64,000 nt of DNA from Mycobacterium sp. (GTDB taxonomy: Bacteria; Actinomycetota; Actinomycetes; Mycobacteriales; Mycobacteriaceae). Below, one piece after another: positions 1 through 64,000 of the stretch. The position numbers and the translations under genes are program-made. The notes under the pieces were generated by a model, which saw nothing but the letters and a program-made list of their open reading frames with translations, had not been told where the DNA came from and did no database searches. Position 1 is the first letter of the stretch; each line of letters begins with the position of its first letter. The DNA lies in assembly GCF_002863225.1 (NCBI RefSeq), contig NZ_PKEK01000039.1:124001-188000 (forward strand), given 5' to 3'.

Positions 1-1
1 G

Positions 2-1795
2 CAGACCAACCTGCTGCCACCCACGATTGCCGTCCGCGTCGGCGAACGACCCCGGCCGCTGCCCGGAGCCGCCCGGTTGATCGCGGACAACGGCGACGAG
101 TTCGCGGTCCGCGACGAACTGCCCTCGGACCTGTCACCGGGCTGGTACCGGCTGCATACGGCGACGGGCGGACAAGCGACCGTCGTAGTCGCGCCGCCCA
201 AGCTGCCGCCGACGCCGAATACGTGGGGGTGGATGCTGCAGCTCTACGGCGTTCGCTCGCAACGATCCTGGGGCGTCGGCGATCTGGGTGACCTGAAGGA
301 GTTCGTGAACTGGACGGCGTCTGAGCACGACGCGGGCGCGGTGCTTCTCAACCCGCTCCACGCCCCCGGGCCTACCCATCCGGTGCAACCGTCGCCCTAC
401 ACTCCGTCCAGCCGCCGCTTCGTCAATCCACTCGCCTTGCGTATCGAGGACCTCGAGGCATACCGGCGAGCCGACCCCGACACCCGTGCGGAAGTCGACG
501 CACTGCGGGTCTGGCACGGTACTGAACGTATCGATTACGACCTGGTGTGGGCTGCCAAGCGGGCGGCGCTGGAGTTGCTATGGCGTGCCGAAGGCCGCCC
601 CGACTCGTCGACTCTCGAAGTGTCCCAAGGTTTGCGCGATTGGAGTACCTACTGCGCGCTGGCCGAACGCCATGGAGGTCGCTGGACTCAATGGCCCGAG
701 CCGTTACGCCACGTCGGCGGGTCAGCGGTGGCGGCAGCACGGCGGCAGTTGGCGCCGCGGGTCGCGTTGCACGCCTGGATTCAACAGCAGTGTGCAGCGC
801 AGCTGAGCGCGGTACGCGAGGTGGCGCACGATGCCGGGATGGCCATCGGCTTGATCCACGATCTCGCGGTGGGCGTCGATGCCGCGGGCGCCGATGCGTG
901 GGCACTTGCCGATGTGCTTGCCACGGGCGTGACGGTCGGGGCGCCGCCGGACAACTACACGCCGGCGGGCCAGGACTGGGGGCTGCCACCCTGGCGGCCG
1001 GATCGCCTGGCCGCCACCGGTTATCGCGGGTTACGCGACATGCTCGAGGCCGTGTTGGGCCATGCCGACGGCCTCCGGATCGACCACGTGGCCGGGCTGT
1101 GGAGGCTGTGGTGGGTTCCGCCGGGTGACGGTCCCGACCGTGGGACCTACGTGCATTACGACGCGAACGTCATGCTGGCCGTCATCGCGTTGGCCGCCCA
1201 CCAGGCCAAGGCCGTCGTCATCGGCGAGGACCTCGGCACCGTTGAACCGGAAGTGACGCAGGCACTGGCGGACAACGAGATGCTCGGATGTGCTGTGTCG
1301 TGGTTCGTCCGCGACGAGAGTGCGCCCGGTCAACCGCTACTACCACCGGCGCAGTGGCCGAAGCGCGCAGCCGCCAGCATCTCCACGCACGACCTGCCCA
1401 CCGCGGCAGGATTCCTGCGAGGCGAGCATGTGCGGGCTCGCGCTGAACTCGGGCTGCTGAAGGATGTCCCGGCCGAGCAAGCGGCGGCCGACAAGGAGCG
1501 CGCTGAATTGTTGGATATGCTGCGATCCTTGAACCTGTTGCCGCCCAACGACAGTCAAACCGAACCGGACGAGGCGACCATCATCACCGCCATGCACCGG
1601 ATGCTGGCGTCGACGCCGAGCCAGGTGAAGCTGATCTCGCCCTACGACGTGATCGCCGAGGCGCGACAACCCAACCTGCCCGGCACGATCGACGAGTACC
1701 CCAACTGGCGACTGCCCCTGCCGGTGACTCTCGAGGAACTCCGCGCCGAACCCCGAGTCACCGCAATTGTCAACGCTTTTCGAAGCAACCATTGA
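2..1795 (+). CDS. malQ: 4-alpha-glucanotransferase (amylomaltase), 5' end outside window
   Basis: GH77 disproportionating enzyme that transfers alpha-1,4-glucan segments in cytoplasmic maltodextrin and glycogen metabolism. The frame is open from base 2, so the gene starts upstream; about 597 residues are visible and actinobacterial MalQ proteins usually have about 700. Family landmarks are clear: SQRSWGVGDLGDL near the start of the catalytic barrel, the nucleophile region GLRIDHVAGLWRLWW, and the acid/base region VIGEDLGTVEPEV. The C-terminal part ISPYDVIAEARQPNLPGT is also typical. A hairpin 35 bases downstream is a likely terminator shared with the convergent CsbD gene. Identity is secure; only the N-terminus is missing. 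Confidence 0.95.
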   Translation, partial: QTNLLPPTIAVRVGERPRPLPGAARLIADNGDEFAVRDELPSDLSPGWYRLHTATGGQATVVVAPPKLPPTPNTWGWMLQLYGVRSQRSWGVGDLGDLKEFVNWTASEHDAGAVLLNPLHAPGPTHPVQPSPYTPSSRRFVNPLALRIEDLEAYRRADPDTRAEVDALRVWHGTERIDYDLVWAAKRAALELLWRAEGRPDSSTLEVSQGLRDWSTYCALAERHGGRWTQWPEPLRHVGGSAVAAARRQLAPRVALHAWIQQQCAAQLSAVREVAHDAGMAIGLIHDLAVGVDAAGADAWALADVLATGVTVGAPPDNYTPAGQDWGLPPWRPDRLAATGYRGLRDMLEAVLGHADGLRIDHVAGLWRLWWVPPGDGPDRGTYVHYDANVMLAVIALAAHQAKAVVIGEDLGTVEPEVTQALADNEMLGCAVSWFVRDESAPGQPLLPPAQWPKRAAASISTHDLPTAAGFLRGEHVRARAELGLLKDVPAEQAAADKERAELLDMLRSLNLLPPNDSQTEPDEATIITAMHRMLASTPSQVKLISPYDVIAEARQPNLPGTIDEYPNWRLPLPVTLEELRAEPRVTAIVNAFRSNH

Positions 1796-1830
1796 AAAGC
1801 AGCTCAACAGAGCCCGGACACGCGAAGAAC

Positions 1831-1858
1831 GGGCGGAACCCGCGCATCGGGCCCGCCC
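1831..1858. terminator. Bidirectional hairpin between malQ and CsbD gene
   Basis: GGGCGG (1831-1836) pairs with CCGCCC (1853-1858), and inside it CCCG pairs with CGGG around a 5-nt loop. It lies between two convergent stop codons and has no long T run, as is common in mycobacteria. Confidence 0.55.
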
Positions 1859-1877
1859 GCCTTCGCGGTTCAACTGG

Positions 1878-2108
1878 CTACTCGGCGGCCTTCTGGCGGG
1901 CCTCGGCGGCTTTCTCGGCCGCCCGGGCGGCGTCGGCCTCTGCCTCTTTTTTGGCAACGTCACGAGCGGCCTCGGCCTTGTCCTGCTGAGCCTTGCCCTC
2001 TTGGCGAAGAGTTTCGTTGTCGGTCACCGTGCCGATGACCTCTTTTGCCTTGCCTTTGACGTCTTCCACGACGCCCTTGACTGCTGCTTCGGGTCCGCTG
2101 TCGCTCAC
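1878..2108 (-). CDS. CsbD-like stress protein, 76 aa
   Basis: Small, highly charged protein of the CsbD family, known as general-stress proteins of unknown biochemical role. The N-terminal part (VKGVVEDVKGKAKEVIGTVTDNE) has the family pattern, followed by a long Ala/Lys/Glu-rich helix (residues 40-76) that probably forms a coiled coil. The GTG start follows a GAAAGGA ribosome site. A second CsbD gene lies at 41122-41295 but lacks the long helical tail. A weak SigF-like -10 (GGGTAC) is seen about 35 bases upstream, without a good -35. Confidence 0.8.
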   Translation of the reverse strand: MSDSGPEAAVKGVVEDVKGKAKEVIGTVTDNETLRQEGKAQQDKAEAARDVAKKEAEADAARAAEKAAEARQKAAE

Positions 2109-2282
2109 CGGGTTGTCCTTTCTTTTTTAGGTGGCCGTTCTGTACCCATCTCCGCGTCTCTTTTCACCTGGTATCGCGAGCCGATTTTTCGTGATCGTCA
2201 TCACGGCCGCCTGATGGCGCGGTCCCGGGTGGTCTCGACCGACGCGGATCCGCCGCGGGCCCACTAATCCGCGGGCGTGTCT

Positions 2283-3872
2283 TCACCCGGTGGGCAGGGT
2301 GAGCCGAAATTGAGCTCCGCCGTCGTGCGCTAGGCAGACGAGGTCGCCGCCGTGGGCGCGGGCCAGCGCTCGTGCGATCGGCAGGCCCAAGCCGGCTCCA
2401 CCGTGGTCGCGAGTGCGGGCGGTATCCAGCCGCACCAGGCGCTCGAAGACGCGTTCGCGTTCATCCTCGGGAATGCCGGGACCGGTGTCTGTGACCGTCA
2501 CGACGGCGAGATCTTCACCAGCGCTGGACTCTTGACGATCCAGGTGGATGGTGATGAGCCCGGCGCCGGGGGTATGCCGGCGAGCATTGTCGAGCAGGTT
2601 CGACAAGACCTGTGCCACGCGGGTCGCGTCGGCCCGAATCCCGAACTCTGTCAATCCAGTTCGGGTAACGGTCAGCTGGGGCGCCAGCATGGCGGCGCGG
2701 TCGGCCTCGGCATCGACGATCGTCGCGATATCGGTGGGTTGGACGTCGAGCGGCAGCCCCGCGTCGATACGACTCAGGTCCAGCATGTCGGCGACAAGAC
2801 GCGCCGCGCGGCGGGCGTCGGAGATCAGCAAGGTCGCGCGGCGGTGCTGGCGGAGCCCCGCGGAGTCGGTGTCGTCGTCGCTGACGTTGCTGGCGAGTTG
2901 TTCGGCGGCGACCTGGATTCCGGCAATCGGAGTGCGTAGTTCGTGAGCGGCGTCGACCAGGAAGCGCCGGGTCGCGGTCTCGGCTCGCTGCGCGGTTTCC
3001 GCGGCGTGCTGGGCGCGCCGTTCGGAGGTTTCCAACACGTCGAGCATGCCGTCGAATGCGCTTGCGGCGCGGCCGAGTTCAGTATTGTCGCGGTCCGGAT
3101 TCAGGCGTAGACCGCGATCTCCGGTGGTGATGTCTTTGGCAAGTGCGGTGAGCCGCTCGAGTGGTCGTAACGCCACCCGACTTGCGGCCACCAGCAGGGT
3201 GGCCGCCACCGCGAGGGTGATCAGCCCGGCAACGATCATCAGCCGGCGCAATTGTCGGGTGACCTGCGTGGTCTGCGAGGTGTCGGCGACCAGGATCAGG
3301 CGCGCTCCGCCGGGAAGCGGGTGCACGACGGCCGTGGCGGTGGATTCCGGTGGCGGTGGCCCGCCGGGTGGTGGCGGCGGCGGTCGCTCGCCGAATGGCG
3401 GCGGTGGCGCGCCGAACGGTGGCCCCCACTCTGGAGGAGCCGGCGCATCCGGTGCGGCCGGGCCCGGTGGCCCCGGTGGTCGGTGCCACCAGGGCGGCCC
3501 CGCGGGCGGAGGTGGCGGTGGGGGTGGTGGCAGCAGAGGTGTCGCCGGCCCGGCCGTGGTGTCCGGTCTGATCGCGGGGTCGCCGTAGGTCGCGCCCTGT
3601 CCGGTGATCAGCAGGGCTCGGATGCTGCCTCCGTTCAGTTCGGCGGCGATCTGGCTCGGCGCGGTGTGGGCGGCGACGAGCGCATCGGCGCGGGAGGTGG
3701 TGGCGACCAGCCTGTCGTTGAGGTTTCTGCGGGCTTGCGCGTCCAGGCTCACGTCGATGACGACGCCGAGAGCGAGCATCAGCAAGGTCAGCAGACCAAC
3801 CACGATGAGGGTTACCCGACGCTGCAGCGACGGGGTCGCCGTCGTGGCCCGATCCGGTACGGGCAATGTCAT
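2283..3872 (-). CDS. Two-component sensor histidine kinase with proline-rich sensor loop
   Basis: Membrane histidine kinase of 529 aa. TM1 is at residues 20-42, an extracytoplasmic region at about 43-210, TM2 at 211-231, HAMP at 232-285, HisKA with phospho-acceptor His310 (DAAHELRTP), then an HATPase domain with N box SNLLDNARRHTPG and G boxes VTDTGPGIP and GGAGLGLPIA. The extracytoplasmic region contains an unusual Pro/Trp/Gly-rich stretch (about 113-176). The start codon overlaps the stop of the upstream response regulator (ATGA), so the two are translationally coupled. Architecture resembles mycobacterial TrcS/TcrY kinases; I do not assign a specific orthologue. The proline-rich loop echoes the divergent gene at 4739-5374. 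Confidence 0.93.
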   Translation of the reverse strand: MTLPVPDRATTATPSLQRRVTLIVVGLLTLLMLALGVVIDVSLDAQARRNLNDRLVATTSRADALVAAHTAPSQIAAELNGGSIRALLITGQGATYGDPAIRPDTTAGPATPLLPPPPPPPPPAGPPWWHRPPGPPGPAAPDAPAPPEWGPPFGAPPPPFGERPPPPPPGGPPPPESTATAVVHPLPGGARLILVADTSQTTQVTRQLRRLMIVAGLITLAVAATLLVAASRVALRPLERLTALAKDITTGDRGLRLNPDRDNTELGRAASAFDGMLDVLETSERRAQHAAETAQRAETATRRFLVDAAHELRTPIAGIQVAAEQLASNVSDDDTDSAGLRQHRRATLLISDARRAARLVADMLDLSRIDAGLPLDVQPTDIATIVDAEADRAAMLAPQLTVTRTGLTEFGIRADATRVAQVLSNLLDNARRHTPGAGLITIHLDRQESSAGEDLAVVTVTDTGPGIPEDERERVFERLVRLDTARTRDHGGAGLGLPIARALARAHGGDLVCLAHDGGAQFRLTLPTG

Positions 3873-4612
3873 GACCGTGGTGGTTGCAAGCGGTAACCGA
3901 TGCCGCGGACCGTCTGCACAATGCGCGGTCCGTGGGCTTCCAGTTTGCGGCGCAGACTGCTGATGTGCACCTGGGCAAGGTTTGTGTCGTAGGCGTCATA
4001 GCCCCAGACCGCAGTGAGAATCTGTGCGGCGCTGACGATCCGGCCGCGCTGCTCCACCAGAAAAGCCAATAGCCGCAATTCGGTGGCGGTCAGTTCCAGA
4101 GGATGACCACCGCGAGCGGCGAGGCCGGCCCCGACGTCCAGGGTGAGATCGTCGACCTGGATCACCTGCGGCAGGCGCCCGCGTCGGCGCAGCACTGCGC
4201 CGACCCTGGACACCAGTTCGGCCAGTTCGAAAGGCTTGACGACGTAGTCGTCGGCACCCCCGTCGAGTCCGCGTAACCGGTCGGGCAGGCCGTCGCGAGC
4301 GGTGATCAGCACAATCCCGGCGTCTCCCCAGGCCCGGATGACGTCGATCAGGGTGAATCCGTCTCGCCCGGGCAGCATCACGTCGAGCACCACCAGGTCC
4401 GGGCGCACGCCGTCCAGGACCGTTTCCAGGCCGTGTCCGTCGGGCCGGGAGTCGGTGTGATACCCGACGTCGGTCAAGGCTTCGGCGACCATCTCGCGAA
4501 TGGTTTCAGAGTCCTCGACCACCAGTACCCGTGGCACGCCGGCGCTGAATTTTCCCGCCGCAGGCGCAGCGGAACGGCGGCTTGGTGGCGCGGCGCGGGA
4601 GCGATCGAGCAT
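3869..4612 (-). CDS. OmpR/PhoB-family response regulator
   Basis: 247 aa. Receiver domain at about 27-140 with acidic pocket VVEDSE, phospho-acceptor Asp77 (VVLDVMLPGRDG) and the conserved Lys126 (DYVVKPFEL). A winged-helix DNA-binding domain occupies about 150-245 (ELTATELRLLAFL, VHISSLRRKLE, VRGIGYRL). The N-terminal 25 residues look non-conserved, so translation might begin further in. It is cotranscribed with the downstream kinase through a 4-base overlap. The intergenic region to the divergent proline-rich gene holds an 8-bp inverted repeat that could be its operator. Confidence 0.93.
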   Translation of the reverse strand: MLDRSRAAPPSRRSAAPAAGKFSAGVPRVLVVEDSETIREMVAEALTDVGYHTDSRPDGHGLETVLDGVRPDLVVLDVMLPGRDGFTLIDVIRAWGDAGIVLITARDGLPDRLRGLDGGADDYVVKPFELAELVSRVGAVLRRRGRLPQVIQVDDLTLDVGAGLAARGGHPLELTATELRLLAFLVEQRGRIVSAAQILTAVWGYDAYDTNLAQVHISSLRRKLEAHGPRIVQTVRGIGYRLQPPRS

Positions 4613-4645
4613 GGTCCATTGTTAGCGCCGCGATCCTGAAATGGG

Positions 4646-4680
4646 TCTGAAGATCTGCCGTGCCGGCCGCGTTCTTCAGA
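4646..4680. promoter_or_regulatory. Inverted repeat in divergent promoter region, possible response-regulator operator
   Basis: TCTGAAGA at 4646-4653 and its exact reverse complement TCTTCAGA at 4673-4680, centre to centre 27 bases, lie between the response-regulator start (4612) and the divergent proline-rich gene (4739). AAAT and ATTT flanks extend the symmetry loosely. Assignment as operator is inference from position. Confidence 0.4.
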
Positions 4681-4738
4681 TTCACCTCAATTTCGCTGCC
4701 TAGCTTCCGTGGTATCGACCACCGAAGGGACACATGCG

Positions 4739-5374
4739 ATGACAACCGATGACAACGGGATCGAACACGTCGGCGACCACGACTCCGGAGCCGAGGAGAG
4801 CCATTCCGACCGGGAGCTGACGTCGACGGAGGCAGATCTGCCGGAGGCGAGCCCGGCCCAGACTGGAAGTCCGCGCCGTCGCCGATGGGTTGGCCTCGGT
4901 GAAACGTCGCGCCGGCGTCCGGTGCTGGTGCCGATCAGTGCAGGCGTGGCGGGACTGGTGGTGGGTGCGGGTGTGACGGCGGCGCTCTTCACCGCCGGCG
5001 CCCCTCCCACTCCCGCGCTGTCGGCTGCCGACGCACCTCCTGCGCCTGGCGCCATCGCGTTCCCGCCGCGAGCCTGGGCAGGTCCGCCCCCGCTGCACGG
5101 CCCGCGGGGCCTCGACTACCCGCCGGCACCGCCGCCCGCGTGGGGTCCACCGCCTCCGCCGGCGTGGGGTCCACCGCCTCCGCCGGCGTGGGGTCCGCCG
5201 CAGCCCGGTTGGGGTCCACCGCCGCCTCCAGGATTGGCACCGCCCCCGGCCGGTCCCGGTGCGCCGCCCCCACCCGGGTGGGGTCCGCCGCCACCGCCGC
5301 CGGGCGGCCCACAACCACTGCCGATCGGTCCGCCACCGCCGGGCCCCGGTGCACCCCCGCCGCCTCCGGGCTGA
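4739..5374 (+). CDS. Proline-rich single-pass membrane protein
   Basis: About 211 aa. An acidic N-terminus (1-50) is followed by a basic stretch and one membrane segment (about residues 66-92, VLVPISAGVAGLVVGAGV onward). The outer half is built almost entirely of Pro, Gly, Trp and Ala, including PPPPPAWGP repeats encoded by a 24-bp tandem DNA repeat. The ATG at 4739 follows GAAGGGA and is preferred to the GTG 30 bases upstream. The gene is divergent from the two-component system, whose kinase has a similar proline-rich outer loop. No enzymatic domain is recognisable; a cell-wall-spanning or sensing partner role is only inferred. A small membrane gene follows 36 bases downstream. Confidence 0.8.
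   Translation: MTTDDNGIEHVGDHDSGAEESHSDRELTSTEADLPEASPAQTGSPRRRRWVGLGETSRRRPVLVPISAGVAGLVVGAGVTAALFTAGAPPTPALSAADAPPAPGAIAFPPRAWAGPPPLHGPRGLDYPPAPPPAWGPPPPPAWGPPPPPAWGPPQPGWGPPPPPGLAPPPAGPGAPPPPGWGPPPPPPGGPQPLPIGPPPPGPGAPPPPPG
5138..5200 (+). repeat. 24-bp tandem coding repeat, about 2.5 copies
   Basis: The unit GCGTGGGGTCCACCGCCTCC plus GCCG occurs exactly at 5138-5161 and 5162-5185 and starts a third, diverged copy at 5186. It encodes AWGPPPPP units, so the array is a candidate length-variable site within the proline-rich gene. Confidence 0.8.
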
Positions 5375-5410
5375 ATCCATCAACCGCTGGTAGCCGAAGG
5401 AGTGCTGTCC

Positions 5411-5677
5411 ATGCTGCTGTTTCTGCTCGCCGTTGTCGCGGTCGGGGCCTTTTGGGCCGGACAACAAAGCCGCCCTCGTCCTCCTGCCAACGTGACGCGT
5501 GGTCCGGTCACCCCGGACCCGCGTCACGACAAGGTCGCTGACGACTCGTCCGCATCGATGTGGCCGTGGGTTGTCGTCGTCACGCTGCTCGGCGTGCTGG
5601 TGTTAAGTGTAATCGGCGGCGGGACAGCCATCTTCGGTGATCCGGGCGGCGTGTTCACCGGGCTGCTGGGGCCGTGA
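5411..5677 (+). CDS. Small two-TM membrane protein, unknown function
   Basis: 88 aa with an N-terminal hydrophobic segment (LLFLLAVVAVGAFWAG) and a second one near residues 45-68 (WPWVVVVTLLGVLVLSVIGG), separated by a polar linker. The ATG at 5411 has GAAGGAG eight bases upstream; a GTG nine bases earlier is less well placed. It probably shares a transcript with the proline-rich protein. No family recognised. Confidence 0.6.
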   Translation: MLLFLLAVVAVGAFWAGQQSRPRPPANVTRGPVTPDPRHDKVADDSSASMWPWVVVVTLLGVLVLSVIGGGTAIFGDPGGVFTGLLGP

Positions 5678-5839
5678 TGATCCGTCACCAGGCACGGTAG
5701 GGCAACAGACCAACCAGAGATCGGTGCGCCTCCTGATGGGGCGCGGTGCCCTGACAGGCATTACGGTCATCGTTGCCGCACCTTGTCGCGTGTCGGGGTT
5801 GGTCATCATCGCCTGCGGGCGCGGGGAGGAGCTGGACGG

Positions 5840-7099
5840 GTGAGTGCGGCAGTGGCGGAGTCGCTTTCGGCTCTGCTGTTACTGATAGTGCTGGCGGCCG
5901 CGGTGATCCGTCCATTCGGGTGGTCCGAGGCCGTCTTCGCGGTACCCGCGGCGGCCATCGTGGTGGGTGTGGGGGCGGTCTCGATAAGTGACGCGCGAAG
6001 CGAAGTATCTGAGCTTGCCCCGGTGGTGGCTTTCCTCGCTGCCGTGCTGGTGCTATCCCAATTATGTGGCGCCGAGGGGCTTTTCGATTGGTGCGGGGCC
6101 TGGATGGCGCATGCCTCAGGCGGGACGCCGCGGCGGCTGTTGGTCGCAGTGTTCGTCGTCGCCTCGATCGTGACCGTTGTCTTCAGCCTCGACGCCACGG
6201 TGATGTTGCTCACCCCGGTGGTGGTCGCCACCGCGTCACGGCTGCGGGTCAACGCCCGCCCGCATCTGTATGCGTGCGCCCACCTTGCCAACAGTGCATC
6301 GCTGTTGCTGCCGGTGTCGAACCTGACCAACCTGCTGGCTTTCAAAGCCAGCGGGTTGAGTTTTGTGCGGTTCGCGGCACTGATGGGCTTGCCGTGGCTG
6401 GCCGCCATCGCGGCCGAATTCTTGGTGTTGCGGTTCTTCTTCTCCGCCGACCTCGCTACGAGCGACATCGCCCGGCCGACGGAGGAGCCGACACCCGCCC
6501 CGCCGTGGGCGGCAATCATCACTGTTGCTGCCACGCTCGCGGGATTCATTGTCGCTCAAGCGTTTGGCGTCAGCCCCGCCTGGTCCGCCGCTGCCGGCGC
6601 CGGGTTCTTGTCCGTGCGGTCGCTGGTGTTGAAGAGGGCGAGCTTCGCGACGATCGTACGAGCCGTCGAACTGCCGTTCCTGGTGTTCGTGCTCGCCCTG
6701 GCGGTGGTGGTTCGGGCGCTGATCGACAACGGACTAGGGGCACACCTCCACGACTGGCTGCCGCACTGGGGCGGGCTGGCGGGATTGCTGGGAATCGCCG
6801 TCGTGTCAGCGGTTGCGGCCAACGTCGTCAACAACCTGCCCGCGGTGCTGATGCTGATCCCGATAGCGGCTGGTGCCGGGCCCGCCGTAGTGCTGGCGGT
6901 GCTCATCGGCGTCAACGTCGGGCCCAATCTCACCTACACCGGATCGCTGGCCACCATGTTGTGGCGGCGGGTTTTACACCAGCACGGCCAGAAGACATCC
7001 TTCGGCGAATTCACCGTGGTGGGCGCGCTGGCCACACCCGCCGCCCTGATCGCGGCCGTCGCCGCGCTGTGGGCGTCGTTTCAGCTGATCGGACCGTGA
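5840..7099 (+). CDS. ArsB/SLC13-type membrane transporter
   Basis: 419-residue polytopic protein with about eleven hydrophobic segments, resembling the ArsB/NhaD ion transporter superfamily. Useful landmarks are the two re-entrant-like regions SNLTNLLAFKASGLSF and ANVVNNLPAVLMLIP with GVNVGPNLTYTGSLATML, which are characteristic of ArsB-like permeases. Substrate (arsenite, or other anion or organic acid) cannot be read from sequence, and no ArsR or ArsC gene is adjacent. The GTG at 5840 follows GGGGAGGA and gives a start directly before the first membrane segment. A DMT-type gene follows 74 bases downstream. Confidence 0.8.
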   Translation: MSAAVAESLSALLLLIVLAAAVIRPFGWSEAVFAVPAAAIVVGVGAVSISDARSEVSELAPVVAFLAAVLVLSQLCGAEGLFDWCGAWMAHASGGTPRRLLVAVFVVASIVTVVFSLDATVMLLTPVVVATASRLRVNARPHLYACAHLANSASLLLPVSNLTNLLAFKASGLSFVRFAALMGLPWLAAIAAEFLVLRFFFSADLATSDIARPTEEPTPAPPWAAIITVAATLAGFIVAQAFGVSPAWSAAAGAGFLSVRSLVLKRASFATIVRAVELPFLVFVLALAVVVRALIDNGLGAHLHDWLPHWGGLAGLLGIAVVSAVAANVVNNLPAVLMLIPIAAGAGPAVVLAVLIGVNVGPNLTYTGSLATMLWRRVLHQHGQKTSFGEFTVVGALATPAALIAAVAALWASFQLIGP

Positions 7100-7173
7100 G
7101 TGACACCGCCGAGCCGGCCGAACGCCGGCGTGCGACGAATAGCCAAGTGACACCCGAACGAAGGAGTTTGAGA

Positions 7174-7626
7174 ATGACGCCCACGAGCACGCTTTGGCTG
7201 TTCCCATTGATCGCGGCAGGAGGTGCGCTGCAGGCCGTCGGTGGTCCGATGAACAACACCCTTCGGGTTTCGCTGGTGAACCCCTGGCTGGCAACGCTGG
7301 TGTCGTTCGGACTCATCGTGCCGGTCTTCCTCGTCGTTGCCGCGGTGTTCGTGCGACCGTTCCCGACCGCCGCCGGCATCGCCGGAATGCCATGGTGGGC
7401 ACCGCTGGGCGGAATCGTCGGGTCGCTGGCGGTGGTGTGCGGCTTGCTGTTCATCGGCACGATCGGCGCCGGCGCCTACGCCGCACTGACCGTCAGCGCC
7501 AACCTCGTGACCTCGTTGGTGATCGACCACTTCGGCTGGCTCGGCGTCCCGCCGCACCCCATCACGCCGTCGCGCATCATCGGTGCGCTGGTGCTGGTGA
7601 CGGGGGTCATCCTGATCACCCGGTAG
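7174..7626 (+). CDS. YdcZ/DUF606-type DMT superfamily membrane protein
   Basis: 150 aa with four to five membrane helices, matching the single-domain YdcZ branch of the drug/metabolite transporter superfamily: GGALQAVGGPMNNTLR near the start and GIVGSLAVVCGLLFIGTIGAGAY in the middle. Such half-size transporters generally act as dimers. The ATG follows AAGGAG with normal spacing. Another long open frame covers this region from 6064, but its upstream part is a shadow of the ArsB-like gene. Substrate unknown. Confidence 0.8.
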   Translation: MTPTSTLWLFPLIAAGGALQAVGGPMNNTLRVSLVNPWLATLVSFGLIVPVFLVVAAVFVRPFPTAAGIAGMPWWAPLGGIVGSLAVVCGLLFIGTIGAGAYAALTVSANLVTSLVIDHFGWLGVPPHPITPSRIIGALVLVTGVILITR

Positions 7627-7685
7627 CCGGCACCACGTGCAGTCGCGCTGTGCCGCAATGTAATCGCCTGCAGGCGTCGGCCGGG

Positions 7686-7710
7686 GTTGTCGACAGCTGT
7701 GAATGGGTAG
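7686..7710 (+). promoter_or_regulatory. Candidate SigF promoter for the 63-aa protein
   Basis: GTTG (7686-7689), 15-nt spacer, GGGTAG (7705-7710). The predicted transcription start lies about 40 bases before the ATG at 7759. One mismatch from GTTT and one in the last -10 base. Confidence 0.5.
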
Positions 7711-7758
7711 CCACTGCTGTGTCGCAGACGCCTGCGGCGTGCAATCAGAGAGGCAACG

Positions 7759-7950
7759 ATGTCTGCACAGGACAGCACAGCGGAGAACTCCGGCGGCGAT
7801 TCCAGCAATGCCGCGGAGCAGACTCAGCGAGCAGCAGAACAATCCGATCGAGTCGGGAGTTACAGCCCGGAGCAGTATCCCGAGGATCCCAGCGCCGCCA
7901 CTCCGCCACTGGATGATGAGAGCGCGTCCGAACCACCCAAAAGCGACTAG
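7759..7950 (+). CDS. Small acidic hydrophilic protein, 63 aa
   Basis: Composed mainly of Ser, Glu, Asp, Gln, Ala and Pro with no hydrophobic core, so probably intrinsically disordered. The ATG follows GAGAGGC, and a SigF-like promoter sits about 50 bases upstream, which raises the likelihood that it is real. Similar short acidic stress proteins are common in mycobacteria, but I cannot name a family. Confidence 0.5.
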   Translation: MSAQDSTAENSGGDSSNAAEQTQRAAEQSDRVGSYSPEQYPEDPSAATPPLDDESASEPPKSD

Positions 7951-7977
7951 AACGGTGAAACCCGTTTGCCGCTGGCG

Positions 7978-8286
7978 TCATGTGGTGAGCAGGTAACGGG
8001 CGATCGCGTCTTCGTCCCAGGAGATACCGTTGCCGGGTTCGGAAGTAGCTGTCAGACAACCACTGTGAGGGCGCAATGGGTGCGCGAGGATCGGTTCGGC
8101 GAGCCGAATGTATTCGAGGTAGCCCGGCTGCGCCACCAGCGGCATCAGGTGGGCGCTGGTCTCGTGGAACAAATGCGAAGACAGCGGCACGTGCGCGGTG
8201 TCGCATAGCGCCGCGGCGGCGAGCCAGCCGGTGACGCCCCCTGTTTTCATCAGATCCAGCATCGCGAGGTCCGCCGCATCACTGCG
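7978..8286 (-). pseudogene. 3' fragment of an enolase-superfamily (mandelate racemase/muconate lactonizing) gene
   Basis: The encoded segment KTGGVTGWLAAAALCD, then SSHLFHETSAHLM and a conserved end region SEPGNGISWDEDAI, matches the C-terminal quarter of mandelate-racemase-like enzymes. That quarter includes the strand 6 GGVTG and strand 8 SSHLFHE regions. The same frame continues upstream as RSDAADLAMLDLMK and then loses similarity where the oppositely oriented MmyB-like fragment begins. The catalytic barrel lysines and metal ligands are absent, so this cannot be an active enzyme. It is interpreted as the relic of a deletion. Confidence 0.7.
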
Positions 8287-8291
8287 AAGCG

Positions 8292-8721
8292 TCGCCCCGG
8301 TATCGGCTGGCCCCCGATGGACTCGACTGGGTGATCAACCAATTCCCTTTGCCGGCAGTCATTCTCAACCGGTGTCAGGATGTGCTCGCGGCCAATCCCT
8401 ACGCGCGGACGCTGTCGCCAGAGTTCACGATCGGCGAGAACATCTTGCGCTGGCGGCTTCTCAGCGCGGCCGCCCGCGAGCTGTACGTGGACTGGGAACC
8501 ATCCGTCGCGAATCTGGTGCGGGGGCAGCGCGAAGTCGCCGTCGCCGACCTCAACGACCGCCGGTTGCACGCGTTGATCGACGAACTCAGCGCCGGCAGC
8601 CCACTTTTCCGCAGCTCGTGGAACGACGCTGATGTTGGCTACCGCTCGGGGCAAGGTCCGAATGCGCCACCCACGCATCGGCGACGTCGAGCTGCGCCGT
8701 AACCGGCTCGGCCTCGGCAAA
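8292..8721 (+). pseudogene. 3' fragment of an XRE/MmyB-type transcriptional regulator, frameshifted
   Basis: The region encodes the MmyB-like ligand-binding domain found C-terminal to Xre helix-turn-helix domains: PLPAVILNRCQDVLAANPYA, RELYVDWEPSVANLVRG, LIDELSAGSPLFRSSW and DVGYRSG. The DNA-binding N-terminus is missing because the frame runs straight into the enolase-family fragment. After YRSG the conserved tail (RMRHPRIGDVELRRNRLG) continues in the next frame, showing a one-base frameshift near 8650. The longest intact frame begins at GTG 8331. A relic rather than a working regulator. Confidence 0.75.
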
Positions 8722-8772
8722 AATTTTTCTTGCTTGGCTCTTGCGTCGGATGCCTGGCCAGTGGTAAATAAA

Positions 8773-8817
8773 ATCTACACCAGATGGCATAGATAAACCA
8801 GCTGGGTTGGCATAGAT
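8773..8817 (+). promoter_or_regulatory. AT-rich repeat region upstream of hsp20
   Basis: TGGCATAGAT occurs at 8785-8794 and again at 8808-8817, flanking the near-palindrome AACCAGCTGGGTT (8796-8808). ATCTA at 8773-8777 is an inverted match to TAGAT at 8790-8794. The stretch is much richer in A/T than its surroundings and ends 33 bases before the Hsp20 ATG. It has neither a HAIR nor a CIRCE motif. Confidence 0.4.
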
Positions 8818-8850
8818 GGCAAAGAGAAAGGACAACTGGAGGTGGCCACC

Positions 8851-9330
8851 ATGCTGATGCGTACTGATCCATTCCGCGAACTCGACCGATTCATCCAGCA
8901 GCCTTTGGGAAGCGCTGCGCGGCCGGTCGCGGTGCCCATGGACGCCTGGAGGGACGGCGATGAATTCATCGTCGAACTCGACCTACCGGGCGTCGATGTC
9001 GATTCTCTCCAGCTCGATGTCGAACACAACGTCGTGACTGTGCGTGCTCAGCGGGCAGCCGCACCGTCGCGCGAGATGCTCGCCGCCGAGCGGCCCCGCG
9101 GGCAATTTTTCCGGCAACTGACGCTGGGTGACACCCTTGACACCGCCCGGATCGCCGCGGACTACCACGACGGGGTGCTGAGGTTGGTGATCCCGGTGGC
9201 CGAGAGGGCCAAGCCGCGCAGAATCTCCGTCAACCGCTCGTCCGCGATCGTCGACGACGCGACGGAGATCACGAAGAGCGCCGCCGCGGGGTCTAACTCC
9301 GGTTCCGCAGAGGAGCCGGTTCGCGCCTGA
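8851..9330 (+). CDS. Hsp20/alpha-crystallin small heat-shock protein
   Basis: 159 aa. N-terminal [12 protein letters not shown] is typical of mycobacterial Hsp18-like proteins. The alpha-crystallin domain (about 33-125) includes [41 protein letters not shown] and the closing [19 protein letters not shown] low-complexity tail of about 30 residues follows. ATP-independent holdase acting in the cytoplasm. The ATG at 8851 has GGAGG eight bases upstream and is preferred to the GTG at 8842. The unusual AT-rich repeat region upstream is probably its control element. Confidence 0.93.
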
Positions 9331-9559
9331 CAGCCTCGTGACTGCAGTCCGAGGGCCCACCGTTGAGTACGGCCGGCGATTCAAAGCAGGGAGGTGATGA
9401 CCAACCACCGTGCCAGCCGAGCCGGTCACCATGGTAGTCCACGAAGATCGAACTTGGGCAACGCTTTTCATGGTGGCCGGCCGGTTGTCACGACCGCGCC
9501 GAAACAAATGCGAACTCATGTTGACCAACCAAAGCACTACCCGCAGAGGAAGGTGAATC

Positions 9560-9688
9560 ATGATCGAATACCCGCCCCTGACCGCAAGCCCTCCGTCAAC
9601 GGTCGAAGCGGATCTGGTCGACTGGGTCGACCAACACCAACCCGTCTCGTTTCCCGATGAGGAATATCCGTATCTCGGCAGGCGCTAG
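9560..9688 (+). CDS. Possible 42-aa protein
   Basis: A short acidic frame (starts MIEYPPLTASPPSTVEADL, ends DEEYPYLGRR) with a strong ribosome site (GAGGAAGGTGA) five bases before the ATG and reasonable third-position GC. It lies between hsp20 and the esterase in an otherwise gene-free 480-base stretch. Nothing else was found there except an Arg/His-rich frame with poor codon bias. No family recognised. Confidence 0.4.
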   Translation: MIEYPPLTASPPSTVEADLVDWVDQHQPVSFPDEEYPYLGRR

Positions 9689-9813
9689 CCACTGCCGGTT
9701 GTGGCGCACCACGTCGGACGCGGGTGCCCGCACTGTTTCCCCAACACCGTCGCGGGGCATGCCCCCCGGATGGTCGAGACGGCGTCACGTCGCGCGGCGT
9801 CGGCTGTGCTGCC

Positions 9814-11109
9814 GTGACCACCTATGGCGGTGCTCCGTCGTTGATGCACGGATGGGTGCCGCTTTGCGTCGAGATCGTCGCCGCGGTCGCGTTGGGATAC
9901 GCCCTGACACGACGGCGCCCGTCGTGCAGCCCATTTCACGTCGGCGTGGCTCTGGCTGTCGGTGTGGCAGCGGTGGTGGCCGCGCAGTGGGCGTTGCACG
10001 ACTCGGGTATCTCCGGCGAGGTGGCGCCATGGCCCATGTGGGCGTGGACCTTTACGTCCGCCTTCGCGATGACCATCGCGGTGTCGAGATGGCGTGCGGG
10101 CAACGGGTGGTGGCGGCACGGCGCGGTGCTGGCGTCTTCGCTGTGCCTGCTGAGCACGGGCCTGGTTGTCAACAGCTGGATCGGCTATCTGCCGACCGTG
10201 CCTGTCGCCTGGGACCAGTTGACGGGGCGTCCCCTGCCGCATCAGCGCGACTGGAGTACTGCGGCAGCGATGCGGTCGCGTGGTGAGGTGCCGCCGGACG
10301 GGCAGATGATCCCGGTGGACACCGGTGATCGGGCTTCGGGCTTCCGCCATCGCACAGAGTGGGTCTACCTGCCTCCGGCATGGTTTCGCAGCAGACCCGG
10401 TACGACGTCCGCGGTCATGATGATCGGCGGCGAGTTCAGCACCTCGGCTGACTGGGTGCGTGCGGGTCAAGCGGTGGCCACGGCAGACAGCTACGCCGAT
10501 GCGCATGACGGGAACGCCCCGGTCTTGGTTTTCGTCGATGCCAACGGCACGTTCGTCAATGACACGGAGTGCGTCAACGGGATTCGCGGCAGGGCCGCCG
10601 ACCATCTGACGAAGGACGTGGTGCCACACATCGTCGGCCAGTTCGGTGTCGGGGTGGGACCCGCCCATTGGTCGGTTGCCGGGTTCTCGTCCGGAGGCAC
10701 CTGCGCTGTCGACCTGGCGGTCATGCATCCCGAGACGTTCGGCACCTTCGTCGATATCGGCGGCGACGAGCGGCCCAACGTAGGAACCCAGGCGCAGACA
10801 GTTCAGCGTCTCTTCGGTGGGGATCGACACGCGTGGTCGGAATTCGACCCCGCCACGGCTATAGCGCGCCACGGCCGTTACGCAGACACCGCCGGACTGT
10901 TCGTCGTTGCGGATTCGGCTCATTCCGACATCGACGCGGCGAACCGGCTTTGCGACGTGAGCGCCGCGCACGGCATCAGGTGTTCGGTCACCGCGCTGCC
11001 CGGGCGGCATACCTGGCCGTTCGCCGCCGCCGCGTTCGAGATGGCGTTGCCGTGGCTGTCGGGTTATCTCGCTATCGCCCAGCCGCCGAGTCGGAGCAGC
11101 GCTAGCTGA
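9814..11109 (+). CDS. Membrane-anchored esterase-like alpha/beta hydrolase
   Basis: About 431 aa from the GTG at 9814; the frame is also open from GTG 9724 and a start at ATG 9844 is possible. Three to four hydrophobic segments (15-32, 43-60, 76-90, 103-125) precede an esterase domain of the antigen-85/esterase-D fold. The nucleophile elbow is AGFSSGG (Ser292), and a histidine in PGRHTWPF (His399) fits the catalytic position. Mycobacterial relatives with N-terminal helices act on cell-envelope lipids or are uncharacterised. It converges on the GT1 glycosyltransferase with an 8-base overlap of the two 3' ends. Substrate unknown. Confidence 0.75.
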   Translation: MTTYGGAPSLMHGWVPLCVEIVAAVALGYALTRRRPSCSPFHVGVALAVGVAAVVAAQWALHDSGISGEVAPWPMWAWTFTSAFAMTIAVSRWRAGNGWWRHGAVLASSLCLLSTGLVVNSWIGYLPTVPVAWDQLTGRPLPHQRDWSTAAAMRSRGEVPPDGQMIPVDTGDRASGFRHRTEWVYLPPAWFRSRPGTTSAVMMIGGEFSTSADWVRAGQAVATADSYADAHDGNAPVLVFVDANGTFVNDTECVNGIRGRAADHLTKDVVPHIVGQFGVGVGPAHWSVAGFSSGGTCAVDLAVMHPETFGTFVDIGGDERPNVGTQAQTVQRLFGGDRHAWSEFDPATAIARHGRYADTAGLFVVADSAHSDIDAANRLCDVSAAHGIRCSVTALPGRHTWPFAAAAFEMALPWLSGYLAIAQPPSRSSAS

Positions 11110-12373
11110 CGTGCTCGGTACTGGCGGGATGCTTCGCCAGCACGTCGGCCACGTGATCAAATGCGTTGTAGCACTGCATCTCCCGGCCCAGACGCTCTGC
11201 CGAGTTGCGAAAGCGGGGTTGGCTCAGTACTTGATCGATCGCAGCGGAGAGATCGCGGCGCTTGGGGCGCGACGTGCGCAAGTCGATTCCCGCGCCGGCA
11301 TGGGCGACTCGGGCGGCCACCTCCGGCTTGTCCGACGTCGCACCGGCGACGACCAGCGGTATGCCATGGGACAAAGCATGCTGCACCCCGCCGAAACCAC
11401 CGTTGGTGACCATCACATCGACAACCGGTAGCAGAGCCGCGTAGGGCACGTAATCAGTGACAAACACGTTGCGCGGCAGCGTGATCGGCAACGTCACTCG
11501 ACCGCGCCGGCCGGTTGTCGCAACGACGACGGTGTCGGCGCGGGAACCCAGCGCCTGCACGGTCGGGATGACGAGCTCAGTGAGGTCTCCGTTGTCCCAT
11601 GTGCCCTGAGTGACATGAACGACCGTTCTCGTGCCAACCCGTCGCTGATCCGCCCGACGGAGCGGCACGCTCTGCGGAACCACGGGACCGGCGAAGGTCA
11701 CCGTCGCGGGCAGGTCGCGGCGCGGGTATTCCAGACCCGGAATGGACAGCTGCAGGACATGGTCGGCCAGCAACGGCCAATCCGTCAGGAACACCGGCAT
11801 CGGCGCAGCACCTACCGACCGCAGTGCGTCGTCAAGCCGGGACCGGATGCCGCGGAACAGGACGTCGCTCACGACTTGGTTCATCCTGCGGTAGTCGAAA
11901 GACTTTGGTTGCCAACCCATTCCAAACGGTGGCGTATCGCAACTCGACAGCATCAACGGACTGACGCCACCTACGACGACGCGAGGCCGCGGCAGCGGCG
12001 ACAACAACAACGGCAGCACACCGGTGAAGGCGATGTCGCACAGCATCGCGTCGACACACTGATCCTCCAGCACCTGCCGTAAGGCGTTCCATTGTGCCGC
12101 CATCGGAGCGATGAAAACCGACGACATGTCCTGCCGCCCATTCAGGAATCGCTGCATCAACCCGGGCGCAGCGACACTAGGGCGTTGTGGTCGCGGTGCC
12201 GCGGTCGCAGGCAGGGGGTGATGCCGCATGCGTCGTTCGCTGATCGCGTCCCGGTACTGCCCGTCGGCGAGGAAGGTCACCTCGTGACCGCGCCGCACGA
12301 GATCGCCGCCGAGTTCGAGAAGCGGGGTGAGGTGGCCGGGGATGCTGCCGGCCGCCAGCAAATAGTGAGCCAC
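11102..12373 (-). CDS. GT1-family (UGT-like) glycosyltransferase
   Basis: 423 aa from the GTG at 12373, six bases after AAAGAGG, giving the expected N-terminal VAHYLLAAGSIPGHLTPLLELG. GT-B fold: the C-terminal half contains VHVTQGTWDNGDL, VTDYVPYAALLPVVDVMVTNGGFGG and HGIPLVVAGATSDKPEVAARV, equivalent to the nucleotide-sugar-binding motif of MGT/UGT-type enzymes. Likely transfers a sugar to a lipid or small molecule acceptor; the acceptor is unknown. A near-perfect SigF-type promoter lies about 100 bases upstream. Confidence 0.88.
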   Translation of the reverse strand: MAHYLLAAGSIPGHLTPLLELGGDLVRRGHEVTFLADGQYRDAISERRMRHHPLPATAAPRPQRPSVAAPGLMQRFLNGRQDMSSVFIAPMAAQWNALRQVLEDQCVDAMLCDIAFTGVLPLLLSPLPRPRVVVGGVSPLMLSSCDTPPFGMGWQPKSFDYRRMNQVVSDVLFRGIRSRLDDALRSVGAAPMPVFLTDWPLLADHVLQLSIPGLEYPRRDLPATVTFAGPVVPQSVPLRRADQRRVGTRTVVHVTQGTWDNGDLTELVIPTVQALGSRADTVVVATTGRRGRVTLPITLPRNVFVTDYVPYAALLPVVDVMVTNGGFGGVQHALSHGIPLVVAGATSDKPEVAARVAHAGAGIDLRTSRPKRRDLSAAIDQVLSQPRFRNSAERLGREMQCYNAFDHVADVLAKHPASTEHVS

Positions 12374-12476
12374 GGGCCTCTTTCGTTCCGATGCTGGTCG
12401 CAAGCGTTCTCTGACGACAACGCGACCGGCGGGGGTTCGAGGCGCACACTTCACGTAGCGACAGACTGGGTGTTTG

Positions 12477-12502
12477 ATACCCCGGGTGACGGTAGCGAAA
12501 AC
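12477..12502 (-). promoter_or_regulatory. SigF-type promoter for the GT1 glycosyltransferase
   Basis: On the minus strand GTTT (12502-12499), 16-nt spacer, GGGTAT (12482-12477): a full match to the mycobacterial SigF consensus. Predicted 5' leader of about 95 bases before GTG 12373. Confidence 0.65.
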
Positions 12503-12601
12503 GCCGTCGTGATCTCGCGACGGTTTCAGTTCCGCAAAGGTACGGCAGCCCACCTGCGACGCAAGGATCGACGGCGCGTGCCTGGCTTACCGTTGCATGT
12601 T

Positions 12602-13036
12602 ATGACCGGAATGGATCGTCGCGCGAAGCGATGGCGCGCAGCGCTGCACATGATCGTCTCGGTGTTGTGCGCTGCCGCCCTTGGACTCGCAGTCGCCCCG
12701 GCGGCTCGTGCGGCGGCCGTGACGGCGACGTTGGCCGTCTCATCGACCTGGCAGACGGGTTTCATCGCTCGCTTCGCCATCAGTAATGCCGGCACCGCTC
12801 CGTTGACGGATTGGACGCTCGAATTCGATTTGCCGGCAAACGAATCCATCTCACACACATGGAACAGCAGCGTTGCGCGATCCGGGACGCACTACATCCT
12901 GACCCCCGCTAATTGGAATCGGATCATCGCCCCTGGCGGCTCAGCCACCGGAGGTTTCCGAGGCGTTGTGAACGGCCAGTACACATCGCCGTCGAACTGC
13001 CTGCTCAATCGGCAGTATCTCTGCACTGCGATGTGA
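12602..13036 (+). CDS. Secreted stand-alone CBM2 carbohydrate-binding protein (Rv1987-like)
   Basis: 144 aa with a Sec signal peptide (basic MDRRAKRWRA, hydrophobic VLCAAALGLAVAPAARA, cleavage near residue 37). The rest is a single CBM2 domain with its binding tryptophans: STWQTGFIARFAISN, LTDWTLEFDLP, SHTWNSSVARSG, PANWNRIIAPGGSATGGFRG. There is no catalytic domain. The layout matches what I recall of M. tuberculosis Rv1987, annotated as a possible chitinase but really a lone cellulose/chitin-binding module. The start could be ATG 12602 or 12611. It is secreted and likely binds cellulose or chitin-like polymer. Confidence 0.85.
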   Translation: MTGMDRRAKRWRAALHMIVSVLCAAALGLAVAPAARAAAVTATLAVSSTWQTGFIARFAISNAGTAPLTDWTLEFDLPANESISHTWNSSVARSGTHYILTPANWNRIIAPGGSATGGFRGVVNGQYTSPSNCLLNRQYLCTAM

Positions 13037-13069
13037 CGACCGGACCGTCAAAATAGTTGCGACAGAACG

Positions 13070-13702
13070 CTATCGGGGTCCGTCGACTTCGTAGGTGCCG
13101 TTGTCGTCGGCGACGAGGACCGTGACGTGCCGTCGAGTACCGTTGACGGTGGCGTCGCAGGTGAACGTCGTCCCTTTGGCCGCACTCGGATTGCGGCCGC
13201 CGTTGCACGTGACATCGGTGACGGTGTTCGCGCCGTAGCCACTGGCAGGGTCGGACAGCGTCTGCTGCACGCCCGCTTGGACCCGATTCACGTCGAGGGC
13301 CTTCCCGCCGGTGAAACTGGAGAGGTTGGCGAAGGCAACAGCGACGACGACGACCACAGCTAGTCCACCGACCCCGGCAAGCACCCGCGTCCTGTATCGG
13401 TTGCGGGCAGTCGCGACGCCGACTTCAGCTCTGCTGCTGGGCTTTTGCGGCTCCGCCACGGGCGGCGGCGGTGCAGGGCGATCTGGCCGCTGCAGGTACC
13501 AGGGAATCTCCGGCGCCGGGGAGCGATGCTGCTGCGGCGGGGGCGGGTACGCCGACGGAGGTCTCGGGGGTGTGGATCTGGGGGGCGGAGGCGGTTGGGG
13601 GCGCGCAATGTGCGTGCTGTCACCGGGACTCGGGCGGCGCTGATGCCACGGCGGCTGCGGACCGGGGTCGTGCCCGGAATCTCGCTGGGGTGGCTCGTTC
13701 AC
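13070..13702 (-). CDS. Membrane-anchored DUF4333 protein with proline-rich N-terminus
   Basis: 210 aa. Residues 1-90 are Pro/Arg/Gln-rich and presumably cytoplasmic. One membrane helix (about 105-122, VLAGVGGLAVVVVVAVAF) leads to an external DUF4333 domain with two cysteines (TDVTCNGGRNP and TFTCDATVNG), probably disulphide-bonded. DUF4333 proteins are typical of mycobacteria; function unknown. The GTG start overlaps the stop of the upstream zinc peptidase gene (GTGA), so the two are translationally coupled and perhaps work together at the envelope. Confidence 0.82.
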   Translation of the reverse strand: MNEPPQRDSGHDPGPQPPWHQRRPSPGDSTHIARPQPPPPPRSTPPRPPSAYPPPPQQHRSPAPEIPWYLQRPDRPAPPPPVAEPQKPSSRAEVGVATARNRYRTRVLAGVGGLAVVVVVAVAFANLSSFTGGKALDVNRVQAGVQQTLSDPASGYGANTVTDVTCNGGRNPSAAKGTTFTCDATVNGTRRHVTVLVADDNGTYEVDGPR

Positions 13703-15186
13703 GGGAAATTGCCGTAACACTGATCGGCGTCGCCGACCAAACCGGAACGGAACGCGACAATCCGCGTGAAGCCGGCCGGCACGCTGTCACCGTCGGCATC
13801 GCTGGCGACGAGGTGATTGGTGAGCAGTCCGGACACTGCCTCATCGAGGTCGCCGGCGTTCAAGACCAGGTGACTGCCCGATGGCGTGGTCACGGGGGTC
13901 GCCATGCCACGCTGGGCGACTCCGGTGAGGCAGGCGGTGCGCAGCGCGGCGCGTTTGCCGGTCAGCGGCACACCCCGTTCCTGTTGGACGGCAAGCATGT
14001 AACGCGAAGTGACAACCGAAAAGGCAGTGTCGTCGCCCTGCAGGAGTTCACGGCTCTTGTCGTCGGCGTAGGTGCCAATACTTTGTAGCCCGGGAAGATC
14101 GACGTTGATGGTGTTCGTCGCGGGGCAGTAGGACGCCGGCGGGCTGGGCCGGGCGTTGGCGCACCCAGCGGAGCCGTCGACGGTCAGGGTCGGCGCATGT
14201 TGCGGGTGGAAGATCTCGGTCAGGGTCTCCGTCAACTGATTCAACGAGTTTTCGGTGATCGCCATCTCGCCGGGTGTCGAACCGTTCGGGGCATCGCTCT
14301 GCAGGGCGGGCGGGAGGCCCACGTGCCGGCGCTCGATTTCCTTGTGGTCGATGGCGGCACAGGTGGCGGCGTCGCCGTCGAAGCCCTCCTGGAATGCGCC
14401 GACCCGGTCGAGGGCGGAGCCGTGCGCGCCGGGGGCATTCTGCGATTCGTCCGTGGGGTCGCGCAGCGTGATTCCGCCGGCGATCACATGGTCGAGGCCG
14501 TCGGTGGTGTTCATCGCAAAGCGTGTCGAATGGCCCTCGGCGACCCAGTGCAAATAGACCCCGGCGAAGCAGTCGGCCTGTTGCTCCTTGACGATGGTGC
14601 GCGTCCCGGTGTGGACCGTGCGCGCCTTGGTCTGCACGGCGTGACCCATTTCGTGTGCGAGCACACCGGCCACCGCGGCATCCCCGAAGTACTTGCGCGC
14701 GTTCGGCATCAGCGACCCGCGGTCCCACGATATGGAGTCGTCGAGGCGGCAGTACGACGCGTTGGGGTCGCCGGCAACACGGCTCTTGCCGCACACACGT
14801 GGGCTCGCCGGATTGGTCGAGTCGTATGACCTGATCGTCTTCACCGGTCGGTACTGTCCGGAGAAGAATCGGGGGTAGGTCGCAGCCCAGAAGTCCTGAA
14901 TGTCGTTGATAGCCAACAGGGAAATGCGATCGACGTCGCCACCGTCCGTGGACTTCACCACCCCGGTCGGAGCGGGCGCATCGGGTCGAACGCCGCTGAA
15001 TCCGTCGGTGGCCTGCAACCCCCCGACGCGGTCAGGGTCGTACAACATCGAGGCCGCACGACCATCCATGACAGCGGGAGTACATCCAGCGGCCATCGGG
15101 AGCAACACAGCGAACAGCAGCGCTGCGCCGCGGTGCCAGCGATCCAGGAGCGGCACAATGGCACGCCGGTGCGGGCGGTGCTGCAT
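13699..15186 (-). CDS. Lipoprotein with neutral zinc metallopeptidase domain
   Basis: 495 aa. The ATG at 15186 follows GGGAGGGA. A lipoprotein signal peptide ends in LLPMAAGC (lipidated Cys35). The zinc site HEMGH (His178, Glu179, His182) sits in GVLAHEMGHAVQTKAR, followed by KEQQADCFAGVYLHW, the pattern of putative neutral zinc metallopeptidases (YpfJ-like) found in actinobacteria. It acts outside the membrane; substrates are unknown. The coupled downstream gene encodes a DUF4333 protein. A possible SigF-type promoter (GTTT, 17 nt, GGGTAA) lies about 50 bases upstream. Confidence 0.85.
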   Translation of the reverse strand: MQHRPHRRAIVPLLDRWHRGAALLFAVLLPMAAGCTPAVMDGRAASMLYDPDRVGGLQATDGFSGVRPDAPAPTGVVKSTDGGDVDRISLLAINDIQDFWAATYPRFFSGQYRPVKTIRSYDSTNPASPRVCGKSRVAGDPNASYCRLDDSISWDRGSLMPNARKYFGDAAVAGVLAHEMGHAVQTKARTVHTGTRTIVKEQQADCFAGVYLHWVAEGHSTRFAMNTTDGLDHVIAGGITLRDPTDESQNAPGAHGSALDRVGAFQEGFDGDAATCAAIDHKEIERRHVGLPPALQSDAPNGSTPGEMAITENSLNQLTETLTEIFHPQHAPTLTVDGSAGCANARPSPPASYCPATNTINVDLPGLQSIGTYADDKSRELLQGDDTAFSVVTSRYMLAVQQERGVPLTGKRAALRTACLTGVAQRGMATPVTTPSGSHLVLNAGDLDEAVSGLLTNHLVASDADGDSVPAGFTRIVAFRSGLVGDADQCYGNFP

Positions 15187-15232
15187 GAGGTCCCTCCCGG
15201 CGGTCAATGCCGTTGGCGCTGGCAGGTAGGCG

Positions 15233-15259
15233 TTACCCGTCAGCGACGTTAGCCCAAAC
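15233..15259 (-). promoter_or_regulatory. Possible SigF promoter for the zinc peptidase lipoprotein gene
   Basis: Minus strand GTTT (15259-15256), 17-nt spacer, GGGTAA (15238-15233), about 50 bases before the ATG at 15186. The spacing is at the long limit. Confidence 0.4.
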
Positions 15260-15290
15260 TGGCGGGCGTCACGCTGCGAACAACGCGCAA

Positions 15291-16055
15291 TCAGTCCGCC
15301 ACGACATGCACCGCGGCCCCGCTTGCCAGCAATTGCGACGCGGTCAACCCGAAGGTGGCCTTGAATGTGTCGGACAGATGCGAGGGACTGGCGAAGCCGG
15401 CCTCGGCGGAGGCTTCGGTCAGACTCCGCCCCGCAGCGATGGCGGCACCGACGCACAGCAGACGCGCCCAGGACCGGTACCGGCGCAGGCTCGTGCCGGC
15501 GTCACGCCGGAACAGGTGCAGGAAGCGAGATTCCGAGAGGCCGGCCTCGGCGGCGAGCTCGCGAAGCGGTGGGGCCTCGGACGGCGCAACGTTGATCCGT
15601 GTCATCGCCGCCGCGATCCGCGGGTCCATCGTCTGAACCGACGCGGGTGCGGCCCGCTCGAGCCATTGCCACGCCCGGTCGGTGTCCGACGGCATAGTGG
15701 TGAGGGCACCGCGCGCGGAGTGGTCGACGAAGATTCCGTTGGGCGACTCCCGGCACTGGTCGCGGCACGTGCCGGCGCGCCCCGACGAGGGGTCGAGGTA
15801 GCAGGACATTAGCCGTCCGCCGTGCGTATCGAGCTCATGGTCCACCCGCGGCGGCACCAATGCGGTGCGGGAAGTGACTGTCCGGCCGTTGGCCGTCACG
15901 CTGAGGTCGCGATCGACGCCGACAACCAGACACCACACCGAGCCTGAGTGGTGACCCAGCTCCAGGCTCGGGCCCGCGTAGAGCCCGTATCCGGGCCACA
16001 ACCACACAGCCGGGCAGCAGGTTTGTGGAAGCGCGGACGCGACCGTCGCTGCCAT
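15291..16055 (-). CDS. AraC-family transcriptional regulator
   Basis: 254 aa from the ATG at 16055 (GGGAG six bases upstream). The N-terminal half resembles a cupin-like sensing region (WCLVVGVDRDLSVTANGR). The C-terminal about 100 residues carry the two AraC helix-turn-helix units: LRELAAEAGLSESRFLHLFRR and LTEASAEAGFASPSHLSDTFK with FGLTASQLL. It starts only 11 bases from the divergent DUF4345 gene, so it probably controls that gene. Effector unknown. Confidence 0.88.
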   Translation of the reverse strand: MAATVASALPQTCCPAVWLWPGYGLYAGPSLELGHHSGSVWCLVVGVDRDLSVTANGRTVTSRTALVPPRVDHELDTHGGRLMSCYLDPSSGRAGTCRDQCRESPNGIFVDHSARGALTTMPSDTDRAWQWLERAAPASVQTMDPRIAAAMTRINVAPSEAPPLRELAAEAGLSESRFLHLFRRDAGTSLRRYRSWARLLCVGAAIAAGRSLTEASAEAGFASPSHLSDTFKATFGLTASQLLASGAAVHVVAD

Positions 16056-16066
16056 TGTTGTCTCCC

Positions 16067-16443
16067 ATGGACCATCTGGACACAATTGTCACCGTCATCG
16101 TCGCAGTGTTCTTCGCCGGTATGGGCGTGTACGGACTCGTCACCCCGAACCGGCTGGTCTCGCCGTTCGGAATCGCACTGGACTCGGTGACTGCTCGATC
16201 GGAGGTGCGAGCGGTCTACGGCGGCTTCGGTTTGGCGATTGCCGGCGTGCTGGGCACAGCGGTGGTCCGGGCCGATCTCCGGGCAGGCATCGTGGTCACG
16301 GTGGCGGCGGCGCTGGCGGCATGGCCTTCGGTCGATTGACCTCGCTGGTGGACGGCCGGTCGTCGTTCTGTCGCAACTGGTTTTACTTCTGTGTCGAGTC
16401 TGCCGCCGCCGCAGCGCTATTCGTCATTGCCGGTGCCGGTTGA
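16067..16443 (+). pseudogene. DUF4345 membrane protein gene with one-base frameshift
   Basis: The first frame encodes MDHLDTIVTVIVAVFFAGMG, then GLVTPNRLVSPFGIALDS and a second hydrophobic region, ending prematurely at 16339. From about 16318 the family's C-terminal half continues in another frame (GMAFGRLTSLVDGR, NWFYFCVESAAAAALFVIAG) to a stop at 16441-16443. The two pieces together make a normal-length four-helix DUF4345 protein. A single-base change in the run of GGCG units near 16310-16320 accounts for the break. Either real decay or a sequencing error. Confidence 0.75.
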
Positions 16444-16460
16444 AGCCGTCGCTTACGGCC

Positions 16461-17270
16461 TCAGGGATGCAGGTTCCACTGGCCGCAGTCCTGGGCCAGA
16501 ACGTCGTTCACGTCGACCTCCTGACCGCCGACGATAGGCCCCGGACTCGATGCGGTGCTCACAATGCGTTGATAGAGCACCGCGGCGGGATCGACCTGGC
16601 CGTGCGACCAGGACCGGGTCTGCCAAGCCCATCGGTGACCAGGAGTGCGGGAATTTCCGATGACGCCATCGGCGGCGGCCCACTGGCACACGTTGATACC
16701 GCCGTACACGCCGGTGCGCTGCACTCCGATCACCGAGTTGATGCCGCGAAACCACTGCAGCGCCACCCTGTTCCAGGTGTCGCGATTGATGTCGTCGTCG
16801 ACGGTGAAGAAGATCGGCGCGCTCTGGCCCCCACCAGCCGCCGCGTGCAACTGCGCGGCGGTGCGGGCGTCTGCAACACCGCCGGCGAAACCGCGAAGGA
16901 AGTCCGACGGTGCGGTTCCGCCCGGCTTGCCGTACTGGTAGTTGCTGACGATCACCAACCCGTTGGCGGTCAGCGACTCCGCGTAGGGCCTCGTAATCGG
17001 TTTGGCGCCAAAGGACGATCCGGGACGTGACAGCGAAACGTAGTTGACCACCCCGGAATGGCCGGCGGCCCGAATGTCCTGTGCCGGAATCTGATGCATG
17101 GCGAAGTCGATGAGCGTGGGGGCCGCGGCCCTGGCGGTCGGGATACCGGCACCGACCGATGCCGCCCCCAAGCCGGCCAGCGCCGATGCGGCGGTGGCAA
17201 AACGAAGCGCGTCACGCCGGGAAACCGGGCGTGATCGCCGGAGGCCGCCAGTCGCCGACGAGTCCTGCAT
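16461..17270 (-). CDS. Tat-exported DUF1906 glycoside-hydrolase-like protein (Rv2525c family)
   Basis: 269 aa with a Tat signal (SRRDALRF near residue 18, then ATAASALAGLGAASVGAG). The DUF1906 domain forms a GH25-like TIM barrel: TLIDFAMHQIPAQDIRAAGHSGVVNYVS, IVSNYQYGKPG, APIFFTVDDDIN, RTGVYGGINVCQW and GGQEVDVNDVL. M. tuberculosis Rv2525c is the known mycobacterial example, a Tat substrate linked to the cell wall. The acidic residues of the barrel are retained, so peptidoglycan or glycan binding or hydrolysis is plausible. It converges with the DUF4345 gene. Confidence 0.85.
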   Translation of the reverse strand: MQDSSATGGLRRSRPVSRRDALRFATAASALAGLGAASVGAGIPTARAAAPTLIDFAMHQIPAQDIRAAGHSGVVNYVSLSRPGSSFGAKPITRPYAESLTANGLVIVSNYQYGKPGGTAPSDFLRGFAGGVADARTAAQLHAAAGGGQSAPIFFTVDDDINRDTWNRVALQWFRGINSVIGVQRTGVYGGINVCQWAAADGVIGNSRTPGHRWAWQTRSWSHGQVDPAAVLYQRIVSTASSPGPIVGGQEVDVNDVLAQDCGQWNLHP

Positions 17271-17444
17271 CGCGCGATGTTAACAATGTGACTGCTGTTA
17301 ACCGGTGAGGCCACGCTGACCGTGTTGGTTTCGAAATGGCAACGTTCCACGACCCACTTCAACGGGCTCTCGTCGCTTTACGGTCGCCCGATCGGTGATC
17401 GCTAAGCTGGCTGTGAATCGTCGTCGAAAGAGAGTGCCGCCAGC

Positions 17445-18218
17445 ATGCCAGCGGAAAGTCCGGACAGTGAAGACAAAGGGCCCGTCCGGAGGATCGTGCT
17501 CGGTTACAGCGCACTGCTGGCTCTCACCGCGGGATTCGTCAACGCTGTTGCGTTGCTCATCTTTGCGCTTCCGGTCGGTAACCTGACCGCGTTGACCACC
17601 CAGTTGGGCATGAAGACCGCCAATCCCTGGCTGTATGAAGGCCACGTGCTGCTCGCCGTGTTGGTGGGGTTCTTCGTCGGAGCAGTGCTCGCCGGGGTCG
17701 CTCTGCCGACTCCGCGGCAGGTGGTCGACAGCCGAGCAGCGGCCGTGCTCTGTCTAGAAGCGGTATTCCTGCTCCTCGCCGCCGCGGGCGTGGAGGAGAC
17801 CTTCGTCAAGAATCTGATCACCAGTTCAGGCATCGAGGCGCCCGCCGTCCAAGCGCTGTTCGCTGCGGGAGCGCTAGGTCTGCAGAATGGGCTCACGTCG
17901 AGCTTTCGCGAGATGGCGGTCCGGACAACACATTTCACCGGGACAATCACCGACCTGGGTCTGATCGTCGGGCGCAGCCGGACGCAGGGGATCGACAGCT
18001 TCAAAGCCACCACGCTCGGCGTGACGTTGCTGCTGTTCCTGACCGGCGGTGCGGCTGGACTGCTTGCCGGCGCCCGTTTCGGTGGGTACGCACTCCTCGG
18101 CCCGGCGCTGGCCTGTATCGCGATGGCTGCAGTAGCACTGTGGCGGTCGGCCGGCCCTCGCGACCGGATGGCAAGCTCACCCGATCGCGAGAAGCGGGTT
18201 CCAGCCAGCGAGAATTGA
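17445..18218 (+). CDS. DUF1275 (YoaK-type) membrane protein
   Basis: 257 aa with about six hydrophobic segments. Family features include GYSALLALTAGFVNAVAL at the start and LGLQNGLTSSFREMAVRTTHFTGTITDLG in the middle. Function of DUF1275 proteins is unknown. The start follows AAAGAGAG. It converges on the LuxR-type gene with only 20 bases between stops. Confidence 0.85.
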   Translation: MPAESPDSEDKGPVRRIVLGYSALLALTAGFVNAVALLIFALPVGNLTALTTQLGMKTANPWLYEGHVLLAVLVGFFVGAVLAGVALPTPRQVVDSRAAAVLCLEAVFLLLAAAGVEETFVKNLITSSGIEAPAVQALFAAGALGLQNGLTSSFREMAVRTTHFTGTITDLGLIVGRSRTQGIDSFKATTLGVTLLLFLTGGAAGLLAGARFGGYALLGPALACIAMAAVALWRSAGPRDRMASSPDREKRVPASEN

Positions 18219-18238
18219 TGCGGCGTCTCGCGCGGTCA

Positions 18239-21022
18239 CTACGGCGACGCCGGCCGCAGGGCTGCGGACAGGCCGGCTCGTGATCGGATGCCCAGTTTGC
18301 GGTAAACGTTACTGAGATGCCTTTCAACGGTTTTCGGAGCGACGAACAGCTCGGCGGCGATTTGTTTGTTGGATTGCCCGGCGGCGGCGCGTTCGGCGAT
18401 TTGACGCTCAGCGGTCGTGAGCCCGATCTCCGCATCAGTCGGGCCGGCCAGGCGTACTAGTTCGGCGCGTGCACGATCGGCCCACAGCGGTGCGCCGAGG
18501 CGTTCGAAGGTGTGCAACGCCTCGCGCAGGTCAGGCTCGGCTGCCTGCTTGCGGCGCCGGCGCCGGCGAAGTTGTCCGAGCAGGAGCTGGGTGCGGGCGT
18601 TTTCGAACGGCATAGGCAACCGCCGATGGTGTGCCATCGCTTGTTGGGCTGCGTGCTCCGCGGCCTCGAGTTCACCCAACGCCGCGAGTAGGTGACTTCG
18701 GCCGCGGGCTCCGATTGCTTGCATCCATGGCCGGTCGTGTTGTGCACCATTGTGTTCGAGTGCGGCAACGAGCGATTCGGCCTCGTCGGTGCGTCCGAGC
18801 GCGGTCAGTGCCTCGATCGCATCGGGAAGCCAACCGCCCATGACGATTTCGGTATCATGGCTCGGGTCGAATGCCTCGATTAGTGGTTGCACCACCGTGA
18901 CTGCTTCGGAGTATTCACTCCGGGATACAGCGAGGAATGCCAAGGCGGTGATGGGCGGGCGGACCAGGTAGAAGGTCGCGGTTGCCTGGGCGTTGTGGAG
19001 TGACTCACGAGCTGCCGTAGCGGCTTTGAGCTCGTCTCCGCTATGAGCGGCAATCATTGCCTGACATCCCCACAGGCCGACCATGACGTGGCGACCGCCA
19101 ATTTGCTCGGCGCGCTGGAGGGCATCGTCGATGAGTTCGGTCGCCTCGCTGTAACGGCCCATCCACATGTTGATCCTGGCCGCTTCGGTGGTGGCCCAGA
19201 GGATGTCGATCTCGGTTCCGCTCTGCAGCGCACGTCGCTGCACCCGGGTCATCTGTTCGCGCGCCCGGTCGAGTTGGCCGGCCCAGGCGGTGGTGAGTGC
19301 GGCGACCGCGCTGGCTCGCAGCGTCACCGCCGCCTGCGTGTCGGGGTCCTCCAATGCCAGCGCCGTCTTCAGTGATCGCTCATCGAGGCCCAGCCCGTGC
19401 ATGAAGCTGACCAGCACCCAGATGGCCAGGGCCTGGCTGCGGAGGCTGTCGATGCCAAGCCGCTCGGCTTCGGCGACGGCGATTCGGGCGTGTTCAACGC
19501 ATGCACTCATCTGGCCGGCTTGATTCATTGCCGGTACCAGCAACAGGCGAGCGTGCAGTGTCAGTGCAGGTTGGTCGGCGACCTCGATGGCCTCATTGAG
19601 GTAAGCGATGGCACTGGCCATGCCTTCATCGTGTGCTGAGCCTCCGGCGAGGAGCATCAGCGCGCTCCAGCGCAGGAAGCCTCGGGCCGGCAGGTCGTCG
19701 ATGGTCGACTGGACATGACTGCGGGCTTGGTGCAACGTGCCGGACCGGAAATGCTGTTCCGCTGCGCGCAGGCGCCGAATGGGTGTGTCGCCCCCGAGCT
19801 TGATGGCCAATTCCAGCAATTCGGCGGCGACGGCCGGAGCGCCCTTGGCCGCGGTCACCTCGGCGGCCTCGTCGAGCGCCTGCAATGTGGACGGGTCACC
19901 GGTGGTCGAGGCCAGCGCGAGGTGTCGCGCCTTGAGCTCCGGTTCTTCGACGACCGCCGCGAGTTTGCGGTGCATGTCCCGGCGTTGCGACGGGCTCGCG
20001 CCGGTGTAGATGCCGCGGGCGAACAAGGGATGGCAGAAGTGCACCGCGTTGCCCCTCAACTCGACGATCCCTGACGATTCGACAGAATCGATGATCTCGA
20101 CCACGCGGTCGGCGGTGAGATCGACGGCGCTGCTCAGCCGCTCGACGGTGGGTGGCACAGCGCAGGCCGCTGCCAGCATCACCGCGGCGACCTCACGGCC
20201 GGGCCGGCCGATTCGCTGGCGTACCAACGTGGCAAGGGAATCGGGCAGGTCGACCACGTCGTGGGACGGCTTGGCTGCGACGGAACGGGCCAACTCCAGC
20301 GCGAAGAACGGATTGCCGTCCGATATTTCGTGTATCCGAGTGACGATCGGACGGGGCAGAGTGTGGCCCAGCCGCTGCGAGACGAGTGTGTGGATGTCGT
20401 CGAAAGTCATGGGACGCAGCCGGATCCGGGCCGTCGAGTCCGGACGAGCGAACCGCAGCCACGACAGCGGGTCCGCCGGTCCGGCATCACCGGTGCGGAC
20501 CGAGGCAAGTATGCCCACCGGGCCGTTCAGGCGGCGCGCGGTGTAGCTCAACACGGCCTGACTCGACGCGTCCAACCACTGCGCGTCATCGATCAACAGC
20601 AGCACGGGCCCCGCGAAACTGGGATGCTGGACGACCGATAGGAACGCCGCGGCAACGATGCGCTCATTCGTGGGTGGACCGTCGCCCTCGAGAGCGATCA
20701 CTCGCTCGAGGCTGGTTCGCTGCACCGCCGGCAGGTCCGCGTACACGTCGGCGTCGACGGTTCTCAGCAGATCAGCGACGACCCCGAATGCGTACCGCAC
20801 TTCGGTGGGCGAGCCGCAGGTCGACAGGACTCGAATACCTTGGGCGCCAGCTGTTTCGGCGGTCTGCCAGACAAGCGTCGTCTTGCCGATACCGGCGGCG
20901 CCCTCAACCACCATCCCGGCTGGGCTGGACGACATCCTGGTCAGAAAGCTCTGCGTCGCCAGGGACTCTTGTTGCCGACGGCCCTGCCCCCCATATGAGC
21001 ACGATATGAGTCTGACAGACAA
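18239..21022 (-). CDS. Large ATP-binding LuxR-family (LAL/MalT-like) transcriptional regulator
   Basis: Up to 927 aa. An AAA/STAND ATPase module begins almost at the N-terminus with Walker A GAAGIGKTTL (residues 41-50) and Walker B LLLIDDAQWLD. A long helical, TPR-like region follows to about residue 850. A LuxR helix-turn-helix closes the protein (LTTAERQIAERAAAGQSNKQ and KTVERHLSNVYRKLGI). The start is uncertain: the frame opens with a TTG and the usual GRxxE lead-in motif (GRRQQESLATQSFL) comes just before Walker A, so little is missing. Ligand and targets unknown. Confidence 0.88.
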   Translation of the reverse strand: MSVRLISCSYGGQGRRQQESLATQSFLTRMSSSPAGMVVEGAAGIGKTTLVWQTAETAGAQGIRVLSTCGSPTEVRYAFGVVADLLRTVDADVYADLPAVQRTSLERVIALEGDGPPTNERIVAAAFLSVVQHPSFAGPVLLLIDDAQWLDASSQAVLSYTARRLNGPVGILASVRTGDAGPADPLSWLRFARPDSTARIRLRPMTFDDIHTLVSQRLGHTLPRPIVTRIHEISDGNPFFALELARSVAAKPSHDVVDLPDSLATLVRQRIGRPGREVAAVMLAAACAVPPTVERLSSAVDLTADRVVEIIDSVESSGIVELRGNAVHFCHPLFARGIYTGASPSQRRDMHRKLAAVVEEPELKARHLALASTTGDPSTLQALDEAAEVTAAKGAPAVAAELLELAIKLGGDTPIRRLRAAEQHFRSGTLHQARSHVQSTIDDLPARGFLRWSALMLLAGGSAHDEGMASAIAYLNEAIEVADQPALTLHARLLLVPAMNQAGQMSACVEHARIAVAEAERLGIDSLRSQALAIWVLVSFMHGLGLDERSLKTALALEDPDTQAAVTLRASAVAALTTAWAGQLDRAREQMTRVQRRALQSGTEIDILWATTEAARINMWMGRYSEATELIDDALQRAEQIGGRHVMVGLWGCQAMIAAHSGDELKAATAARESLHNAQATATFYLVRPPITALAFLAVSRSEYSEAVTVVQPLIEAFDPSHDTEIVMGGWLPDAIEALTALGRTDEAESLVAALEHNGAQHDRPWMQAIGARGRSHLLAALGELEAAEHAAQQAMAHHRRLPMPFENARTQLLLGQLRRRRRRKQAAEPDLREALHTFERLGAPLWADRARAELVRLAGPTDAEIGLTTAERQIAERAAAGQSNKQIAAELFVAPKTVERHLSNVYRKLGIRSRAGLSAALRPASP

Positions 21023-21159
21023 CTTACAGGGGCTTCACAGGACAGTCCGGGTTTCTGCAGGGATTTCTTCAGCCTCCCGCGGGCGCGATGAAGCGATCGA
21101 GGCCGGCGGCTGTCTGCGGCGTGGCGAAGTCTGTTGTCGCACAGACCATATGCAAGCAA

Positions 21160-21187
21160 AAGGGCCCCCGCCGGGACGGGGGCCCTT
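21160..21187 (-). terminator. Strong hairpin terminator after the SDR gene
   Basis: An 11-bp perfect stem, AAGGGCCCCCG (21160-21170) with CGGGGGCCCTT (21177-21187), and a 6-nt loop. It lies 15 bases past the stop of the minus-strand SDR gene and is followed by TTTTGC on that strand. Confidence 0.8.
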
Positions 21188-21201
21188 GCTGCTTTACGGG
21201 T

Positions 21202-21978
21202 CTACTTGGGTGGCATCCGAATGCCACCATCCACGCGAACGACTTCGGCGTTCATGTAGGAGTTGGTGAGCAGCTCGACGACCATGGAGGCCAGCTCGTC
21301 CGGCTTGCCGAGGCGGTGGGGGAACAGCACCGATTCACCAAGCTTGGCCTTGAACGCCTCCGACGCTTCTCCTTCGCCATAGATCGGCGTGTCGATCAAG
21401 CCGGGCGCCACAGTGTTCACCCGGACACCGACGGCTGACAGGTCACGCGCGACCGGCAGCGTCAGGCCCACGACGCCGCCCTTCGACGATGAGTAGGCCG
21501 CCTGGCCGATCTGGCCGTCGAACGCCGCGACGCTGGTCATGTTGACAATCGCACCGCGCTCACCGGTCTCGGTGAACTCGTTCTTGCTCATCTGGGTCGC
21601 GGCGATACGGATGCAGTCGAACGTGCCGACCAGGTTGATCGCGAGGACTTTCTTGTAGGCATCGAGATTGTGCGCCGACGCGAACTCGCCGTCCTTGCCG
21701 ATCGTCCGCTGCGCCCAGCCGATACCGGCGGAGTTGACCAGCGCGCGTAGCGGGCCGAGATCCGCGGCGGTGTTGACCGCGTCGATGATCTGGTCGGTGT
21801 TGGTGACGTCGACGGCGACGAACACACCGCCGATCTCATGAGCAAGGGCTTCTCCCTTGTCGCCCTGGAGGTCGGCAACGACGACCCGGGCACCCTTGGC
21901 GGCCAATTGGCGGGCAGTCGCCGCGCCGATTCCTGACGCGCCGCCGGTGACGACTGCGCTAGCTCCATTGATATCCAC
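21202..21978 (-). CDS. Short-chain dehydrogenase, 3-hydroxyacyl-CoA dehydrogenase type II-like
   Basis: 258 aa classical SDR. Cofactor motif TGGASGIG at residues 12-19, structural NSAG, catalytic Ser in MTSVAAFDGQ and YSSSK. The sequence pattern (GERGAIVNMTSVAAFDGQIGQAAYSSSKGG, here described by its ends) is close to mitochondrial HSD10-type and bacterial 3-hydroxy-2-methylbutyryl-CoA dehydrogenases, so a role in beta-oxidation of branched or straight acyl-CoAs is likely. NAD(H) use is suggested by the acidic DLQGD after strand 2. Monocistronic, with its own terminator. Confidence 0.88.
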   Translation of the reverse strand: MDINGASAVVTGGASGIGAATARQLAAKGARVVVADLQGDKGEALAHEIGGVFVAVDVTNTDQIIDAVNTAADLGPLRALVNSAGIGWAQRTIGKDGEFASAHNLDAYKKVLAINLVGTFDCIRIAATQMSKNEFTETGERGAIVNMTSVAAFDGQIGQAAYSSSKGGVVGLTLPVARDLSAVGVRVNTVAPGLIDTPIYGEGEASEAFKAKLGESVLFPHRLGKPDELASMVVELLTNSYMNAEVVRVDGGIRMPPK

Positions 21979-22007
21979 GTCGACAGATTACGCACCGCGT
22001 GCTGTGC

Positions 22008-22181
22008 CTAGTCGGGAGGCTCGTTCTCCTCGACCCGGACGGTGACGTCTTCGCGATCGCTGGGTTTACCGGGAACGCCTTCGGCTTCGCGTTCGTCGGC
22101 AATCTTGCCGTCCAGCTGGTCGACGATGTCTTCCAGTTCGTTCGCCCGACCCAGCGGGTCTTCTTTTTCGGGTTTGGTCAT
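22008..22181 (-). CDS. 57-aa highly charged small protein
   Basis: Acidic, Lys/Glu/Asp-rich protein (MTKPEKEDPLGRANELEDIV at the start, VTVRVEENEPPD at the end) without hydrophobic segments. The ATG at 22181 follows GGAAG at five bases. A perfect SigF-type promoter is positioned about 65 bases upstream, which strongly supports that this short frame is expressed. No family recognised. Confidence 0.7.
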   Translation of the reverse strand: MTKPEKEDPLGRANELEDIVDQLDGKIADEREAEGVPGKPSDREDVTVRVEENEPPD

Positions 22182-22244
22182 ATCACTTCCGTTGGCTTCG
22201 GGACTTTGGCCGGCGGCCACGTCGACGCGAAGGCAAGGTTGGTG

Positions 22245-22269
22245 ATACCCCGCTGTGCCGAGCCCAAAC
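22245..22269 (-). promoter_or_regulatory. Perfect SigF-type promoter for the 57-aa protein
   Basis: Minus strand GTTT (22269-22266), 15-nt spacer, GGGTAT (22250-22245). An exact consensus match; the leader is about 55 bases to the ATG at 22181. Confidence 0.7.
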
Positions 22270-22336
22270 GGGTACACAGTGGTGTCCGGGGGACGTCGTT
22301 GGCGAGACGTCTTAAAAAGCGAAGGGAAGCCGAAAC

Positions 22337-22981
22337 ATGTTGGACGGACTTATAGGCGTGGTTCGGAGCCTGACTGGGGTGGTCGGTGCGATCGTCGGGG
22401 TGCGACACGGCACCGAAGAACCGACATACACCGCCGAGCAGATCACGTCGCGGGTGGAGATCCGCCACTACGGTCCACGCATTGCCGCAGAAACAACGGT
22501 TACCGCTGAAGAAGTCGCAGCGCGCAGCGATGGGTTCCGTCGCCTCGCGGGCTACATCTTCGGGGGCAATCAGGTGCGCGAGAAAATCGCCATGACTGCA
22601 CCAGTCGCACAACAGGACGGTACGGCCGGCGGCGAAAAGATTCCCATGACTGCGCCCGTGTCCGAGAGCGCTGCCGGTAAGGGCGAGTGGCTGATTCGAT
22701 TCTTCATGCCGGCGGGCAAGCCGATCGAGTCCCTACCGCGACCCAACGATCCGGCGGTGCAGCTTGTCACCGTCCCGGCGGAGACCGTCGCGGTGCGGCG
22801 CTTTTCCGGTAGCACCAGCGCGCAAGCAGTCGCGCGCGAGACCGCGCAGTTGAGGCAGACGTTGAAGGAGACAGGTTTCGAGGCCACCGGTGTACCCGCA
22901 GCGTGGTTTTACGATCCGCCGTGGACTCTTCCGGTGTTGCGGCGCAACGAGATTGCGATACCGGTCGATTCGCATTCATGA
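22337..22981 (+). CDS. SOUL-family heme-binding protein
   Basis: 214 aa. SOUL/HBP signatures: YEVRHY-like VEIRHYGPRIAAET, FRRLAGYIFGGNQ, the repeated KIAMTAPV and KIPMTAPV blocks, and the C-terminal PAAWFYDPPWTLPVLRRNEI. These proteins bind heme or tetrapyrroles; their bacterial role is unclear. The N-terminal 30 residues are hydrophobic (GLIGVVRSLTGVVGAIVG) and could associate with membrane. Its 3' end overlaps the convergent MerR-type gene by six bases. Confidence 0.88.
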   Translation: MLDGLIGVVRSLTGVVGAIVGVRHGTEEPTYTAEQITSRVEIRHYGPRIAAETTVTAEEVAARSDGFRRLAGYIFGGNQVREKIAMTAPVAQQDGTAGGEKIPMTAPVSESAAGKGEWLIRFFMPAGKPIESLPRPNDPAVQLVTVPAETVAVRRFSGSTSAQAVARETAQLRQTLKETGFEATGVPAAWFYDPPWTLPVLRRNEIAIPVDSHS

Positions 22982-23890
22982 CGAAACAGGAGCCGCCAAT
23001 CGTTCGACGGCCTCGTCGAGGGAATGCAGGTACGCCACTGCAGTCGGCAACCGCAGAGCTTCCCAACCCGGACCGGCAACCAGCACACGAGGTTGGGGTC
23101 GCGCTTTGCGAAGCGCCCGTACGGCGGCAACCTCGGCGGTGCGTTCAGTCTGTGCCCACAGCAAAACCGTGACCAGTTCGGCTCGACGCTCGATGGCGTC
23201 GAGGATGGCGGCAGTCGGAACCGCGGCGCCCAGCATCAATGCGGTGTGACCGCGCTCGCACAACGCGGCACGAACGGCTTCCAGAGCCAGAGTGTGCCTG
23301 TCGTTCGCAGCACACGCCAACAGAACGGTCTCGGCTGTATTGTTGGGCGACATAGGGATTCGCTGCAGGCAGCTCATCACCGTCCAGGACAGCAAGTGTT
23401 CGACATCGATGCAGCGATCACCGCCGGCTTGCTGGCTCGAGATTTCGGCAAAGACAGGCCGGATCAGCGAACGCCAGGTCTCCAGCACTCCGTAGTGACC
23501 GAGGTGACGGTCGATGAGGCGCGCCGCAGTGAGTTCTTCGAGCGCGAACAGAGCAGTGAGGAGCGCCGCCGTTTGGGTCGGCGCGGGGACCAGGGCCTGC
23601 ATCGCAGTATTCGCAGCGCTGCGGGCGTCGACGCCCTTGGCAATCAGCCTGCTCATGTGCCGTAGCGCGGCGATGTCGGTGTCGGTGTAGAGACGGTGTT
23701 GACCCGGCGCATGGCTGAGGGGACCAACGCCGTAGCGGTGGCTCCAACTACGAAGCGTTGCAGTGGGTACACCGATACGTTGCGCGGCCGCGCGCACGGT
23801 GTAGCGCGGTTGCACTTGCTCCTTGAGGGCACCTGCCGACAGATCTCGGCGCCGGCGGCGACCTTTGACGCGCTGGTCCAAGCGACTCAC
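22976..23890 (-). CDS. MerR-type regulator with degenerate cobalamin-binding domain
   Basis: 304 aa from the GTG at 23890 (GAGG just upstream); a GTG 36 bases earlier is also possible. MerR helix-turn-helix YTVRAAAQRIGVPTATLRSW and HRLYTDTDIAAL. Then a helical bundle and Rossmann-like region as in CarH/LitR light- and B12-dependent repressors. Key B12 features are altered: the EH of the Wx9EH motif is present (DVEHLLSW) but its Trp is not at the usual spacing, and the lower-ligand motif reads DRHTLA instead of DxHxxG. So it may bind a different tetrapyrrole or none. It converges with the SOUL heme gene. Confidence 0.8.
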   Translation of the reverse strand: MSRLDQRVKGRRRRRDLSAGALKEQVQPRYTVRAAAQRIGVPTATLRSWSHRYGVGPLSHAPGQHRLYTDTDIAALRHMSRLIAKGVDARSAANTAMQALVPAPTQTAALLTALFALEELTAARLIDRHLGHYGVLETWRSLIRPVFAEISSQQAGGDRCIDVEHLLSWTVMSCLQRIPMSPNNTAETVLLACAANDRHTLALEAVRAALCERGHTALMLGAAVPTAAILDAIERRAELVTVLLWAQTERTAEVAAVRALRKARPQPRVLVAGPGWEALRLPTAVAYLHSLDEAVERLAAPVSS

Positions 23891-24027
23891 CGATCCTCGT
23901 CCGGCACCGGCAGGGTTTCCCTGCACGGCGACAACCAGTCTAGGACACCGGCCGGAAGATCAGACGCTGATCGCGGAAAGCATTACTGCTTCGACAAATT
24001 CGACGGATCCGGTTGAGAAGCGTCGTC

Positions 24028-24312
24028 TCACAGATTCAGATCGGCCGATCGCTTCGCTTCGACCCGGCGGACGCGCCGACCCTCGACGAGCAACCACGCA
24101 GTGCCGGCTGCGCCGGCGGTGCCTGCGATGCCGCCCATCAAGTACGACCATCCCGTGCTGCCGTAGGCGGCGGCCGCCAAGCACACCACCATCGCCACTA
24201 CGCCTACCGCTAGAAGAAAGATGCCCAGCATGTCGCGAGAGTTCTTGAACCACTCGCCGGCGCGCTGGTGCGTCGTCCGGGCGTGGTCGGTCGGATTCTG
24301 ATGTGCGGTCAC
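24028..24312 (-). CDS. Two-TM membrane protein, 94 aa
   Basis: Hydrophilic N-terminus, then membrane segments MLGIFLLAVGVVAMVVCLAAA and YLMGGIAGTAGAAGTAWLLV, and a basic tail RRVRRVEAKR. Probably the second gene of an operon with the 86-aa protein upstream (52-base gap). The GTG start has GGAAG nine bases upstream. No functional family recognised. Confidence 0.7.
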   Translation of the reverse strand: MTAHQNPTDHARTTHQRAGEWFKNSRDMLGIFLLAVGVVAMVVCLAAAAYGSTGWSYLMGGIAGTAGAAGTAWLLVEGRRVRRVEAKRSADLNL

Positions 24313-24364
24313 GCTCGTGGTCTTCCTGGTCGGTCGAAAGTCACTGTGGAAAAGGGAAAATCGG

Positions 24365-24625
24365 TCACTGCGCTTGTTCCCTCTTGACGCGATGCCGCTT
24401 CTCCTCGCTGCGTGCTTCCGCACCGCTCTGGCCGACGTCGAAAGGTGTGTCGGGGAAGGTTCGCCCGACGTACCTGCCCACCTCGCCGTCTTTACCCTCG
24501 CGCGAGTTTGCGACCTGGGGGTCCGACGGGACATCGGCCTCTCGGGTGTCGTGGGATCGCATGCTGTCCTTCAACTTTTCGGTCAGCTCGCCGATTTTGA
24601 GTTTGGCTCGGTCAATGAAAGTCAT
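24365..24625 (-). CDS. 86-aa charged protein, stress-type
   Basis: Begins MTFIDRAKLKIGELTEKLKD, an amphipathic helix similar to the start of CsbD-like and other small mycobacterial stress proteins, then a hydrophilic, probably disordered region rich in Arg, Glu and Gly. The ATG follows GGAG. A SigF-like promoter is seen about 50 bases upstream. Function unknown. Confidence 0.65.
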   Translation of the reverse strand: MTFIDRAKLKIGELTEKLKDSMRSHDTREADVPSDPQVANSREGKDGEVGRYVGRTFPDTPFDVGQSGAEARSEEKRHRVKREQAQ

Positions 24626-24673
24626 GGGATCTCCGTTCGGCGGCCCATGCGGGCCTACTTCGTTGGATAGGGA

Positions 24674-24697
24674 CTACCCGCGTTAGGCGCGGGCAAC
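24674..24697 (-). promoter_or_regulatory. Possible SigF promoter for the 86-aa/94-aa operon
   Basis: Minus strand GTTG (24697-24694), 14-nt spacer, GGGTAG (24679-24674). The -10 overlaps a 6-bp inverted repeat (CCCGCG/CGCGGG), so a hairpin or repressor site is an alternative. Confidence 0.4.
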
Positions 24698-24730
24698 ACA
24701 TCAATCGATGCAAAAACGCTGCAGAATTGC

Positions 24731-24756
24731 GTTGTCGACGATCCGTTTACGGGTAA
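24731..24756 (+). promoter_or_regulatory. Candidate SigF promoter for the VOC protein
   Basis: GTTG (24731-24734), 16-nt spacer, GGGTAA (24751-24756), about 37 bases before the ATG at 24793. Confidence 0.5.
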
Positions 24757-24792
24757 CCGCGCAGAGTCGAACAACGAAATCTAGGAGTAATC

Positions 24793-25149
24793 ATGGCAAG
24801 TGGCATCGCAACGATCTGGCTTCCGGTGGATGACATGAATCGAGCAGTCCAGTTCTATGGCCAAACGTTGGGCCTGTCGGTGAAGAGTGAGAGTGACGAG
24901 TGGTCGGAGTTGGACGCCGACGGTGTCACCATCGGCCTGAACGCGCGCGAAGACACCCACAAGGGCGGCACCGGAGGAGCGGTCCTGACGTTCCAGCCCA
25001 GCGGCGATCTGTTCAACGAGGTCGCGCGGTTGACGGAGGCAGGCGTCGAGTTCGTCGACGAGGTCAGCACGCACCCTTGGGGCCGCATCGCGTCATTCAA
25101 GGACTCCGAGGGCAACGACCTCCAGCTCTTCGGGCCACCGCCGGAGTGA
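24793..25149 (+). CDS. VOC/glyoxalase-superfamily protein
   Basis: 118 aa, one vicinal-oxygen-chelate domain: IATIWLPVDDMNRAVQFYGQ at the start and GRIASFKDSEGNDLQLF at the end. Potential metal ligands are few, and the first-strand His typical of glyoxalase I is replaced, so it may be a binding or resistance-type VOC protein. The ATG follows TAGGAG. Preceded by a SigF-like promoter and followed by a strong hairpin. Confidence 0.82.
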   Translation: MASGIATIWLPVDDMNRAVQFYGQTLGLSVKSESDEWSELDADGVTIGLNAREDTHKGGTGGAVLTFQPSGDLFNEVARLTEAGVEFVDEVSTHPWGRIASFKDSEGNDLQLFGPPPE

Positions 25150-25185
25150 TGTTATCGCGTGATCGCGCAATCGATTTGGCGCTAC

Positions 25186-25219
25186 AGGCGGCGACCGTCT
25201 TTTATCACGGTCGCCGCCT
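25186..25219. terminator. 13-bp stem bidirectional terminator
   Basis: AGGCGGCGACCGT (25186-25198) and ACGGTCGCCGCCT (25207-25219) form a perfect 13-bp stem around an 8-nt loop, between the convergent VOC gene and the 107-aa membrane protein gene. Confidence 0.8.
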
Positions 25220-25227
25220 TCGCGTGA

Positions 25228-25551
25228 TTAGGAGTGGTCGCGATGGTGGCTACCGGACTTGGCCAACCCGCGGGCGACCATATAGCCGATGGTCAGCCAG
25301 GTGATGTAGCGCAGAGCCTCGGCCGCACCGAACGGGTCAGGGCTGCCCTGATCATTACCGCCGACGATGAAGGCGGTGACCATCACTGCGGTGACCGCGC
25401 CGATGTAGAGGATCAGCTCGGTGGTCTTGAACGAAGCCTTTGTCTCACGGCCACAGTTGGATTCGACGTTGTGACCCCTCGCCGAGGCGGCGCCGTTTCC
25501 GACGGGGGCATCGGTGCGGGGTGTTGCTACTGGTGTGCTGCTGGTAGTCAT
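25228..25551 (-). CDS. Two-TM membrane protein, 107 aa
   Basis: A polar, Ser/Thr-rich N-terminus of about 40 residues, then helices LILYIGAVTAVMVTAFIVGG and ITWLTIGYMVARGLAKSG, and a His-rich tail. The start follows AAGGAGT. Its leader contains a 22-nt palindrome. Similar proteins are common in mycobacteria but I cannot name a function. Confidence 0.7.
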   Translation of the reverse strand: MTTSSTPVATPRTDAPVGNGAASARGHNVESNCGRETKASFKTTELILYIGAVTAVMVTAFIVGGNDQGSPDPFGAAEALRYITWLTIGYMVARGLAKSGSHHRDHS

Positions 25552-25566
25552 TGGTACTCCTTCTAG

Positions 25567-25588
25567 ACGGCTGACTGATGTCAGCCGT
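25567..25588 (-). promoter_or_regulatory. 22-nt palindrome upstream of the 107-aa gene
   Basis: ACGGCTGAC, TGAT, GTCAGCCGT: a perfect 9-bp inverted repeat with a 4-nt loop, 15 bases upstream of the start codon on the minus strand. Could be an operator or a 5' leader hairpin close to the ribosome site. The rest of 25552-25903 holds only the SigF-like promoter for the next gene. Confidence 0.5.
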
Positions 25589-25867
25589 GAGTTATTGCGC
25601 GCCCGGTCGAACGTGAACGGTCGCGTAGCCGGTGAGTGGCGGTCTCCCGGCGCGGATTGTTTTCGGCACGGAATCGTTTGGCCCGTGCCCGGTTTACGAG
25701 CTCAGGGCGCTCTGAGCGCGCTCCGTGGGTGTTGAGTAATTCAGTATGTCCGTGGCTCGAGCGATTGCTCACCGGATTCGACTCCTCCGGCCCGGACTCG
25801 GCGTTGTCTGCCGCGTCTCCAGTCTACGCGAGAAGCCTCCGTGGCGTATTTGCCCTGCTTCCAAACG

Positions 25868-25893
25868 GTTTCCTGGCGGCGCGGCCGGGGTAC
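25868..25893 (+). promoter_or_regulatory. SigF-type promoter for the FAD-Rieske gene
   Basis: GTTT (25868-25871), 16-nt spacer, GGGTAC (25888-25893). The predicted transcription start falls within a few bases of the ATG at 25904, so the message may be almost leaderless. Confidence 0.6.
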
Positions 25894-25903
25894 CACCTTT
25901 CAA

Positions 25904-27416
25904 ATGACATCCCTATGGCTAAGTGACCGACCCGAACAGCCACGGGCTGCAACTGTGATTGACGACGCTGACCGGCGTGCCGATGTCATCGTGGTCGGCG
26001 CCGGGATCACCGGTTTGATGACTGCGGTGCTGCTGGCACGGGCCGGCAAAGATGTGGTGGTGCTGGAAGCCCGCACGGTCGGCGCCTGCACAACGGGAAA
26101 CACCACGGCGAAGATCAGTCTGCTTCAAGGAAGCCACCTTTCGAAGATTCTACCCAAACACGGCGAGAGGGTCTCTCGCGCGTATCTGGACGGCAACCGC
26201 GAAGGCCAGAGTTGGGTAGTGAATTACTGCGCTTCGCACGACATAGCCGTGCAGCATGAAGACGCCTACACCTACGCGCAGTCCGGCGACGGCGTCGCGT
26301 CTGCCCTCGCCGAATACGAGGCGTGCCGGGCGGTCGGCCTACCCGCGACGTGGGAGGACGACGCCGACGTGCCATTCCCGTATCACGGCGGCGTCCGGTT
26401 GGCCGACCAGGCGCAGTTCGATCCGATCTCCTTCTTGGACGCGTTGGCCGTCGAATTCCTCGGCCACGGCGGGCGGTTGATCGAGCACACCCGCGTGCGC
26501 GGGGTGTCCGGCCACGGAAGAAATTTGCGCGTTCAGGTCAACGACGCTGCCGAGCGGGAGACGGAATTCACCACTGGGCAACTGGTTCTGGCCACGGGCA
26601 TTCCGATTCTCGATCGTGGTGGCTACTTTGCCCGGCTCAAGCCGAGCCGGTCCTACTGCTTAGCTTTCAAGGTGCCCGGTGACATCACTCGGCCCATGAT
26701 GATTTCCACCGATTCGCCCTCGCGTTCGGTCCGGTACGCACCTGTTGCGGACGGAGAGCGATTGATCGTCGGGGGTGCGGGCCACACCGTAGGCCGCGAG
26801 AAGAGCCCGTCGAAGGCCCTCGCGGAGCTGTCGGGTTGGACTCGCAAGTACTACCCGGGTGCTGAGCAGACGCATTTCTGGTCTGCGCAGGATTACACGC
26901 CGATCGACGACTTGCCTTATGTCGGGCCCATCTTGCCGGGCAGCGAAAGCATTTTGTTTGCAACAGGTTTCAGCAAATGGGGAATGACGAACGGCCCCGC
27001 CGCAGCGTTGGCGCTGTCAAGTCGCATATTGGGCGGACGGATGGATTGGTCGAGTGCTTTCGCCAGCTGGAGTACACACGAACTTTCCGGCCTGCGAACG
27101 GCGCTGCAGTCGAATCTCCAGGGTCGGATTCAACTTGACCAAGGGCTGGATCACCCCGTCGACTCGGACCGGCCATCGCACCCCCGGTGAGGACGAGGGT
27201 GGTGTGGTCAGCGGTCCCCCTTGGCATCTCGAAGCCAGATGTCGGGTAGCGGGCATCGAGCACCGCATCTCACCGGTGTGCCCGCACCTGGGTGGAATCG
27301 TGAACTGGAACGACGCCGACGAAGCCTGGGAATGTCCTCTGCACGGGTCACGTTTCGCCCCGGATGGCACCCTGCTCGAGGGCCCGGCCACGCGCGACCT
27401 CACCGCTTCACGCTGA
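25904..27416 (+). pseudogene. FAD-dependent oxidoreductase with C-terminal Rieske domain, split by a frameshift
   Basis: The first frame (25904-27190) is a DAO-type flavoprotein: dinucleotide motif VIVVGAGITGLMTAVLLARAG, TTGNTTAKIS, and the C-terminal ATGFSKWGMTNGPAAA. The expected Rieske domain follows in the next frame (VGFNLTKGWITP, then CPHLGGIVNWND and CPLHGSRFAPDG with both Cys/His pairs), ending at 27416. The shift lies near 27115-27123, exactly between the two domains. In intact relatives the two are one polypeptide of about 510 aa. Unless ribosomes shift or the base is a sequencing error, the protein loses its iron-sulphur domain. A GAF-ANTAR gene begins 22 bases later. Confidence 0.8.
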
Positions 27417-27438
27417 AACGGGAAGTTGCGACGACATC

Positions 27439-28149
27439 GTGGCCACCATTGAAGACGAGCTCTTCGAAGCGATGGGCGAGCGGCGCGGAGCCGCGGCTGC
27501 CGATGAGCTGTGTGCGGCTTGTGTGAAGCTCCTGGAAATCGACGCCGCGGCAATCTCGCTGGTCTTCGAAGGTGCCAACATCGGCACGCTGGGCGCGAGC
27601 GGGTCGGCCGCGCGACGGTATGACGAGGAGCAGTTCACGCACGGCGAGGGCCCCTGTCTCGACGCGGTGGCCCGCCGCGCACCTGTCGCGGTGACCGATC
27701 TGGCCGATCCTGCCGAGAACCGTTGGCCGGCGTACGGGCCGGCGATGCTGGCGCACCAGATTCGCGCCGTGTACGCAATGCCGATCGCCGTAGCCGGTGA
27801 GTACGTGGGCGCTCTCGACCTCTACCATTCAGAACCCGCAGCATTGACTGTCGAGCAGGTGGCTGGTTTGGTGGAAGCAGCCGAGCTCGCACAGATACCG
27901 ATTCTGGATCTGCTGGATCAGGACTTCGATCAGGCAGCCGCCTCACCCGGCAGCGACGCCTGGAACGAGCTCGCAGCGCTGACACGCGCTGAAGTCAGCC
28001 AAGCCACGGGAATGCTCATGGCTCAACTGGATATCTCCGCACCCGTCGCCCTTGTCCGGCTACGGGCACACGCCTACACCGTCGGCCGCAGCGCCACTGA
28101 GGTCGCCCGCGACATCTTGCACAACGGCCTGCGATTGGACCCCAACTGA
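27439..28149 (+). CDS. GAF-ANTAR regulator 1
   Basis: 236 aa. GAF-like sensing domain at about 10-155 (FTHGEGPCLDAVARRAPVAV is the typical GEGPCxD segment) and a C-terminal ANTAR RNA-binding domain (about 180-235: LTRAEVSQATGMLMAQLDIS, then ALVRLRAHAYTVGRSATEVA). ANTAR proteins bind paired hexanucleotide RNA hairpins and act as antiterminators. The GTG at 27439 is the only reasonable start. It follows the Rieske frame closely and may share its SigF-type transcript, with a second GAF-ANTAR gene 70 bases downstream. Confidence 0.9.
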   Translation: MATIEDELFEAMGERRGAAAADELCAACVKLLEIDAAAISLVFEGANIGTLGASGSAARRYDEEQFTHGEGPCLDAVARRAPVAVTDLADPAENRWPAYGPAMLAHQIRAVYAMPIAVAGEYVGALDLYHSEPAALTVEQVAGLVEAAELAQIPILDLLDQDFDQAAASPGSDAWNELAALTRAEVSQATGMLMAQLDISAPVALVRLRAHAYTVGRSATEVARDILHNGLRLDPN

Positions 28150-28219
28150 TGCATGACAGCAACCGCGCTGCTGTCCCGATCGCCCGAGAAGCCCCGACCG
28201 GCGAAGGAGGGACCCTGTC

Positions 28220-28978
28220 ATGACCGACACCCCACGAGAGACCCGCATTCTCAACGCTGTCGTCTCCCTGGTCGACAGCCTGCTCGACAGTTTCGATGTT
28301 GTGGAGCTGTTGACCGATCTCAGCGAGCGCTGCACGGAGCTCCTCGACGTCGAAGCGGCCGGTCTGCTGTTGGCCGGCACGCGCGAGTATCTCCACCTGA
28401 TGGCGGCAACGTCCGAGAGGTCCCAAGATGTCGAGTTGTTTCAACTCCAGACCGATGAGGGACCTTGCCTGGACTGCTACGCCCACGGGCATCCGGTCTC
28501 AGTGCCCGACCTTGCGGCCGAACAGCAGCGGTGGCCGCGCTTCGTCCCCGCCGCTGTCGACGCCGGGTTTGCATCAGTCCACGCCGTGCCGATGCGCGCG
28601 GCCAGTACGGTGCTGGGCGCCCTGGGACTGTTCGGAACCAGCCCTGGTGAACCAGACGAAGCCGATCTGCTGATAGCTCAAACCCTGGCCCACATCGCCT
28701 CCGTCGCGATCCTGCAGGGGCATCCCCCCACTCCCGCGAGCGTGCAGCCGCAATTGCGCACGGCCTTGACCAGCCGGATCGTGGTTGATCAAGCCAAGGG
28801 ATTCTTGAGTGAGCGACTAGGCCTTCCCGTCGAGGAAGCCTTCACGCTGCTGCGGCACTACGCACGCGCTCAGGGCAACCACCTCACGGAGGTGTCGCGA
28901 CTCCTGATCAGCGATCCGGCGGCGCGTGAACAGATCCTCGACGGAATTCGAAGCGAGCCAGGCACACGGCGCCGATAA
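28220..28978 (+). CDS. GAF-ANTAR regulator 2
   Basis: 252 aa. GAF domain about 15-165 with QTDEGPCLDCYAHGHPVSVPD and a C-terminal ANTAR domain (IVVDQAKGFLSERLGLPVEE, then AFTLLRHYARAQGNHLTEV). The ATG follows AAGGAGGGA. Clearly related to but diverged from the gene directly upstream (different GAF details), so not a recent duplicate. Probably cotranscribed with it. Confidence 0.92.
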   Translation: MTDTPRETRILNAVVSLVDSLLDSFDVVELLTDLSERCTELLDVEAAGLLLAGTREYLHLMAATSERSQDVELFQLQTDEGPCLDCYAHGHPVSVPDLAAEQQRWPRFVPAAVDAGFASVHAVPMRAASTVLGALGLFGTSPGEPDEADLLIAQTLAHIASVAILQGHPPTPASVQPQLRTALTSRIVVDQAKGFLSERLGLPVEEAFTLLRHYARAQGNHLTEVSRLLISDPAAREQILDGIRSEPGTRRR

Positions 28979-29018
28979 CCCTGCGACAGAGAGTCTTTCG
29001 CGATTAGGCGGCGGCGGG

Positions 29019-29378
29019 TCAGCTGCCTCGGCTCTTGGTGTCCGCGCTCCTGCTCAGCCGGGCCCGCAGCGCGTCTATCTCGCGACGTACGCCGCGCCGA
29101 TGAGACGCAACTCGGTCACCGGTCATCCGTGGTGTCCGACCGGCCGCCTCGTCAGCCTCGACTGCGCTCAGCGCTGCGGCCTTGACTCCGGCTATCTCGG
29201 CGTATTCGACACGCTGCTTGCCTTCGGGCGTGTTGCGCTGCGCAGCAAACATTTCCACCGCGGCATCGTTGCGCTGATTCTGGGTTTTCACCTTCGCCAT
29301 CAACTTGGCGACGACGAAGATGATCGCCGCGAAGGCGACTGTGAAAACAGCGATGAAAACAATGGATTCGGTGGGCAT
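29019..29378 (-). CDS. Single-TM membrane protein with charged cytoplasmic helix
   Basis: 119 aa. N-terminal membrane segment SIVFIAVFTVAFAAIIFVVA, then a long charged helical region (KLMAKVKTQNQRNDAAVEMF and AGVKAAALSAVEADEAAGRT) and an Arg-rich end. A possible coiled coil at about residues 25-110. The ATG at 29378 was chosen because it directly precedes the membrane segment. No family recognised. Confidence 0.65.
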   Translation of the reverse strand: MPTESIVFIAVFTVAFAAIIFVVAKLMAKVKTQNQRNDAAVEMFAAQRNTPEGKQRVEYAEIAGVKAAALSAVEADEAAGRTPRMTGDRVASHRRGVRREIDALRARLSRSADTKSRGS

Positions 29379-29898
29379 TGTGGTCCTCAAGTCTGATCGA
29401 GTGAAGTTGAGTGCTGGGCCGTGGCACGCCAAATACACGCCAATCGTGTTTGATCGGACGGTAGTCGGACGCGGACCATGCCTGCAAGGCATAGCAGCGT
29501 CGGAACAAGGGATTTGGCGTTGGAGCCTTGCCTGTCCACAGAGAGTGGTCGGCGGCTTCGAAAAGGCTGGAAACTCAACCACTGCCGAGTCTACGCGACC
29601 CACCGTGGCAGCCCCGTTAGATCAGCGATCAGCCAACTGTGATCCGGCGTACGGCCAGTTTGCCCGCCCTTGTTTCGGGTATTCGCCTGCCACGCGTTGA
29701 ACACCAGCGTGCCTCTCTTCGCTTGTCCCCAGTGAGGCCGAGCGCACCTCCGGAACTGGATCGTTGAGGCTTCGGTCCGCATCCACCGGACGACGGCGAG
29801 CGTGGATGCTCTGTCTCACAGGTGGATTCGGCCAGGGACGTCGACGCCCTTACGGCGATGTGGCTTGTGGAAGAGTTGGCGAGTCTGCCCGGTAATCA
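29379..29898. other. Gene-free stretch
   Basis: About 520 bases between the divergent 119-aa membrane protein and the ANTAR-only gene. Short frames on both strands have poor codon bias and no ribosome sites. I see no repeat, tRNA or hairpin of note. The SigF-like promoter of the ANTAR gene begins at its right edge. Confidence 0.5.
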
Positions 29899-29923
29899 GT
29901 TGATTTGCTTGGCTTTTGGGTAT
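29899..29923 (+). promoter_or_regulatory. SigF-type promoter for the ANTAR-only gene
   Basis: GTTG (29899-29902), 15-nt spacer, GGGTAT (29918-29923). The transcription start is expected around 29930, so translation from GTG 29934 would be leaderless or nearly so. The upstream ATG at 29922 lies inside the -10 and is unlikely. Confidence 0.6.
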
Positions 29924-29933
29924 GGAGGATGCG

Positions 29934-30293
29934 GTGAGCGACCTGACAATTTCCGGCGAGGCCCCGACCAATCTGGCCGAGGGTCTGAATGCGCATCGAG
30001 ACCGCGAAGTAGCCGTCGGTGTGCTGATGGGTCTGCGCGGCTGTTCGGTGGACGAAGCAACAAGCGAGATATCCGGCGCGGCAGAAGAAATGCGGATCAA
30101 CGAACGAGAGCTCGGCTGCGCGCTGGTCGGTCTTGCCAGTGGTAACGACGCGTCGCCGTATTACGCGGCCGTCGCACACCGCTGGCGACACCTGCTGGCG
30201 TTGCGGGAACGGGAGAAGAGCCGAGTCTCCGCCAAGTCGCGGCAGCCACTTCGAGTGCGTTATGGGCCTGAAAACCAATCGGTCGTTTGCTGA
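29934..30293 (+). CDS. ANTAR-domain protein without GAF domain
   Basis: 119 aa. The ANTAR domain occupies about residues 22-78 (HRDREVAVGVLMGLRGCS, VDEATSEISGAAEEMRI, ERELGCALVGLAS), followed by a basic tail. There is no sensing domain, so it may be regulated by level or partner rather than by ligand. The GTG at 29934 follows GGAGG by five bases and fits the promoter position. It converges on the transaldolase gene. Confidence 0.8.
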   Translation: MSDLTISGEAPTNLAEGLNAHRDREVAVGVLMGLRGCSVDEATSEISGAAEEMRINERELGCALVGLASGNDASPYYAAVAHRWRHLLALREREKSRVSAKSRQPLRVRYGPENQSVVC

Positions 30294-30321
30294 CCTGTCA
30301 CCAATCCCGTTGATGCATAGA

Positions 30322-31440
30322 CTATTCCGGCGCTTTCTCGAGCTGCTTCTTGGTGGCGTCCAGCAGCTTCGACCAGGCATCTTTGAACTTTTCGACGCCC
30401 TCGTTCTCCAACGTCAAAAACACATCACGCACGTCGATCCCGATCGCTTCCAGGGAGTCGAATACGTTCTGGGCCGCTTCAGAAGTCCCGCTGACGGTGT
30501 CGCCGGTGATGGCCCCGTGGTCGGCGACCGCATCGAGCGTGGCCTCCGGCATGGTGTTCACGGTGTGCGGCGCCACGAGTTCGGTCACGTAGAGGGTGTC
30601 TGAGTAGTCCGGATTCTTGACCCCTGTCGACGCCCACAGTGGGCGTTGCACCCGTGCCCCGTCAGCCTCGAGCGCAGCGTAACGGTCGCCGCCTTCAAAG
30701 ACCTCTTGATATGCGGCGTAGGCCAACTGGGCGTTCGCCACCCCCGCGCGTCCGCGCAGCGCGGCAGCTTCGTCGGTCCCTATTTCGTCGAGACGCCGGT
30801 CGATTTCGGTGTCCACGCGTGAAACGAAGAACGACGCAACGGAATGGATCGTGGACAGGTCGTGTCCGGCGGCCTTCGCGGCCTCCAACCCATCGAGGTA
30901 GGCGTCCATCACCAGCCGGTGTCGCTCGACGGAGAAGATGAGCGTCACATTGACGCAGATCCCTTGACCGATCACGTCGCCGATGGCCGGCAGGCCCTCT
31001 TCCATCGCCGGAATCTTGATGAAGAGGTTTGGCCGGTCGACAATCTTCCACAGCTCGACAGCCTGGGCGATCGTCTTGTCAGCGTCGTGCGCCAAACCGG
31101 GATCAACCTCGATGGACACTCTGCCGTCCACACCGTCCGACGCCTCCCACTGCGGCGTGAGCAGATCGCACGCTGCGCGTACGTCGTCAGTGGTCACGGC
31201 GCGGATCGTGGACTCCACATCCGTGTCTCGCTCTGCCAGTTCGGCGATCTGAGCATCGTAGGCGTGGCCCTGGGACAGGGCCGCCTGAAAGATCGAAGGA
31301 TTGGTGGTGACGCCCACCACGGTTTTCGTGTCGATCAAGTCTTGGAGGTTGCCGGACTCCAGCCGGTCCCGCGACAGGTCGTCCAGCCATACCGATACCC
31401 CTGCTGCGGACAGAGCGGCGAGGTTGGGGTTCTGAGTCAT
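30322..31440 (-). CDS. tal: Transaldolase
   Basis: 372 aa, the length of the actinobacterial class of transaldolases, transferring dihydroxyacetone units in the pentose phosphate pathway. Features: [30 protein letters not shown], Schiff-base Lys in [15 protein letters not shown], and [14 protein letters not shown]. Start ATG 31440 follows CAGGAG. Here it stands alone among stress genes, away from tkt and zwf, which suggests an isozyme for NADPH or carbon supply under stress. No SigF-type promoter was found upstream. Confidence 0.95.
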
Positions 31441-31723
31441 CAGTCGTGCTCCTGAATTTCGCGACCCGACCCGTAGGACAGCAATCGATTGTGAGTCCAC
31501 GGTGGTCCGGTCAAATGAGACGGCGCCAGCCGCATGAGTGCGGCGGCTTCGACGAACAAACGCTACGAGTCGAACGGCTGCTGTAGCAGGGTGTACACCA
31601 CTTCGGGTGGCCTGAAACCGCTTCACCGAATGTCACGTCCGACGCAGCTGTGCGTGTGCCTCATCCGCTAAGCGCAACGCTTACTGGCTGCGACGAATGT
31701 CTCTGTGTCGAGCCGAAAATGAA
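31441..31723. other. Gene-free stretch upstream of tal
   Basis: Together with the terminator this leaves about 335 bases without a gene. It contains the presumed tal promoter and leader; I could not recognise a specific promoter, repeat or small gene. Confidence 0.5.
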
Positions 31724-31759
31724 GCAGCCCCCGCCGGAGTAAACGCCGGCGAGGGCTGC
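31724..31759 (-). terminator. Hairpin terminator of the WGxxGxxG-anchored protein gene
   Basis: GCAGCCC (31724-31730) pairs with GGGCTGC (31753-31759) and CGCCGG with CCGGCG inside it, with an 8-nt loop. It lies 18 bases past the stop codon and runs into TTCATTTTC on the minus strand. Confidence 0.75.
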
Positions 31760-31776
31760 AAAGACAAGGTCGGGTA

Positions 31777-32049
31777 TCAGCCGCGGCCACGGGCTCCCGC
31801 GGGTCCTGCATCGACGACGGCGTCAGTCGTGTTGCGGCGTTTCAGTCCAGCCAGCCCAAACAACCCGAGCAGGCCGAACATGCCCCACTTGCCGTTGTCG
31901 TCGCTGTGGGTCTCACCAGTGCTGTTGTCGGCCAACGTGATTGACGACGGCGAGGGTGCAGTTGCACTGTCGGTTGCGGCGCTGGCGACGCCCGCACCGC
32001 CGAACAGCAGTGCTCCGGTGGCTGAGATTACTGCGATGGTCCTGTGCAT
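31777..32049 (-). CDS. Secreted WGxxGxxG-type membrane-anchored small protein
   Basis: 90 aa. Signal peptide MHRTIAVISATGALLFGGAG with cleavage near ASAA, a Ser/Thr/Asp-rich middle, then the glycine-patterned hydrophobic anchor KWGMFGLLGLFGLAGLKRR. This is the arrangement of WGxxGxxG-anchored proteins found in several bacteria, which are processed or retained at the membrane like other C-terminal sorting signals. The middle domain has no known fold. A SigF-type promoter precedes it. Confidence 0.8.
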   Translation of the reverse strand: MHRTIAVISATGALLFGGAGVASAATDSATAPSPSSITLADNSTGETHSDDNGKWGMFGLLGLFGLAGLKRRNTTDAVVDAGPAGARGRG

Positions 32050-32168
32050 GATTACTCCTGTTTCAGCGCAAGGCGCTGGATCAATGGTGAAGAATGAAAT
32101 CCGCGGACCAGTTTGTTCTAGCTCCAACGAAGCGACGCACTCAGAGAAGTTCAGCGCGTCGAATGGTT

Positions 32169-32193
32169 GTACCCAATGGGCCTGTGCCTAAAC
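32169..32193 (-). promoter_or_regulatory. SigF-type promoter for the WGxxGxxG protein
   Basis: Minus strand GTTT (32193-32190), 15-nt spacer, GGGTAC (32174-32169). The predicted leader is about 110 bases. The remaining gene-free bases up to 32431 are less GC-rich and presumably hold the promoter of the GAF-ANTAR gene, not recognisable to me. Confidence 0.6.
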
Positions 32194-32431
32194 GTTTCCC
32201 CCCATCGGTCCGGCGGCTATATGGAACCGTGGACTGCGGGATCAGCAATGGATTCCCGCTGTCATCAAGCCCCATCCACTGTCTAATTAGCTCCGAACAA
32301 CTTTTATCGAGGAAACCTTGAAAGCAACGCATCCGAGGCGTTTTCTTGAGGAGCCGCCAAACCGTCCGGCCCGGTTCGTAGTAGCGAGCGCCCACAGCAC
32401 GCGATGGCGCACCTAATGAGGAGTATCAGCA

Positions 32432-33265
32432 GTGACTGAGTTCGACGCCCAAGCTGAGCGCCAGCCACCTCGGGAGGCTGAGCTGAATGCCGAGCAGGTG
32501 GCTTCCGACGATGTCGATCTGGCGACGGGCTTGCAGGGGATTTCGGCGATCGTCGCCACCGGGCGAAGCCTGGAGCAGGTCTTGGGCGAGGTCGCGATGT
32601 TCGCCGCGCTGGCTATCCCCGACGCGCAGGAGACCGGTGTCGGTGTGACGGTGATCAAACCGGTCGGCACCACGATGGGTGTCCAAACGTGGGCGGCGAC
32701 CTCGGCGGTCGTGCACGAGATCGACGTCATGCAGTACGAATTGCTCAACGAGGGGCCGTGTATCCACTGCATGCAAACCCGGCGAGCGGTGGTGAGCGGC
32801 TCGTTGGGTGCCGACGACCGGTGGCCGCGGTTCGGCGCCAGGGTGGCCCGCCTGGGAGTCGCGTCAGCGCTGGCCTTGCCACTGCTAATTCACGAGCAAG
32901 TAGTCGGCTCCATCAACGTGTATGCCCGCGGCAAAGATGCCTTCGGTGAGCATGCGGTGCGACTGGGCACGGCTTTCGCTGGGCCGGCTGCCGTGTCGGC
33001 GTACAACACCCAGTTGCTGATGGCAGCACAAGAACGAGCCGAGAACCTCCAGCGCGCGTTGGTCAGCCGGAAAACGATCGATCAGGCGATCGGCATCGTT
33101 CGGGGCCGCACCGGGCTCAACGAGGATGAGGCGTTCAACCGGCTCAAGCGCATCAGCCAGAACGAGAACACCAAACTCGCCGAAGTGGCGGAGAGGATCG
33201 TCGAAGAGACGGTGCGACGGGCTCGAAGTCGGCACAGCGGCCCGGGCGAGCGCCCGGAGCACTGA
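32432..33265 (+). CDS. GAF-ANTAR regulator 3
   Basis: 277 aa. GAF domain about 45-190 (LLNEGPCIHCMQTRRAVVSG, LGVASALALPLLI, VVGSINVYARGKDAF) and ANTAR domain about 205-265 (ALVSRKTIDQAIGIVRGRTG, FNRLKRISQNENTKLAEVAE). The GTG start follows AATGAGGAG. It has a same-length paralogue at 50882-51715 with long identical blocks, so the two are products of a duplication within this window. Confidence 0.92.
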   Translation: MTEFDAQAERQPPREAELNAEQVASDDVDLATGLQGISAIVATGRSLEQVLGEVAMFAALAIPDAQETGVGVTVIKPVGTTMGVQTWAATSAVVHEIDVMQYELLNEGPCIHCMQTRRAVVSGSLGADDRWPRFGARVARLGVASALALPLLIHEQVVGSINVYARGKDAFGEHAVRLGTAFAGPAAVSAYNTQLLMAAQERAENLQRALVSRKTIDQAIGIVRGRTGLNEDEAFNRLKRISQNENTKLAEVAERIVEETVRRARSRHSGPGERPEH

Positions 33266-33292
33266 GAGTTACCGCGGGAGCGACGAAGCGCC

Positions 33293-33682
33293 TCAGGAGC
33301 TGGTGGCTTTCCGCTCGTGCATGAACGCGGCGGTGTCGTAGTAGGTGCGGAATGCGTTGATGGTGTCGCCGTTCGACTCGAGGACGCTCACACCGTCGTA
33401 ACTGAAAGCGGTGCCATCTCGAAGCGTTCCCTTTGATGTCCACTCGAGGAACGCGATGTCGTCTCCGTCGACCCGGTGTCGGAACGACGCTTCGATGTCG
33501 TCGAACACGGCGCGGTACTGCTCCCAGAACGCCCGGGCTCCGTCCTTGCCTTCCTCACCACGGGGCATCCCCACCTTGTCGAGCGTGGCGTCGTCCGCGA
33601 AAAGCTCGACGAGTGCATCAACCTCGCGCCGGTGATGCAACTCGTCGAGCGCGGCCACAAACTGCTGCGTCATATCCTTCAT
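33293..33682 (-). CDS. SnoaL/NTF2-like protein
   Basis: 129 aa single cone-shaped domain: FVAALDELHHRREVDALVELFADDA, HRVDGDDIAFLEWTSKGT and FRTYYDTAAFM. Such proteins serve as small isomerases, hydrolases or ligand binders; the activity is not predictable here. A SigF-like promoter lies so close (GGGTAT ends about 11 bases upstream) that the message may be nearly leaderless. Confidence 0.85.
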   Translation of the reverse strand: MKDMTQQFVAALDELHHRREVDALVELFADDATLDKVGMPRGEEGKDGARAFWEQYRAVFDDIEASFRHRVDGDDIAFLEWTSKGTLRDGTAFSYDGVSVLESNGDTINAFRTYYDTAAFMHERKATSS

Positions 33683-33692
33683 GGCTTCATGG

Positions 33693-33717
33693 ATACCCCG
33701 GCTCGCGGAGATGACAC
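33693..33717 (-). promoter_or_regulatory. Candidate SigF promoter for the SnoaL-like gene
   Basis: Minus strand GTGT (33717-33714), 15-nt spacer, GGGTAT (33698-33693). One mismatch in the -35; the start codon is at 33682. Confidence 0.5.
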
Positions 33718-33734
33718 CATCAGCCGGTCCCGAA

Positions 33735-34667
33735 TCAGTCGTTGAGCGCGGCGATTTCGGCGTCAGCGGTCGCTTGGATCAGGTCGAGCAGTTCGACGTC
33801 GAGGCCTGGTGCGAACTCTTCACGACGTTCCGGCGCGATGGTCATGGGGAAACCTTCGGGCATCACCGCGGTGCTGAGCTCGGTTCCATCTTTCGACGGT
33901 GACGCACCCCGGTACAGCCGGTCCGCCTGGCTCTGATCGTCGGCGCTGAACGTGTACTGGATGCTTTGCAAGCCGAGGTCGAGCAGCTTTTTGACTTCCG
34001 GGAACTTCTCGGCATTCGTCTTCGGGATGGGAAGTACCGAACCCCAATCGACCCCCAGCGCCTCCAAGGCTTTCGCGAACGCATTCTCGTGGGCCTGATC
34101 GCGGACGATCAGATAAGCGAGAGTGGAGCGCGCCGCCTTGTTGTCCGTCATCTGGTAGATGCGGCACTTCTGCAGGCGCCCAGTGGATTCCAACATCAAG
34201 TTGTACAGCAGATCGAGCACGAGGTTTCCGCTGTTGTAGACGTACGACCCGCTCCAGGGATTACCGGCCGCGTCGACCGGTAACGCACCTTGGGCGCCCA
34301 CCAAATAGTGATGGATGTTGCCGGTGTCCAGTGCAATCTTCAACGGCGTGGCACCTTTGGCACCCGGCTCATCTACGGAATCGGTTGGTTTGCCTTTGTA
34401 TTCAGGCGAGCCATCCAACAGACGGGAAATGGTGGTTCCGATGAGCTCGACGTGACTGATCTCCTCGGTTCCGACCCCTTGGAGCAAGTCCTTGAAAGGC
34501 TTCGACTTGATGTCGCCGCGAAAGTTGATGCTCTGAAACAGGTACTGCATCATCGTCCGCATCTCGCCGAACTGGCCGCCAAGACCTTCTTGTAGTGCAT
34601 TGGCAGCAGCCGGATCTGGTTCGTCGACGGCGATTTCGTTGATGAACTGCTGGGTGTGCAGATACAT
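33735..34667 (-). CDS. Manganese catalase
   Basis: 310 aa dimanganese catalase that dismutates hydrogen peroxide. Metal-ligand regions are intact: GGQFGEMRTMMQYLFQS, GTEEISHVELI and RDQAHENAFAKALEALG, plus the helix with STGRLQKCRIYQMTDN. The ATG at 34667 follows AGGAG. In spore formers related proteins are found in the coat; in mycobacteria they belong to stress-induced sets. Its neighbour on the same strand encodes a spore-photoproduct-lyase-like enzyme. Confidence 0.93.
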   Translation of the reverse strand: MYLHTQQFINEIAVDEPDPAAANALQEGLGGQFGEMRTMMQYLFQSINFRGDIKSKPFKDLLQGVGTEEISHVELIGTTISRLLDGSPEYKGKPTDSVDEPGAKGATPLKIALDTGNIHHYLVGAQGALPVDAAGNPWSGSYVYNSGNLVLDLLYNLMLESTGRLQKCRIYQMTDNKAARSTLAYLIVRDQAHENAFAKALEALGVDWGSVLPIPKTNAEKFPEVKKLLDLGLQSIQYTFSADDQSQADRLYRGASPSKDGTELSTAVMPEGFPMTIAPERREEFAPGLDVELLDLIQATADAEIAALND

Positions 34668-34996
34668 ATTCACTCCTGTGCGATGGCGCCCGTTGCATAT
34701 GACGGGTCGGTAGTGCTGTCTGAAAAGGGAGACGTACGAGGCTGGACTGACAACCCGAACGGTTCCGACACACGCCGAAGTAGGAGCAAGGGCTAAAGCG
34801 TTGTGCGCCAGCGATTGCCACGACGTGCGAATCAAGTCAGAAACTGGGCGGCGGTGTCACGAGCCATCTGTGCCGGAGGCCTAGGTGCGGCTACGACACC
34901 GACCCCAGGCCGGCTGCATACTCAACACAGTCCAGAGAACGCCTTCACCACCGACTTGTCAACACGTCCGCTGCTCCGGCCCGGACACCACGAAGC
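34668..34996. other. Gene-free stretch between Mn-catalase and SPL-like genes
   Basis: About 330 bases holding the leader and presumed promoter of the Mn-catalase gene. No SigF-type site, terminator or small gene was recognised. Confidence 0.5.
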
Positions 34997-36118
34997 TCAA
35001 GTCCAGTAGAGCGTCTGCGCCATGGGCAGCGTCGCGGCGAGTTCGTTGGCGAACCACGCGCGCAGTTCGGACATGACGTCTTTCGGATAGACATATTTGG
35101 CCGTACCGAACTTGCCGAACTTTCGGGTGCGCGACTCTTCATCCATTTCGAGCTTCGTACCGGGATACCAGCCCAACAGCACGTCCCTGCTGATCGGGGT
35201 GAACCGGTGGGTGATGCATTCGACGGTCAGATCGAGGTCCGGGACGTCGGCTACGGCATCGGCGACCTGACCCAGCAAGGCTCGATACCCGTCTCGCCAG
35301 TGTGGGATCGGCATGATCGGCGCGATGGTCAGTCCGATGGGGTATCCGGCCATCGCCAGCTTCTCCAGCGCCGCGAGGCGTCGCGGTAGGCTGGCGGTGC
35401 CGCCTTCGAACCGTCTGGCTACCGCCTCGGCGTTGACCGACATCCTCACGCGGGTGCGGCCGGCGTGCGGCAGGTCGAGCAGCGGTGCGACGTCGTCGAA
35501 TTTCGTGGTGAATCGCAGACCGACCGGCGCCGCCCAGGCGTGGGTGCCCACGTGCGAGATGGTCGCTGACAAAGAGCCGGTCACCCGCTCCAAAGCCAGC
35601 GGATCGGTGTAGCACGAGGCCTCGAATGTGGTTCCCTCCTCGGCCCTTTCGGCCGATGTCGAGGTGATCGTCCCGCGACCGACGTGATCGTCCATCTCGG
35701 CGAGTATCTCGGGCAGGTTTGCGTAGACCCGGGTGATGGGCGGTCCCGACAGCGAACCGGCGAGATAGCAGTACTGACAGTGTGCGGGGCAACCTTGAGC
35801 GAGGTCGATACGCCAGTCGGCGCTCGGCGGAATGGGCTGGAGACGCCGCTTGCTGGGGGGCGCGACGACCACGGCAAGCGTGCGCTTGGCGAGGGCGTAA
35901 ACGGCGCGCTCGTTTTCGCCGCGTATCGGCGGCAGCCGATCGCCCGGCAGCACCTGGATGTCGGTGACCCCGGCAGCTTCACACCGCGCGACAATGCTTG
36001 CGCCATGCGGCAGTTCGAAGGCCGATCGGGTCACCAACACCTGAGCCGGTGTCCAGGGTGTCATCGGTTCGGGCCGGGGAGGTTGAGCCGCGGAGGAAGA
36101 GAGCGAGGTAGTCGTCAT
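34997..36118 (-). CDS. Spore-photoproduct-lyase-family radical SAM protein
   Basis: 373 aa. The radical SAM cluster motif is CPAHCQYC (C-x3-C-x2-C) within DLAQGCPAHCQYCYLAG, the spacing used by spore photoproduct lyase. Other family segments are CYTDPLALERVTGSL, RMSVNAEAVARRFEGGTAS, GYPIGLTIAPIMPI and the C-terminal KFGKFGTAKYVYPKDVM. In Bacillus this family repairs UV-induced thymine dimers in spores; the role in a non-sporulating actinobacterium is unproven. The start at ATG 36118 removes a non-conserved extension. Confidence 0.88.
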   Translation of the reverse strand: MTTTSLSSSAAQPPRPEPMTPWTPAQVLVTRSAFELPHGASIVARCEAAGVTDIQVLPGDRLPPIRGENERAVYALAKRTLAVVVAPPSKRRLQPIPPSADWRIDLAQGCPAHCQYCYLAGSLSGPPITRVYANLPEILAEMDDHVGRGTITSTSAERAEEGTTFEASCYTDPLALERVTGSLSATISHVGTHAWAAPVGLRFTTKFDDVAPLLDLPHAGRTRVRMSVNAEAVARRFEGGTASLPRRLAALEKLAMAGYPIGLTIAPIMPIPHWRDGYRALLGQVADAVADVPDLDLTVECITHRFTPISRDVLLGWYPGTKLEMDEESRTRKFGKFGTAKYVYPKDVMSELRAWFANELAATLPMAQTLYWT

Positions 36119-36208
36119 TAGCTGACTCCGACGATACGGACCAACAGTCCGCCCGGCAGAAGCCCAGATCAAAGGCGGTATGCCGGTCGGCCGAGCAGCG
36201 CGCCGGCC

Positions 36209-36646
36209 TCAGGGCACATTGTGCTCGGCGATCATCGCGAGCCGCCAGGTGCATTCGCGGTTACGCGGCGCCACACCCAGCAGTTGAAGGCCGTCAGGCA
36301 CCCAGCGAAGCGGGGCACTGGTGGCCAGTTCGCTCATCTCGACTCGGCAGCGACCGTCGCCAAGATCGCTCAGCCGCAGCGTAATCCGAGCCTCGGCCGC
36401 CGGCCGTACCTTCGCCAGTAGGACAAGCTCCTCGCCAGGGGAGCAGCTTTGCACTACGGTCTCGTCGTCGATGACGGCCGGCCACGTCCCGATGGAATGC
36501 AGAATGCGCGCACCGGGCGCCGGCCAGTCCGAGTCCACGGCACGGATTCGACTGTTGCCGACGACCCAGCCGGAATACGTCCAGCCGTCGGCCAGCACGT
36601 CCCACACCCGCTGACGAGTTGCGGCAATGTCTCGGGTCACAGTCAC
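36209..36646 (-). CDS. SRPBCC-family protein
   Basis: 145 aa START/polyketide-cyclase-like fold: MTVTRDIAATRQRVWDVLAD, WVVGNSRIRAVDSDWPAPGA and ITLRLSDLGDGRCRVEMSE. Probably binds a hydrophobic ligand or lipid. It lies 90 bases upstream of the SPL-like gene on the same strand and may be cotranscribed. A 19-base inverted repeat occurs just upstream. Confidence 0.85.
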   Translation of the reverse strand: MTVTRDIAATRQRVWDVLADGWTYSGWVVGNSRIRAVDSDWPAPGARILHSIGTWPAVIDDETVVQSCSPGEELVLLAKVRPAAEARITLRLSDLGDGRCRVEMSELATSAPLRWVPDGLQLLGVAPRNRECTWRLAMIAEHNVP

Positions 36647-36666
36647 GACAATTCCTTCCGCTGAGG

Positions 36667-36685
36667 GGTTGCGAGATTCGCAACC
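36667..36685. promoter_or_regulatory. Inverted repeat upstream of the SRPBCC gene
   Basis: GGTTGCGA, GAT, TCGCAACC: perfect 8-bp arms, about 20 bases upstream of the start codon at 36646. A candidate repressor operator; the regulator is unknown. Confidence 0.45.
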
Positions 36686-36759
36686 AGGTCAGGACTACCC
36701 CCAACGACCGAAACCACGCATTACCGCCCTGCCGTAGGCCGAGGCCGGCGGAAACTGTG

Positions 36760-36784
36760 GTTGATGTGCGCCGACGCTGGGTAT
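36760..36784 (+). promoter_or_regulatory. SigF-type promoter of the glycosyltransferase operon
   Basis: GTTG (36760-36763), 15-nt spacer, GGGTAT (36779-36784), about 100 bases before the first gene. Confidence 0.6.
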
Positions 36785-36884
36785 CACATGCGGGACGCAT
36801 TCTTCAGCCCGCAGGAATCGACGCGCAAATAACAGATACAGATCCGCGCGTCGTCATCGGGATCGTTGCTGAAGGAGATAGTCG

Positions 36885-37949
36885 TTGCGTGTCGCGTCAG
36901 TGCCGGCTTCGCATGTCTACGTTCGCCACTTGTCGGATCCAGTCTGCGCGAATGGTGCAGTGCGGCTGCAGGACCCGGTCCCCGAAGATGGCCGGACCGT
37001 GCCATGGGGCTGGTGGCCTCCGGTGATGCTGGAACCCGGGTGGGTGACCGCCAACCATGCCCGCTTCGACGTGTTCCACGTGCATTTCGGATTCGATGCC
37101 GTGGAGCCGGTTGCGCTTGCCCGAGTAATGCAGGAGTTGAAGGAACACGGTAAGCCGCTGCTGTACACGATTCACGACTTGCGCAATCCGCACCATCCCG
37201 ACCCCGAGGCGCACTCCGTACTGCAGGACATGCTCGTGAAGGCTGCCGACGACTTGATCACCCTGACGTCGGGTGCGGCACAAGAGATTCAGCGCCGTTG
37301 GGGTCGTGCCTGCCACGTCCTGCCACACCCGCATGTCCTCGAACCCGACCACATCGACCGGGCCCGGCGGGAATCCACCGAGTTCGTCATCGGGCTGCAT
37401 GCGAAGAGCCTCCGCGCCAACATGGACCCCCTACCTGTTGTCGAAGCGCTGGCCGACATCGTGACGCGGTTACCTCGGGCCAGCCTCCGGATCGACGTCC
37501 ACGACGAAATTTTTGATCCTGACAATTACTGGTTCGCGCCGCGGGCCGGCGCGGCCCTGTTGCGGTGTGACCGGCGCGAGCAGGTACACGTCCGCGTGCA
37601 CCCTTATTTCTCGGATGACGAACTCTGGGACTACCTGGAGTCGCTGACGGTCTCGGTGTTGCCGTATCGCTTCGGTAGCCACTCCGGGTGGATAGAAGCC
37701 TGCTTCGATCTCGGCACGGCCGTCATTGCTCCGAGTTGCGGATTTTACGACCAGCAAAAGCCCTGCGGTGTATTCGGTTTCACCACCGAAAACTTCGACG
37801 CGGAATCGTTGCGACGCGCGGTTGACGACGCCTACCGCCGATGGAACACGGGCGAACCGGCTCCGCGTGCGAGCTGGCCCGCGCGGCGTGCCGAACGCAC
37901 TGCGATCGCGGCGGCGCACGACCGTCTGTACGAAGACGCACTGCGATGA
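36885..37949 (+). CDS. GT4-like glycosyltransferase, first gene of the cassette
   Basis: 354 aa GT-B protein: VFHVHFGFDAVEPVALARV, PLLYTIHDLRNPHHPDPEAH, VLPHPHVL, and a C-terminal half with SVLPYRFGSHSGWIEACFDLG and APSCGFYDQQKP. The TTG start (MRVASVPASHVYVRHL) follows AAGGAG at eight bases. Its stop overlaps the next gene's start (ATGA). Donor and acceptor unknown. Cytoplasmic, no membrane segment. Confidence 0.82.
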   Translation: MRVASVPASHVYVRHLSDPVCANGAVRLQDPVPEDGRTVPWGWWPPVMLEPGWVTANHARFDVFHVHFGFDAVEPVALARVMQELKEHGKPLLYTIHDLRNPHHPDPEAHSVLQDMLVKAADDLITLTSGAAQEIQRRWGRACHVLPHPHVLEPDHIDRARRESTEFVIGLHAKSLRANMDPLPVVEALADIVTRLPRASLRIDVHDEIFDPDNYWFAPRAGAALLRCDRREQVHVRVHPYFSDDELWDYLESLTVSVLPYRFGSHSGWIEACFDLGTAVIAPSCGFYDQQKPCGVFGFTTENFDAESLRRAVDDAYRRWNTGEPAPRASWPARRAERTAIAAAHDRLYEDALR

Positions 37950-39181
37950 CTGCTCAGCTCCGGATAGCGCTGATCGCGTCGAGTCGCTACCCCATCAGCC
38001 AACCGTTCGCGGGCGGTTTGGAAGCGCATGTGTGGCACCTGTCGCGAGCCCTCGCCGGTCGCGGCCACGAGGTGTCGGTGTTTGCCGCTCCAGGGTCGGA
38101 TCGTGACCTGGACTGCCGCACCCTCGCCGTGCGGCACCTTGTGATCACGGAGTCAGCCCGGGCAGATGCGTCGATGTCGCCGGACGCGTTCATGGCAGAC
38201 CACCACGCCTACCTGACGCTGATGATGCAGCTCGCCGCTGCCGGCCGAGGCGATTTCGACATCATCCACAATCACAGCCTGCATTACCTTCCGGTGGCCA
38301 TGGCGTCCATGGTGCCCATCCCGATGCTGACGACGGTTCACACCCCGCCGACGCCCTGGTTGGAATCGGCCATCGACGCCTCCGGTGGGGTGGGGACGCA
38401 ATTCGCCGCGGTGTCCGCGCACACCGCAGAACTGTGGCGCGGCACTATTCCGCAGATGACGGTGGTGCCGAACGGGATCGATCCCCATCGGTGGCCGCTG
38501 GGGGCCGGCGGCGGGCCGCTGCTGTGGTTCGGGCGGATCACCGCGGAGAAGGCGCCGCATCTCGCGATCGCGGTGGCCCGACGCGCGGGCCGGTCCCTGG
38601 AACTGGTCGGGCCGATCTCCGACCCGCGGTACTTCGAGGATCAGGTGCAGCCGCATCTGAACGAAAACATCCGCTACTCCGGCCATCTCGACCAGGGTCG
38701 GCTGGCAACGGTGATCGGCCGGGCCTCCGCGGTGCTCGTGACCCCGATGTGGGACGAACCATACGGCCTCGTCGTTGCCGAGGCGATGTGTTGCGGAACC
38801 CCAGTGGTGGCCTTCGCGCGCGGCGGAATACCGGAACTCGTTGTGTTGCAGTCGGGTCGGCTGGTGGCTCCCGGAGATGTCGAAGCCATGGCGGCCGCGA
38901 TTCCGGATGCCATCAGGCTTCCGAGGCCCACGGTCCGGGATCACGCGCTCCGGCACTGCTCTTCGGAGGCGATGGTCTCGACCTACTTACGTCTATACCG
39001 AAAAATGCTCGAACATCGTGAGGACAGCCATGATCGGTTACTACATACACCACCAGGGCTTCGGTCATCTGGCTCGAGCGATCAGCATCTGCGAACAGCT
39101 GCAATACCCGACGACAGCCTTGAGTTCGATGGATATTCCCGAGCCGCACCCGTTCGCCGCAGTCGTGAAGCTACCGCGTGA
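37946..39181 (+). CDS. GT4 glycosyltransferase, second gene of the cassette
   Basis: 411 aa with standard GT4 landmarks: QPFAGGLEAHVWHLSRALAG, DIIHNHSLHYLPVA, TVVPNGIDPHRWP, LLWFGRITAEKAPH and EPYGLVVAEAMCCGTPVVAF. The conserved domain ends near LYRKMLEH (residue 360). The frame then runs 50 residues further, overlapping the next gene by 152 bases, with unusual composition; a frameshift or simply a non-conserved tail is possible. Coupled to the upstream gene by ATGA. Confidence 0.88.
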   Translation: MTAQLRIALIASSRYPISQPFAGGLEAHVWHLSRALAGRGHEVSVFAAPGSDRDLDCRTLAVRHLVITESARADASMSPDAFMADHHAYLTLMMQLAAAGRGDFDIIHNHSLHYLPVAMASMVPIPMLTTVHTPPTPWLESAIDASGGVGTQFAAVSAHTAELWRGTIPQMTVVPNGIDPHRWPLGAGGGPLLWFGRITAEKAPHLAIAVARRAGRSLELVGPISDPRYFEDQVQPHLNENIRYSGHLDQGRLATVIGRASAVLVTPMWDEPYGLVVAEAMCCGTPVVAFARGGIPELVVLQSGRLVAPGDVEAMAAAIPDAIRLPRPTVRDHALRHCSSEAMVSTYLRLYRKMLEHREDSHDRLLHTPPGLRSSGSSDQHLRTAAIPDDSLEFDGYSRAAPVRRSREATA

Positions 39182-40052
39182 CGACCAGGAAGACCAGGTG
39201 GTGGAACCGACCGCGCACGGCGCTTTGCACTGGGCGCCACACCACCACCACGGTTTTCGGGCACGGATGAATGCGGTCTTGCACTGGATCGACACCGCCT
39301 GTCCAGCCGCTGTCGTGACTGACATCTCCGTGGAAATCGCAACGTTCGTGCGGCTGCTGGGTGTGCCGGTCATTGTTGTGGCGTTGCCGGGCAAACGTTT
39401 CGATGCTCCGCATGCGCTGGTGCACCGTCTCGCGGACCACATCATCGCGGCATGGCCGCGGGAGCTCTACCTTCCGCCGTGGCTGCAACCTCATGCGGAG
39501 AAGACGAGTTTCGTAGGAGGTATCAGCCGGTACGACGGGCGGGCATGTCCATCGGCTGAACCACCCGACGATGCCACCGCTTCGACAGGCACCCGGGTGC
39601 TGGTTCTATCCGGAGCGGGCGACAGTGTCGGAAGCCGGCTGAGCGATTGTGCGGCGGCCTGTCCCGGGACGACCTGGACCGCAATCGGCGGAGCCGACAA
39701 TGGTTGGGTCGACGACCCTTGGCCGCACATCTGTGCTGCCGACGTCGTGGTCACCCACGCCGGACAAAGTGCCGTCGCCGATGTCGCAGCGGCGCGACGC
39801 CGGGCCGTGGTGATCGCCCAACCTCGGCCTTACGACGAGCAGCCGGCGACTGCAACGGTATTGCGCCGGTACCGGCTTGCCACCGTCGCACACCGGTGGC
39901 CGGATGTTCGTGCGTGGCCCGGTCTGATCGCGCACGCGACGGCAGGCGATCCGGAGAAATGGTCACGCTGGGAGGTAGCGGGCGCTGCGTCGCGCGCGGC
40001 TCGGGCGGTCGAGTCGACCGTGCAACGTTGCGCGTTGGCGAGTGTGTCGTGA
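39030..40052 (+). CDS. GT28/MurG-like glycosyltransferase, third gene of the cassette
   Basis: 340 aa. N-terminal MIGYYIHHQGFGHLARAIS carries the GxGH motif of GT28-like enzymes and the C-terminal half has VVTHAGQSAVADVAAARR and AQPRPYDEQPAT, the donor-binding end. Translation begins inside the 3' part of the preceding gene and its own stop overlaps the next start (GTGA). Likely transfers a sugar from a nucleotide or lipid-linked donor; specificity unknown. Confidence 0.78.
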   Translation: MIGYYIHHQGFGHLARAISICEQLQYPTTALSSMDIPEPHPFAAVVKLPRDDQEDQVVEPTAHGALHWAPHHHHGFRARMNAVLHWIDTACPAAVVTDISVEIATFVRLLGVPVIVVALPGKRFDAPHALVHRLADHIIAAWPRELYLPPWLQPHAEKTSFVGGISRYDGRACPSAEPPDDATASTGTRVLVLSGAGDSVGSRLSDCAAACPGTTWTAIGGADNGWVDDPWPHICAADVVVTHAGQSAVADVAAARRRAVVIAQPRPYDEQPATATVLRRYRLATVAHRWPDVRAWPGLIAHATAGDPEKWSRWEVAGAASRAARAVESTVQRCALASVS

Positions 40053-40879
40053 GAACCGCGGTGATCACCGTCGTCCGAGGGCGTGGCCCCCACTTACGTC
40101 GTCAACTCCAGGGGTTGGCGCGTAGCACCCGGCGTCCCGACGTGCACATCGTGGTCGCACTCGACGACCTGCACGTCGCGGACATCGTCGCCGACGAAGG
40201 TTCATCGGCATCGGTCGTCGATCTGAAAGTGGCTGAGCCGTTGCCGATTGCGTACGGCCGCAATCAAGGCGCGGCGGCGGCACTCGCCAGGTCCGCCGAG
40301 TTGCTGGTGTTCCTCGACGTCGACTGCATCCCTGACACTGAATTGATCGCGCGGTACCACGACGCGGCCGAACAAATGCGGGGTGACAATGCTCTGCTGT
40401 GCGGGCCGGTGACATACCTACCTCCGCCGGGCCCGGGTGGCTACATACTCGATGACCTGCGGGCGCGAGTCGATCCCCACCCGGCGCGCCCCAGCCCACC
40501 CGACGACCAGGTGGTGGTGACAACGGACTACGCGTTGTTCTGGTCCCTGTCGTTCGCGGTCACCTCGGCCACCTGGACCAAGATCGGCGGCTTCTGCGAG
40601 CGCTATCGGGGTTACGGTGGTGAAGACACAGACTTCGCACAATGTGCTGCAGCGCAGGATATTTCGATGCAGTGGGTGGGTGGTGCACATGCTTTTCACC
40701 AATTCCATCCGACCAGCGATCCGCCCGTCGAGCACGTCGAGGACATCGTGCGCAACGCCAGGATCTTCCACCGCCGCTGGGGTTGGTGGCCGATGCAGGG
40801 CTGGCTGGCCGGGTTCGAACGAGACCGCATGATCACCCGTGACGTCGCGGGGCGACCACGCATGGTGGTCCCTTCCTGA
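40049..40879 (+). CDS. GT2 glycosyltransferase, fourth gene of the cassette
   Basis: 276 aa GT-A protein: AVITVVRGRGPHLRRQLQGL, AYGRNQGAAAAL, metal-binding FLDVDCIPD, and the C-terminal GGFCERYRGYGGEDTDFA with the conserved ED. No membrane helix, so it works in the cytoplasm with the other three. It starts at the GTGA overlap with the third gene. A weak hairpin (GGCCGG/CCGGCC) follows about 15 bases after the stop. Confidence 0.88.
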   Translation: MRTAVITVVRGRGPHLRRQLQGLARSTRRPDVHIVVALDDLHVADIVADEGSSASVVDLKVAEPLPIAYGRNQGAAAALARSAELLVFLDVDCIPDTELIARYHDAAEQMRGDNALLCGPVTYLPPPGPGGYILDDLRARVDPHPARPSPPDDQVVVTTDYALFWSLSFAVTSATWTKIGGFCERYRGYGGEDTDFAQCAAAQDISMQWVGGAHAFHQFHPTSDPPVEHVEDIVRNARIFHRRWGWWPMQGWLAGFERDRMITRDVAGRPRMVVPS

Positions 40880-41052
40880 GCGCGAACCGTCCGGGCCGGC
40901 CGACATCCGGCCGAGCGGGGTGATGGATTCGGATATTTCCTGCGCTCAGCGGGTATGACGGATGAGGCAGGGTCTCGGTGCTCGAGTGTTGAGTAACCAG
41001 CACCGAACGATTCAATTCGTAGGCGCGAGGCTCTGCCCCCGGGGCGAGTCCG

Positions 41053-41079
41053 GTTTTAGGGTCAGCCAACGCGGGGTAC
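41053..41079 (+). promoter_or_regulatory. Candidate SigF promoter for the second CsbD gene
   Basis: GTTT (41053-41056), 17-nt spacer, GGGTAC (41074-41079), about 40 bases before the ATG at 41122. Confidence 0.5.
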
Positions 41080-41121
41080 ACCACCCGGACCATCAAAGAA
41101 GACTGTGAAGGGGGCGATGAG

Positions 41122-41295
41122 ATGGGCGCCGAAGACAAAGCAAGCAACAAGATCGAAGACCTGGGCGGCAAGGCCAAAGAGGCTGTCGGCAAGGTAACCG
41201 GTGATGACAGCACGAAGAACGAGGGCAAAATCGACCAGGCCAAGTCGAGCCTGAAAGATGCCGGCGAAAAGGTGAAGGACGCCTTCAAGAGCTAG
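41122..41295 (+). CDS. CsbD-family stress protein, 57 aa
   Basis: Compact CsbD protein: MGAEDKASNKIEDLGGKAKE, VGKVTGDDSTKNEGKIDQAK, VKDAFKS. This is the minimal family length, too short to appear in a 60-residue cutoff search. The ATG follows GGGGCGATGAG. It sits between the glycosyltransferase operon and the convergent PIG-L gene, with its own SigF-like promoter. Confidence 0.9.
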   Translation: MGAEDKASNKIEDLGGKAKEAVGKVTGDDSTKNEGKIDQAKSSLKDAGEKVKDAFKS

Positions 41296-41398
41296 TGGCT
41301 ATTGTCTGATGCTGGTCACCGAAAGATGCTGGTGGCCAGCATCATTCATGTTCCTGCCTGATGACCCAACGCGACAACGGTGGGACCGGTTAGCTGCG

Positions 41399-42760
41399 TC
41401 ATGCGGTGTCCGCGCATTCGCGGTACACCGACCGGGGCTCTCCCCATACCTGAATGGTGAGGTCGGCGTCACTGTAGCGAGCCCGTAGTGGCAGGTCGAA
41501 CACCGCAGCCGCTTGCGCGTGAGCGGTGGGTCCATCCAAAGGGATGTTCTCGGTGGGAGCAGACCAGTTGGCGATCAAGATCTCCCCGCGCGGGCGCAGT
41601 CGGCGACGTACCGCGCGCAAAGTCGCCAAAAGCTCGGGGCCATCGAGGAAGTACGTGACCTCGGACAGCACGATCAGGTCAAAGTCCGAGTCGGGAATGT
41701 CAGACGGGGCAGCGCCGAGGAGCCAGTCGACACTGTCGGATCGTGCGCGAGCTATCTCGAGCGCCCTTGCGCTGGCATCCATTCCGACGACGAGGTCGGC
41801 ACGCTCACGCAGCTGGGCGGAGATTTGTCCTGTGGCGCAACCGATTTCCAGGACCTTCGAGTAACGCCGCCGACCCAGGCAGGCGAGCGTGATTTCGACG
41901 CGCCGTTTTTCGTACTCCGACGCATCAAGCTGCCACGGGTCGGTCATGCCGTCGTCGATCATCGTGTCGAACGGCTCAGCTATCTGCGCCCGCGAACGAT
42001 GAGGTTCGACATCACCGGCAACACGCGAAGCGAGCTCGCGCGGTAGGGGAATCAGGACGGTCTCCATCACTCGGTGCGCTCGCGCCGAGACCGCGGATCC
42101 AATCACAGGAAAACCGTCGGCTGAGGTGAGTTGGCTTGTGTAGCAATGGATTGCGGCGGCCTTTGCAATCAGAGCCCGCAGTGGCGGCGCAATGACGCGC
42201 ATCCGGTCCCAGTCGATATCGTCAGGTGTCGCCCAATGCCAGAGCCAGACCGGGTAGTGCAGCAACGCCGCCCCGCGGTCGCGTGTCACCGCCTCGGCGG
42301 CGGCGGCCAACGCTTCGTGGTCCGAGTGACCGTCACATTCGACCGGCGCGAACAACAGGGTCTGCGCGTCGACGAGTTCCAGGAGCCGCTCGCCCATCTC
42401 GCCGATCGCGTTGTGCAGATCGCCGTCGGGCAGGTTCCACCAGACTGTCTTGATGTGGGCACCCAGGACGGCAGTGGCGCGCTCGGCTTCGACGCGGCGC
42501 TCGGTGGAACCGGGTCCGTTGCCGCCATGGGTGGCGACCACGACAGTCACCGTCGCCGCGCTGTCGGCGAGGTCGGCCAAGGCGGCACCCAAAGCCAATG
42601 TCTCGTCATCGGGGTGGGGCGCCAGCAGCACGACATGGGGATATCGCTTAAGGAGGGAGTCGAGTCCCAGCCGCGGAACGTCGTCCCATCGGGAATCGAG
42701 CAGCCACGTCGGCTCGTCAGTCCCGCTCTCGCGGTGGGTGAATGGTCGCGTGTCAGGCAT
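41399..42760 (-). CDS. Bifunctional PIG-L deacetylase / SAM-dependent methyltransferase
   Basis: 453 aa fusion. Residues 40-240 form a PIG-L/LmbE zinc deacetylase: APHPDDETLALGAALADL (HPDDE at 49-53) and CDGHSDHEALAAA (HxxH). The relatives include MshB, which deacetylates GlcNAc-type sugars. Residues about 285-450 are a class I methyltransferase: KVLEIGCATGQISAQL, DLVVGMDASARALEIA, FDLIVLSEVTYFL. So one polypeptide may remove an acetyl group and methylate the product or a neighbouring group. The start at ATG 42760 overlaps the end of a 31-residue frame. SigF-like promoter about 150 bases upstream. Confidence 0.9.
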   Translation of the reverse strand: MPDTRPFTHRESGTDEPTWLLDSRWDDVPRLGLDSLLKRYPHVVLLAPHPDDETLALGAALADLADSAATVTVVVATHGGNGPGSTERRVEAERATAVLGAHIKTVWWNLPDGDLHNAIGEMGERLLELVDAQTLLFAPVECDGHSDHEALAAAAEAVTRDRGAALLHYPVWLWHWATPDDIDWDRMRVIAPPLRALIAKAAAIHCYTSQLTSADGFPVIGSAVSARAHRVMETVLIPLPRELASRVAGDVEPHRSRAQIAEPFDTMIDDGMTDPWQLDASEYEKRRVEITLACLGRRRYSKVLEIGCATGQISAQLRERADLVVGMDASARALEIARARSDSVDWLLGAAPSDIPDSDFDLIVLSEVTYFLDGPELLATLRAVRRRLRPRGEILIANWSAPTENIPLDGPTAHAQAAAVFDLPLRARYSDADLTIQVWGEPRSVYRECADTA

Positions 42761-42848
42761 CGCCGAACCCCGGCAATTCAGCCTCCGAGGGAACAACTTT
42801 CAACGCAGTCGGCGGTGCGGGCTGGTCGGACTTGCGTGCGGGTGGCAT
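42753..42848 (-). CDS. Possible 31-aa leader protein coupled to the PIG-L fusion gene
   Basis: ATG at 42848 follows GGAG by eight bases. The frame (starts MPPARKSDQPAPPTALKVV, ends ELPGFGDA) stops inside the beginning of the PIG-L gene, overlapping it by eight bases, so translation could be coupled. It lies between the SigF-like promoter and the PIG-L gene. Moderate codon bias only; no family known. Confidence 0.3.
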   Translation of the reverse strand: MPPARKSDQPAPPTALKVVPSEAELPGFGDA

Positions 42849-42915
42849 CGAGGGGGCTCCGGAAACTCGGCGCTGGTCACCCGCGGGGCTGGCGTGGTGC
42901 GGTTCAACGATTCAA

Positions 42916-42940
42916 ATACCCACTGGGCTGCCATCCAATC
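42916..42940 (-). promoter_or_regulatory. Candidate SigF promoter for the PIG-L/methyltransferase gene
   Basis: Minus strand GATT (42940-42937), 15-nt spacer, GGGTAT (42921-42916). One mismatch in the -35. Confidence 0.5.
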
Positions 42941-42997
42941 GCGGTACGGCGCCCGCGCAGATAGACGGAGCTGCCATACGAGAGCCGGAGCGCCCAG

Positions 42998-43786
42998 CTA
43001 ACCGGCCGAACCGGCGCCCTCCAGTGGCGGCAGATCGCCCGTGGTAGCCACGCTCTCGGCGATGTCGGCAACCTTCACGTTGAGTCGCTGCGACGCACCC
43101 CTGAGCAGTGCGAACGCCTGGTCGGCGGTGATGCGATGGCGTTCCATGAGAACGCCTTTGGCCTGACCGATGAGGTCGCGGCTGGCGATCGCGCGTTGCA
43201 ACTGGTCGGCGCGCTGGGCTTCGAGCAAAGCCAGGGCGCCGTGCGTCGCGTAGAGATCGGCGAGCCTCTTGGCGGAGTCGTCGAAAGCAACGGGTGAGCG
43301 GGCGTAGAGGCTCAACGAGCCCAGCCGGCGGTCGTCGACCCACAATGGGACGCACAACATCGAGTGAATCCCCAACTCCAGGCCTGCGGCGGCGAATTCG
43401 GGCCAGCGCTGGTCGACCGCGAGATCGTCGACGTGAATGCTCGCCTGCTTGCGGGACGCATCAATGCACGGCCCCCGTTTGGTGCGTTGCTGAAGCGCGT
43501 CCAACTGCGGAGGTGCCTTGCCGATTGTCGCCTGGGGTTCGAACCGGCCGCCCGCGTACAGATTGAGCCCGGCCTCGTCGGCGCCGTTGATGGCCGCGGT
43601 AGCCGCCGTGAGAATGGCGATCAAAGTGCCCTGGAGGTCGGCCTCTTCGACGTGCAACGCCCGGCAGAGCACGTGCAGCGCGTCGAATTCCTTGTCGCCC
43701 AGCGCTCGGAGGCCGTCGAGCTCTGAAAGCAACTCCAGATCACCGTCGACCGCCCCGGGCGCCGATTTCTCCTGCGAACGAGACAT
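42998..43786 (-). CDS. GAF-ANTAR regulator 4
   Basis: 262 aa. GAF domain about 45-190 (QQRTKRGPCIDASRKQASIH, LGIHSMLCVPLWVDDRRLGS) and ANTAR domain about 200-255 (AIASRDLIGQAKGVLMERHR, FALLRGASQRLNVKVADIA). Diverged from the other ANTAR proteins in the window. Located next to the PIG-L gene on the same strand, about 150 bases upstream of its leader frame. Confidence 0.92.
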   Translation of the reverse strand: MSRSQEKSAPGAVDGDLELLSELDGLRALGDKEFDALHVLCRALHVEEADLQGTLIAILTAATAAINGADEAGLNLYAGGRFEPQATIGKAPPQLDALQQRTKRGPCIDASRKQASIHVDDLAVDQRWPEFAAAGLELGIHSMLCVPLWVDDRRLGSLSLYARSPVAFDDSAKRLADLYATHGALALLEAQRADQLQRAIASRDLIGQAKGVLMERHRITADQAFALLRGASQRLNVKVADIAESVATTGDLPPLEGAGSAG

Positions 43787-43865
43787 GCCGCAATTGTTGC
43801 AGCCATCGGGTTTGCCCTGCCACTTTCCGCGGTCTTTCGACCCCGGGGGATGGTCGCGCGGCAGT

Positions 43866-45548
43866 TCACGGCCTGCTGAATGTCAGCATGCCCTCTTCGT
43901 GGTCCAGCGCCCTCCCGAGAACACGGAGGCCCTGATCGGGAAGCATGCCGGCGTCGCGCCAGCGGACGAGTTCATCACGCTGGGCATCGATCGCCGCCCG
44001 GCGCATCTCGAGCAGTGCCTCATCTTGGGGAAATGCCGGGATGCCGTCATTGTCCGTCACTTCGAAGGCGTCGAGTTGTTGTTGCCGGGACTTGAGCCGA
44101 GCCGAGAGCTGCGCGCGTACGGTGTCGATGGCTTGGCGCTCGACGGTGTCGTGGCTCTGCTGGCTGAGCGCGTCCATCCGTTCGATCGCGGCCCGGATCG
44201 CGGCAACCCCGGCGAGTTTACGAAGCCGCGACTCGTCGGCGGGCTTCGCGCGAATACCCAAGGCGCGGGCCAGCGGGGCGAAGGTGAGCCCTTGTCCGAC
44301 CAGCGTCACGAGGACGACGACGAACGTGCAGAACAGCAACAGATCGCGGCAGGGAAACGGTGTACCGTTCGCGGTCACCAGCGGCACCGTGAAAATCGCG
44401 GCGAGGCTCACGACGCCGCGGGTGCCGGCCCAACTCAGCACGAAAACCTCACGGCCGTTGAGCCGCTGCGAGTCGTGATCGACCGGGGCCCGGGTCGGGA
44501 CGGAATCGGTGGAGTCGTCGAGGTCCGCACCGGAGACATCGCCGAGACGGGTGTGCAGCGCACGCGGCAGCATCTGGGTGACGAGTAACCACAGCGGCCG
44601 GATCACCAGCACCACCGCGACGGTGATACTCACGGCCAACACGATCGTGGACACCGGGAAAGCATGGAGTCCGTCGAGTATGTGGGGGAGTTGCTGACCG
44701 ATGAGCAGAAAGACGAAGCCTTCGAGCAGGAAGTTGACCAATCGCCAGACGGCACGCGTCTGCAGCCGGCTCGCCCCGGATTCCGAACGGGGTAGATCGT
44801 GGCCGACGATCAGTCCGCACACCACCACGGCCAGCACGCCCGAAGCTGACACCTCTTCGGCCAACAGGTAGGCCACGAAAGGTGTGGCCAGGGACACCGC
44901 GTTGGCGGTCAGAATGTCCGAGGTCCATCGGCTGACGAGACGCCGCAGGACCGCGATTGCGACACCCACCGCGAGACCGCCGACCGCGGCCAACAGGAAT
45001 GTGCCGGCCGCTGACGGCGCGGAAAACCCACCCCCGCTGGCCGCCGCGATCGCCACGGACAAGGTGGTGAGCGCCGTCGCGTCGTTGAGCAGGCCTTCGC
45101 CCTCGATCAAGGTGATGATGTTGGCCGGTAGGCCGACCCTGCGCGCGACAGCGAGCGCGGCCACCGGGTCGGGGGGTGCCACGGCCGCACCGAGCGCCGT
45201 GCCCACCGCGAACGTCGCACCTCCAACCAGCACAGCGAACGCGATCCCGACCGAAAACGCGGTCAGCAGCACGAGGACCACGGACAGACTGATCACCGCG
45301 CGCAGGTTGCGCCGGATCTCGATGAGAGACGACTCGAGAGCCGCGTAGTAGAGCAGCGGCGGCAAGATGCAGTACAGCGCAGGCTCAGGGCGAAGAGCGA
45401 TATTCGGTCCGGGCAGAAACGCGTAGGCGATACCGCCCAGAGCCAGCAGCGCCGCGCTGGGTAACCCGGTGCGTTCCGCGATCCAGTGCACCGCCACGAT
45501 GACGGCGACGGCAACCAGCAGCAGTACCAGACCCATATGCAGACTCAC
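43866..45548 (-). CDS. CPA1-type Na+/H+ antiporter
   Basis: 560 aa. About twelve membrane helices to residue 400 with GTALGAAVAPPDPVAALAV and IEGEGLLNDATALTTL, the substrate-site segments of CPA1 exchangers, and LSWAGTRGVVSLAAIF near the end of the membrane part. A cytoplasmic, helical C-terminal region of about 130 residues follows. Probable role in cytoplasmic pH and sodium homeostasis. The GTG at 45548 starts just before the first helix; ATG 45536 is an alternative. Confidence 0.9.
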   Translation of the reverse strand: MSLHMGLVLLLVAVAVIVAVHWIAERTGLPSAALLALGGIAYAFLPGPNIALRPEPALYCILPPLLYYAALESSLIEIRRNLRAVISLSVVLVLLTAFSVGIAFAVLVGGATFAVGTALGAAVAPPDPVAALAVARRVGLPANIITLIEGEGLLNDATALTTLSVAIAAASGGGFSAPSAAGTFLLAAVGGLAVGVAIAVLRRLVSRWTSDILTANAVSLATPFVAYLLAEEVSASGVLAVVVCGLIVGHDLPRSESGASRLQTRAVWRLVNFLLEGFVFLLIGQQLPHILDGLHAFPVSTIVLAVSITVAVVLVIRPLWLLVTQMLPRALHTRLGDVSGADLDDSTDSVPTRAPVDHDSQRLNGREVFVLSWAGTRGVVSLAAIFTVPLVTANGTPFPCRDLLLFCTFVVVLVTLVGQGLTFAPLARALGIRAKPADESRLRKLAGVAAIRAAIERMDALSQQSHDTVERQAIDTVRAQLSARLKSRQQQLDAFEVTDNDGIPAFPQDEALLEMRRAAIDAQRDELVRWRDAGMLPDQGLRVLGRALDHEEGMLTFSRP

Positions 45549-45615
45549 CCCACCATCATCCCGGCATCTCGACGCAGCCGACATTCGGAGCGGCCGCCTC
45601 AGGGCCATTTCGTGG

Positions 45616-45640
45616 GTTGCCGATTTCGGCGCCTGGGTAC
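45616..45640 (+). promoter_or_regulatory. Candidate SigF promoter for the 90-aa membrane protein
   Basis: GTTG (45616-45619), 15-nt spacer, GGGTAC (45635-45640), about 55 bases before ATG 45696. Confidence 0.5.
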
Positions 45641-45695
45641 ATCCAGTCCGGGTCGCGCGCTCGCCGCCCCTGGTGACGAAGTCGGAGAGGCGGAC

Positions 45696-45968
45696 ATGGA
45701 CCGCGTGGCTAGAGTTCGGCAGGCATCGATCAAGATCGGCAGAATCCAGCGTCGCGTCTGGCTGATCCAGACGTTGTTCTGGCCCGGGGCGCTGGTCGCC
45801 GGAATCGTGGTGGTCGTGGCGGTCGGTCGGTTGGTCTGGCGTCGGCGGGCCACGGTGGTGGGATCAGAGCCCGCGACGGCGGCTGCCGCCGGCAACGGCG
45901 TCGTCGTGTCCGCAGCACCTGGCGAGTCGCGCTTGAACACCCCTTCCAGCGGGAACCATTCCGGCTAA
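45696..45968 (+). CDS. Small single-TM membrane protein, 90 aa
   Basis: Basic N-terminus (MDRVARVRQASIKIGRIQRR), one membrane helix (IQTLFWPGALVAGIVVVVAV) and a polar Ala/Ser-rich tail. The ATG has GGAGAGG in front. Preceded by a SigF-like promoter. No family recognised. Confidence 0.6.
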   Translation: MDRVARVRQASIKIGRIQRRVWLIQTLFWPGALVAGIVVVVAVGRLVWRRRATVVGSEPATAAAAGNGVVVSAAPGESRLNTPSSGNHSG

Positions 45969-46102
45969 TCGATGCGCGCGGGTGACGCCCGCACGTTAGG
46001 TTCCGTCGCAATGAAGCGAGAGGGAGCGCGCGTGGTGCATGGCAGTGACCTGGTGACGAGTCCTTGCGACACACATGTCGTCGCCGAGATCGGTTGTCGA
46101 TC

Positions 46103-46474
46103 GTGACAACTCCACCGCTGCAATTGATCGAGCGCGTCGACGGCAACGCGACGGTGCTGGCCGCGGATGGCATCGTCGACATGGCTGCCGCGCCGACGCT
46201 GACCGATCGGATTCGGGTGATTCTTCGTCGCCGACCCTCGATCCTGGTCGTCGACCTCACAGCGGTTGCTTTCCTCGCCACGGCTGGGATGAGCGTGCTG
46301 ATGGAGACCAAGCGCAAGTGCGACGAACTGTCCATCGGCTTCAGGGTGGTTGCGGTCGGACCGGTGACCGTCAAATCCATGCAGTTGCTGGGAATCGACG
46401 ATCTCCTGGATCTCTATCCGACGGTGGACACGGCGCTGGGGGCCACGCCGCCGAGTCCGACGCCCAGCGCTTAG
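46103..46474 (+). CDS. STAS-domain anti-anti-sigma factor
   Basis: 123 aa. One STAS domain: NATVLAADGIVDMAAAP, ILVVDLTAVAFLATAGMSVL and the C-terminal LLGIDDLLDLYPTVDTAL. The usual phosphorylated serine in DSSG is represented by ATAG, so the candidate acceptor is Thr, or the protein is constitutively active. Such proteins release sigma factors (SigF in mycobacteria) by binding anti-sigma kinases, which fits the promoters in this region. No anti-sigma kinase gene is adjacent. Confidence 0.88.
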   Translation: MTTPPLQLIERVDGNATVLAADGIVDMAAAPTLTDRIRVILRRRPSILVVDLTAVAFLATAGMSVLMETKRKCDELSIGFRVVAVGPVTVKSMQLLGIDDLLDLYPTVDTALGATPPSPTPSA

Positions 46475-46594
46475 GTTCGACGCCGAAACTCCCTGCCGCA
46501 CTGGGCATTTGCGGCGAGGGTTGTTGGCCGCTGTGGTGTGCGCCCACCACTCATCCGACATGTTCCAGCGGTTCTTGCTACGCCGCGATATACG

Positions 46595-46612
46595 ACTCTA
46601 AATTAATAGAGT
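46595..46612. promoter_or_regulatory. AT-rich inverted repeat upstream of the aldehyde dehydrogenase
   Basis: ACTCTA (46595-46600), AATTAA, TAGAGT (46607-46612): perfect 6-bp arms in a strikingly AT-rich patch 43 bases before the start codon. Looks like a repressor operator or overlapping promoter. Confidence 0.5.
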
Positions 46613-46654
46613 AGTTTGTTCTGCGGATAGGGCCCCGGGAAAGGATGAAGGACA

Positions 46655-48061
46655 TTGAGTAACGCCATTGCGGTCTTCAACCCGTCCAACGAGGAGCAGA
46701 TCGCGGAGGTGCCCGACTCCGACCAGGCGGCTGTCGACGCGGCGGTGGCCCGGGCTCGTGAGACCTTCGAATCGGGCGTGTGGCGCAAGGCTCCGGCCAC
46801 GCACCGGGCCAACGTCCTGTTCCGGGCCGCGCGCATCATCGAGGAACGTGCGGACGAGCTGGCCGCGCTCGAAGCTCAAGACAACGGCATGAACACCAAC
46901 GCGGCGAAGCACATCATTCCGGTCTCGGTCGACATGCTGAAGTACTACGCGGGATGGGTCGGAAAGATCCACGGCGAGTCGGCCAACCTGGTTTCCGACG
47001 GCCTGCTCGGCACCTGGGAGACCTACCACACCTTCACCCAACTCGAGCCCGTCGGCGTGGTCGGCCTGATCATTCCGTGGAACGGCCCCTTCTTCGTGGC
47101 GATGCTGAAGGTGGCGCCGGCCCTCGCGGCGGGCTGCAGCGCCGTGCTGAAGCCGGCCGAGGAGACTCCGCTGACCGCGCTGAAGCTGGAGGAGATCTTC
47201 CGCGAGGCAGGCCTGCCCGACGGCGTGCTGAATGTCATCACCGGCTACGGCGAGACCACGGGCGCGGCACTCACGGCGCACCCGGACGTCGACAAGATCT
47301 CGTTCACCGGGTCGACCGAGGTCGGCCGGTTGATCGTCAAGGCGGCCGCGGGCAACCTCAAGCGACTGACCCTCGAGCTCGGTGGGAAGTCGCCGCTGAT
47401 CATGTTCGACGATGCCAATCTGGACAAGGCGATCATGGGCGCCGGCATGGGCCTGCTGGCGGGCTCTGGACAGAACTGTTCGTGCACTTCCCGCATCTAC
47501 GTTCAGCGGGGCATCTACGACCAGGTGGTCGAGGGCCTGGCAGGCTTCGCGAAAATGCTGCCGATGGGCGGCAGCGAAGACCCCAATTCTGTTCTGGGAC
47601 CGTTGATCAGCGACAAGCAGCGCACCCGCGTCGAAGGAATCGTGAACGACGGCGTCGCCGGCGGCGCCAAGGTGATCACCGGTGGTCAGCCGATGGACCG
47701 CAAGGGTTACTTCTACGAGGCCACCATCATCACCAACACCACACCCGATATGCGGCTGATCAAGGAAGAGATCTTCGGACCCGTCGGCTGCGTCATTCCG
47801 TTCGACGACGAAGACGAGGTGCTGGCCGCGGCCAACGACACTCACTACGGGCTGGCCGGCTCCATTTGGACCGAGAACCTTTCCCGCGCCCACCGCGTCG
47901 TGAATGAGCTTCACGCGGGCCAGATTTGGGTCAATTCATCGCTGGCGGCCGACCCCTCGATGCCGATCAGCGGCCACAAGCAGTCGGGTTGGGGCGGCGA
48001 GCGCGGCCGCAAGGGAATCGAAGCGTACTTCAACACCAAAGCGGTCTACATCGGCTTGTAG
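46655..48061 (+). CDS. NAD(P)-dependent aldehyde dehydrogenase
   Basis: 468 aa ALDH superfamily enzyme oxidising aldehydes to acids. Cofactor segment IIPWNGPFFVAMLKVAPALAAG, FTGSTEVGRL, general base Glu241 in LELGGKSPLI and catalytic Cys275 in SGQNCSCTSR. The predicted start is a TTG following AAGGATGAAGGA; no in-frame ATG or GTG is close. Substrate not predictable. An operator-like inverted repeat lies upstream. Confidence 0.93.
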   Translation: MSNAIAVFNPSNEEQIAEVPDSDQAAVDAAVARARETFESGVWRKAPATHRANVLFRAARIIEERADELAALEAQDNGMNTNAAKHIIPVSVDMLKYYAGWVGKIHGESANLVSDGLLGTWETYHTFTQLEPVGVVGLIIPWNGPFFVAMLKVAPALAAGCSAVLKPAEETPLTALKLEEIFREAGLPDGVLNVITGYGETTGAALTAHPDVDKISFTGSTEVGRLIVKAAAGNLKRLTLELGGKSPLIMFDDANLDKAIMGAGMGLLAGSGQNCSCTSRIYVQRGIYDQVVEGLAGFAKMLPMGGSEDPNSVLGPLISDKQRTRVEGIVNDGVAGGAKVITGGQPMDRKGYFYEATIITNTTPDMRLIKEEIFGPVGCVIPFDDEDEVLAAANDTHYGLAGSIWTENLSRAHRVVNELHAGQIWVNSSLAADPSMPISGHKQSGWGGERGRKGIEAYFNTKAVYIGL

Positions 48062-48075
48062 CCGAGGCGGCCCGG

Positions 48076-48546
48076 CTACCGGGCGTATCGGTCGTGCAGT
48101 TTGGTCAGGGTGGACTCGATGCCGGTCACGTTGAACCTGGTGGCGCCGATCAGGTGGTAATAGCCGATCGCGTTTTTGATCGGGCCGGCGTCATGAAAGT
48201 CGAACGTCTCGGTGACCTTGGTCGTCGTCGGTGACAGCGCTTCGAATTCCCAGCGCCAGTGGTGGCCCACGGGGTGACGCCACTCGACGAGTTCCTCCGG
48301 CTTGACGGCGGTCACCCTGCTGGTGATGCGGTACGGGATGCCCAGGACTTTCATGTGGGTCGAAAACTTCGATCCCACAGTCAGTGTCGACGGCGCTTTG
48401 ATGTTGTCACCGACAGTGCCCGAGCCGTCGAGTTCGTGGTGGCGGCGTGGATCGACCGCCATGGCGTACAGCTCTGCCGCCGGAGCGGCGACCTCCACCG
48501 AGCGACTGATCCGGCGCGGCCCGGCGTCGACGACAGCGACGCTCAC
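48076..48546 (-). CDS. SRPBCC-family protein
   Basis: 156 aa polyketide-cyclase/START-like domain: [38 protein letters not shown] and [16 protein letters not shown]. The GTG start overlaps the stop of the upstream quinone oxidoreductase gene (GTGA), so both are coupled. Ligand unknown. Confidence 0.85.
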
Positions 48547-49469
48547 GACGCTCCGCTGACCTCGATGACGACTTTGCCCCGGGCATGGCCGACTTCGACA
48601 CCTGCCAGTGCGTCGGCAGCCTCATCGAGCGGTCGGACGTCTTCGACGTGGGGGTCCAATTTGCCGTCCGCGACCAGGGATCCGACGATCTCGAGCACGC
48701 GCGAGGTCCGGTCGCGTTCGATGAAGTGACCGCCGAGCTCGCCGACTCCTGGGTCTCCTGCGCTGATCAGCTTGCCGCGGTCGGTGAGCAAACCCGCCAC
48801 TGCGCGGAGACCGTCGCCGCCGGCCAGGTCGAGGATTCCGTCGACACCGTCGGGCAGGATTTGTCGGATGCGCTCCTCCACACCATCGCCATAGGGCACC
48901 AGGGTGGCGCCCAGCGACTCGACCAGTGCGCGCTTGTCCTCGCTCGCGGTGCCGATGACGTTGATGCCGAAGTCGCGGGCAATCTGCGCCGCGGCGACAC
49001 CGACACCACCGCCGACTCCGTTGACGAGGAGCGTCTGGCCTTCCTTCAGACCGAGTTGCGTCACACCGTCGTAAGCGGTGGCGGCTGCCACGGGCAACGT
49101 GGCGGCGTCGTTGAAGGAGACGTGAGTTGGCTTGTGGGCGGCGGCGTTTGCCGTGACGAGCGTGAACTCGGTATAGCCACCCGAGCCTGGTGCGACCGAG
49201 CCGAACACCTCGTCGTTCTCAGCGAAACCTTCGACGTCCTTGCCGACTTCCCGGACCACGCCCGAGACCTCCGAGCCGAGCACGGCGGGCAGATCTGAGG
49301 CGCTCGCTTCGCCCATCATCCCGGACCGGATCTTCCAGTCGACAGGGTTGACACCCGCACTGCGCACTTCGACGAGCAGTTCGCCGGGCAGCGGGGAGGG
49401 CATCTCCAGCTCGAGGAACTCTTGGACGTCAGGTCCGCCGTTGCTGCGGTAACCGAATGCTTTGACCAT
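48543..49469 (-). CDS. NADP-dependent quinone oxidoreductase (MDR family, zinc-independent)
   Basis: 308 aa medium-chain reductase: [32 protein letters not shown], and the NADPH site [18 protein letters not shown]. Lacks the cysteine cluster of zinc alcohol dehydrogenases. Likely reduces quinones or reactive carbonyls. Translationally coupled with the downstream SRPBCC gene. Confidence 0.9.
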
Positions 49470-49510
49470 GCGCGACGCTTACCCGGTCAAGGCAGGGGTA
49501 AACCGGGCGC

Positions 49511-50026
49511 CTAGCCCGGGGCGCCCTCGGCCGCGGCTTTCAGGGCGTCCAGCGTCCGACGGATGTTGACTCGCTGGAACTCTGGGAACGTCTTGCCCGA
49601 GGTGACCACCCGGTCGAAGACCGCGACCAGCGGATCGGGCCACGACGTCCGGTCGTCGTTCCAGATCTCGGTGACCCGGGTTTGGCCCGAGGCGGTCGGC
49701 TCGAACCGGTACTCCCAGGACGCGTTCGCGCTGCGAAGGCGCGGTTTCTTGATCCCGATCGTGTGAACGGTGAAGGCGAAGCGTCGCCCGGGATCGGCGG
49801 CGGTGACCGTGCAGCGGGTGATCCACGCGGCCCGACCCCGCTTGTTGCGCCCTTCGAACGTCATGCCGACAAACGCTGCGCCGTCCTCCGCCGGGTTCAA
49901 GACCGTTGCTCCCCGGTTCTCCGGGCTCCACGTCGGCATCCGGGTTGGATCGCTGATGAGTGCATAGAGCTTGTCTGCGTCCGTGTCGATGTCGACGGTG
50001 TCCGACACCGTCAGGATTCGTGCCAT
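49511..50026 (-). CDS. SRPBCC-family protein
   Basis: 171 aa: VSDTVDIDTDADKLYALISD, PTWSPENRGATVLNP, RVTEIWNDDRTSWPDP. The conserved MPTWSPEN segment is common in mycobacterial START-like proteins. It lies 41 bases upstream of the quinone oxidoreductase gene on the same strand and may belong to the same operon. Confidence 0.85.
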   Translation of the reverse strand: MARILTVSDTVDIDTDADKLYALISDPTRMPTWSPENRGATVLNPAEDGAAFVGMTFEGRNKRGRAAWITRCTVTAADPGRRFAFTVHTIGIKKPRLRSANASWEYRFEPTASGQTRVTEIWNDDRTSWPDPLVAVFDRVVTSGKTFPEFQRVNIRRTLDALKAAAEGAPG

Positions 50027-50111
50027 GTCGACGGCCTCCTCAGGTGATGTCGGGGCAGGGTACCCAAACAGACACGGGAGTCGCTGCGCGGCGCGAAACG
50101 GTGTGCGGCCC

Positions 50112-50675
50112 TCAGATTGATTCCGGTGGATACATCCACATCAGTTCAGTGAGGTCGATGACGCCGAACAACAGAATTTCGTCGTTGGCGCGCAGGAAAA
50201 GCGATTCGGAGATGACGCTTCGGACCGGAAAACCTTCCGCGTGATGCCAGTCGACGATGACGTTGTTGGCGTTGCGCAACGTGTTGACGCTGTCCAACGG
50301 TGTCATGTCGGAACACCCGTCGAGTAGTGCGGGAAGGCCATAGCCGGTCAGCGTGACGTCGGGACCATGTCCGAGCATCGTGGCGAACGCGGGGTTGTGA
50401 TAGACGACCTCACCGTCGAGTCCGATCGCGAGCATGGGCACCGGTAGTCGACTCAGAAGTACCGCCGCGGGGAGCGCGTGCAGGTATTGGTCAGGAGTAC
50501 CTGGCGGGGGTCTGCGGCGACGTTCGGTGCCGCGCTCCTCTGCGCGCGAAGCAGCCTGAAATGTCGAATGTGCAGGAAATTCCGGTGAAGTACTCCACGA
50601 TGGCCCCGGCGTCAGACGAGCACCATAAGCGTCGAGTTTCGGCGCGGTGCGCCTTGAGTTCTGCGGCTGTGCCAC
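50112..50675 (-). CDS. PAS-domain protein
   Basis: Up to 187 aa. One PAS domain at about residues 70-180 (LSRLPVPMLAIGLDGEVVYH, NPAFATMLGHGPDV, LFGVIDLTELMWMYP) with no output domain. The N-terminal 60 residues are basic and low in complexity; the true start may be internal, but no well-placed ATG or GTG exists. Possibly a ligand or redox sensor working with another protein such as the neighbouring GAF-ANTAR regulator. Confidence 0.72.
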   Translation of the reverse strand: MAQPQNSRRTAPKLDAYGARLTPGPSWSTSPEFPAHSTFQAASRAEERGTERRRRPPPGTPDQYLHALPAAVLLSRLPVPMLAIGLDGEVVYHNPAFATMLGHGPDVTLTGYGLPALLDGCSDMTPLDSVNTLRNANNVIVDWHHAEGFPVRSVISESLFLRANDEILLFGVIDLTELMWMYPPESI

Positions 50676-50881
50676 GGCGGCGGAACCCGTACTCGACCCA
50701 GCTTGATTTGCCAGCCGCTTTCAAGGTACTAGATCGGCTCCCGGTACGGGGACTGGAAGGTTATCCGTACACAGCTTGATCAAAGAGGTTGAGCCCGCTA
50801 CGAGCAGATGGTTTGCTTCACACCAACTCCGAACGGTGCGTATACCTGCGAGAAGACCCGTAGTTCGAGGGGAGCTCGGCG

Positions 50882-51715
50882 ATGGCCGAATTCGACGCTC
50901 AGGCGCAGCGTGCGGTGCCTGGGGACGGCGATGTGGATCCCGAGCAGGCTGCCGCCGACAACGTCGACCTGACGTCCAGTTTGCGCGGGTTGGCTGCCAT
51001 GGTCTCCGCCGGACGCGACATCGAGGCCGTGCTGCGGGAGGTGGCGGAGTTCGCCGGGGAGGCGATTCCCGGTGTGGATGGAACCGGCGTCGGAGTGACT
51101 TTGATCAAGGCGGTCGGGGCCGCGCTGGGGGTTCAGGCCTGGGCGGCGACCACGACGCTGGTGCATGAGATAGACGTCATGCAGTACGAAGTGCTCGACG
51201 AAGGGCCGTGTATCACCTGTATGCAGATCCGCCGCGCGGTGGTCAGCGGATCGTTGGGCAGCGACGAGCGGTGGCGGCGGTTCGGCGCCCGGGTGGCTCG
51301 GCTGGGGGTGGCGTCCGCGCTGGCGCTGCCGTTGCTGATCGACGAACAGGTGGTCGGTTCCATCAACGTCTACGCCCGCGACAAGGACGTCTTCGGTGAG
51401 CACGCCGTGCGGCTGGGTTCGGCGTTCGCGCAGGCGGCGGCGGTCTCGGTGTACAACACCCAGTTGCTGGTGGCCACCCAACAGCGAGCCGAGAATTTGG
51501 AACGCGCACTGATCACCCGGCAGGTGATCGATCAGGCGATCGGCATCCTGCGGAGCCGGACCGGGGGAAGCGCGGAGGACGCGTTCGACCGGATGAAGCG
51601 GATAAGCCAATCGGAGAACACCAAGCTGGCCGTGGTTGCCGAGAGGATCGTCGAGGAGTCGGTCCGCCGGGCTCGAAGCCGTCACCGCGGCCCGGGAGCC
51701 GACCCGGAGAACTGA
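50882..51715 (+). CDS. GAF-ANTAR regulator 5
   Basis: 277 aa, same length and architecture as the protein at 32432-33265. Shared blocks include MQYE, EGPCI, RRAVVSGSLG, FGARVARLGVASALALPLLI, EQVVGSINVYAR and NTKLA. GAF about 45-190, ANTAR about 205-265 (ITRQVIDQAIGILRSRTGGS). ATG after GGGGAGCTCGGCG. The upstream region lacks a clear SigF site. Confidence 0.92.
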   Translation: MAEFDAQAQRAVPGDGDVDPEQAAADNVDLTSSLRGLAAMVSAGRDIEAVLREVAEFAGEAIPGVDGTGVGVTLIKAVGAALGVQAWAATTTLVHEIDVMQYEVLDEGPCITCMQIRRAVVSGSLGSDERWRRFGARVARLGVASALALPLLIDEQVVGSINVYARDKDVFGEHAVRLGSAFAQAAAVSVYNTQLLVATQQRAENLERALITRQVIDQAIGILRSRTGGSAEDAFDRMKRISQSENTKLAVVAERIVEESVRRARSRHRGPGADPEN

Positions 51716-51810
51716 CGTTCCGCGTGCCGCCAGAGTGTGTGTCTTGGCGGTGAGCTAAGTCATGCCCAATCCAATGACACGTCACCGGGCCGATTCCTAC
51801 GGTTCAGGGT

Positions 51811-53031
51811 GTGGCGAGCGAGCAATCGGCAGAGCACGGCTGGGTGGGACACACGCCAGGGTCCGCCGCCTACGCTCGCCTGCTTGCGGCACTGGCCTGC
51901 GCCGGCGTCGCAACGTTCGCGCAGCTGTATTCACCGCAAGCCGTATTGCCGCTGATCTCATCGGATTTGAACGTCGGCGCGGCAAGTGCGGCGTTGGTGA
52001 TCTCGGCGTCCACGGTGGGCCTCGCGATCGGGGTGATCCCGTGGTCGGCGCTGGCCGACCGCATCGGCCGGGTCAAGGCAATCTCGATCTCGGTCACGGT
52101 CGCCACGATGGTGGGGATGCTGGTGCCGTTCGCCCCGACGTTCTCCCTGCTGCTCGCCGGACGCTTCGTCGAGGGTTTGATGGTCGGCGGTGTGCCCGCC
52201 ATTGCGGTGGCGTATCTGACCGAGGAGGTCGACCCCGGGCACGCCGCACGGGCCGCCGGCATCTTTGTCGGCGGAACGACGATCGGCGGACTGCTCGGCC
52301 GAGTCGTGAGCAGTCCGATTGCCGAGGTGGCGGGTTGGCGCGTCGGCGTCTTCACCGTCGCGGTGATCTGCGGGATCGCGGCCATGGGCTTCGTCAAACT
52401 GGCACCCGATCCGCGCGGATTCACGCCGGTGTTGCGTCACGACCCCAATCCCGAGGGCGGCCTGGGTCATCGGCTCGCCGCGAATCTGTCCACCCCCCGT
52501 CAACTCGTGCTGTTCGCCCAGGGTTTCCTGCTGATGGGCGGCTTCGTGGCGCTCTACAACTTCCTTGGTTTCCGGTTGACGAACCCGCCGTTTCACCTGG
52601 CGCCCTCGGTGGTCAGCCTGATGTTTCTGGCGTATCTGGCCGGTACCTGGGCGTCGTCACGGGCCGGTGCGGAGGCTGCCCGTTTCGGCCGCAAGCGGGT
52701 CCTTCTCGCGTCGGAGTTGATCATGATGGCGGGCGTGGCAATAACGTTCAGCGCCAATGTGATTGCCGTCCTGATCGGGTTAGTGGTCGCCACGGCCGGA
52801 TTTTTCGGCGCGCACGCCACTGCTGCGGGTTGGACCGGGCAGGCTGCACCGGTGGGCAAGGCCCAGGCGTCGTCGCTGTACAACCTGTTCTACTACGGCG
52901 GTTCCAGTGCCATCGGATGGTTGGGTGGCGTGGCTTTCGACGCCCGCGGCTGGAGCGCGGTCGCGGTGACGATTTTGTTGTGTGCCGGTAGTGCCGCGGT
53001 GCTTGCCGCGCTGTCGTTGCACGACGGTTAG
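51811..53031 (+). CDS. MFS transporter
   Basis: 406 aa with twelve predicted helices. MFS motif A-like segment SALADRIGRVKAISISV between helices 2 and 3, and LLAGRFVEGLMVGGVPAIAVAYL. Closest in pattern to YnfM/AraJ-type exporters. The TAG stop is followed in the same frame by an uninterrupted 17 codons and then the serine hydrolase start. Confidence 0.9.
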   Translation: MASEQSAEHGWVGHTPGSAAYARLLAALACAGVATFAQLYSPQAVLPLISSDLNVGAASAALVISASTVGLAIGVIPWSALADRIGRVKAISISVTVATMVGMLVPFAPTFSLLLAGRFVEGLMVGGVPAIAVAYLTEEVDPGHAARAAGIFVGGTTIGGLLGRVVSSPIAEVAGWRVGVFTVAVICGIAAMGFVKLAPDPRGFTPVLRHDPNPEGGLGHRLAANLSTPRQLVLFAQGFLLMGGFVALYNFLGFRLTNPPFHLAPSVVSLMFLAYLAGTWASSRAGAEAARFGRKRVLLASELIMMAGVAITFSANVIAVLIGLVVATAGFFGAHATAAGWTGQAAPVGKAQASSLYNLFYYGGSSAIGWLGGVAFDARGWSAVAVTILLCAGSAAVLAALSLHDG

Positions 53032-53082
53032 GGGCGATACTGTTGTTACCACGCAACCACGTTCGGGCAACTCGAGGGCCAG

Positions 53083-53907
53083 GTGCTCCAGAAATCCATT
53101 GACGATGTCGCAGGCGCGAGCATCGGCATCGAGTGGGCCATCTCCTTTCGCGACGCAACCAGCCACGAAGTGGCCCGCAGCAACGCCAATAGTGCGAAGA
53201 GGACGGCAAGCGTCGGCAAGCTTCTGCTGCTCATCGAGACCGCGCGACAGTGTGATGCGGGTGAGCTCAGCGGCGTAGCGCTGCTGAGCCGCGATCACGA
53301 ACTCCTGGTCGCCGATTCCGGTCTCTGGCAACATCTTCGCGTCGACGCCCTGTCCGTCGACGACCTCTGCGTTCTGATCGCCAGCGTCAGCGACAATGTG
53401 GCGACAAACGTATTGCTGAAAACAGTTGGATTGCCGGCACTTCGCGCGCTGTCGGATTCACTCGGCCTGGTCCACACGGCTCTGCTCGACTTCGTCCGCG
53501 ACCAACGCCGACCAAGCGACCCGGCGACGCTTTCCACCGGCTCTGCATCGGAGTTGTCGTACCTGATGAGTCAGCTGTCCCGCGACGCATTGGTGTCACC
53601 TGCCGTGTCAGCACAGGTGAACGCCTGGCTGGCGACAGGAGTGGACCTGTCGATGGTCGGGTCGGCGTTCGGTCTCGATCCGCTGGCGCACCCACTGTCC
53701 GACCGGAACTTGTTCATCCGCAACAAGACTGGCACCGACCCGGGTGTCCGGGCAGATGTCGGAACGGTCGGCCGAGGCGCCGGGTTCTACTCCTACGCCG
53801 TGATCGCCAACTGGGACGCATCGGGCCCCGACCGCGGAGATGCCGCGCTTGCGGGGATGCGGGCGGTCGGCAACGCACTGCGTAACGCGGTCGAAGCTGC
53901 GGCCTGA
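53083..53907 (+). CDS. SxxK serine hydrolase of the class A beta-lactamase fold
   Basis: 274 aa. Active-site motifs: SVGK (in RTASVGKLLLLIE), SDN (in ASVSDNVATNVLL) and KTG (in RNKTGTDPGVRADVG). No signal peptide, so it is apparently cytoplasmic, unlike true beta-lactamases. GTG 53083 follows GAGG. Frame and spacing place it directly after the MFS gene. It could be an esterase, amidase or beta-lactamase-like enzyme acting on a compound handled by the transporter. Confidence 0.83.
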   Translation: MLQKSIDDVAGASIGIEWAISFRDATSHEVARSNANSAKRTASVGKLLLLIETARQCDAGELSGVALLSRDHELLVADSGLWQHLRVDALSVDDLCVLIASVSDNVATNVLLKTVGLPALRALSDSLGLVHTALLDFVRDQRRPSDPATLSTGSASELSYLMSQLSRDALVSPAVSAQVNAWLATGVDLSMVGSAFGLDPLAHPLSDRNLFIRNKTGTDPGVRADVGTVGRGAGFYSYAVIANWDASGPDRGDAALAGMRAVGNALRNAVEAAA

Positions 53908-53936
53908 CCCCGGGGCCGCTCGACAGGGCGGAGCCG

Positions 53937-54257
53937 TCAGCTCAGATGCAGCGTAACGCCGTTGTCCTTGAACACATCTCGTATCGCGTCGAACAACGGC
54001 TGCTTGGTGTGGCCGACGACGCCGAGTTGCGCTCGCGACAGCGCGCTGTATTGCCAGTCGAATTCGAAGCGCCGGTGTTCCGGGGTGCCATATCCGCCTC
54101 GGAGGCAATCGGCCAGCGCGTCCAAATTGCGCCCGAAGTAGCCACCGGGCCCGTTGACGGCAGCGCCGATCTCGCGATAGAAGTCTTTGGGTGACTTGAT
54201 CTTTCGGCCATCGAGTCGGTACCTCAGAGGTGGGGTGTCGCTCGGCTCACGCGTCAT
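53937..54257 (-). CDS. Barstar-family RNase inhibitor
   Basis: 106 aa. Barstar fold signature: LDGRKIKSPKDFYREIGAAV, FGRNLDALADCLRGGYGTP and FDAIRDVFKDNG. Binds and blocks the active site of a barnase-type ribonuclease in the cytoplasm. The ATG overlaps the stop of the RNase gene (ATGA), so inhibitor synthesis follows toxin synthesis from one message. Confidence 0.88.
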   Translation of the reverse strand: MTREPSDTPPLRYRLDGRKIKSPKDFYREIGAAVNGPGGYFGRNLDALADCLRGGYGTPEHRRFEFDWQYSALSRAQLGVVGHTKQPLFDAIRDVFKDNGVTLHLS

Positions 54258-54682
54258 CGTTGCTCCGCGGCGTCAGTGACCAGGCAGAACGAATCGTAGT
54301 GGTCAGCGGTGTAGAAGTACTGGGCCGGATGGTCCAACGGTGTTCCGCCGGTGACGATTCGCCTCGTCGATCGATCTCGGGCACGTGGCGTCACCACGGT
54401 GTACTCGTGATAGAAGCCCCGGTGCTGCTGCGGCAGGTGCCCCTCACGATTGGTGAACACATCGCCGTCGCTGCGCGGGAACGGGAACGGGCCGCCCGAA
54501 TGGATGCGCTTCACGGTGTCGACCACCTCGTGCGGCAATGTGGCTATCGGGCAGCTCGATCCGTCCCTTCCGCTGACCGTCCTCGGGACAGGTTCGAAGT
54601 CCCGCGTGCGCGTCATCATCCACCCACCGACGATGGCGATCAGCGCGCACAGTGCAACCAGTGCCAGCCTGCGTCGATCCAC
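54254..54682 (-). CDS. Barnase/RNase Sa-type ribonuclease with N-terminal export signal
   Basis: About 142 aa from GTG 54682 (frame also open from GTG 54748). Hydrophobic segment RLALVALCALIAIVGGWMM acts as signal or anchor. The microbial RNase domain has LPHEVVDTVKRIHSGGPFPF, general base Glu in YHEYTVVTP, Arg in RRIVTGG and His in YTADHYDSF, with two cysteines (SSCPIA and SFCLV) positioned for a disulphide. Guanyl-specific RNA cleavage outside the cell or in a competitor is expected; the cognate barstar is directly downstream. Confidence 0.85.
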   Translation of the reverse strand: MDRRRLALVALCALIAIVGGWMMTRTRDFEPVPRTVSGRDGSSCPIATLPHEVVDTVKRIHSGGPFPFPRSDGDVFTNREGHLPQQHRGFYHEYTVVTPRARDRSTRRIVTGGTPLDHPAQYFYTADHYDSFCLVTDAAEQR

Positions 54683-54772
54683 TGCCGAAATGTACCCGGC
54701 CCGGTAGGCCTTCCGGGCAGAGCGGACATTCGGCAGGATAAGTGCCACGCCCGTCTTACATGGAGGCCTTCG

Positions 54773-56092
54773 GTGTCATATCCCACCCAGCCGGAAGCGA
54801 CCGTGGTGGTGATCGGCGCGGGGATGGCAGGCTTGACCGCCGCGCGTGAACTGCACCGCCAGGGTGTCGACGTCGTGGTACTGGAGGCGGCCGACCGACT
54901 GGGTGGGCGGGCGATGAGCGCGACTACCTCGTTGGGCTCACGGGTCGACCTGGGCGGCCAGTGGATCGGCCACGACCACCACCGCATGATGGCGCTGGCC
55001 GAGGAACTCGGCTCGACGCAGTTCAGGATGCACACCAGACTGATGCCCGTCCTGGTCGACGGACCCCGGCGACTCTCCGTGCCGGTTGTCCTCGGTGCGC
55101 TGCTCGTCCTGGCCGGGGTCGAAGTGGTGTGCCTCGTCGGAACCCCTCGACGGTGGGACCACAGCACCGTCGAGTCGTGGTTACAGAAAGTCCCCGGACG
55201 AAGCGTGCGACGGCTCCTCGAAGTGCTGGCCTGGACCTCGTGGACGGCGGACCTCGATCGGTTCTCGATTCGGGCGATGGCAAAAATGATCCGGCTGCAG
55301 GGTGGCCTTCGGACCGCCATGGCCACCAAAGGTGGTGCCCAGGAATCACTTCTGGTGGAAGGAATCGCATCGCTGATCGACGGGCTGGCCGCCGAACTCG
55401 GTCCGCGAGTACGCCACGGGCAGCGGGTCGACTCGATCCGTCAGGCGGACGGCAGAGTCCTGGTGCGGACGTCGACGGGCGACATCTCTGCGGCCAAAGT
55501 CATCGTCACCGCGCCACCCCCGATGGCCGCGTGCATCTCCTACGACCCGGCACTGCCGCGATCCCTGGCCGACCTGCAGCGCAGCTCCTACATGGGCTCG
55601 GTCTTTAAGGCGATCGCGGTATACGAGGAGCCGTTCTGGCGTGCGCGAAAGGGTGGCGAGTTCATCGTGCTCGACGGCCCCGGCCGCGCTGTGTTCGACA
55701 CGACACCACCCGCAGGACCGGGTCACCTGTGCATCCTCGTGGCCGGTCCGGAAGCGCGTGATCTCGATCGACTCGATCCCGAAGATCGTCGCAGCGCCGT
55801 GCTGGGCAGCCTTGCCCGTCACATCGGACCAGAGGTGCTGCAACCCGCGGATTGGCATGAAAAGGCTTGGCACCGAGATCAGTTCGTGGGTGGCGGGTAC
55901 ATGGCGGTGCCCAACCCTGGTTCGGCGGGATTCTTGCCCATGCCGTCGACACCCGTCGGCGACATCCACTGGGCGGGCACCGAGACCGCCGGCGATCATC
56001 CCGGATACCTCGAGGGCGCAATCGAATCGGGCCATCGCGTCGCCCACGAGGTGATGGCGACGCTGCCGCTGGTCACAAGCGGACAGCGGTGA
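54773..56092 (+). CDS. Flavin-containing amine oxidase (MAO family)
   Basis: 439 aa. FAD-binding motif VVVIGAGMAGLTAARELHRQG, DRLGGRAMS, and the C-terminal IHWAGTETAGDHPGYLEGAIESG typical of monoamine/polyamine oxidases. GTG 54773 follows GGAGG. A hydrophobic stretch near residue 105 (VLGALLVLAGVEVVCLVG) resembles the membrane-near region of some family members. Divergent from the RNase gene, about 90 bases apart. Confidence 0.9.
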   Translation: MSYPTQPEATVVVIGAGMAGLTAARELHRQGVDVVVLEAADRLGGRAMSATTSLGSRVDLGGQWIGHDHHRMMALAEELGSTQFRMHTRLMPVLVDGPRRLSVPVVLGALLVLAGVEVVCLVGTPRRWDHSTVESWLQKVPGRSVRRLLEVLAWTSWTADLDRFSIRAMAKMIRLQGGLRTAMATKGGAQESLLVEGIASLIDGLAAELGPRVRHGQRVDSIRQADGRVLVRTSTGDISAAKVIVTAPPPMAACISYDPALPRSLADLQRSSYMGSVFKAIAVYEEPFWRARKGGEFIVLDGPGRAVFDTTPPAGPGHLCILVAGPEARDLDRLDPEDRRSAVLGSLARHIGPEVLQPADWHEKAWHRDQFVGGGYMAVPNPGSAGFLPMPSTPVGDIHWAGTETAGDHPGYLEGAIESGHRVAHEVMATLPLVTSGQR

Positions 56093-56098
56093 GCGGCC

Positions 56099-57034
56099 CT
56101 ACCCCAGCGGGCTGACGCCGAGCCGCTCGCAGATCGCAAAGACTTCCTCGAAGATCGAGCCGGGAACAGAGTAGGGGTCGGTGGCGGAGACTTCGGAGAG
56201 GTGATCAGCGATGTCGTCGGCGGTCGGTGCACTGCCCGGCTCCGCGAGCCAGCCTTCGCCGAGGCCGACGAACACCCGGGCGAATCTGCCGCCGCAGGCC
56301 GAATAGTTCTGGTGCGTCAGCTCGCAGGCGCGGCTGGCCAGAAACGCCACGATGGGGACGACCAGCTCGGGTTTGATCACCTTGGTGAAACCGATCTCCT
56401 CCAGAGCTGTGGGATCGCCGATCGTCTCAGTTACCATTCTCGAAAAGCCAAATGGCAGAACGGTATTGGACCTAATACCGTATTCGGCACCCTCGATCGC
56501 GATGACGTTGGACAGGCCGACCAGCCCGGCCTTCGCCGCGGCGTAGTGAGCTTCCGACGGTTGACCGAACATCCCGCCGGACGACGAGATGAAGACGAAC
56601 CGCCCGTAGCCCTGCTCCTTCATCGCCCGATAAGCGGGCTGACCGAGGTTGAAACCGCCGTCGAGGTGGACCCGCAGCATGCGTGTCCAGTCATCGTGGG
56701 TGAGTTCGTCGAACGGGGCGCTGCTGAAAATCCCGGCGTTGCTGATGACGGCGTCGACGCGGTCGAATGCCTCCAGCGCGGCGTCGACGATCGCCCGGCC
56801 GCCCTCGGGACTGTCGACGGAATGGTGCGACGCCACCGCTGCTCCGCCCCCATCTTCGATCTCGCGGACAACAGCATCGGCGACAGAGGTGTCTTCACCG
56901 TCACCACGCATGGTGCCGCCCAGGTCGTTGACCACTACGCGAGCCCCCCGCCGCGCCAACTCCAGGGCATACAGGCGCCCCAATCCACGGCCGGCGCCGG
57001 TGACGATGGCAACCTGGTCGGTGTAATCGATCAT
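56099..57034 (-). CDS. Short-chain dehydrogenase of the 17beta-HSD4/MFE-type
   Basis: 311 aa. TGAGRGLGRLYALELARRGA, NDLGG, NAGIF, SSSGGMFGQPS and YAAAKAG motifs. The extended C-terminus (NYSACGGRFARVFVGLGEGW) is typical of the hydroxyacyl-CoA or hydroxysteroid dehydrogenase domain related to multifunctional enzyme type 2. Suggests steroid or fatty-acid side-chain oxidation, in line with the nearby P450 and hydratase-like genes. Confidence 0.88.
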   Translation of the reverse strand: MIDYTDQVAIVTGAGRGLGRLYALELARRGARVVVNDLGGTMRGDGEDTSVADAVVREIEDGGGAAVASHHSVDSPEGGRAIVDAALEAFDRVDAVISNAGIFSSAPFDELTHDDWTRMLRVHLDGGFNLGQPAYRAMKEQGYGRFVFISSSGGMFGQPSEAHYAAAKAGLVGLSNVIAIEGAEYGIRSNTVLPFGFSRMVTETIGDPTALEEIGFTKVIKPELVVPIVAFLASRACELTHQNYSACGGRFARVFVGLGEGWLAEPGSAPTADDIADHLSEVSATDPYSVPGSIFEEVFAICERLGVSPLG

Positions 57035-57261
57035 CGTGACGGCTCCTCGCAGAACGAAAGTTTGGTCTCGCAGAGCCAGGATCGGGTGGTAGGTCCGCCC
57101 GCGTCAACGGATCTTGCCGAAGCTGACGGGCTCGCCGACCTTCCGCGACTGCCGGATCACAGCCACAACGGCCGCTGAGCTGGGCAAAGTTGTGAGACAG
57201 ACCGACAAGAGTGTCTTGCGATGATAGAAATGATTCCGGCCCTGTCGGGACGGAGACTGTA

Positions 57262-57837
57262 ATGACACACGACTGGATACTCCGCGCCGACCGCGGCGCC
57301 GAGGCTCACGAGCGGATATTGACCGCGGCATCAGATATCGTGTCGCGCAGCGGTTTTGAGGCCTTGACCATTGATGCACTGGCCGCCACGCTGAACTGCT
57401 CGCCGGCCACCGTCTACCGCCGGGCCGGGGGGAAGGCCGCGATCCTGGAAGTCTTGATATCGCGTTTCGCCGACCGCATCACCCGCTCGGTCAACCGCGA
57501 GCTCGAGGGCCTGGAGGGAACCGAGCGCGTGGTGGGTGCCGTGCTGTTCGGGCTGGAACACATGCGGGCCGAACCGCTCGGGCGGCTGATCATGGGCGAC
57601 GTCCGGCCCGACCGCGACACCGGTGCGGTGACCGCGTCGCCGCTGGTCGCCGCGATCGCCGAGCAGATGATCGGGCATGACGACCCGTTGGCTGCGCAGT
57701 GGCTCATCCGCATCACGTTCTCGTTGTGGTACTGGCCGCTCAAGGACAGGCACGCCGAGTACGAGTTGGTGAAGCGGTTCGCTGCGCCGTCGGTGATCGA
57801 AGGCATTCACCGGGGAGCCCCGTCCGGCATCGCATAG
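57262..57837 (+). CDS. TetR-family transcriptional regulator
   Basis: 191 aa from ATG 57262 (GGAG upstream). HTH ILTAASDIVSRSGFEALTID with CSPATVYRRAGGKAAIL; the ligand-binding half is not conserved. About 70 bases upstream of the P450 gene and divergent from the SDR gene, so a local repressor of either is likely. Confidence 0.88.
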   Translation: MTHDWILRADRGAEAHERILTAASDIVSRSGFEALTIDALAATLNCSPATVYRRAGGKAAILEVLISRFADRITRSVNRELEGLEGTERVVGAVLFGLEHMRAEPLGRLIMGDVRPDRDTGAVTASPLVAAIAEQMIGHDDPLAAQWLIRITFSLWYWPLKDRHAEYELVKRFAAPSVIEGIHRGAPSGIA

Positions 57838-57908
57838 CCGCCCGTATACTCACACCAAATCTTTGTTCCAATCTGCGTCCGCGCACGGTTGACAATGGAG
57901 GCGCCGTT

Positions 57909-59174
57909 GTGAGTGATTTCGAGTCGGTCGACTACTTCACCGACCAGTCCCTGGTTCCCGATCCGTACCCGTATTTCGACTACCTGCGGTCGCAGTGCCC
58001 GGTGCGGCCGGCCACACCGCACGGCGTCGTCGCCGTCACCGGCCACGCCGAAGCGCTGTCCGCCTACAAAGACCCGGCCTTCTCGTCGTGTGTGGCGGTG
58101 GCCGGCCCGTTCCCGCCGCTGCCCTTCACTCCCGAGGGCGACGACATCAGCGACCTGATCGCCCGACACCGCGCCGCGATCCCGATGGCCGAGCACGTGG
58201 TGACCATGGACGCCGAGGACCACGCGAAAACCCGTGGCCTGCTGAGCAAGCTGATCACACCGAAGCGGCTCAGCGAGAACGAAGAATTCATGTGGCGTCT
58301 GGTCGACGAGCAGATCGACAAGTTCCTCGAACGCGGGTCGTGTGAGTTCATGGAAGACTTCGCCAAGCCGCTGTCGATGCTCGTCATCGCCGACCTGTTG
58401 GGTGTCCCGGTCGAGGATCACCGCGAATTCCGGGCGGTGCTCGGCAACGAGCATGTCGGCGAGTTGGGCAACGACGACACGGTCGCCCACAACCCGCTGA
58501 TGTGGCTGGACGACAAATTTCGGTCTTACATCACCGATCGTCGGCGCGAACCGCGCGAAGACGTCCTGACCGAGCTCGCCGCCGCGACATACCCCGACGG
58601 CTCGACCCCGGACGTCGAAGAAGTGGTGAAGCTGGCGACCTTTCTCTTCGCGGCCGGTATGGAGACCACGACCAAATTGCTCAGCACCGGCATGCGGGTG
58701 ATGAGCGAGCGCCCCGACATCCAGCAGAAGCTGCGCGAGGATCGGTCGCTTGTCCCGGCCTTTCTCGAGGAGTCCCTGCGAATGGAAAGCCCGGTGAAGA
58801 GCCACTTCCGCTTGGCGCGCACCAACACTCGAATCGGTGATGTCGACATCGCTGCCGGGACGATCATCATGCTGCTCCCCGGGGCCAGCAACCGCGATCC
58901 GGAAAAGTTCGACGATCCACACCAATTCCGCCACGACCGGCGCAACGTACGCGAGCACGTGGCATTTGGTCGCGGGCCGCACTCATGCCCGGGCGCGCCG
59001 CTGGCGCGGGCCGAGGCGCGAATCGCGATGAACCGGCTGCTCGATCGCGCCGCAGACTTCAGAATCGCCGAAGCGCAGCACGGTCCGGAGGGCCAGCGGT
59101 CCTACACCTACGACCCGACTTTCATCATGCGGGGGCTCAGCGCCCTACACATCGAGTTCGAGCCGATCAGCTGA
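57909..59174 (+). CDS. Cytochrome P450
   Basis: 421 aa soluble bacterial P450. I-helix AAGMETTTK, ExxR at Glu288-Arg291 (EESLRMESP), heme-ligand loop FGRGPHSCPGAPLAR with Cys360. GTG 57909 follows GGAGG. Expected to need separate ferredoxin and reductase, which are not in the window. Substrate likely a steroid, terpenoid or fatty acid by context; not provable from sequence. Confidence 0.94.
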   Translation: MSDFESVDYFTDQSLVPDPYPYFDYLRSQCPVRPATPHGVVAVTGHAEALSAYKDPAFSSCVAVAGPFPPLPFTPEGDDISDLIARHRAAIPMAEHVVTMDAEDHAKTRGLLSKLITPKRLSENEEFMWRLVDEQIDKFLERGSCEFMEDFAKPLSMLVIADLLGVPVEDHREFRAVLGNEHVGELGNDDTVAHNPLMWLDDKFRSYITDRRREPREDVLTELAAATYPDGSTPDVEEVVKLATFLFAAGMETTTKLLSTGMRVMSERPDIQQKLREDRSLVPAFLEESLRMESPVKSHFRLARTNTRIGDVDIAAGTIIMLLPGASNRDPEKFDDPHQFRHDRRNVREHVAFGRGPHSCPGAPLARAEARIAMNRLLDRAADFRIAEAQHGPEGQRSYTYDPTFIMRGLSALHIEFEPIS

Positions 59175-60192
59175 AGCGGACGCCCAATGTGGCCATGCCG
59201 AAGATCTTTTTGCCGTCGGCTTTCGCGGTGACGATCACGACGCCGGAGCGGGTCTCGGGGTCCAAAGACTTGACCTTGCCGCCGAATTCGATTTCGCAGC
59301 CTTCACGCGCCGACACGATCGCGGGCGCCGACAGCCGCACCGCGTAACGGGTGACCGAACCGGGGTCGCCTGTCCAGGTAGAGGCGAACGCGGCGCCCAG
59401 ACCCATGGTGAGCATGCCGTGCGCGATCACGTCGGGCAGATTCGCCAGCTTCGCGATGCCCTCGTCCCAATGAATGGGGTTGGCGTCGCCTGCCACTCCG
59501 GCGTAGTTCACCAAATCACCACGGGTGAGCCGGGCTCGGTGCACCGGCAACTCGTCGCCGACATGGACGTCCTCGAACGATGCGGTGCCCGGATTACGGG
59601 TCAGGCCGCCGTCGGCAATACGGATCTCGCCCTCGGGGCGGACCGTCTTCTCGTACTCGTCTTCCCCGATACCGAAGATGTCGACATCGTGCATCATGGC
59701 GCCCTGCACGGCGGTCTTGATCGCGGGATCGACATCGGCGGCGGTCACTCCGACAACGGTGGTGTGCAGGGTGTGGACCCGCTCGCCGGCTGCATCGGTG
59801 AAGGTGTTGGTCACGGTGATCAGATCGCGGCCGGCCATTCTGCGCACCGATGTCAGCTCGACGTCGACGGTCAACTCGTCGCCGGCCACGATCGGCCGAT
59901 GCTGCTCGAACAGTTCCTCGGTCTGCATATAGGTGTCGTAGCCGACCACGATCTGTTCGAACATGCGGCGGTTGCAGGTCATACCGGGCGTCGAGGTGAA
60001 GGTGAGCGGCGCGATGAGGTCGGAGTATCCGAGCTCCGCCGCGGCGTCGACGTCCCAGTGGGCCGGGTGGTAATCCTGCACCGCACGGGCGTATTCACGT
60101 AGCTTTTCGCGGCCGACCAGATACGTCCCGTCCATCGTGTAGTGATGGCCGATCCGCCCTTCGAGCACCGACGAGTCTGTTGCTGCAGTCAT
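59167..60192 (-). CDS. Fused HadA/HadB-type hydroxyacyl dehydratase (double hot-dog)
   Basis: 341 aa. N-terminal MaoC-N-like hot-dog (GREKLREYARAVQDYHPAHW) and C-terminal catalytic hot-dog with Asp/His in YAGVAGDANPIHWDEG and VIAHGMLTMGLG. Equivalent to fused subunits of mycobacterial (3R)-hydroxyacyl dehydratases or hydratases. Its 3' end overlaps that of the convergent P450 gene by eight bases. Start ATG 60192 chosen from domain homology. Confidence 0.9.
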   Translation of the reverse strand: MTAATDSSVLEGRIGHHYTMDGTYLVGREKLREYARAVQDYHPAHWDVDAAAELGYSDLIAPLTFTSTPGMTCNRRMFEQIVVGYDTYMQTEELFEQHRPIVAGDELTVDVELTSVRRMAGRDLITVTNTFTDAAGERVHTLHTTVVGVTAADVDPAIKTAVQGAMMHDVDIFGIGEDEYEKTVRPEGEIRIADGGLTRNPGTASFEDVHVGDELPVHRARLTRGDLVNYAGVAGDANPIHWDEGIAKLANLPDVIAHGMLTMGLGAAFASTWTGDPGSVTRYAVRLSAPAIVSAREGCEIEFGGKVKSLDPETRSGVVIVTAKADGKKIFGMATLGVRFS

Positions 60193-60325
60193 GAATAGCC
60201 CAACTTTCCTGCCGGCTTGTTCGCTGAAGCCAACCAAAAGACACTAACGCGGGGCCACACCGGCAGTGCAGCGCGTGCCACCCTCAGCTCGCGATTCGAA
60301 GCGATCGACGCGAGCCGATCTCGAT

Positions 60326-61561
60326 TCAGTTGGCGGTCGGTGGCGGTTGCGGCTGGAACGGGTCGTACCACCACCAGTCCGCGCGCTCGCCGGTGGGACC
60401 GCGCCACGGTGCCACCGCGGGCGGAGATTTCTTCGGCGGGTGGGCCAGCGACCCCGGGCTCAGCAGTCGACCGTCGCTGTCGGTGACCGCGAGCTGGTCT
60501 GCGGGTCCGGCGACGGTGATCAGGCCCCGGTGATGCAGTCGGTGGTGATAGGGGCAGAGCAGTACAAGGTTGGCCAACTCGGTGGGGCCGCCGTCTTCCC
60601 AGTGCCGGATGTGGTGTGCGTGCAGACCGCGGGTGGCGCCGCAGCCGGGGACCGCGCACGAGGGGTGGCGGTGTTCGAGGGCACGGCGAAGCCGGCGGTT
60701 GATCAGGCGCGTCGTTCGACCCGAACCAATGACCTGGCCGTCGCGTTCGAACCACACCTCGCACGTGGCGTCGCAGCCCAGGTATCGGCGTTCGGGTTCA
60801 GTGAGCACAGGACCCAGATGAAGTGCCGCGGCCCGGTCCTTCACGTCGAGATGCATCACCACGGTGGTGTGATGGCCGTGGGGGCGGCGCGCCGCCTCGG
60901 CGTCCCATCCCGTCTCGATCAGGCGCATGAACGCGTCCGCGGTACCGGGCAGCGGAGGTGCCTGATCCGACGCACGGTCGCGATCGCACTTCCACTCTGC
61001 GATCAGCGCATCGAGGTGAGACTGCAGGGCGGCGTCGAACTTCGCTGCGTCGAGGTGCGGAAGTTTGATCCGCCAATAGGTGGCTTGTTCGTCGGCGGTC
61101 CTGGTGATCGACCGCTCAGGTTCGGGCCGAGGATCGGGTTCGGGTCTCGGCTCCAGTTTCACCGCGGTACGCAGCTGATTGACCGTCGCGCAGGAGGCCA
61201 GCTCCGCGTAGTGCGCATCAGAGCCCTGCCCGGCCCGTCCCGCGATGACCCCGACCTGATCCAACGACAGCCGACCCTCCCGCATACCGCGGGCACAGCG
61301 GGGAAACTCGTGCAGCCGGCTCGCGACCGTGGCGATGGTGGCGGCGTTCGCCGATGACGAGCCAGTCTTCCAGGCCACCAACGCCGACACCGACCGCGCT
61401 CCCGTCGCGCCCCACAGCTCATCGCGATCCACCTCCGCGACGATTTCCACGATGCGTCCGTCAATCGCATTGCGTTGACCGGCCAACTCCGCCAACTCGT
61501 CGAACAGGGCCTCGAGGCGCTGGACAGGGCTCCTCAGAAGAGCGTCGGCGGAAGCGAACAT
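60326..61561 (-). CDS. DUF222/HNH endonuclease-like protein (13E12 repeat family)
   Basis: 411 aa. The DUF222 helical region (about 15-300) is followed by an HNH motif in SCAVPGCGATRGLHAHHIRHWEDGG (positions given by its ends) and CPYHHRLHH. This family is multi-copy in mycobacterial genomes and known there as the 13E12 family; copies can recombine or host prophage insertion. Nuclease activity is presumed from the HNH residues. It ends near a convergent-free region after the dehydratase gene and is divergent from the nitronate monooxygenase gene. Confidence 0.9.
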   Translation of the reverse strand: MFASADALLRSPVQRLEALFDELAELAGQRNAIDGRIVEIVAEVDRDELWGATGARSVSALVAWKTGSSSANAATIATVASRLHEFPRCARGMREGRLSLDQVGVIAGRAGQGSDAHYAELASCATVNQLRTAVKLEPRPEPDPRPEPERSITRTADEQATYWRIKLPHLDAAKFDAALQSHLDALIAEWKCDRDRASDQAPPLPGTADAFMRLIETGWDAEAARRPHGHHTTVVMHLDVKDRAAALHLGPVLTEPERRYLGCDATCEVWFERDGQVIGSGRTTRLINRRLRRALEHRHPSCAVPGCGATRGLHAHHIRHWEDGGPTELANLVLLCPYHHRLHHRGLITVAGPADQLAVTDSDGRLLSPGSLAHPPKKSPPAVAPWRGPTGERADWWWYDPFQPQPPPTAN

Positions 61562-61671
61562 GGCCTCATCGTCGCAGCGGGGTATGACATCTGTCGGCTG
61601 CCGGGTTGGCGCTGGTTGCGATGCGGGGTGGCCGTTGACGGCGGGCCGACGGGCTGGCAGACAATCAGGGC

Positions 61672-62586
61672 GTGACCAACCGCATCCAGACGTTGCTCGG
61701 TGTGCAGTACCCCGTCGTGCAGGCGCCGATGACGTACATCGCCCGGGCTGAGCTCGCCGCCGCCGTGTCCGAGGGCGGCGGGCTCGGAGTGATCGAGACG
61801 CTGACCCCCGAAGGGCGCGCCGACCTCCGCCGGGTCCGCGAACTCACGGACCGCCCGGTCGGAGCGAATTTGATGATCAAGGGCTGGAAGCAGGATCCGT
61901 CGATCGTCGACGAACTGGTGGCCGCCGAGGTGCGTCACGTCTTCACCTCTGCCGGCGATCCGGCGCTGTTCACCGCTCGACTGCACGACGCCGGCATGAC
62001 CGTCGTCCACGTCGTCGGGTCACTTAAAGGCGCGATGAAAGCGGTGCAGGCGGGCGTCGACGCGCTCGTGGTCGAGGGAGTCGAAGGCGGCGGCTTCAAG
62101 TCAGCCCTCGGCGCATCGACGTTGGTCCTGCTGCCGCTGCTCGCCGACCGGGTCGACCTCCCGATCATCGCCGCCGGCGGGATCTGTGACGCCCGGTCGG
62201 CTGCGGCCGCTGTGGTGCTCGGCGCCGAAGGCGTTCAGATGGGCACCCGGATGCTCGCCACTCACGAAGCCGGTGTGCACGCCAACTTCAAGAACGAGAT
62301 CATCGCGGCCGGCGATGACGGCACGGTAATGCTGGATCTTCCCGGCAACCCGACGATGCGCGTACTGCGAACCGGCCTCGCCGCCCGGGCCGCCGCCGAG
62401 CCGGGGATACAGCTCCTCGGCCGGATCACCGACCTGTACTTCGACGGCGACATGGAAGCCAGTGTCGCCAACACCGGCCAGGTGTCCTCGCGGATCACCG
62501 AGCTGCTGCCGGCTTCGAAGATCGTCGAGCAGACCTGGACGGAGATCGAGAAGGTGTTGAGTGACAGTCGATCTCGACTCGGCTGA
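61672..62586 (+). CDS. Nitronate monooxygenase (2-nitropropane dioxygenase family)
   Basis: 304 aa FMN barrel: TLLGVQYPVVQAPMTYIARA, VEGVEGGGFKSALGAST, IAAGGICDARSAAAAVVLGA, VQMGTRMLATHEAG. GTG start. Detoxifies alkyl nitronates or, in some actinobacteria, acts as an enoyl reductase-like enzyme. Convergent with the epoxide hydrolase gene, one base apart. Confidence 0.9.
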   Translation: MTNRIQTLLGVQYPVVQAPMTYIARAELAAAVSEGGGLGVIETLTPEGRADLRRVRELTDRPVGANLMIKGWKQDPSIVDELVAAEVRHVFTSAGDPALFTARLHDAGMTVVHVVGSLKGAMKAVQAGVDALVVEGVEGGGFKSALGASTLVLLPLLADRVDLPIIAAGGICDARSAAAAVVLGAEGVQMGTRMLATHEAGVHANFKNEIIAAGDDGTVMLDLPGNPTMRVLRTGLAARAAAEPGIQLLGRITDLYFDGDMEASVANTGQVSSRITELLPASKIVEQTWTEIEKVLSDSRSRLG

Positions 62587-62587
62587 G

Positions 62588-63421
62588 TCAGTGCGCGGCG
62601 AACCACTCCAGTAGCAGATCGGCCAGCTTGTCGGGTTCCTCGTCGGGGATCCAGTGCGAAACCCCGGGCATGATCTCGAACCGGTATTCACCGGTCACGT
62701 AACGACCGGTGTTATAGGCCGCCTTGGGCATCAACGCGACGTCCTGGTCGCTCCACACGTAAAGCGTTGGTACCGAGACTTTTTGGTTGATTGCACTCGG
62801 GCTCGACAGCGGCATCGCGCGATACCAGTTGATCGCGGACGTCAGGGCTCCGGGTTCGAGCATGGCCCGGGCATCGCGCTGGGCCACCGCCGCCGACTGC
62901 CCCGCCTGGCGTAGCGCCTTCGACATGAAGCTGCCGTTGCGGCGCAGCATCGTCCACTCCGGGAGGCGCGGCAGTTGGAAGAGATACATGTAATAGGACG
63001 CCAGACCCTGCCGGCTGTTGAGGAACGATTTCAGAAATGCCGCGGGATGCGGCACGGAAACCGGTGCGACAGTTTTCAGGCGCTCGGGCAGCTCGGCGGC
63101 GGCGGCCCACGCCACCGCGGCGCCCCAGTCGTGTCCGACCAGGTGTACCTGCTGTGCTCCGCTCTGATCGATCAACGCGCGGACATCGCCGACGAGTTCG
63201 GGGATGCGGTAATCGCGGCGACGCGGTGGTCGCGCACCCGGCGAATAGCCCCGCTGGTTGGGCGCCAGGCAGCGGTAGCCCTGTGCGGTGAGCCGCTCGA
63301 TGACGGCGTCCCAGCTGTCATTGTGCTGCGGAAACCCGTGCAGCAGCACCACTACCGGCCCGTCAGCGGGCCCGGCATCGCGGACTTCGAAGGTCAACCC
63401 GTCATGGGTGAAGTGGTCCAT
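62588..63421 (-). CDS. Epoxide hydrolase-like alpha/beta hydrolase
   Basis: 277 aa. HGFP oxyanion motif (VVVLLHGFPQHNDSW), nucleophile Asp in LVGHDWGAAVAWA, acidic member in VWSDQDVALMP and His in PGVSHWIPDEEPD. The Asp nucleophile after GH points to epoxide hydrolase or dehalogenase rather than esterase; the family is expanded in mycobacteria (Eph proteins). Start ATG 63421. Confidence 0.9.
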   Translation of the reverse strand: MDHFTHDGLTFEVRDAGPADGPVVVLLHGFPQHNDSWDAVIERLTAQGYRCLAPNQRGYSPGARPPRRRDYRIPELVGDVRALIDQSGAQQVHLVGHDWGAAVAWAAAAELPERLKTVAPVSVPHPAAFLKSFLNSRQGLASYYMYLFQLPRLPEWTMLRRNGSFMSKALRQAGQSAAVAQRDARAMLEPGALTSAINWYRAMPLSSPSAINQKVSVPTLYVWSDQDVALMPKAAYNTGRYVTGEYRFEIMPGVSHWIPDEEPDKLADLLLEWFAAH

Positions 63422-63493
63422 GGTGCAAGCATGTCGCATCGGCCGGCGGCGTTGACGCGTAACACCACTTTGGCCCGCCGGCCAGGTGGTACG

Positions 63494-64000
63494 TCAGGAT
63501 CTAGCTCGGGCCCGCAGGAGTTGCACACCGGGGCCGTCGAGTTCGTCGACATAGACCTCCCGGCCGGCCATGCTCATGATCAGCGCCAGGGTGGGCCCGG
63601 TGACCAGGGCCCCGCTCCCTGCGACGAACGGCCCGTCGTCGGCCCGCAACTGCAGATCGGCCATCCGGCTGCTGCTCGGCACGGCAAAGTTGCGCCGGGC
63701 GAAGAATTCGGCCACCGGGGTCAAAGTGTCGACGCCGGGCGTGTGTGGCAGTCCGAGCGGCTGGCGAATGTCCTGGGCGTGGACGACGACCTCGCCGAGG
63801 TAGGCCGGGATGTGCGACGAGGGCGCCACCGTGCTGTCGATGACGGCCCGGAACCGGTCGAGCGTCTCACCGGGATCGTCCCCGCGATGCTCGGCCAGTC
63901 GACGACGATTGTGCACAGCCGGACGGAAGCGAGCGCCGAGCATGCTGAGCAGCCACTTCCCTTGCGTCATGCTCGCCGCCGCGGTCAGGTGCGCGACGAC
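63494..64000 (-). CDS. Mycothiol-dependent maleylpyruvate isomerase (MDMPI/DinB-like) family protein, 5' end outside window
   Basis: About 168 residues visible; the frame is open to the window edge (VVAHLTAAASMTQGKW). Features include ETLDRFRAVIDSTVAPSSHI, YLGEVVVHAQDIRQPLGLPH and a C-terminal MDMPI-C-like region LQLRADDG, GPTLALIMSMAGR. Related enzymes use mycothiol as cofactor through a DinB-like metal site; the exact reaction is unknown. Only the N-terminal start is missing. Confidence 0.85.
   Translation of the reverse strand, partial: VVAHLTAAASMTQGKWLLSMLGARFRPAVHNRRRLAEHRGDDPGETLDRFRAVIDSTVAPSSHIPAYLGEVVVHAQDIRQPLGLPHTPGVDTLTPVAEFFARRNFAVPSSSRMADLQLRADDGPFVAGSGALVTGPTLALIMSMAGREVYVDELDGPGVQLLRARARS

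What the first reader, a model, noticed from the sequence alone, without database searches (positions are those of the whole stretch)
7686..45640. Dense set of SigF-type promoters defines a general-stress island
Fourteen sites of the form GTTT/GTTG (or one mismatch) with a 14-17 nt spacer and GGGTA(T/C/G/A) sit shortly upstream of start codons: 7686, 12477, 15233, 22245, 24674, 24731, 25868, 29899, 32169, 33693, 36760, 41053, 42916, 45616. Six have GTTT and six have GGGTAT; 22245 (15-nt spacer) and 12477 (16-nt spacer) are exact. None was noticed upstream of genes after 46 kb. They precede small charged proteins, a CsbD gene, a WGxxGxxG protein, an ANTAR protein, glycosyltransferases, FAD-Rieske and PIG-L/methyltransferase genes, which looks like a sigma-B/F-type regulon.
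Basis: partly seen in the sequence, partly recalled or inferred. Interest (0 to 1): 0.75.

Follow-up and report, generated by a model that had tools for sequence, protein, structure and literature searches.

The report
SigF stress-promoter island, unlinked to sigF
A 37-kb stretch of a Mycobacterium genome holds eight exact copies of a rare promoter signature, about sixteen times the expected number, each within 300 bases upstream of a gene; several are kept at the same place in related species, so this is likely a cluster of genes that one stress sigma factor, SigF, would switch on together.

Summary
The strings are real and their density is not chance. Exact GTTT-N14-17-GGGTA occurs 47 times in the 5.95-Mb genome; eight lie in this 64-kb window (0.51 expected). 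All eight are intergenic and within 300 nt upstream of a gene, against 19 of the other 39.

Among the relatives' loci fetched, the exact site recurs at the FAD-oxidoreductase (28 of 29), the glycosyltransferase (13 of 14), ADH (4 of 5) and WGxxGxxG (3 of 3). Only the -10 recurs at the 57-aa protein (19 of 19) and glyoxalase (9 of 10). It does not recur at the Zn-peptidase (0 of 29) or PIG-L (0 of 27).

Corrections: exact sites at 29658 and 49479 were missed; 49479 is conserved and beyond 46 kb. 7686 and 45616 precede no convincing gene. 28 of 40 genes there have no site. GTTG forms show no genome-wide excess (95 versus 116 reversed).

sigF lies on another contig, with exact sites upstream of its own operon. 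SigF regulons and a SigF-dense block at sigF are known in M. smegmatis. This is a further island, unlinked to sigF; SigF dependence is inferred.

The parts
12477..12502 (-). exact SigF-type site, 104 nt upstream of UDPGT-like glycosyltransferase 11102-12373
   Evidence: conservation not tested
15233..15259 (-). exact SigF-type site, 47 nt upstream of Zn-peptidase-like gene 13699-15186
   Evidence: absent in 29 relatives' homologues of 52-59% identity
22245..22269 (-). exact SigF-type site, 64 nt upstream of 57-aa charged protein 22008-22181
   Evidence: GGGTA at -42..-67 in 19 of 19 relatives' loci, GGTT-type -35 in 16 of 19, exact GTTT in 0 of 19
24674..24697 (-). GTTG site upstream of 86-aa protein 24365-24625, with a UsfY-like gene 24028-24312 downstream on the same strand
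   Evidence: own distant paralog (C1:322396-322575) has an exact GTTT site 9 nt upstream; of 5 homologues in other genomes 2 have a GTTG/GTGT-type site and 3 none
24731..24756 (+). GTTG site 37 nt upstream of glyoxalase 24793-25149
   Evidence: GGGTA at -33..-53 in 9 of 10 relatives, GTGT-type -35 in 4 of 10, exact GTTT in 0
25868..25893 (+). exact SigF-type site of the FAD-dependent oxidoreductase gene
   Evidence: exact and positionally conserved in 28 of 29 relatives' loci
25904..27190 (+). FAD-dependent oxidoreductase (DAO); conserved ATG at 25904 read from the sequence
   Evidence: the Rieske part lies in another frame (27054-27416)
   Evidence: conservation not tested beyond one homologue without a site (L159)
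29899..29923 (+). GTTG site 11 nt upstream of ANTAR gene 29934-30293
   Evidence: no site at the one relative's homologue (L159)
32169..32193 (-). exact SigF-type site 120 nt upstream of WGxxGxxG protein 31777-32049
   Evidence: exact at -107/-108 in 3 of 3 homologues met in the fetched loci (49-55% identity)
33693..33717 (-). GTGT-N15-GGGTAT site 10-11 nt upstream of SnoaL-like gene 33293-33682
   Evidence: same place in 1 of 1 relative, as GTTG (L278)
33735..34667 (-). Mn catalase, no lax site within 200 nt here; own distant paralog (28%) on contig C51 has an exact site at -141
34997..36040 (-). spore photoproduct lyase family protein, no lax site found
36760..36784 (+). GTTG site upstream of glycosyltransferase genes 36960, 37946, 40142
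   Evidence: exact GTTT at -164..-209 in 13 of 14 homologues of >=61% identity, 0 of 10 below 52%
36960..40879 (+). glycosyltransferase-like genes (36960-37949, 37946-39181, 40142-40879)
   Evidence: 36960 only by a weak NCBIfam match
41053..41079 (+). exact SigF-type site 43 nt upstream of CsbD gene 41122-41295
   Evidence: own CsbD paralog on C72 has exact site at -50; GGTT-type in 3 of 4 other loci, two of them near-identical
41399..42760 (-). PIG-L deacetylase / methyltransferase fusion
42916..42941 (-). one-mismatch site 156 nt upstream of PIG-L gene; weak
   Evidence: 0 of 27 relatives exact, only 3 of them >=59% identical
45616..45640 (+). GTTG site, target gene unclear
   Evidence: exact at -10/-11 in 4 of 5 orthologs of 82-87%
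27439..28978 (+). two GAF-ANTAR regulators (27439-28149, 28220-28978)
32432..33265 (+). GAF-ANTAR regulator
42998..43786 (-). GAF-ANTAR regulator
7686..7710 (+). GTTG site listed by reader; no same-strand gene for 1,141 nt; probably chance

Best explanation
This 37-kb stretch (about 12.4-49.5 kb) is likely a SigF-regulon island: several single genes and short operons, each with its own predicted SigF promoter (GTTT, 14-17 nt, GGGTA), sit close together but far from the sigF gene. Shown: the sites, their enrichment, their positions upstream of genes, and conservation of several of them in relatives. Inferred: when an RsbW-type anti-sigma factor releases SigF under stress or in stationary phase, RNA polymerase with SigF starts at these sites one by one, sometimes giving near-leaderless mRNAs (site ends 10-11 nt before the start codon at 49479, 33693 and 29899). 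The products would be glycosyltransferases, redox and detoxifying enzymes, small proteins (CsbD, UsfY-like, WGxxGxxG) and one ANTAR RNA-binding regulator that could pass the signal on after transcription has begun. In the relatives looked at, the FAD-oxidoreductase and glycosyltransferase genes keep their promoter but mostly lie apart, so the island is best read as a gathering of promoter-bearing units, not as one operon.
For: 8 of 47 exact genome sites in 1.1% of the genome. 8 of 8 intergenic and <=300 nt upstream of genes in an 82%-coding window, against 19 of 39 elsewhere. Conserved position with diverged spacers: 28 of 29, 13 of 14, 4 of 5, 3 of 3; -10 only, 19 of 19 and 9 of 10. One sigma factor over the SigBFG cut-off, also over the dedicated SigF cut-off (491 vs 372 bits), with exact sites upstream of its HATPase/sigF genes. 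Of ten genes behind exact sites elsewhere in the genome that were scanned, five have a Pfam domain, among them a trehalose-synthase-like amylase, a hemerythrin and an Mn catalase, families listed as SigF-dependent in M. smegmatis (PMC4694148 Table 1). In two close relatives (G122, G027) a second SigF-family sigma gene sits directly upstream of the glycosyltransferase ortholog, with exact sites before both. Consensus agrees with PMC7693655 (GGWWT-N16-17-GGGTAY, passage).
Against: No transcript data. 15233 (0 of 29) and 42916 (0 of 27) are not conserved. 7686 and 45616 have no clear gene. GTTG forms are not enriched genome-wide (95 vs 116), and the exact form only slightly (47 vs 39). 28 of 40 genes starting in the stretch have no lax site within 200 nt, among them Mn catalase, photoproduct lyase, the Na+/H+ antiporter and four of its five ANTAR genes; one of the 12 that do (46655) has only a GTTC-GGGAA form. 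The relatives' rows are related to one another and are not independent events (L256 and L262 carry 97%-identical sigma genes). Gene starts come from my own codon model.
Confidence: 0.85

Rival explanations
1. The sites are chance matches in GC-rich intergenic DNA.
For: Genome-wide the exact pattern barely exceeds its reversed control (47 vs 39), and GTTG does not exceed it (95 vs 116).
Against: Local density (P 4e-8; 1 of 20,000 simulations); 8 of 8 upstream of genes; position conserved in relatives with diverged spacers.
Confidence: 0.05
2. The sites are promoters, but of another sigma factor with a similar -10 rather than SigF.
For: No binding or expression data here; some -35 elements are GTTG, GTGT or GGTT.
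Against: Only one sigma factor of the genome passes the SigBFG cut-off; the motif equals the published SigF consensus, and the genes reduced in the M. smegmatis sigF mutant also include GTTG, GTGT and GGTT forms; exact sites lie upstream of sigF's own genes.
Confidence: 0.07
3. It is a mixed stress and metabolism neighbourhood in which some genes carry SigF promoters; their closeness is an accident of gene order and not under selection.
For: Most genes have no site; gene order is not kept as a block in the 20 relatives fetched; the glycosyltransferase ortholog is close to the FAD-oxidoreductase in only 3 of 14 relatives.
Against: Scan statistic; partial linkage in some relatives: WGxxGxxG beside the FAD-oxidoreductase in 3 of 29 loci, the 57-aa gene within 25 kb of it in 12 of 28 relatives holding both; SigF-dense blocks elsewhere in the genus.
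Confidence: 0.3

Closest known systems
SigF regulon of Mycobacterium smegmatis, including the SigF-dense block MSMEG_1758-1804 at the sigF locus (PMC4694148 Table 1)
   Same: Same promoter consensus, spacer range and distance to start codon (many at 8-11 nt); many separate promoters close together; UsfY and small proteins; Mn catalase, FAD-dependent oxidoreductase, glyoxalase and hemerythrin families elsewhere in the regulon.
   Different: Here sigF lies on another contig, and the island holds glycosyltransferases, PIG-L/methyltransferase, CsbD, WGxxGxxG and several GAF-ANTAR genes, names not seen in that table block.
Sigma-B general stress regulon of Bacillus (recalled)
   Same: CsbD-type and catalase-type stress proteins under a partner-switching sigma factor.
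   Different: Other phylum; not compared by any search.
SigF-dense regions around distant PIG-L homologues in other mycobacteria (L019, L020, L025, L033) and G068 5.97-6.03 Mb
   Same: 4-6 exact sites in about 21 kb, or 9 in 53 kb; 9 of 18 sites examined lie 10-25 nt before a called gene.
   Different: Different gene content; their PIG-L homologues are 37-40% identical and have no exact site of their own.

Membership tests
Mycobacterial SigF promoter | -35 GTTT/GGWWT, 14-19 nt spacer, -10 GGGTA(Y) | tested here: met
   8 exact sites in window, 6 of 8 with T or C after GGGTA; consensus from passages of PMC4694148 and PMC7693655
Mycobacterial SigF promoter | lies shortly upstream of a gene | tested here: met
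   8 of 8 exact sites
Mycobacterial SigF promoter | conserved at orthologs | tested here: met
   met for 25868, 32169, 36760, 49479; -10 only for 22245 and 24731; not met for 15233 and 42916; 12477, 29658 and 45616 not tested
Mycobacterial SigF promoter | genome encodes SigF | tested here: met
   TIGR02980 308.6 bits, cut-off 234.35; NF005514 491.1 bits, cut-off 372
Mycobacterial SigF promoter | transcription lost in a sigF mutant | not testable with these tools
   needs RNA data
SigF block at the sigF locus (MSMEG_1758-1804 type) | many SigF promoters in one region | tested here: met
SigF block at the sigF locus (MSMEG_1758-1804 type) | contains the rsbW-sigF operon | tested here: not met
SigF block at the sigF locus (MSMEG_1758-1804 type) | contains usfY | tested here: inconclusive
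   NF041247 at 24028-24312, 84.7 bits, below the curated 100-bit cut-off

The most novel reading that the evidence does not exclude
A regulon-gathering island: genes that each carry their own SigF promoter and mostly lie apart in relatives have been collected at one place away from sigF, together with several GAF-ANTAR RNA-binding regulators that add a post-initiation layer, so that co-location itself is under selection although no operon links the genes.
Probability: 0.3. Interest if true: 0.6.

Novelty: new member of a known kind. Interest (0 to 1): 0.45.

Why it matters
It gives a promoter-level, conservation-backed list of likely SigF targets in a non-model Mycobacterium, and shows that about a sixth of the exact SigF-type sites of a genome (8 of 47) can sit in 1% of it, away from sigF. 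If co-location is selected, it offers a case to ask why separately promoted genes of one regulon gather.

Tried and rejected
One big operon: rejected, since the genes lie on both strands with their own sites. Chance: rejected for the main sites. Island conserved as a block: not found in the 20 relatives fetched around the FAD-oxidoreductase gene; only partial linkages. PIG-L site 42916 as conserved promoter: not supported (only 3 of 27 homologues are >=59% identical, and several alignments began inside the protein, so the upstream stretch there is approximate). Rfam elements or tRNA genes in the window: none at the gathering threshold or by ARAGORN. ANTAR with SigF in mycobacteria: the search gave 9 papers, none of whose listed titles or abstract openings joins the two (listing only); 'stress island' with sigma factor and actinobacteria gave 0. 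I claim only that these two searches did not show the island in print.

The relatives' loci are the best hits returned per search, not all genomes, and relatives are not independent of one another. Sites elsewhere in the genome were judged on stretches of about 3-20 kb, so a gene cut off by the stretch may have been missed.

Papers: PMC4694148, passages plus the whole of section 9; PMC7693655, passages; all others, listing only.
Full report
Observation. Twelve match GTT[T/G]-N14-17-GGGTA exactly and two have one mismatch (33693, 42916).

Density. The exact GTTT form occurs 47 times in the 5,946,835-base genome, 39 times when read backwards. Eight of the 47 are in the 64-kb window (expected 0.51; binomial P 4e-8; 1 of 20,000 simulations of 47 random points had 8 in some 64-kb interval). 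The next densest 64-kb interval apart from the window has three. The GTTG form occurs 95 times, against 116 for its reversed control, 6 of them in the window (expected 1.02, P 6e-4). GTTG sites are therefore believable only with further evidence.

Position. I called genes with a codon model trained on this genome and classified all 47 exact sites. In the window 8 of 8 are intergenic and within 300 nt upstream of a same-strand gene. Of the 39 others, 19 are, 8 are intergenic but farther or with no gene called in the stretch, and 12 fall in called genes. One of the 12, on C72, is 50 nt before a CsbD paralog that the caller missed. The window is 82% coding. For GTTG, 4 of 6 window sites are upstream of genes. 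Reversed controls in the same 570 kb: exact 4, all in genes, 1 of them in the window; GTTG 15, 1 in the window. With a laxer motif, 12 of 40 genes starting in 12-50 kb have a site within 200 nt, against 2 of 27 in the flanks and 0 of 67 for the reversed lax motif. So many genes of the stretch (Mn catalase, photoproduct lyase, Na+/H+ antiporter, most ANTAR genes) have none of their own.

Conservation. FAD-oxidoreductase gene, site 25868: exact and at nearly the same place (-58 to -72) in 28 of 29 relatives' loci, while the spacer letters differ; the miss is L127. A conserved ATG at 25904, ten bases after the site, is the likely start. Glycosyltransferase 36960, site 36760: exact GTTT at -164 to -209 in 13 of 14 homologues of >=61% identity and in 0 of 10 below 52%, one of these from this genome; the window's own copy is GTTG. 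ADH 48543, site 49479: exact at -10/-11 in 4 of 5 orthologs of 82-87%, GGTT-type in the fifth, nothing in a 53% homologue. WGxxGxxG 31777, site 32169: exact at -107/-108 in 3 of 3 homologues met in the fetched loci. The 57-aa protein 22008, site 22245: GGGTA at -42 to -67 in 19 of 19, GGTT-type -35 in 16 of 19, exact GTTT in none. Glyoxalase 24793, site 24731: GGGTA at -33 to -53 in 9 of 10, GTGT-type -35 in 4, exact GTTT in none. SnoaL 33293, site 33693: 1 of 1. CsbD 41122: own paralog exact; three of four other loci GGTT-type, two of these nearly identical. 86-aa protein 24365, site 24674: own distant paralog exact; 2 of 5 homologues elsewhere with a GTTG/GTGT-type site, 3 with none. Against: Zn-peptidase 13699, site 15233, 0 of 29 relatives (52-59% identical; a closer 75% paralog in this genome was not examined); PIG-L 41399, site 42916, 0 of 27, of which only three are >=59% identical, and none at the own C51 paralog; ANTAR 29934, no site at the single relative found. 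The numbers refer to the best-scoring loci that the searches returned, not to every genome searched, and the relatives are not independent of one another.

Which sigma factor. One protein of the genome passes the SigBFG cut-off (C10:84514-85185, 308.6 bits) and the dedicated SigF cut-off (491.1 vs 372). Exact sites lie at C10:85992, upstream of a HATPase (anti-sigma-like) gene and sigF, and at C10:86464, upstream of a 127-aa gene before them. Ten genes behind exact sites elsewhere were scanned; five have Pfam domains: alpha-amylase/maltogenic-amylase-C (trehalose-synthase-like), the HATPase, Mn catalase, a polyketide-cyclase-like protein and hemerythrin. Trehalose synthase, hemerythrin and Mn catalase are listed as reduced in the M. 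smegmatis sigF mutant (PMC4694148 Table 1). The published consensus is GTTT-N14-19-GGGTA or GGWWT-N16-17-GGGTAY. Table 1 also lists GTTG, GTGT and GGTT forms, many at 8-11 nt from the start codon. In two close relatives, G122 and G027, a SigF-family sigma gene (61% identical to this genome's SigF; over the SigBFG cut-off, just under the dedicated one) sits directly upstream of the glycosyltransferase ortholog, with exact sites before the sigma gene and between the two.

Island or scatter. The window has no sigF; contig lengths put sigF at least about 197 kb away. In 20 relatives' stretches fetched around the FAD-oxidoreductase gene, it is mostly a lone SigF gene: 28 exact sites in 400 kb, 20 of them at its own promoter, and 2 reversed. 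Partial linkages exist: WGxxGxxG next to it in 3 of 29 loci; the glycosyltransferase within about 3 kb in 3 of 14 relatives, G068, G007 and G131; the 57-aa gene within 25 kb in 12 of 28 relatives that hold both, with 2 far away on one contig and 14 on different contigs. SigF-dense regions of other content occur in G068 (9 exact sites in 53 kb) and around PIG-L homologues in named mycobacteria (54 exact sites, 8 reversed, in 27 loci of 523 kb), though the two closest of those loci have only one site between them. The own genome also has a smaller related set on contig C51, with PIG-L 63% identical, an Mn catalase with an exact site, and several ANTAR matches.

Mechanism. Shown: sites, enrichment, placement, conservation. 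Inferred: release of SigF by partner switching, separate initiation at each site, short or near-absent leaders at 49479, 33693 and 29899, and a stress-phase output of glycan, redox and small-protein genes, with an ANTAR regulator as a possible second layer. Only one of the six ANTAR genes of the window has a candidate SigF site, so the second layer is weakly supported.

The FAD-oxidoreductase gene itself. Pfam finds only the FAD part in the 25904-27190 frame; part of a Rieske domain is found in another frame, 27054-27416, while a relative has one frame of 510 aa (L128). The window's copy is thus apparently interrupted, by mutation or by an assembly error. I describe this only.

Novelty. The promoter, the sigma factor, several of the gene families and the existence of a SigF-dense block are known from M. 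smegmatis. This is a further island, unlinked to sigF, in another species. The new reading, that promoter-bearing units gather at one place, fits the scatter seen in relatives but was not tested statistically across genomes.

Noticed in passing
window 27439-28149, 28220-28978, 29934-30293, 32432-33265, 42998-43786, 50882-51715: Six ANTAR-domain proteins in 24 kb, five with GAF domains (29934 is below the Pfam cut-off); the genome has 24 ANTAR matches. Only 29934 has a candidate SigF site.
   Followed up: partly
window 25904-27416: FAD-oxidoreductase gene with the Rieske part in another frame: apparent interruption or assembly error.
   Followed up: partly
L256 463-1275 (+) and L262 2727-3539 (-), genomes G122 and G027: A SigF-family sigma gene, 61% identical to the window genome's SigF, directly upstream of the glycosyltransferase ortholog, with exact SigF-type sites before the sigma gene and between the two; the two sigma genes are 97% identical.
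   Followed up: partly
G000 contig C51 (loci L118, L119): Second, smaller related set: PIG-L/methyltransferase 63% identical, Mn catalase with exact SigF site, several ANTAR matches, CsbD homologue; contig of 32 kb.
   Followed up: partly
window 34997-36040: Spore photoproduct lyase family protein next to an Mn catalase in a Mycobacterium, a non-spore-former by common account (recalled).
   Followed up: no
L019, L033 and other mycobacterial loci around distant PIG-L homologues: Up to six exact SigF-type sites in 21 kb, several 10-25 nt before glycosyltransferase-, epimerase- and topoisomerase-like genes (labels read by eye from the sequence).
   Followed up: partly
G068 C1:5974037-6026857 (L188-L191): Nine exact SigF-type sites in 53 kb; no SigF match there with this genome's SigF.
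   Followed up: partly
window 24365-24625 and C1:322396-322575: Small-protein family with a shared YVGRT...GAEARS-like stretch, two copies seen in the genome, both behind SigF-type sites.
   Followed up: partly
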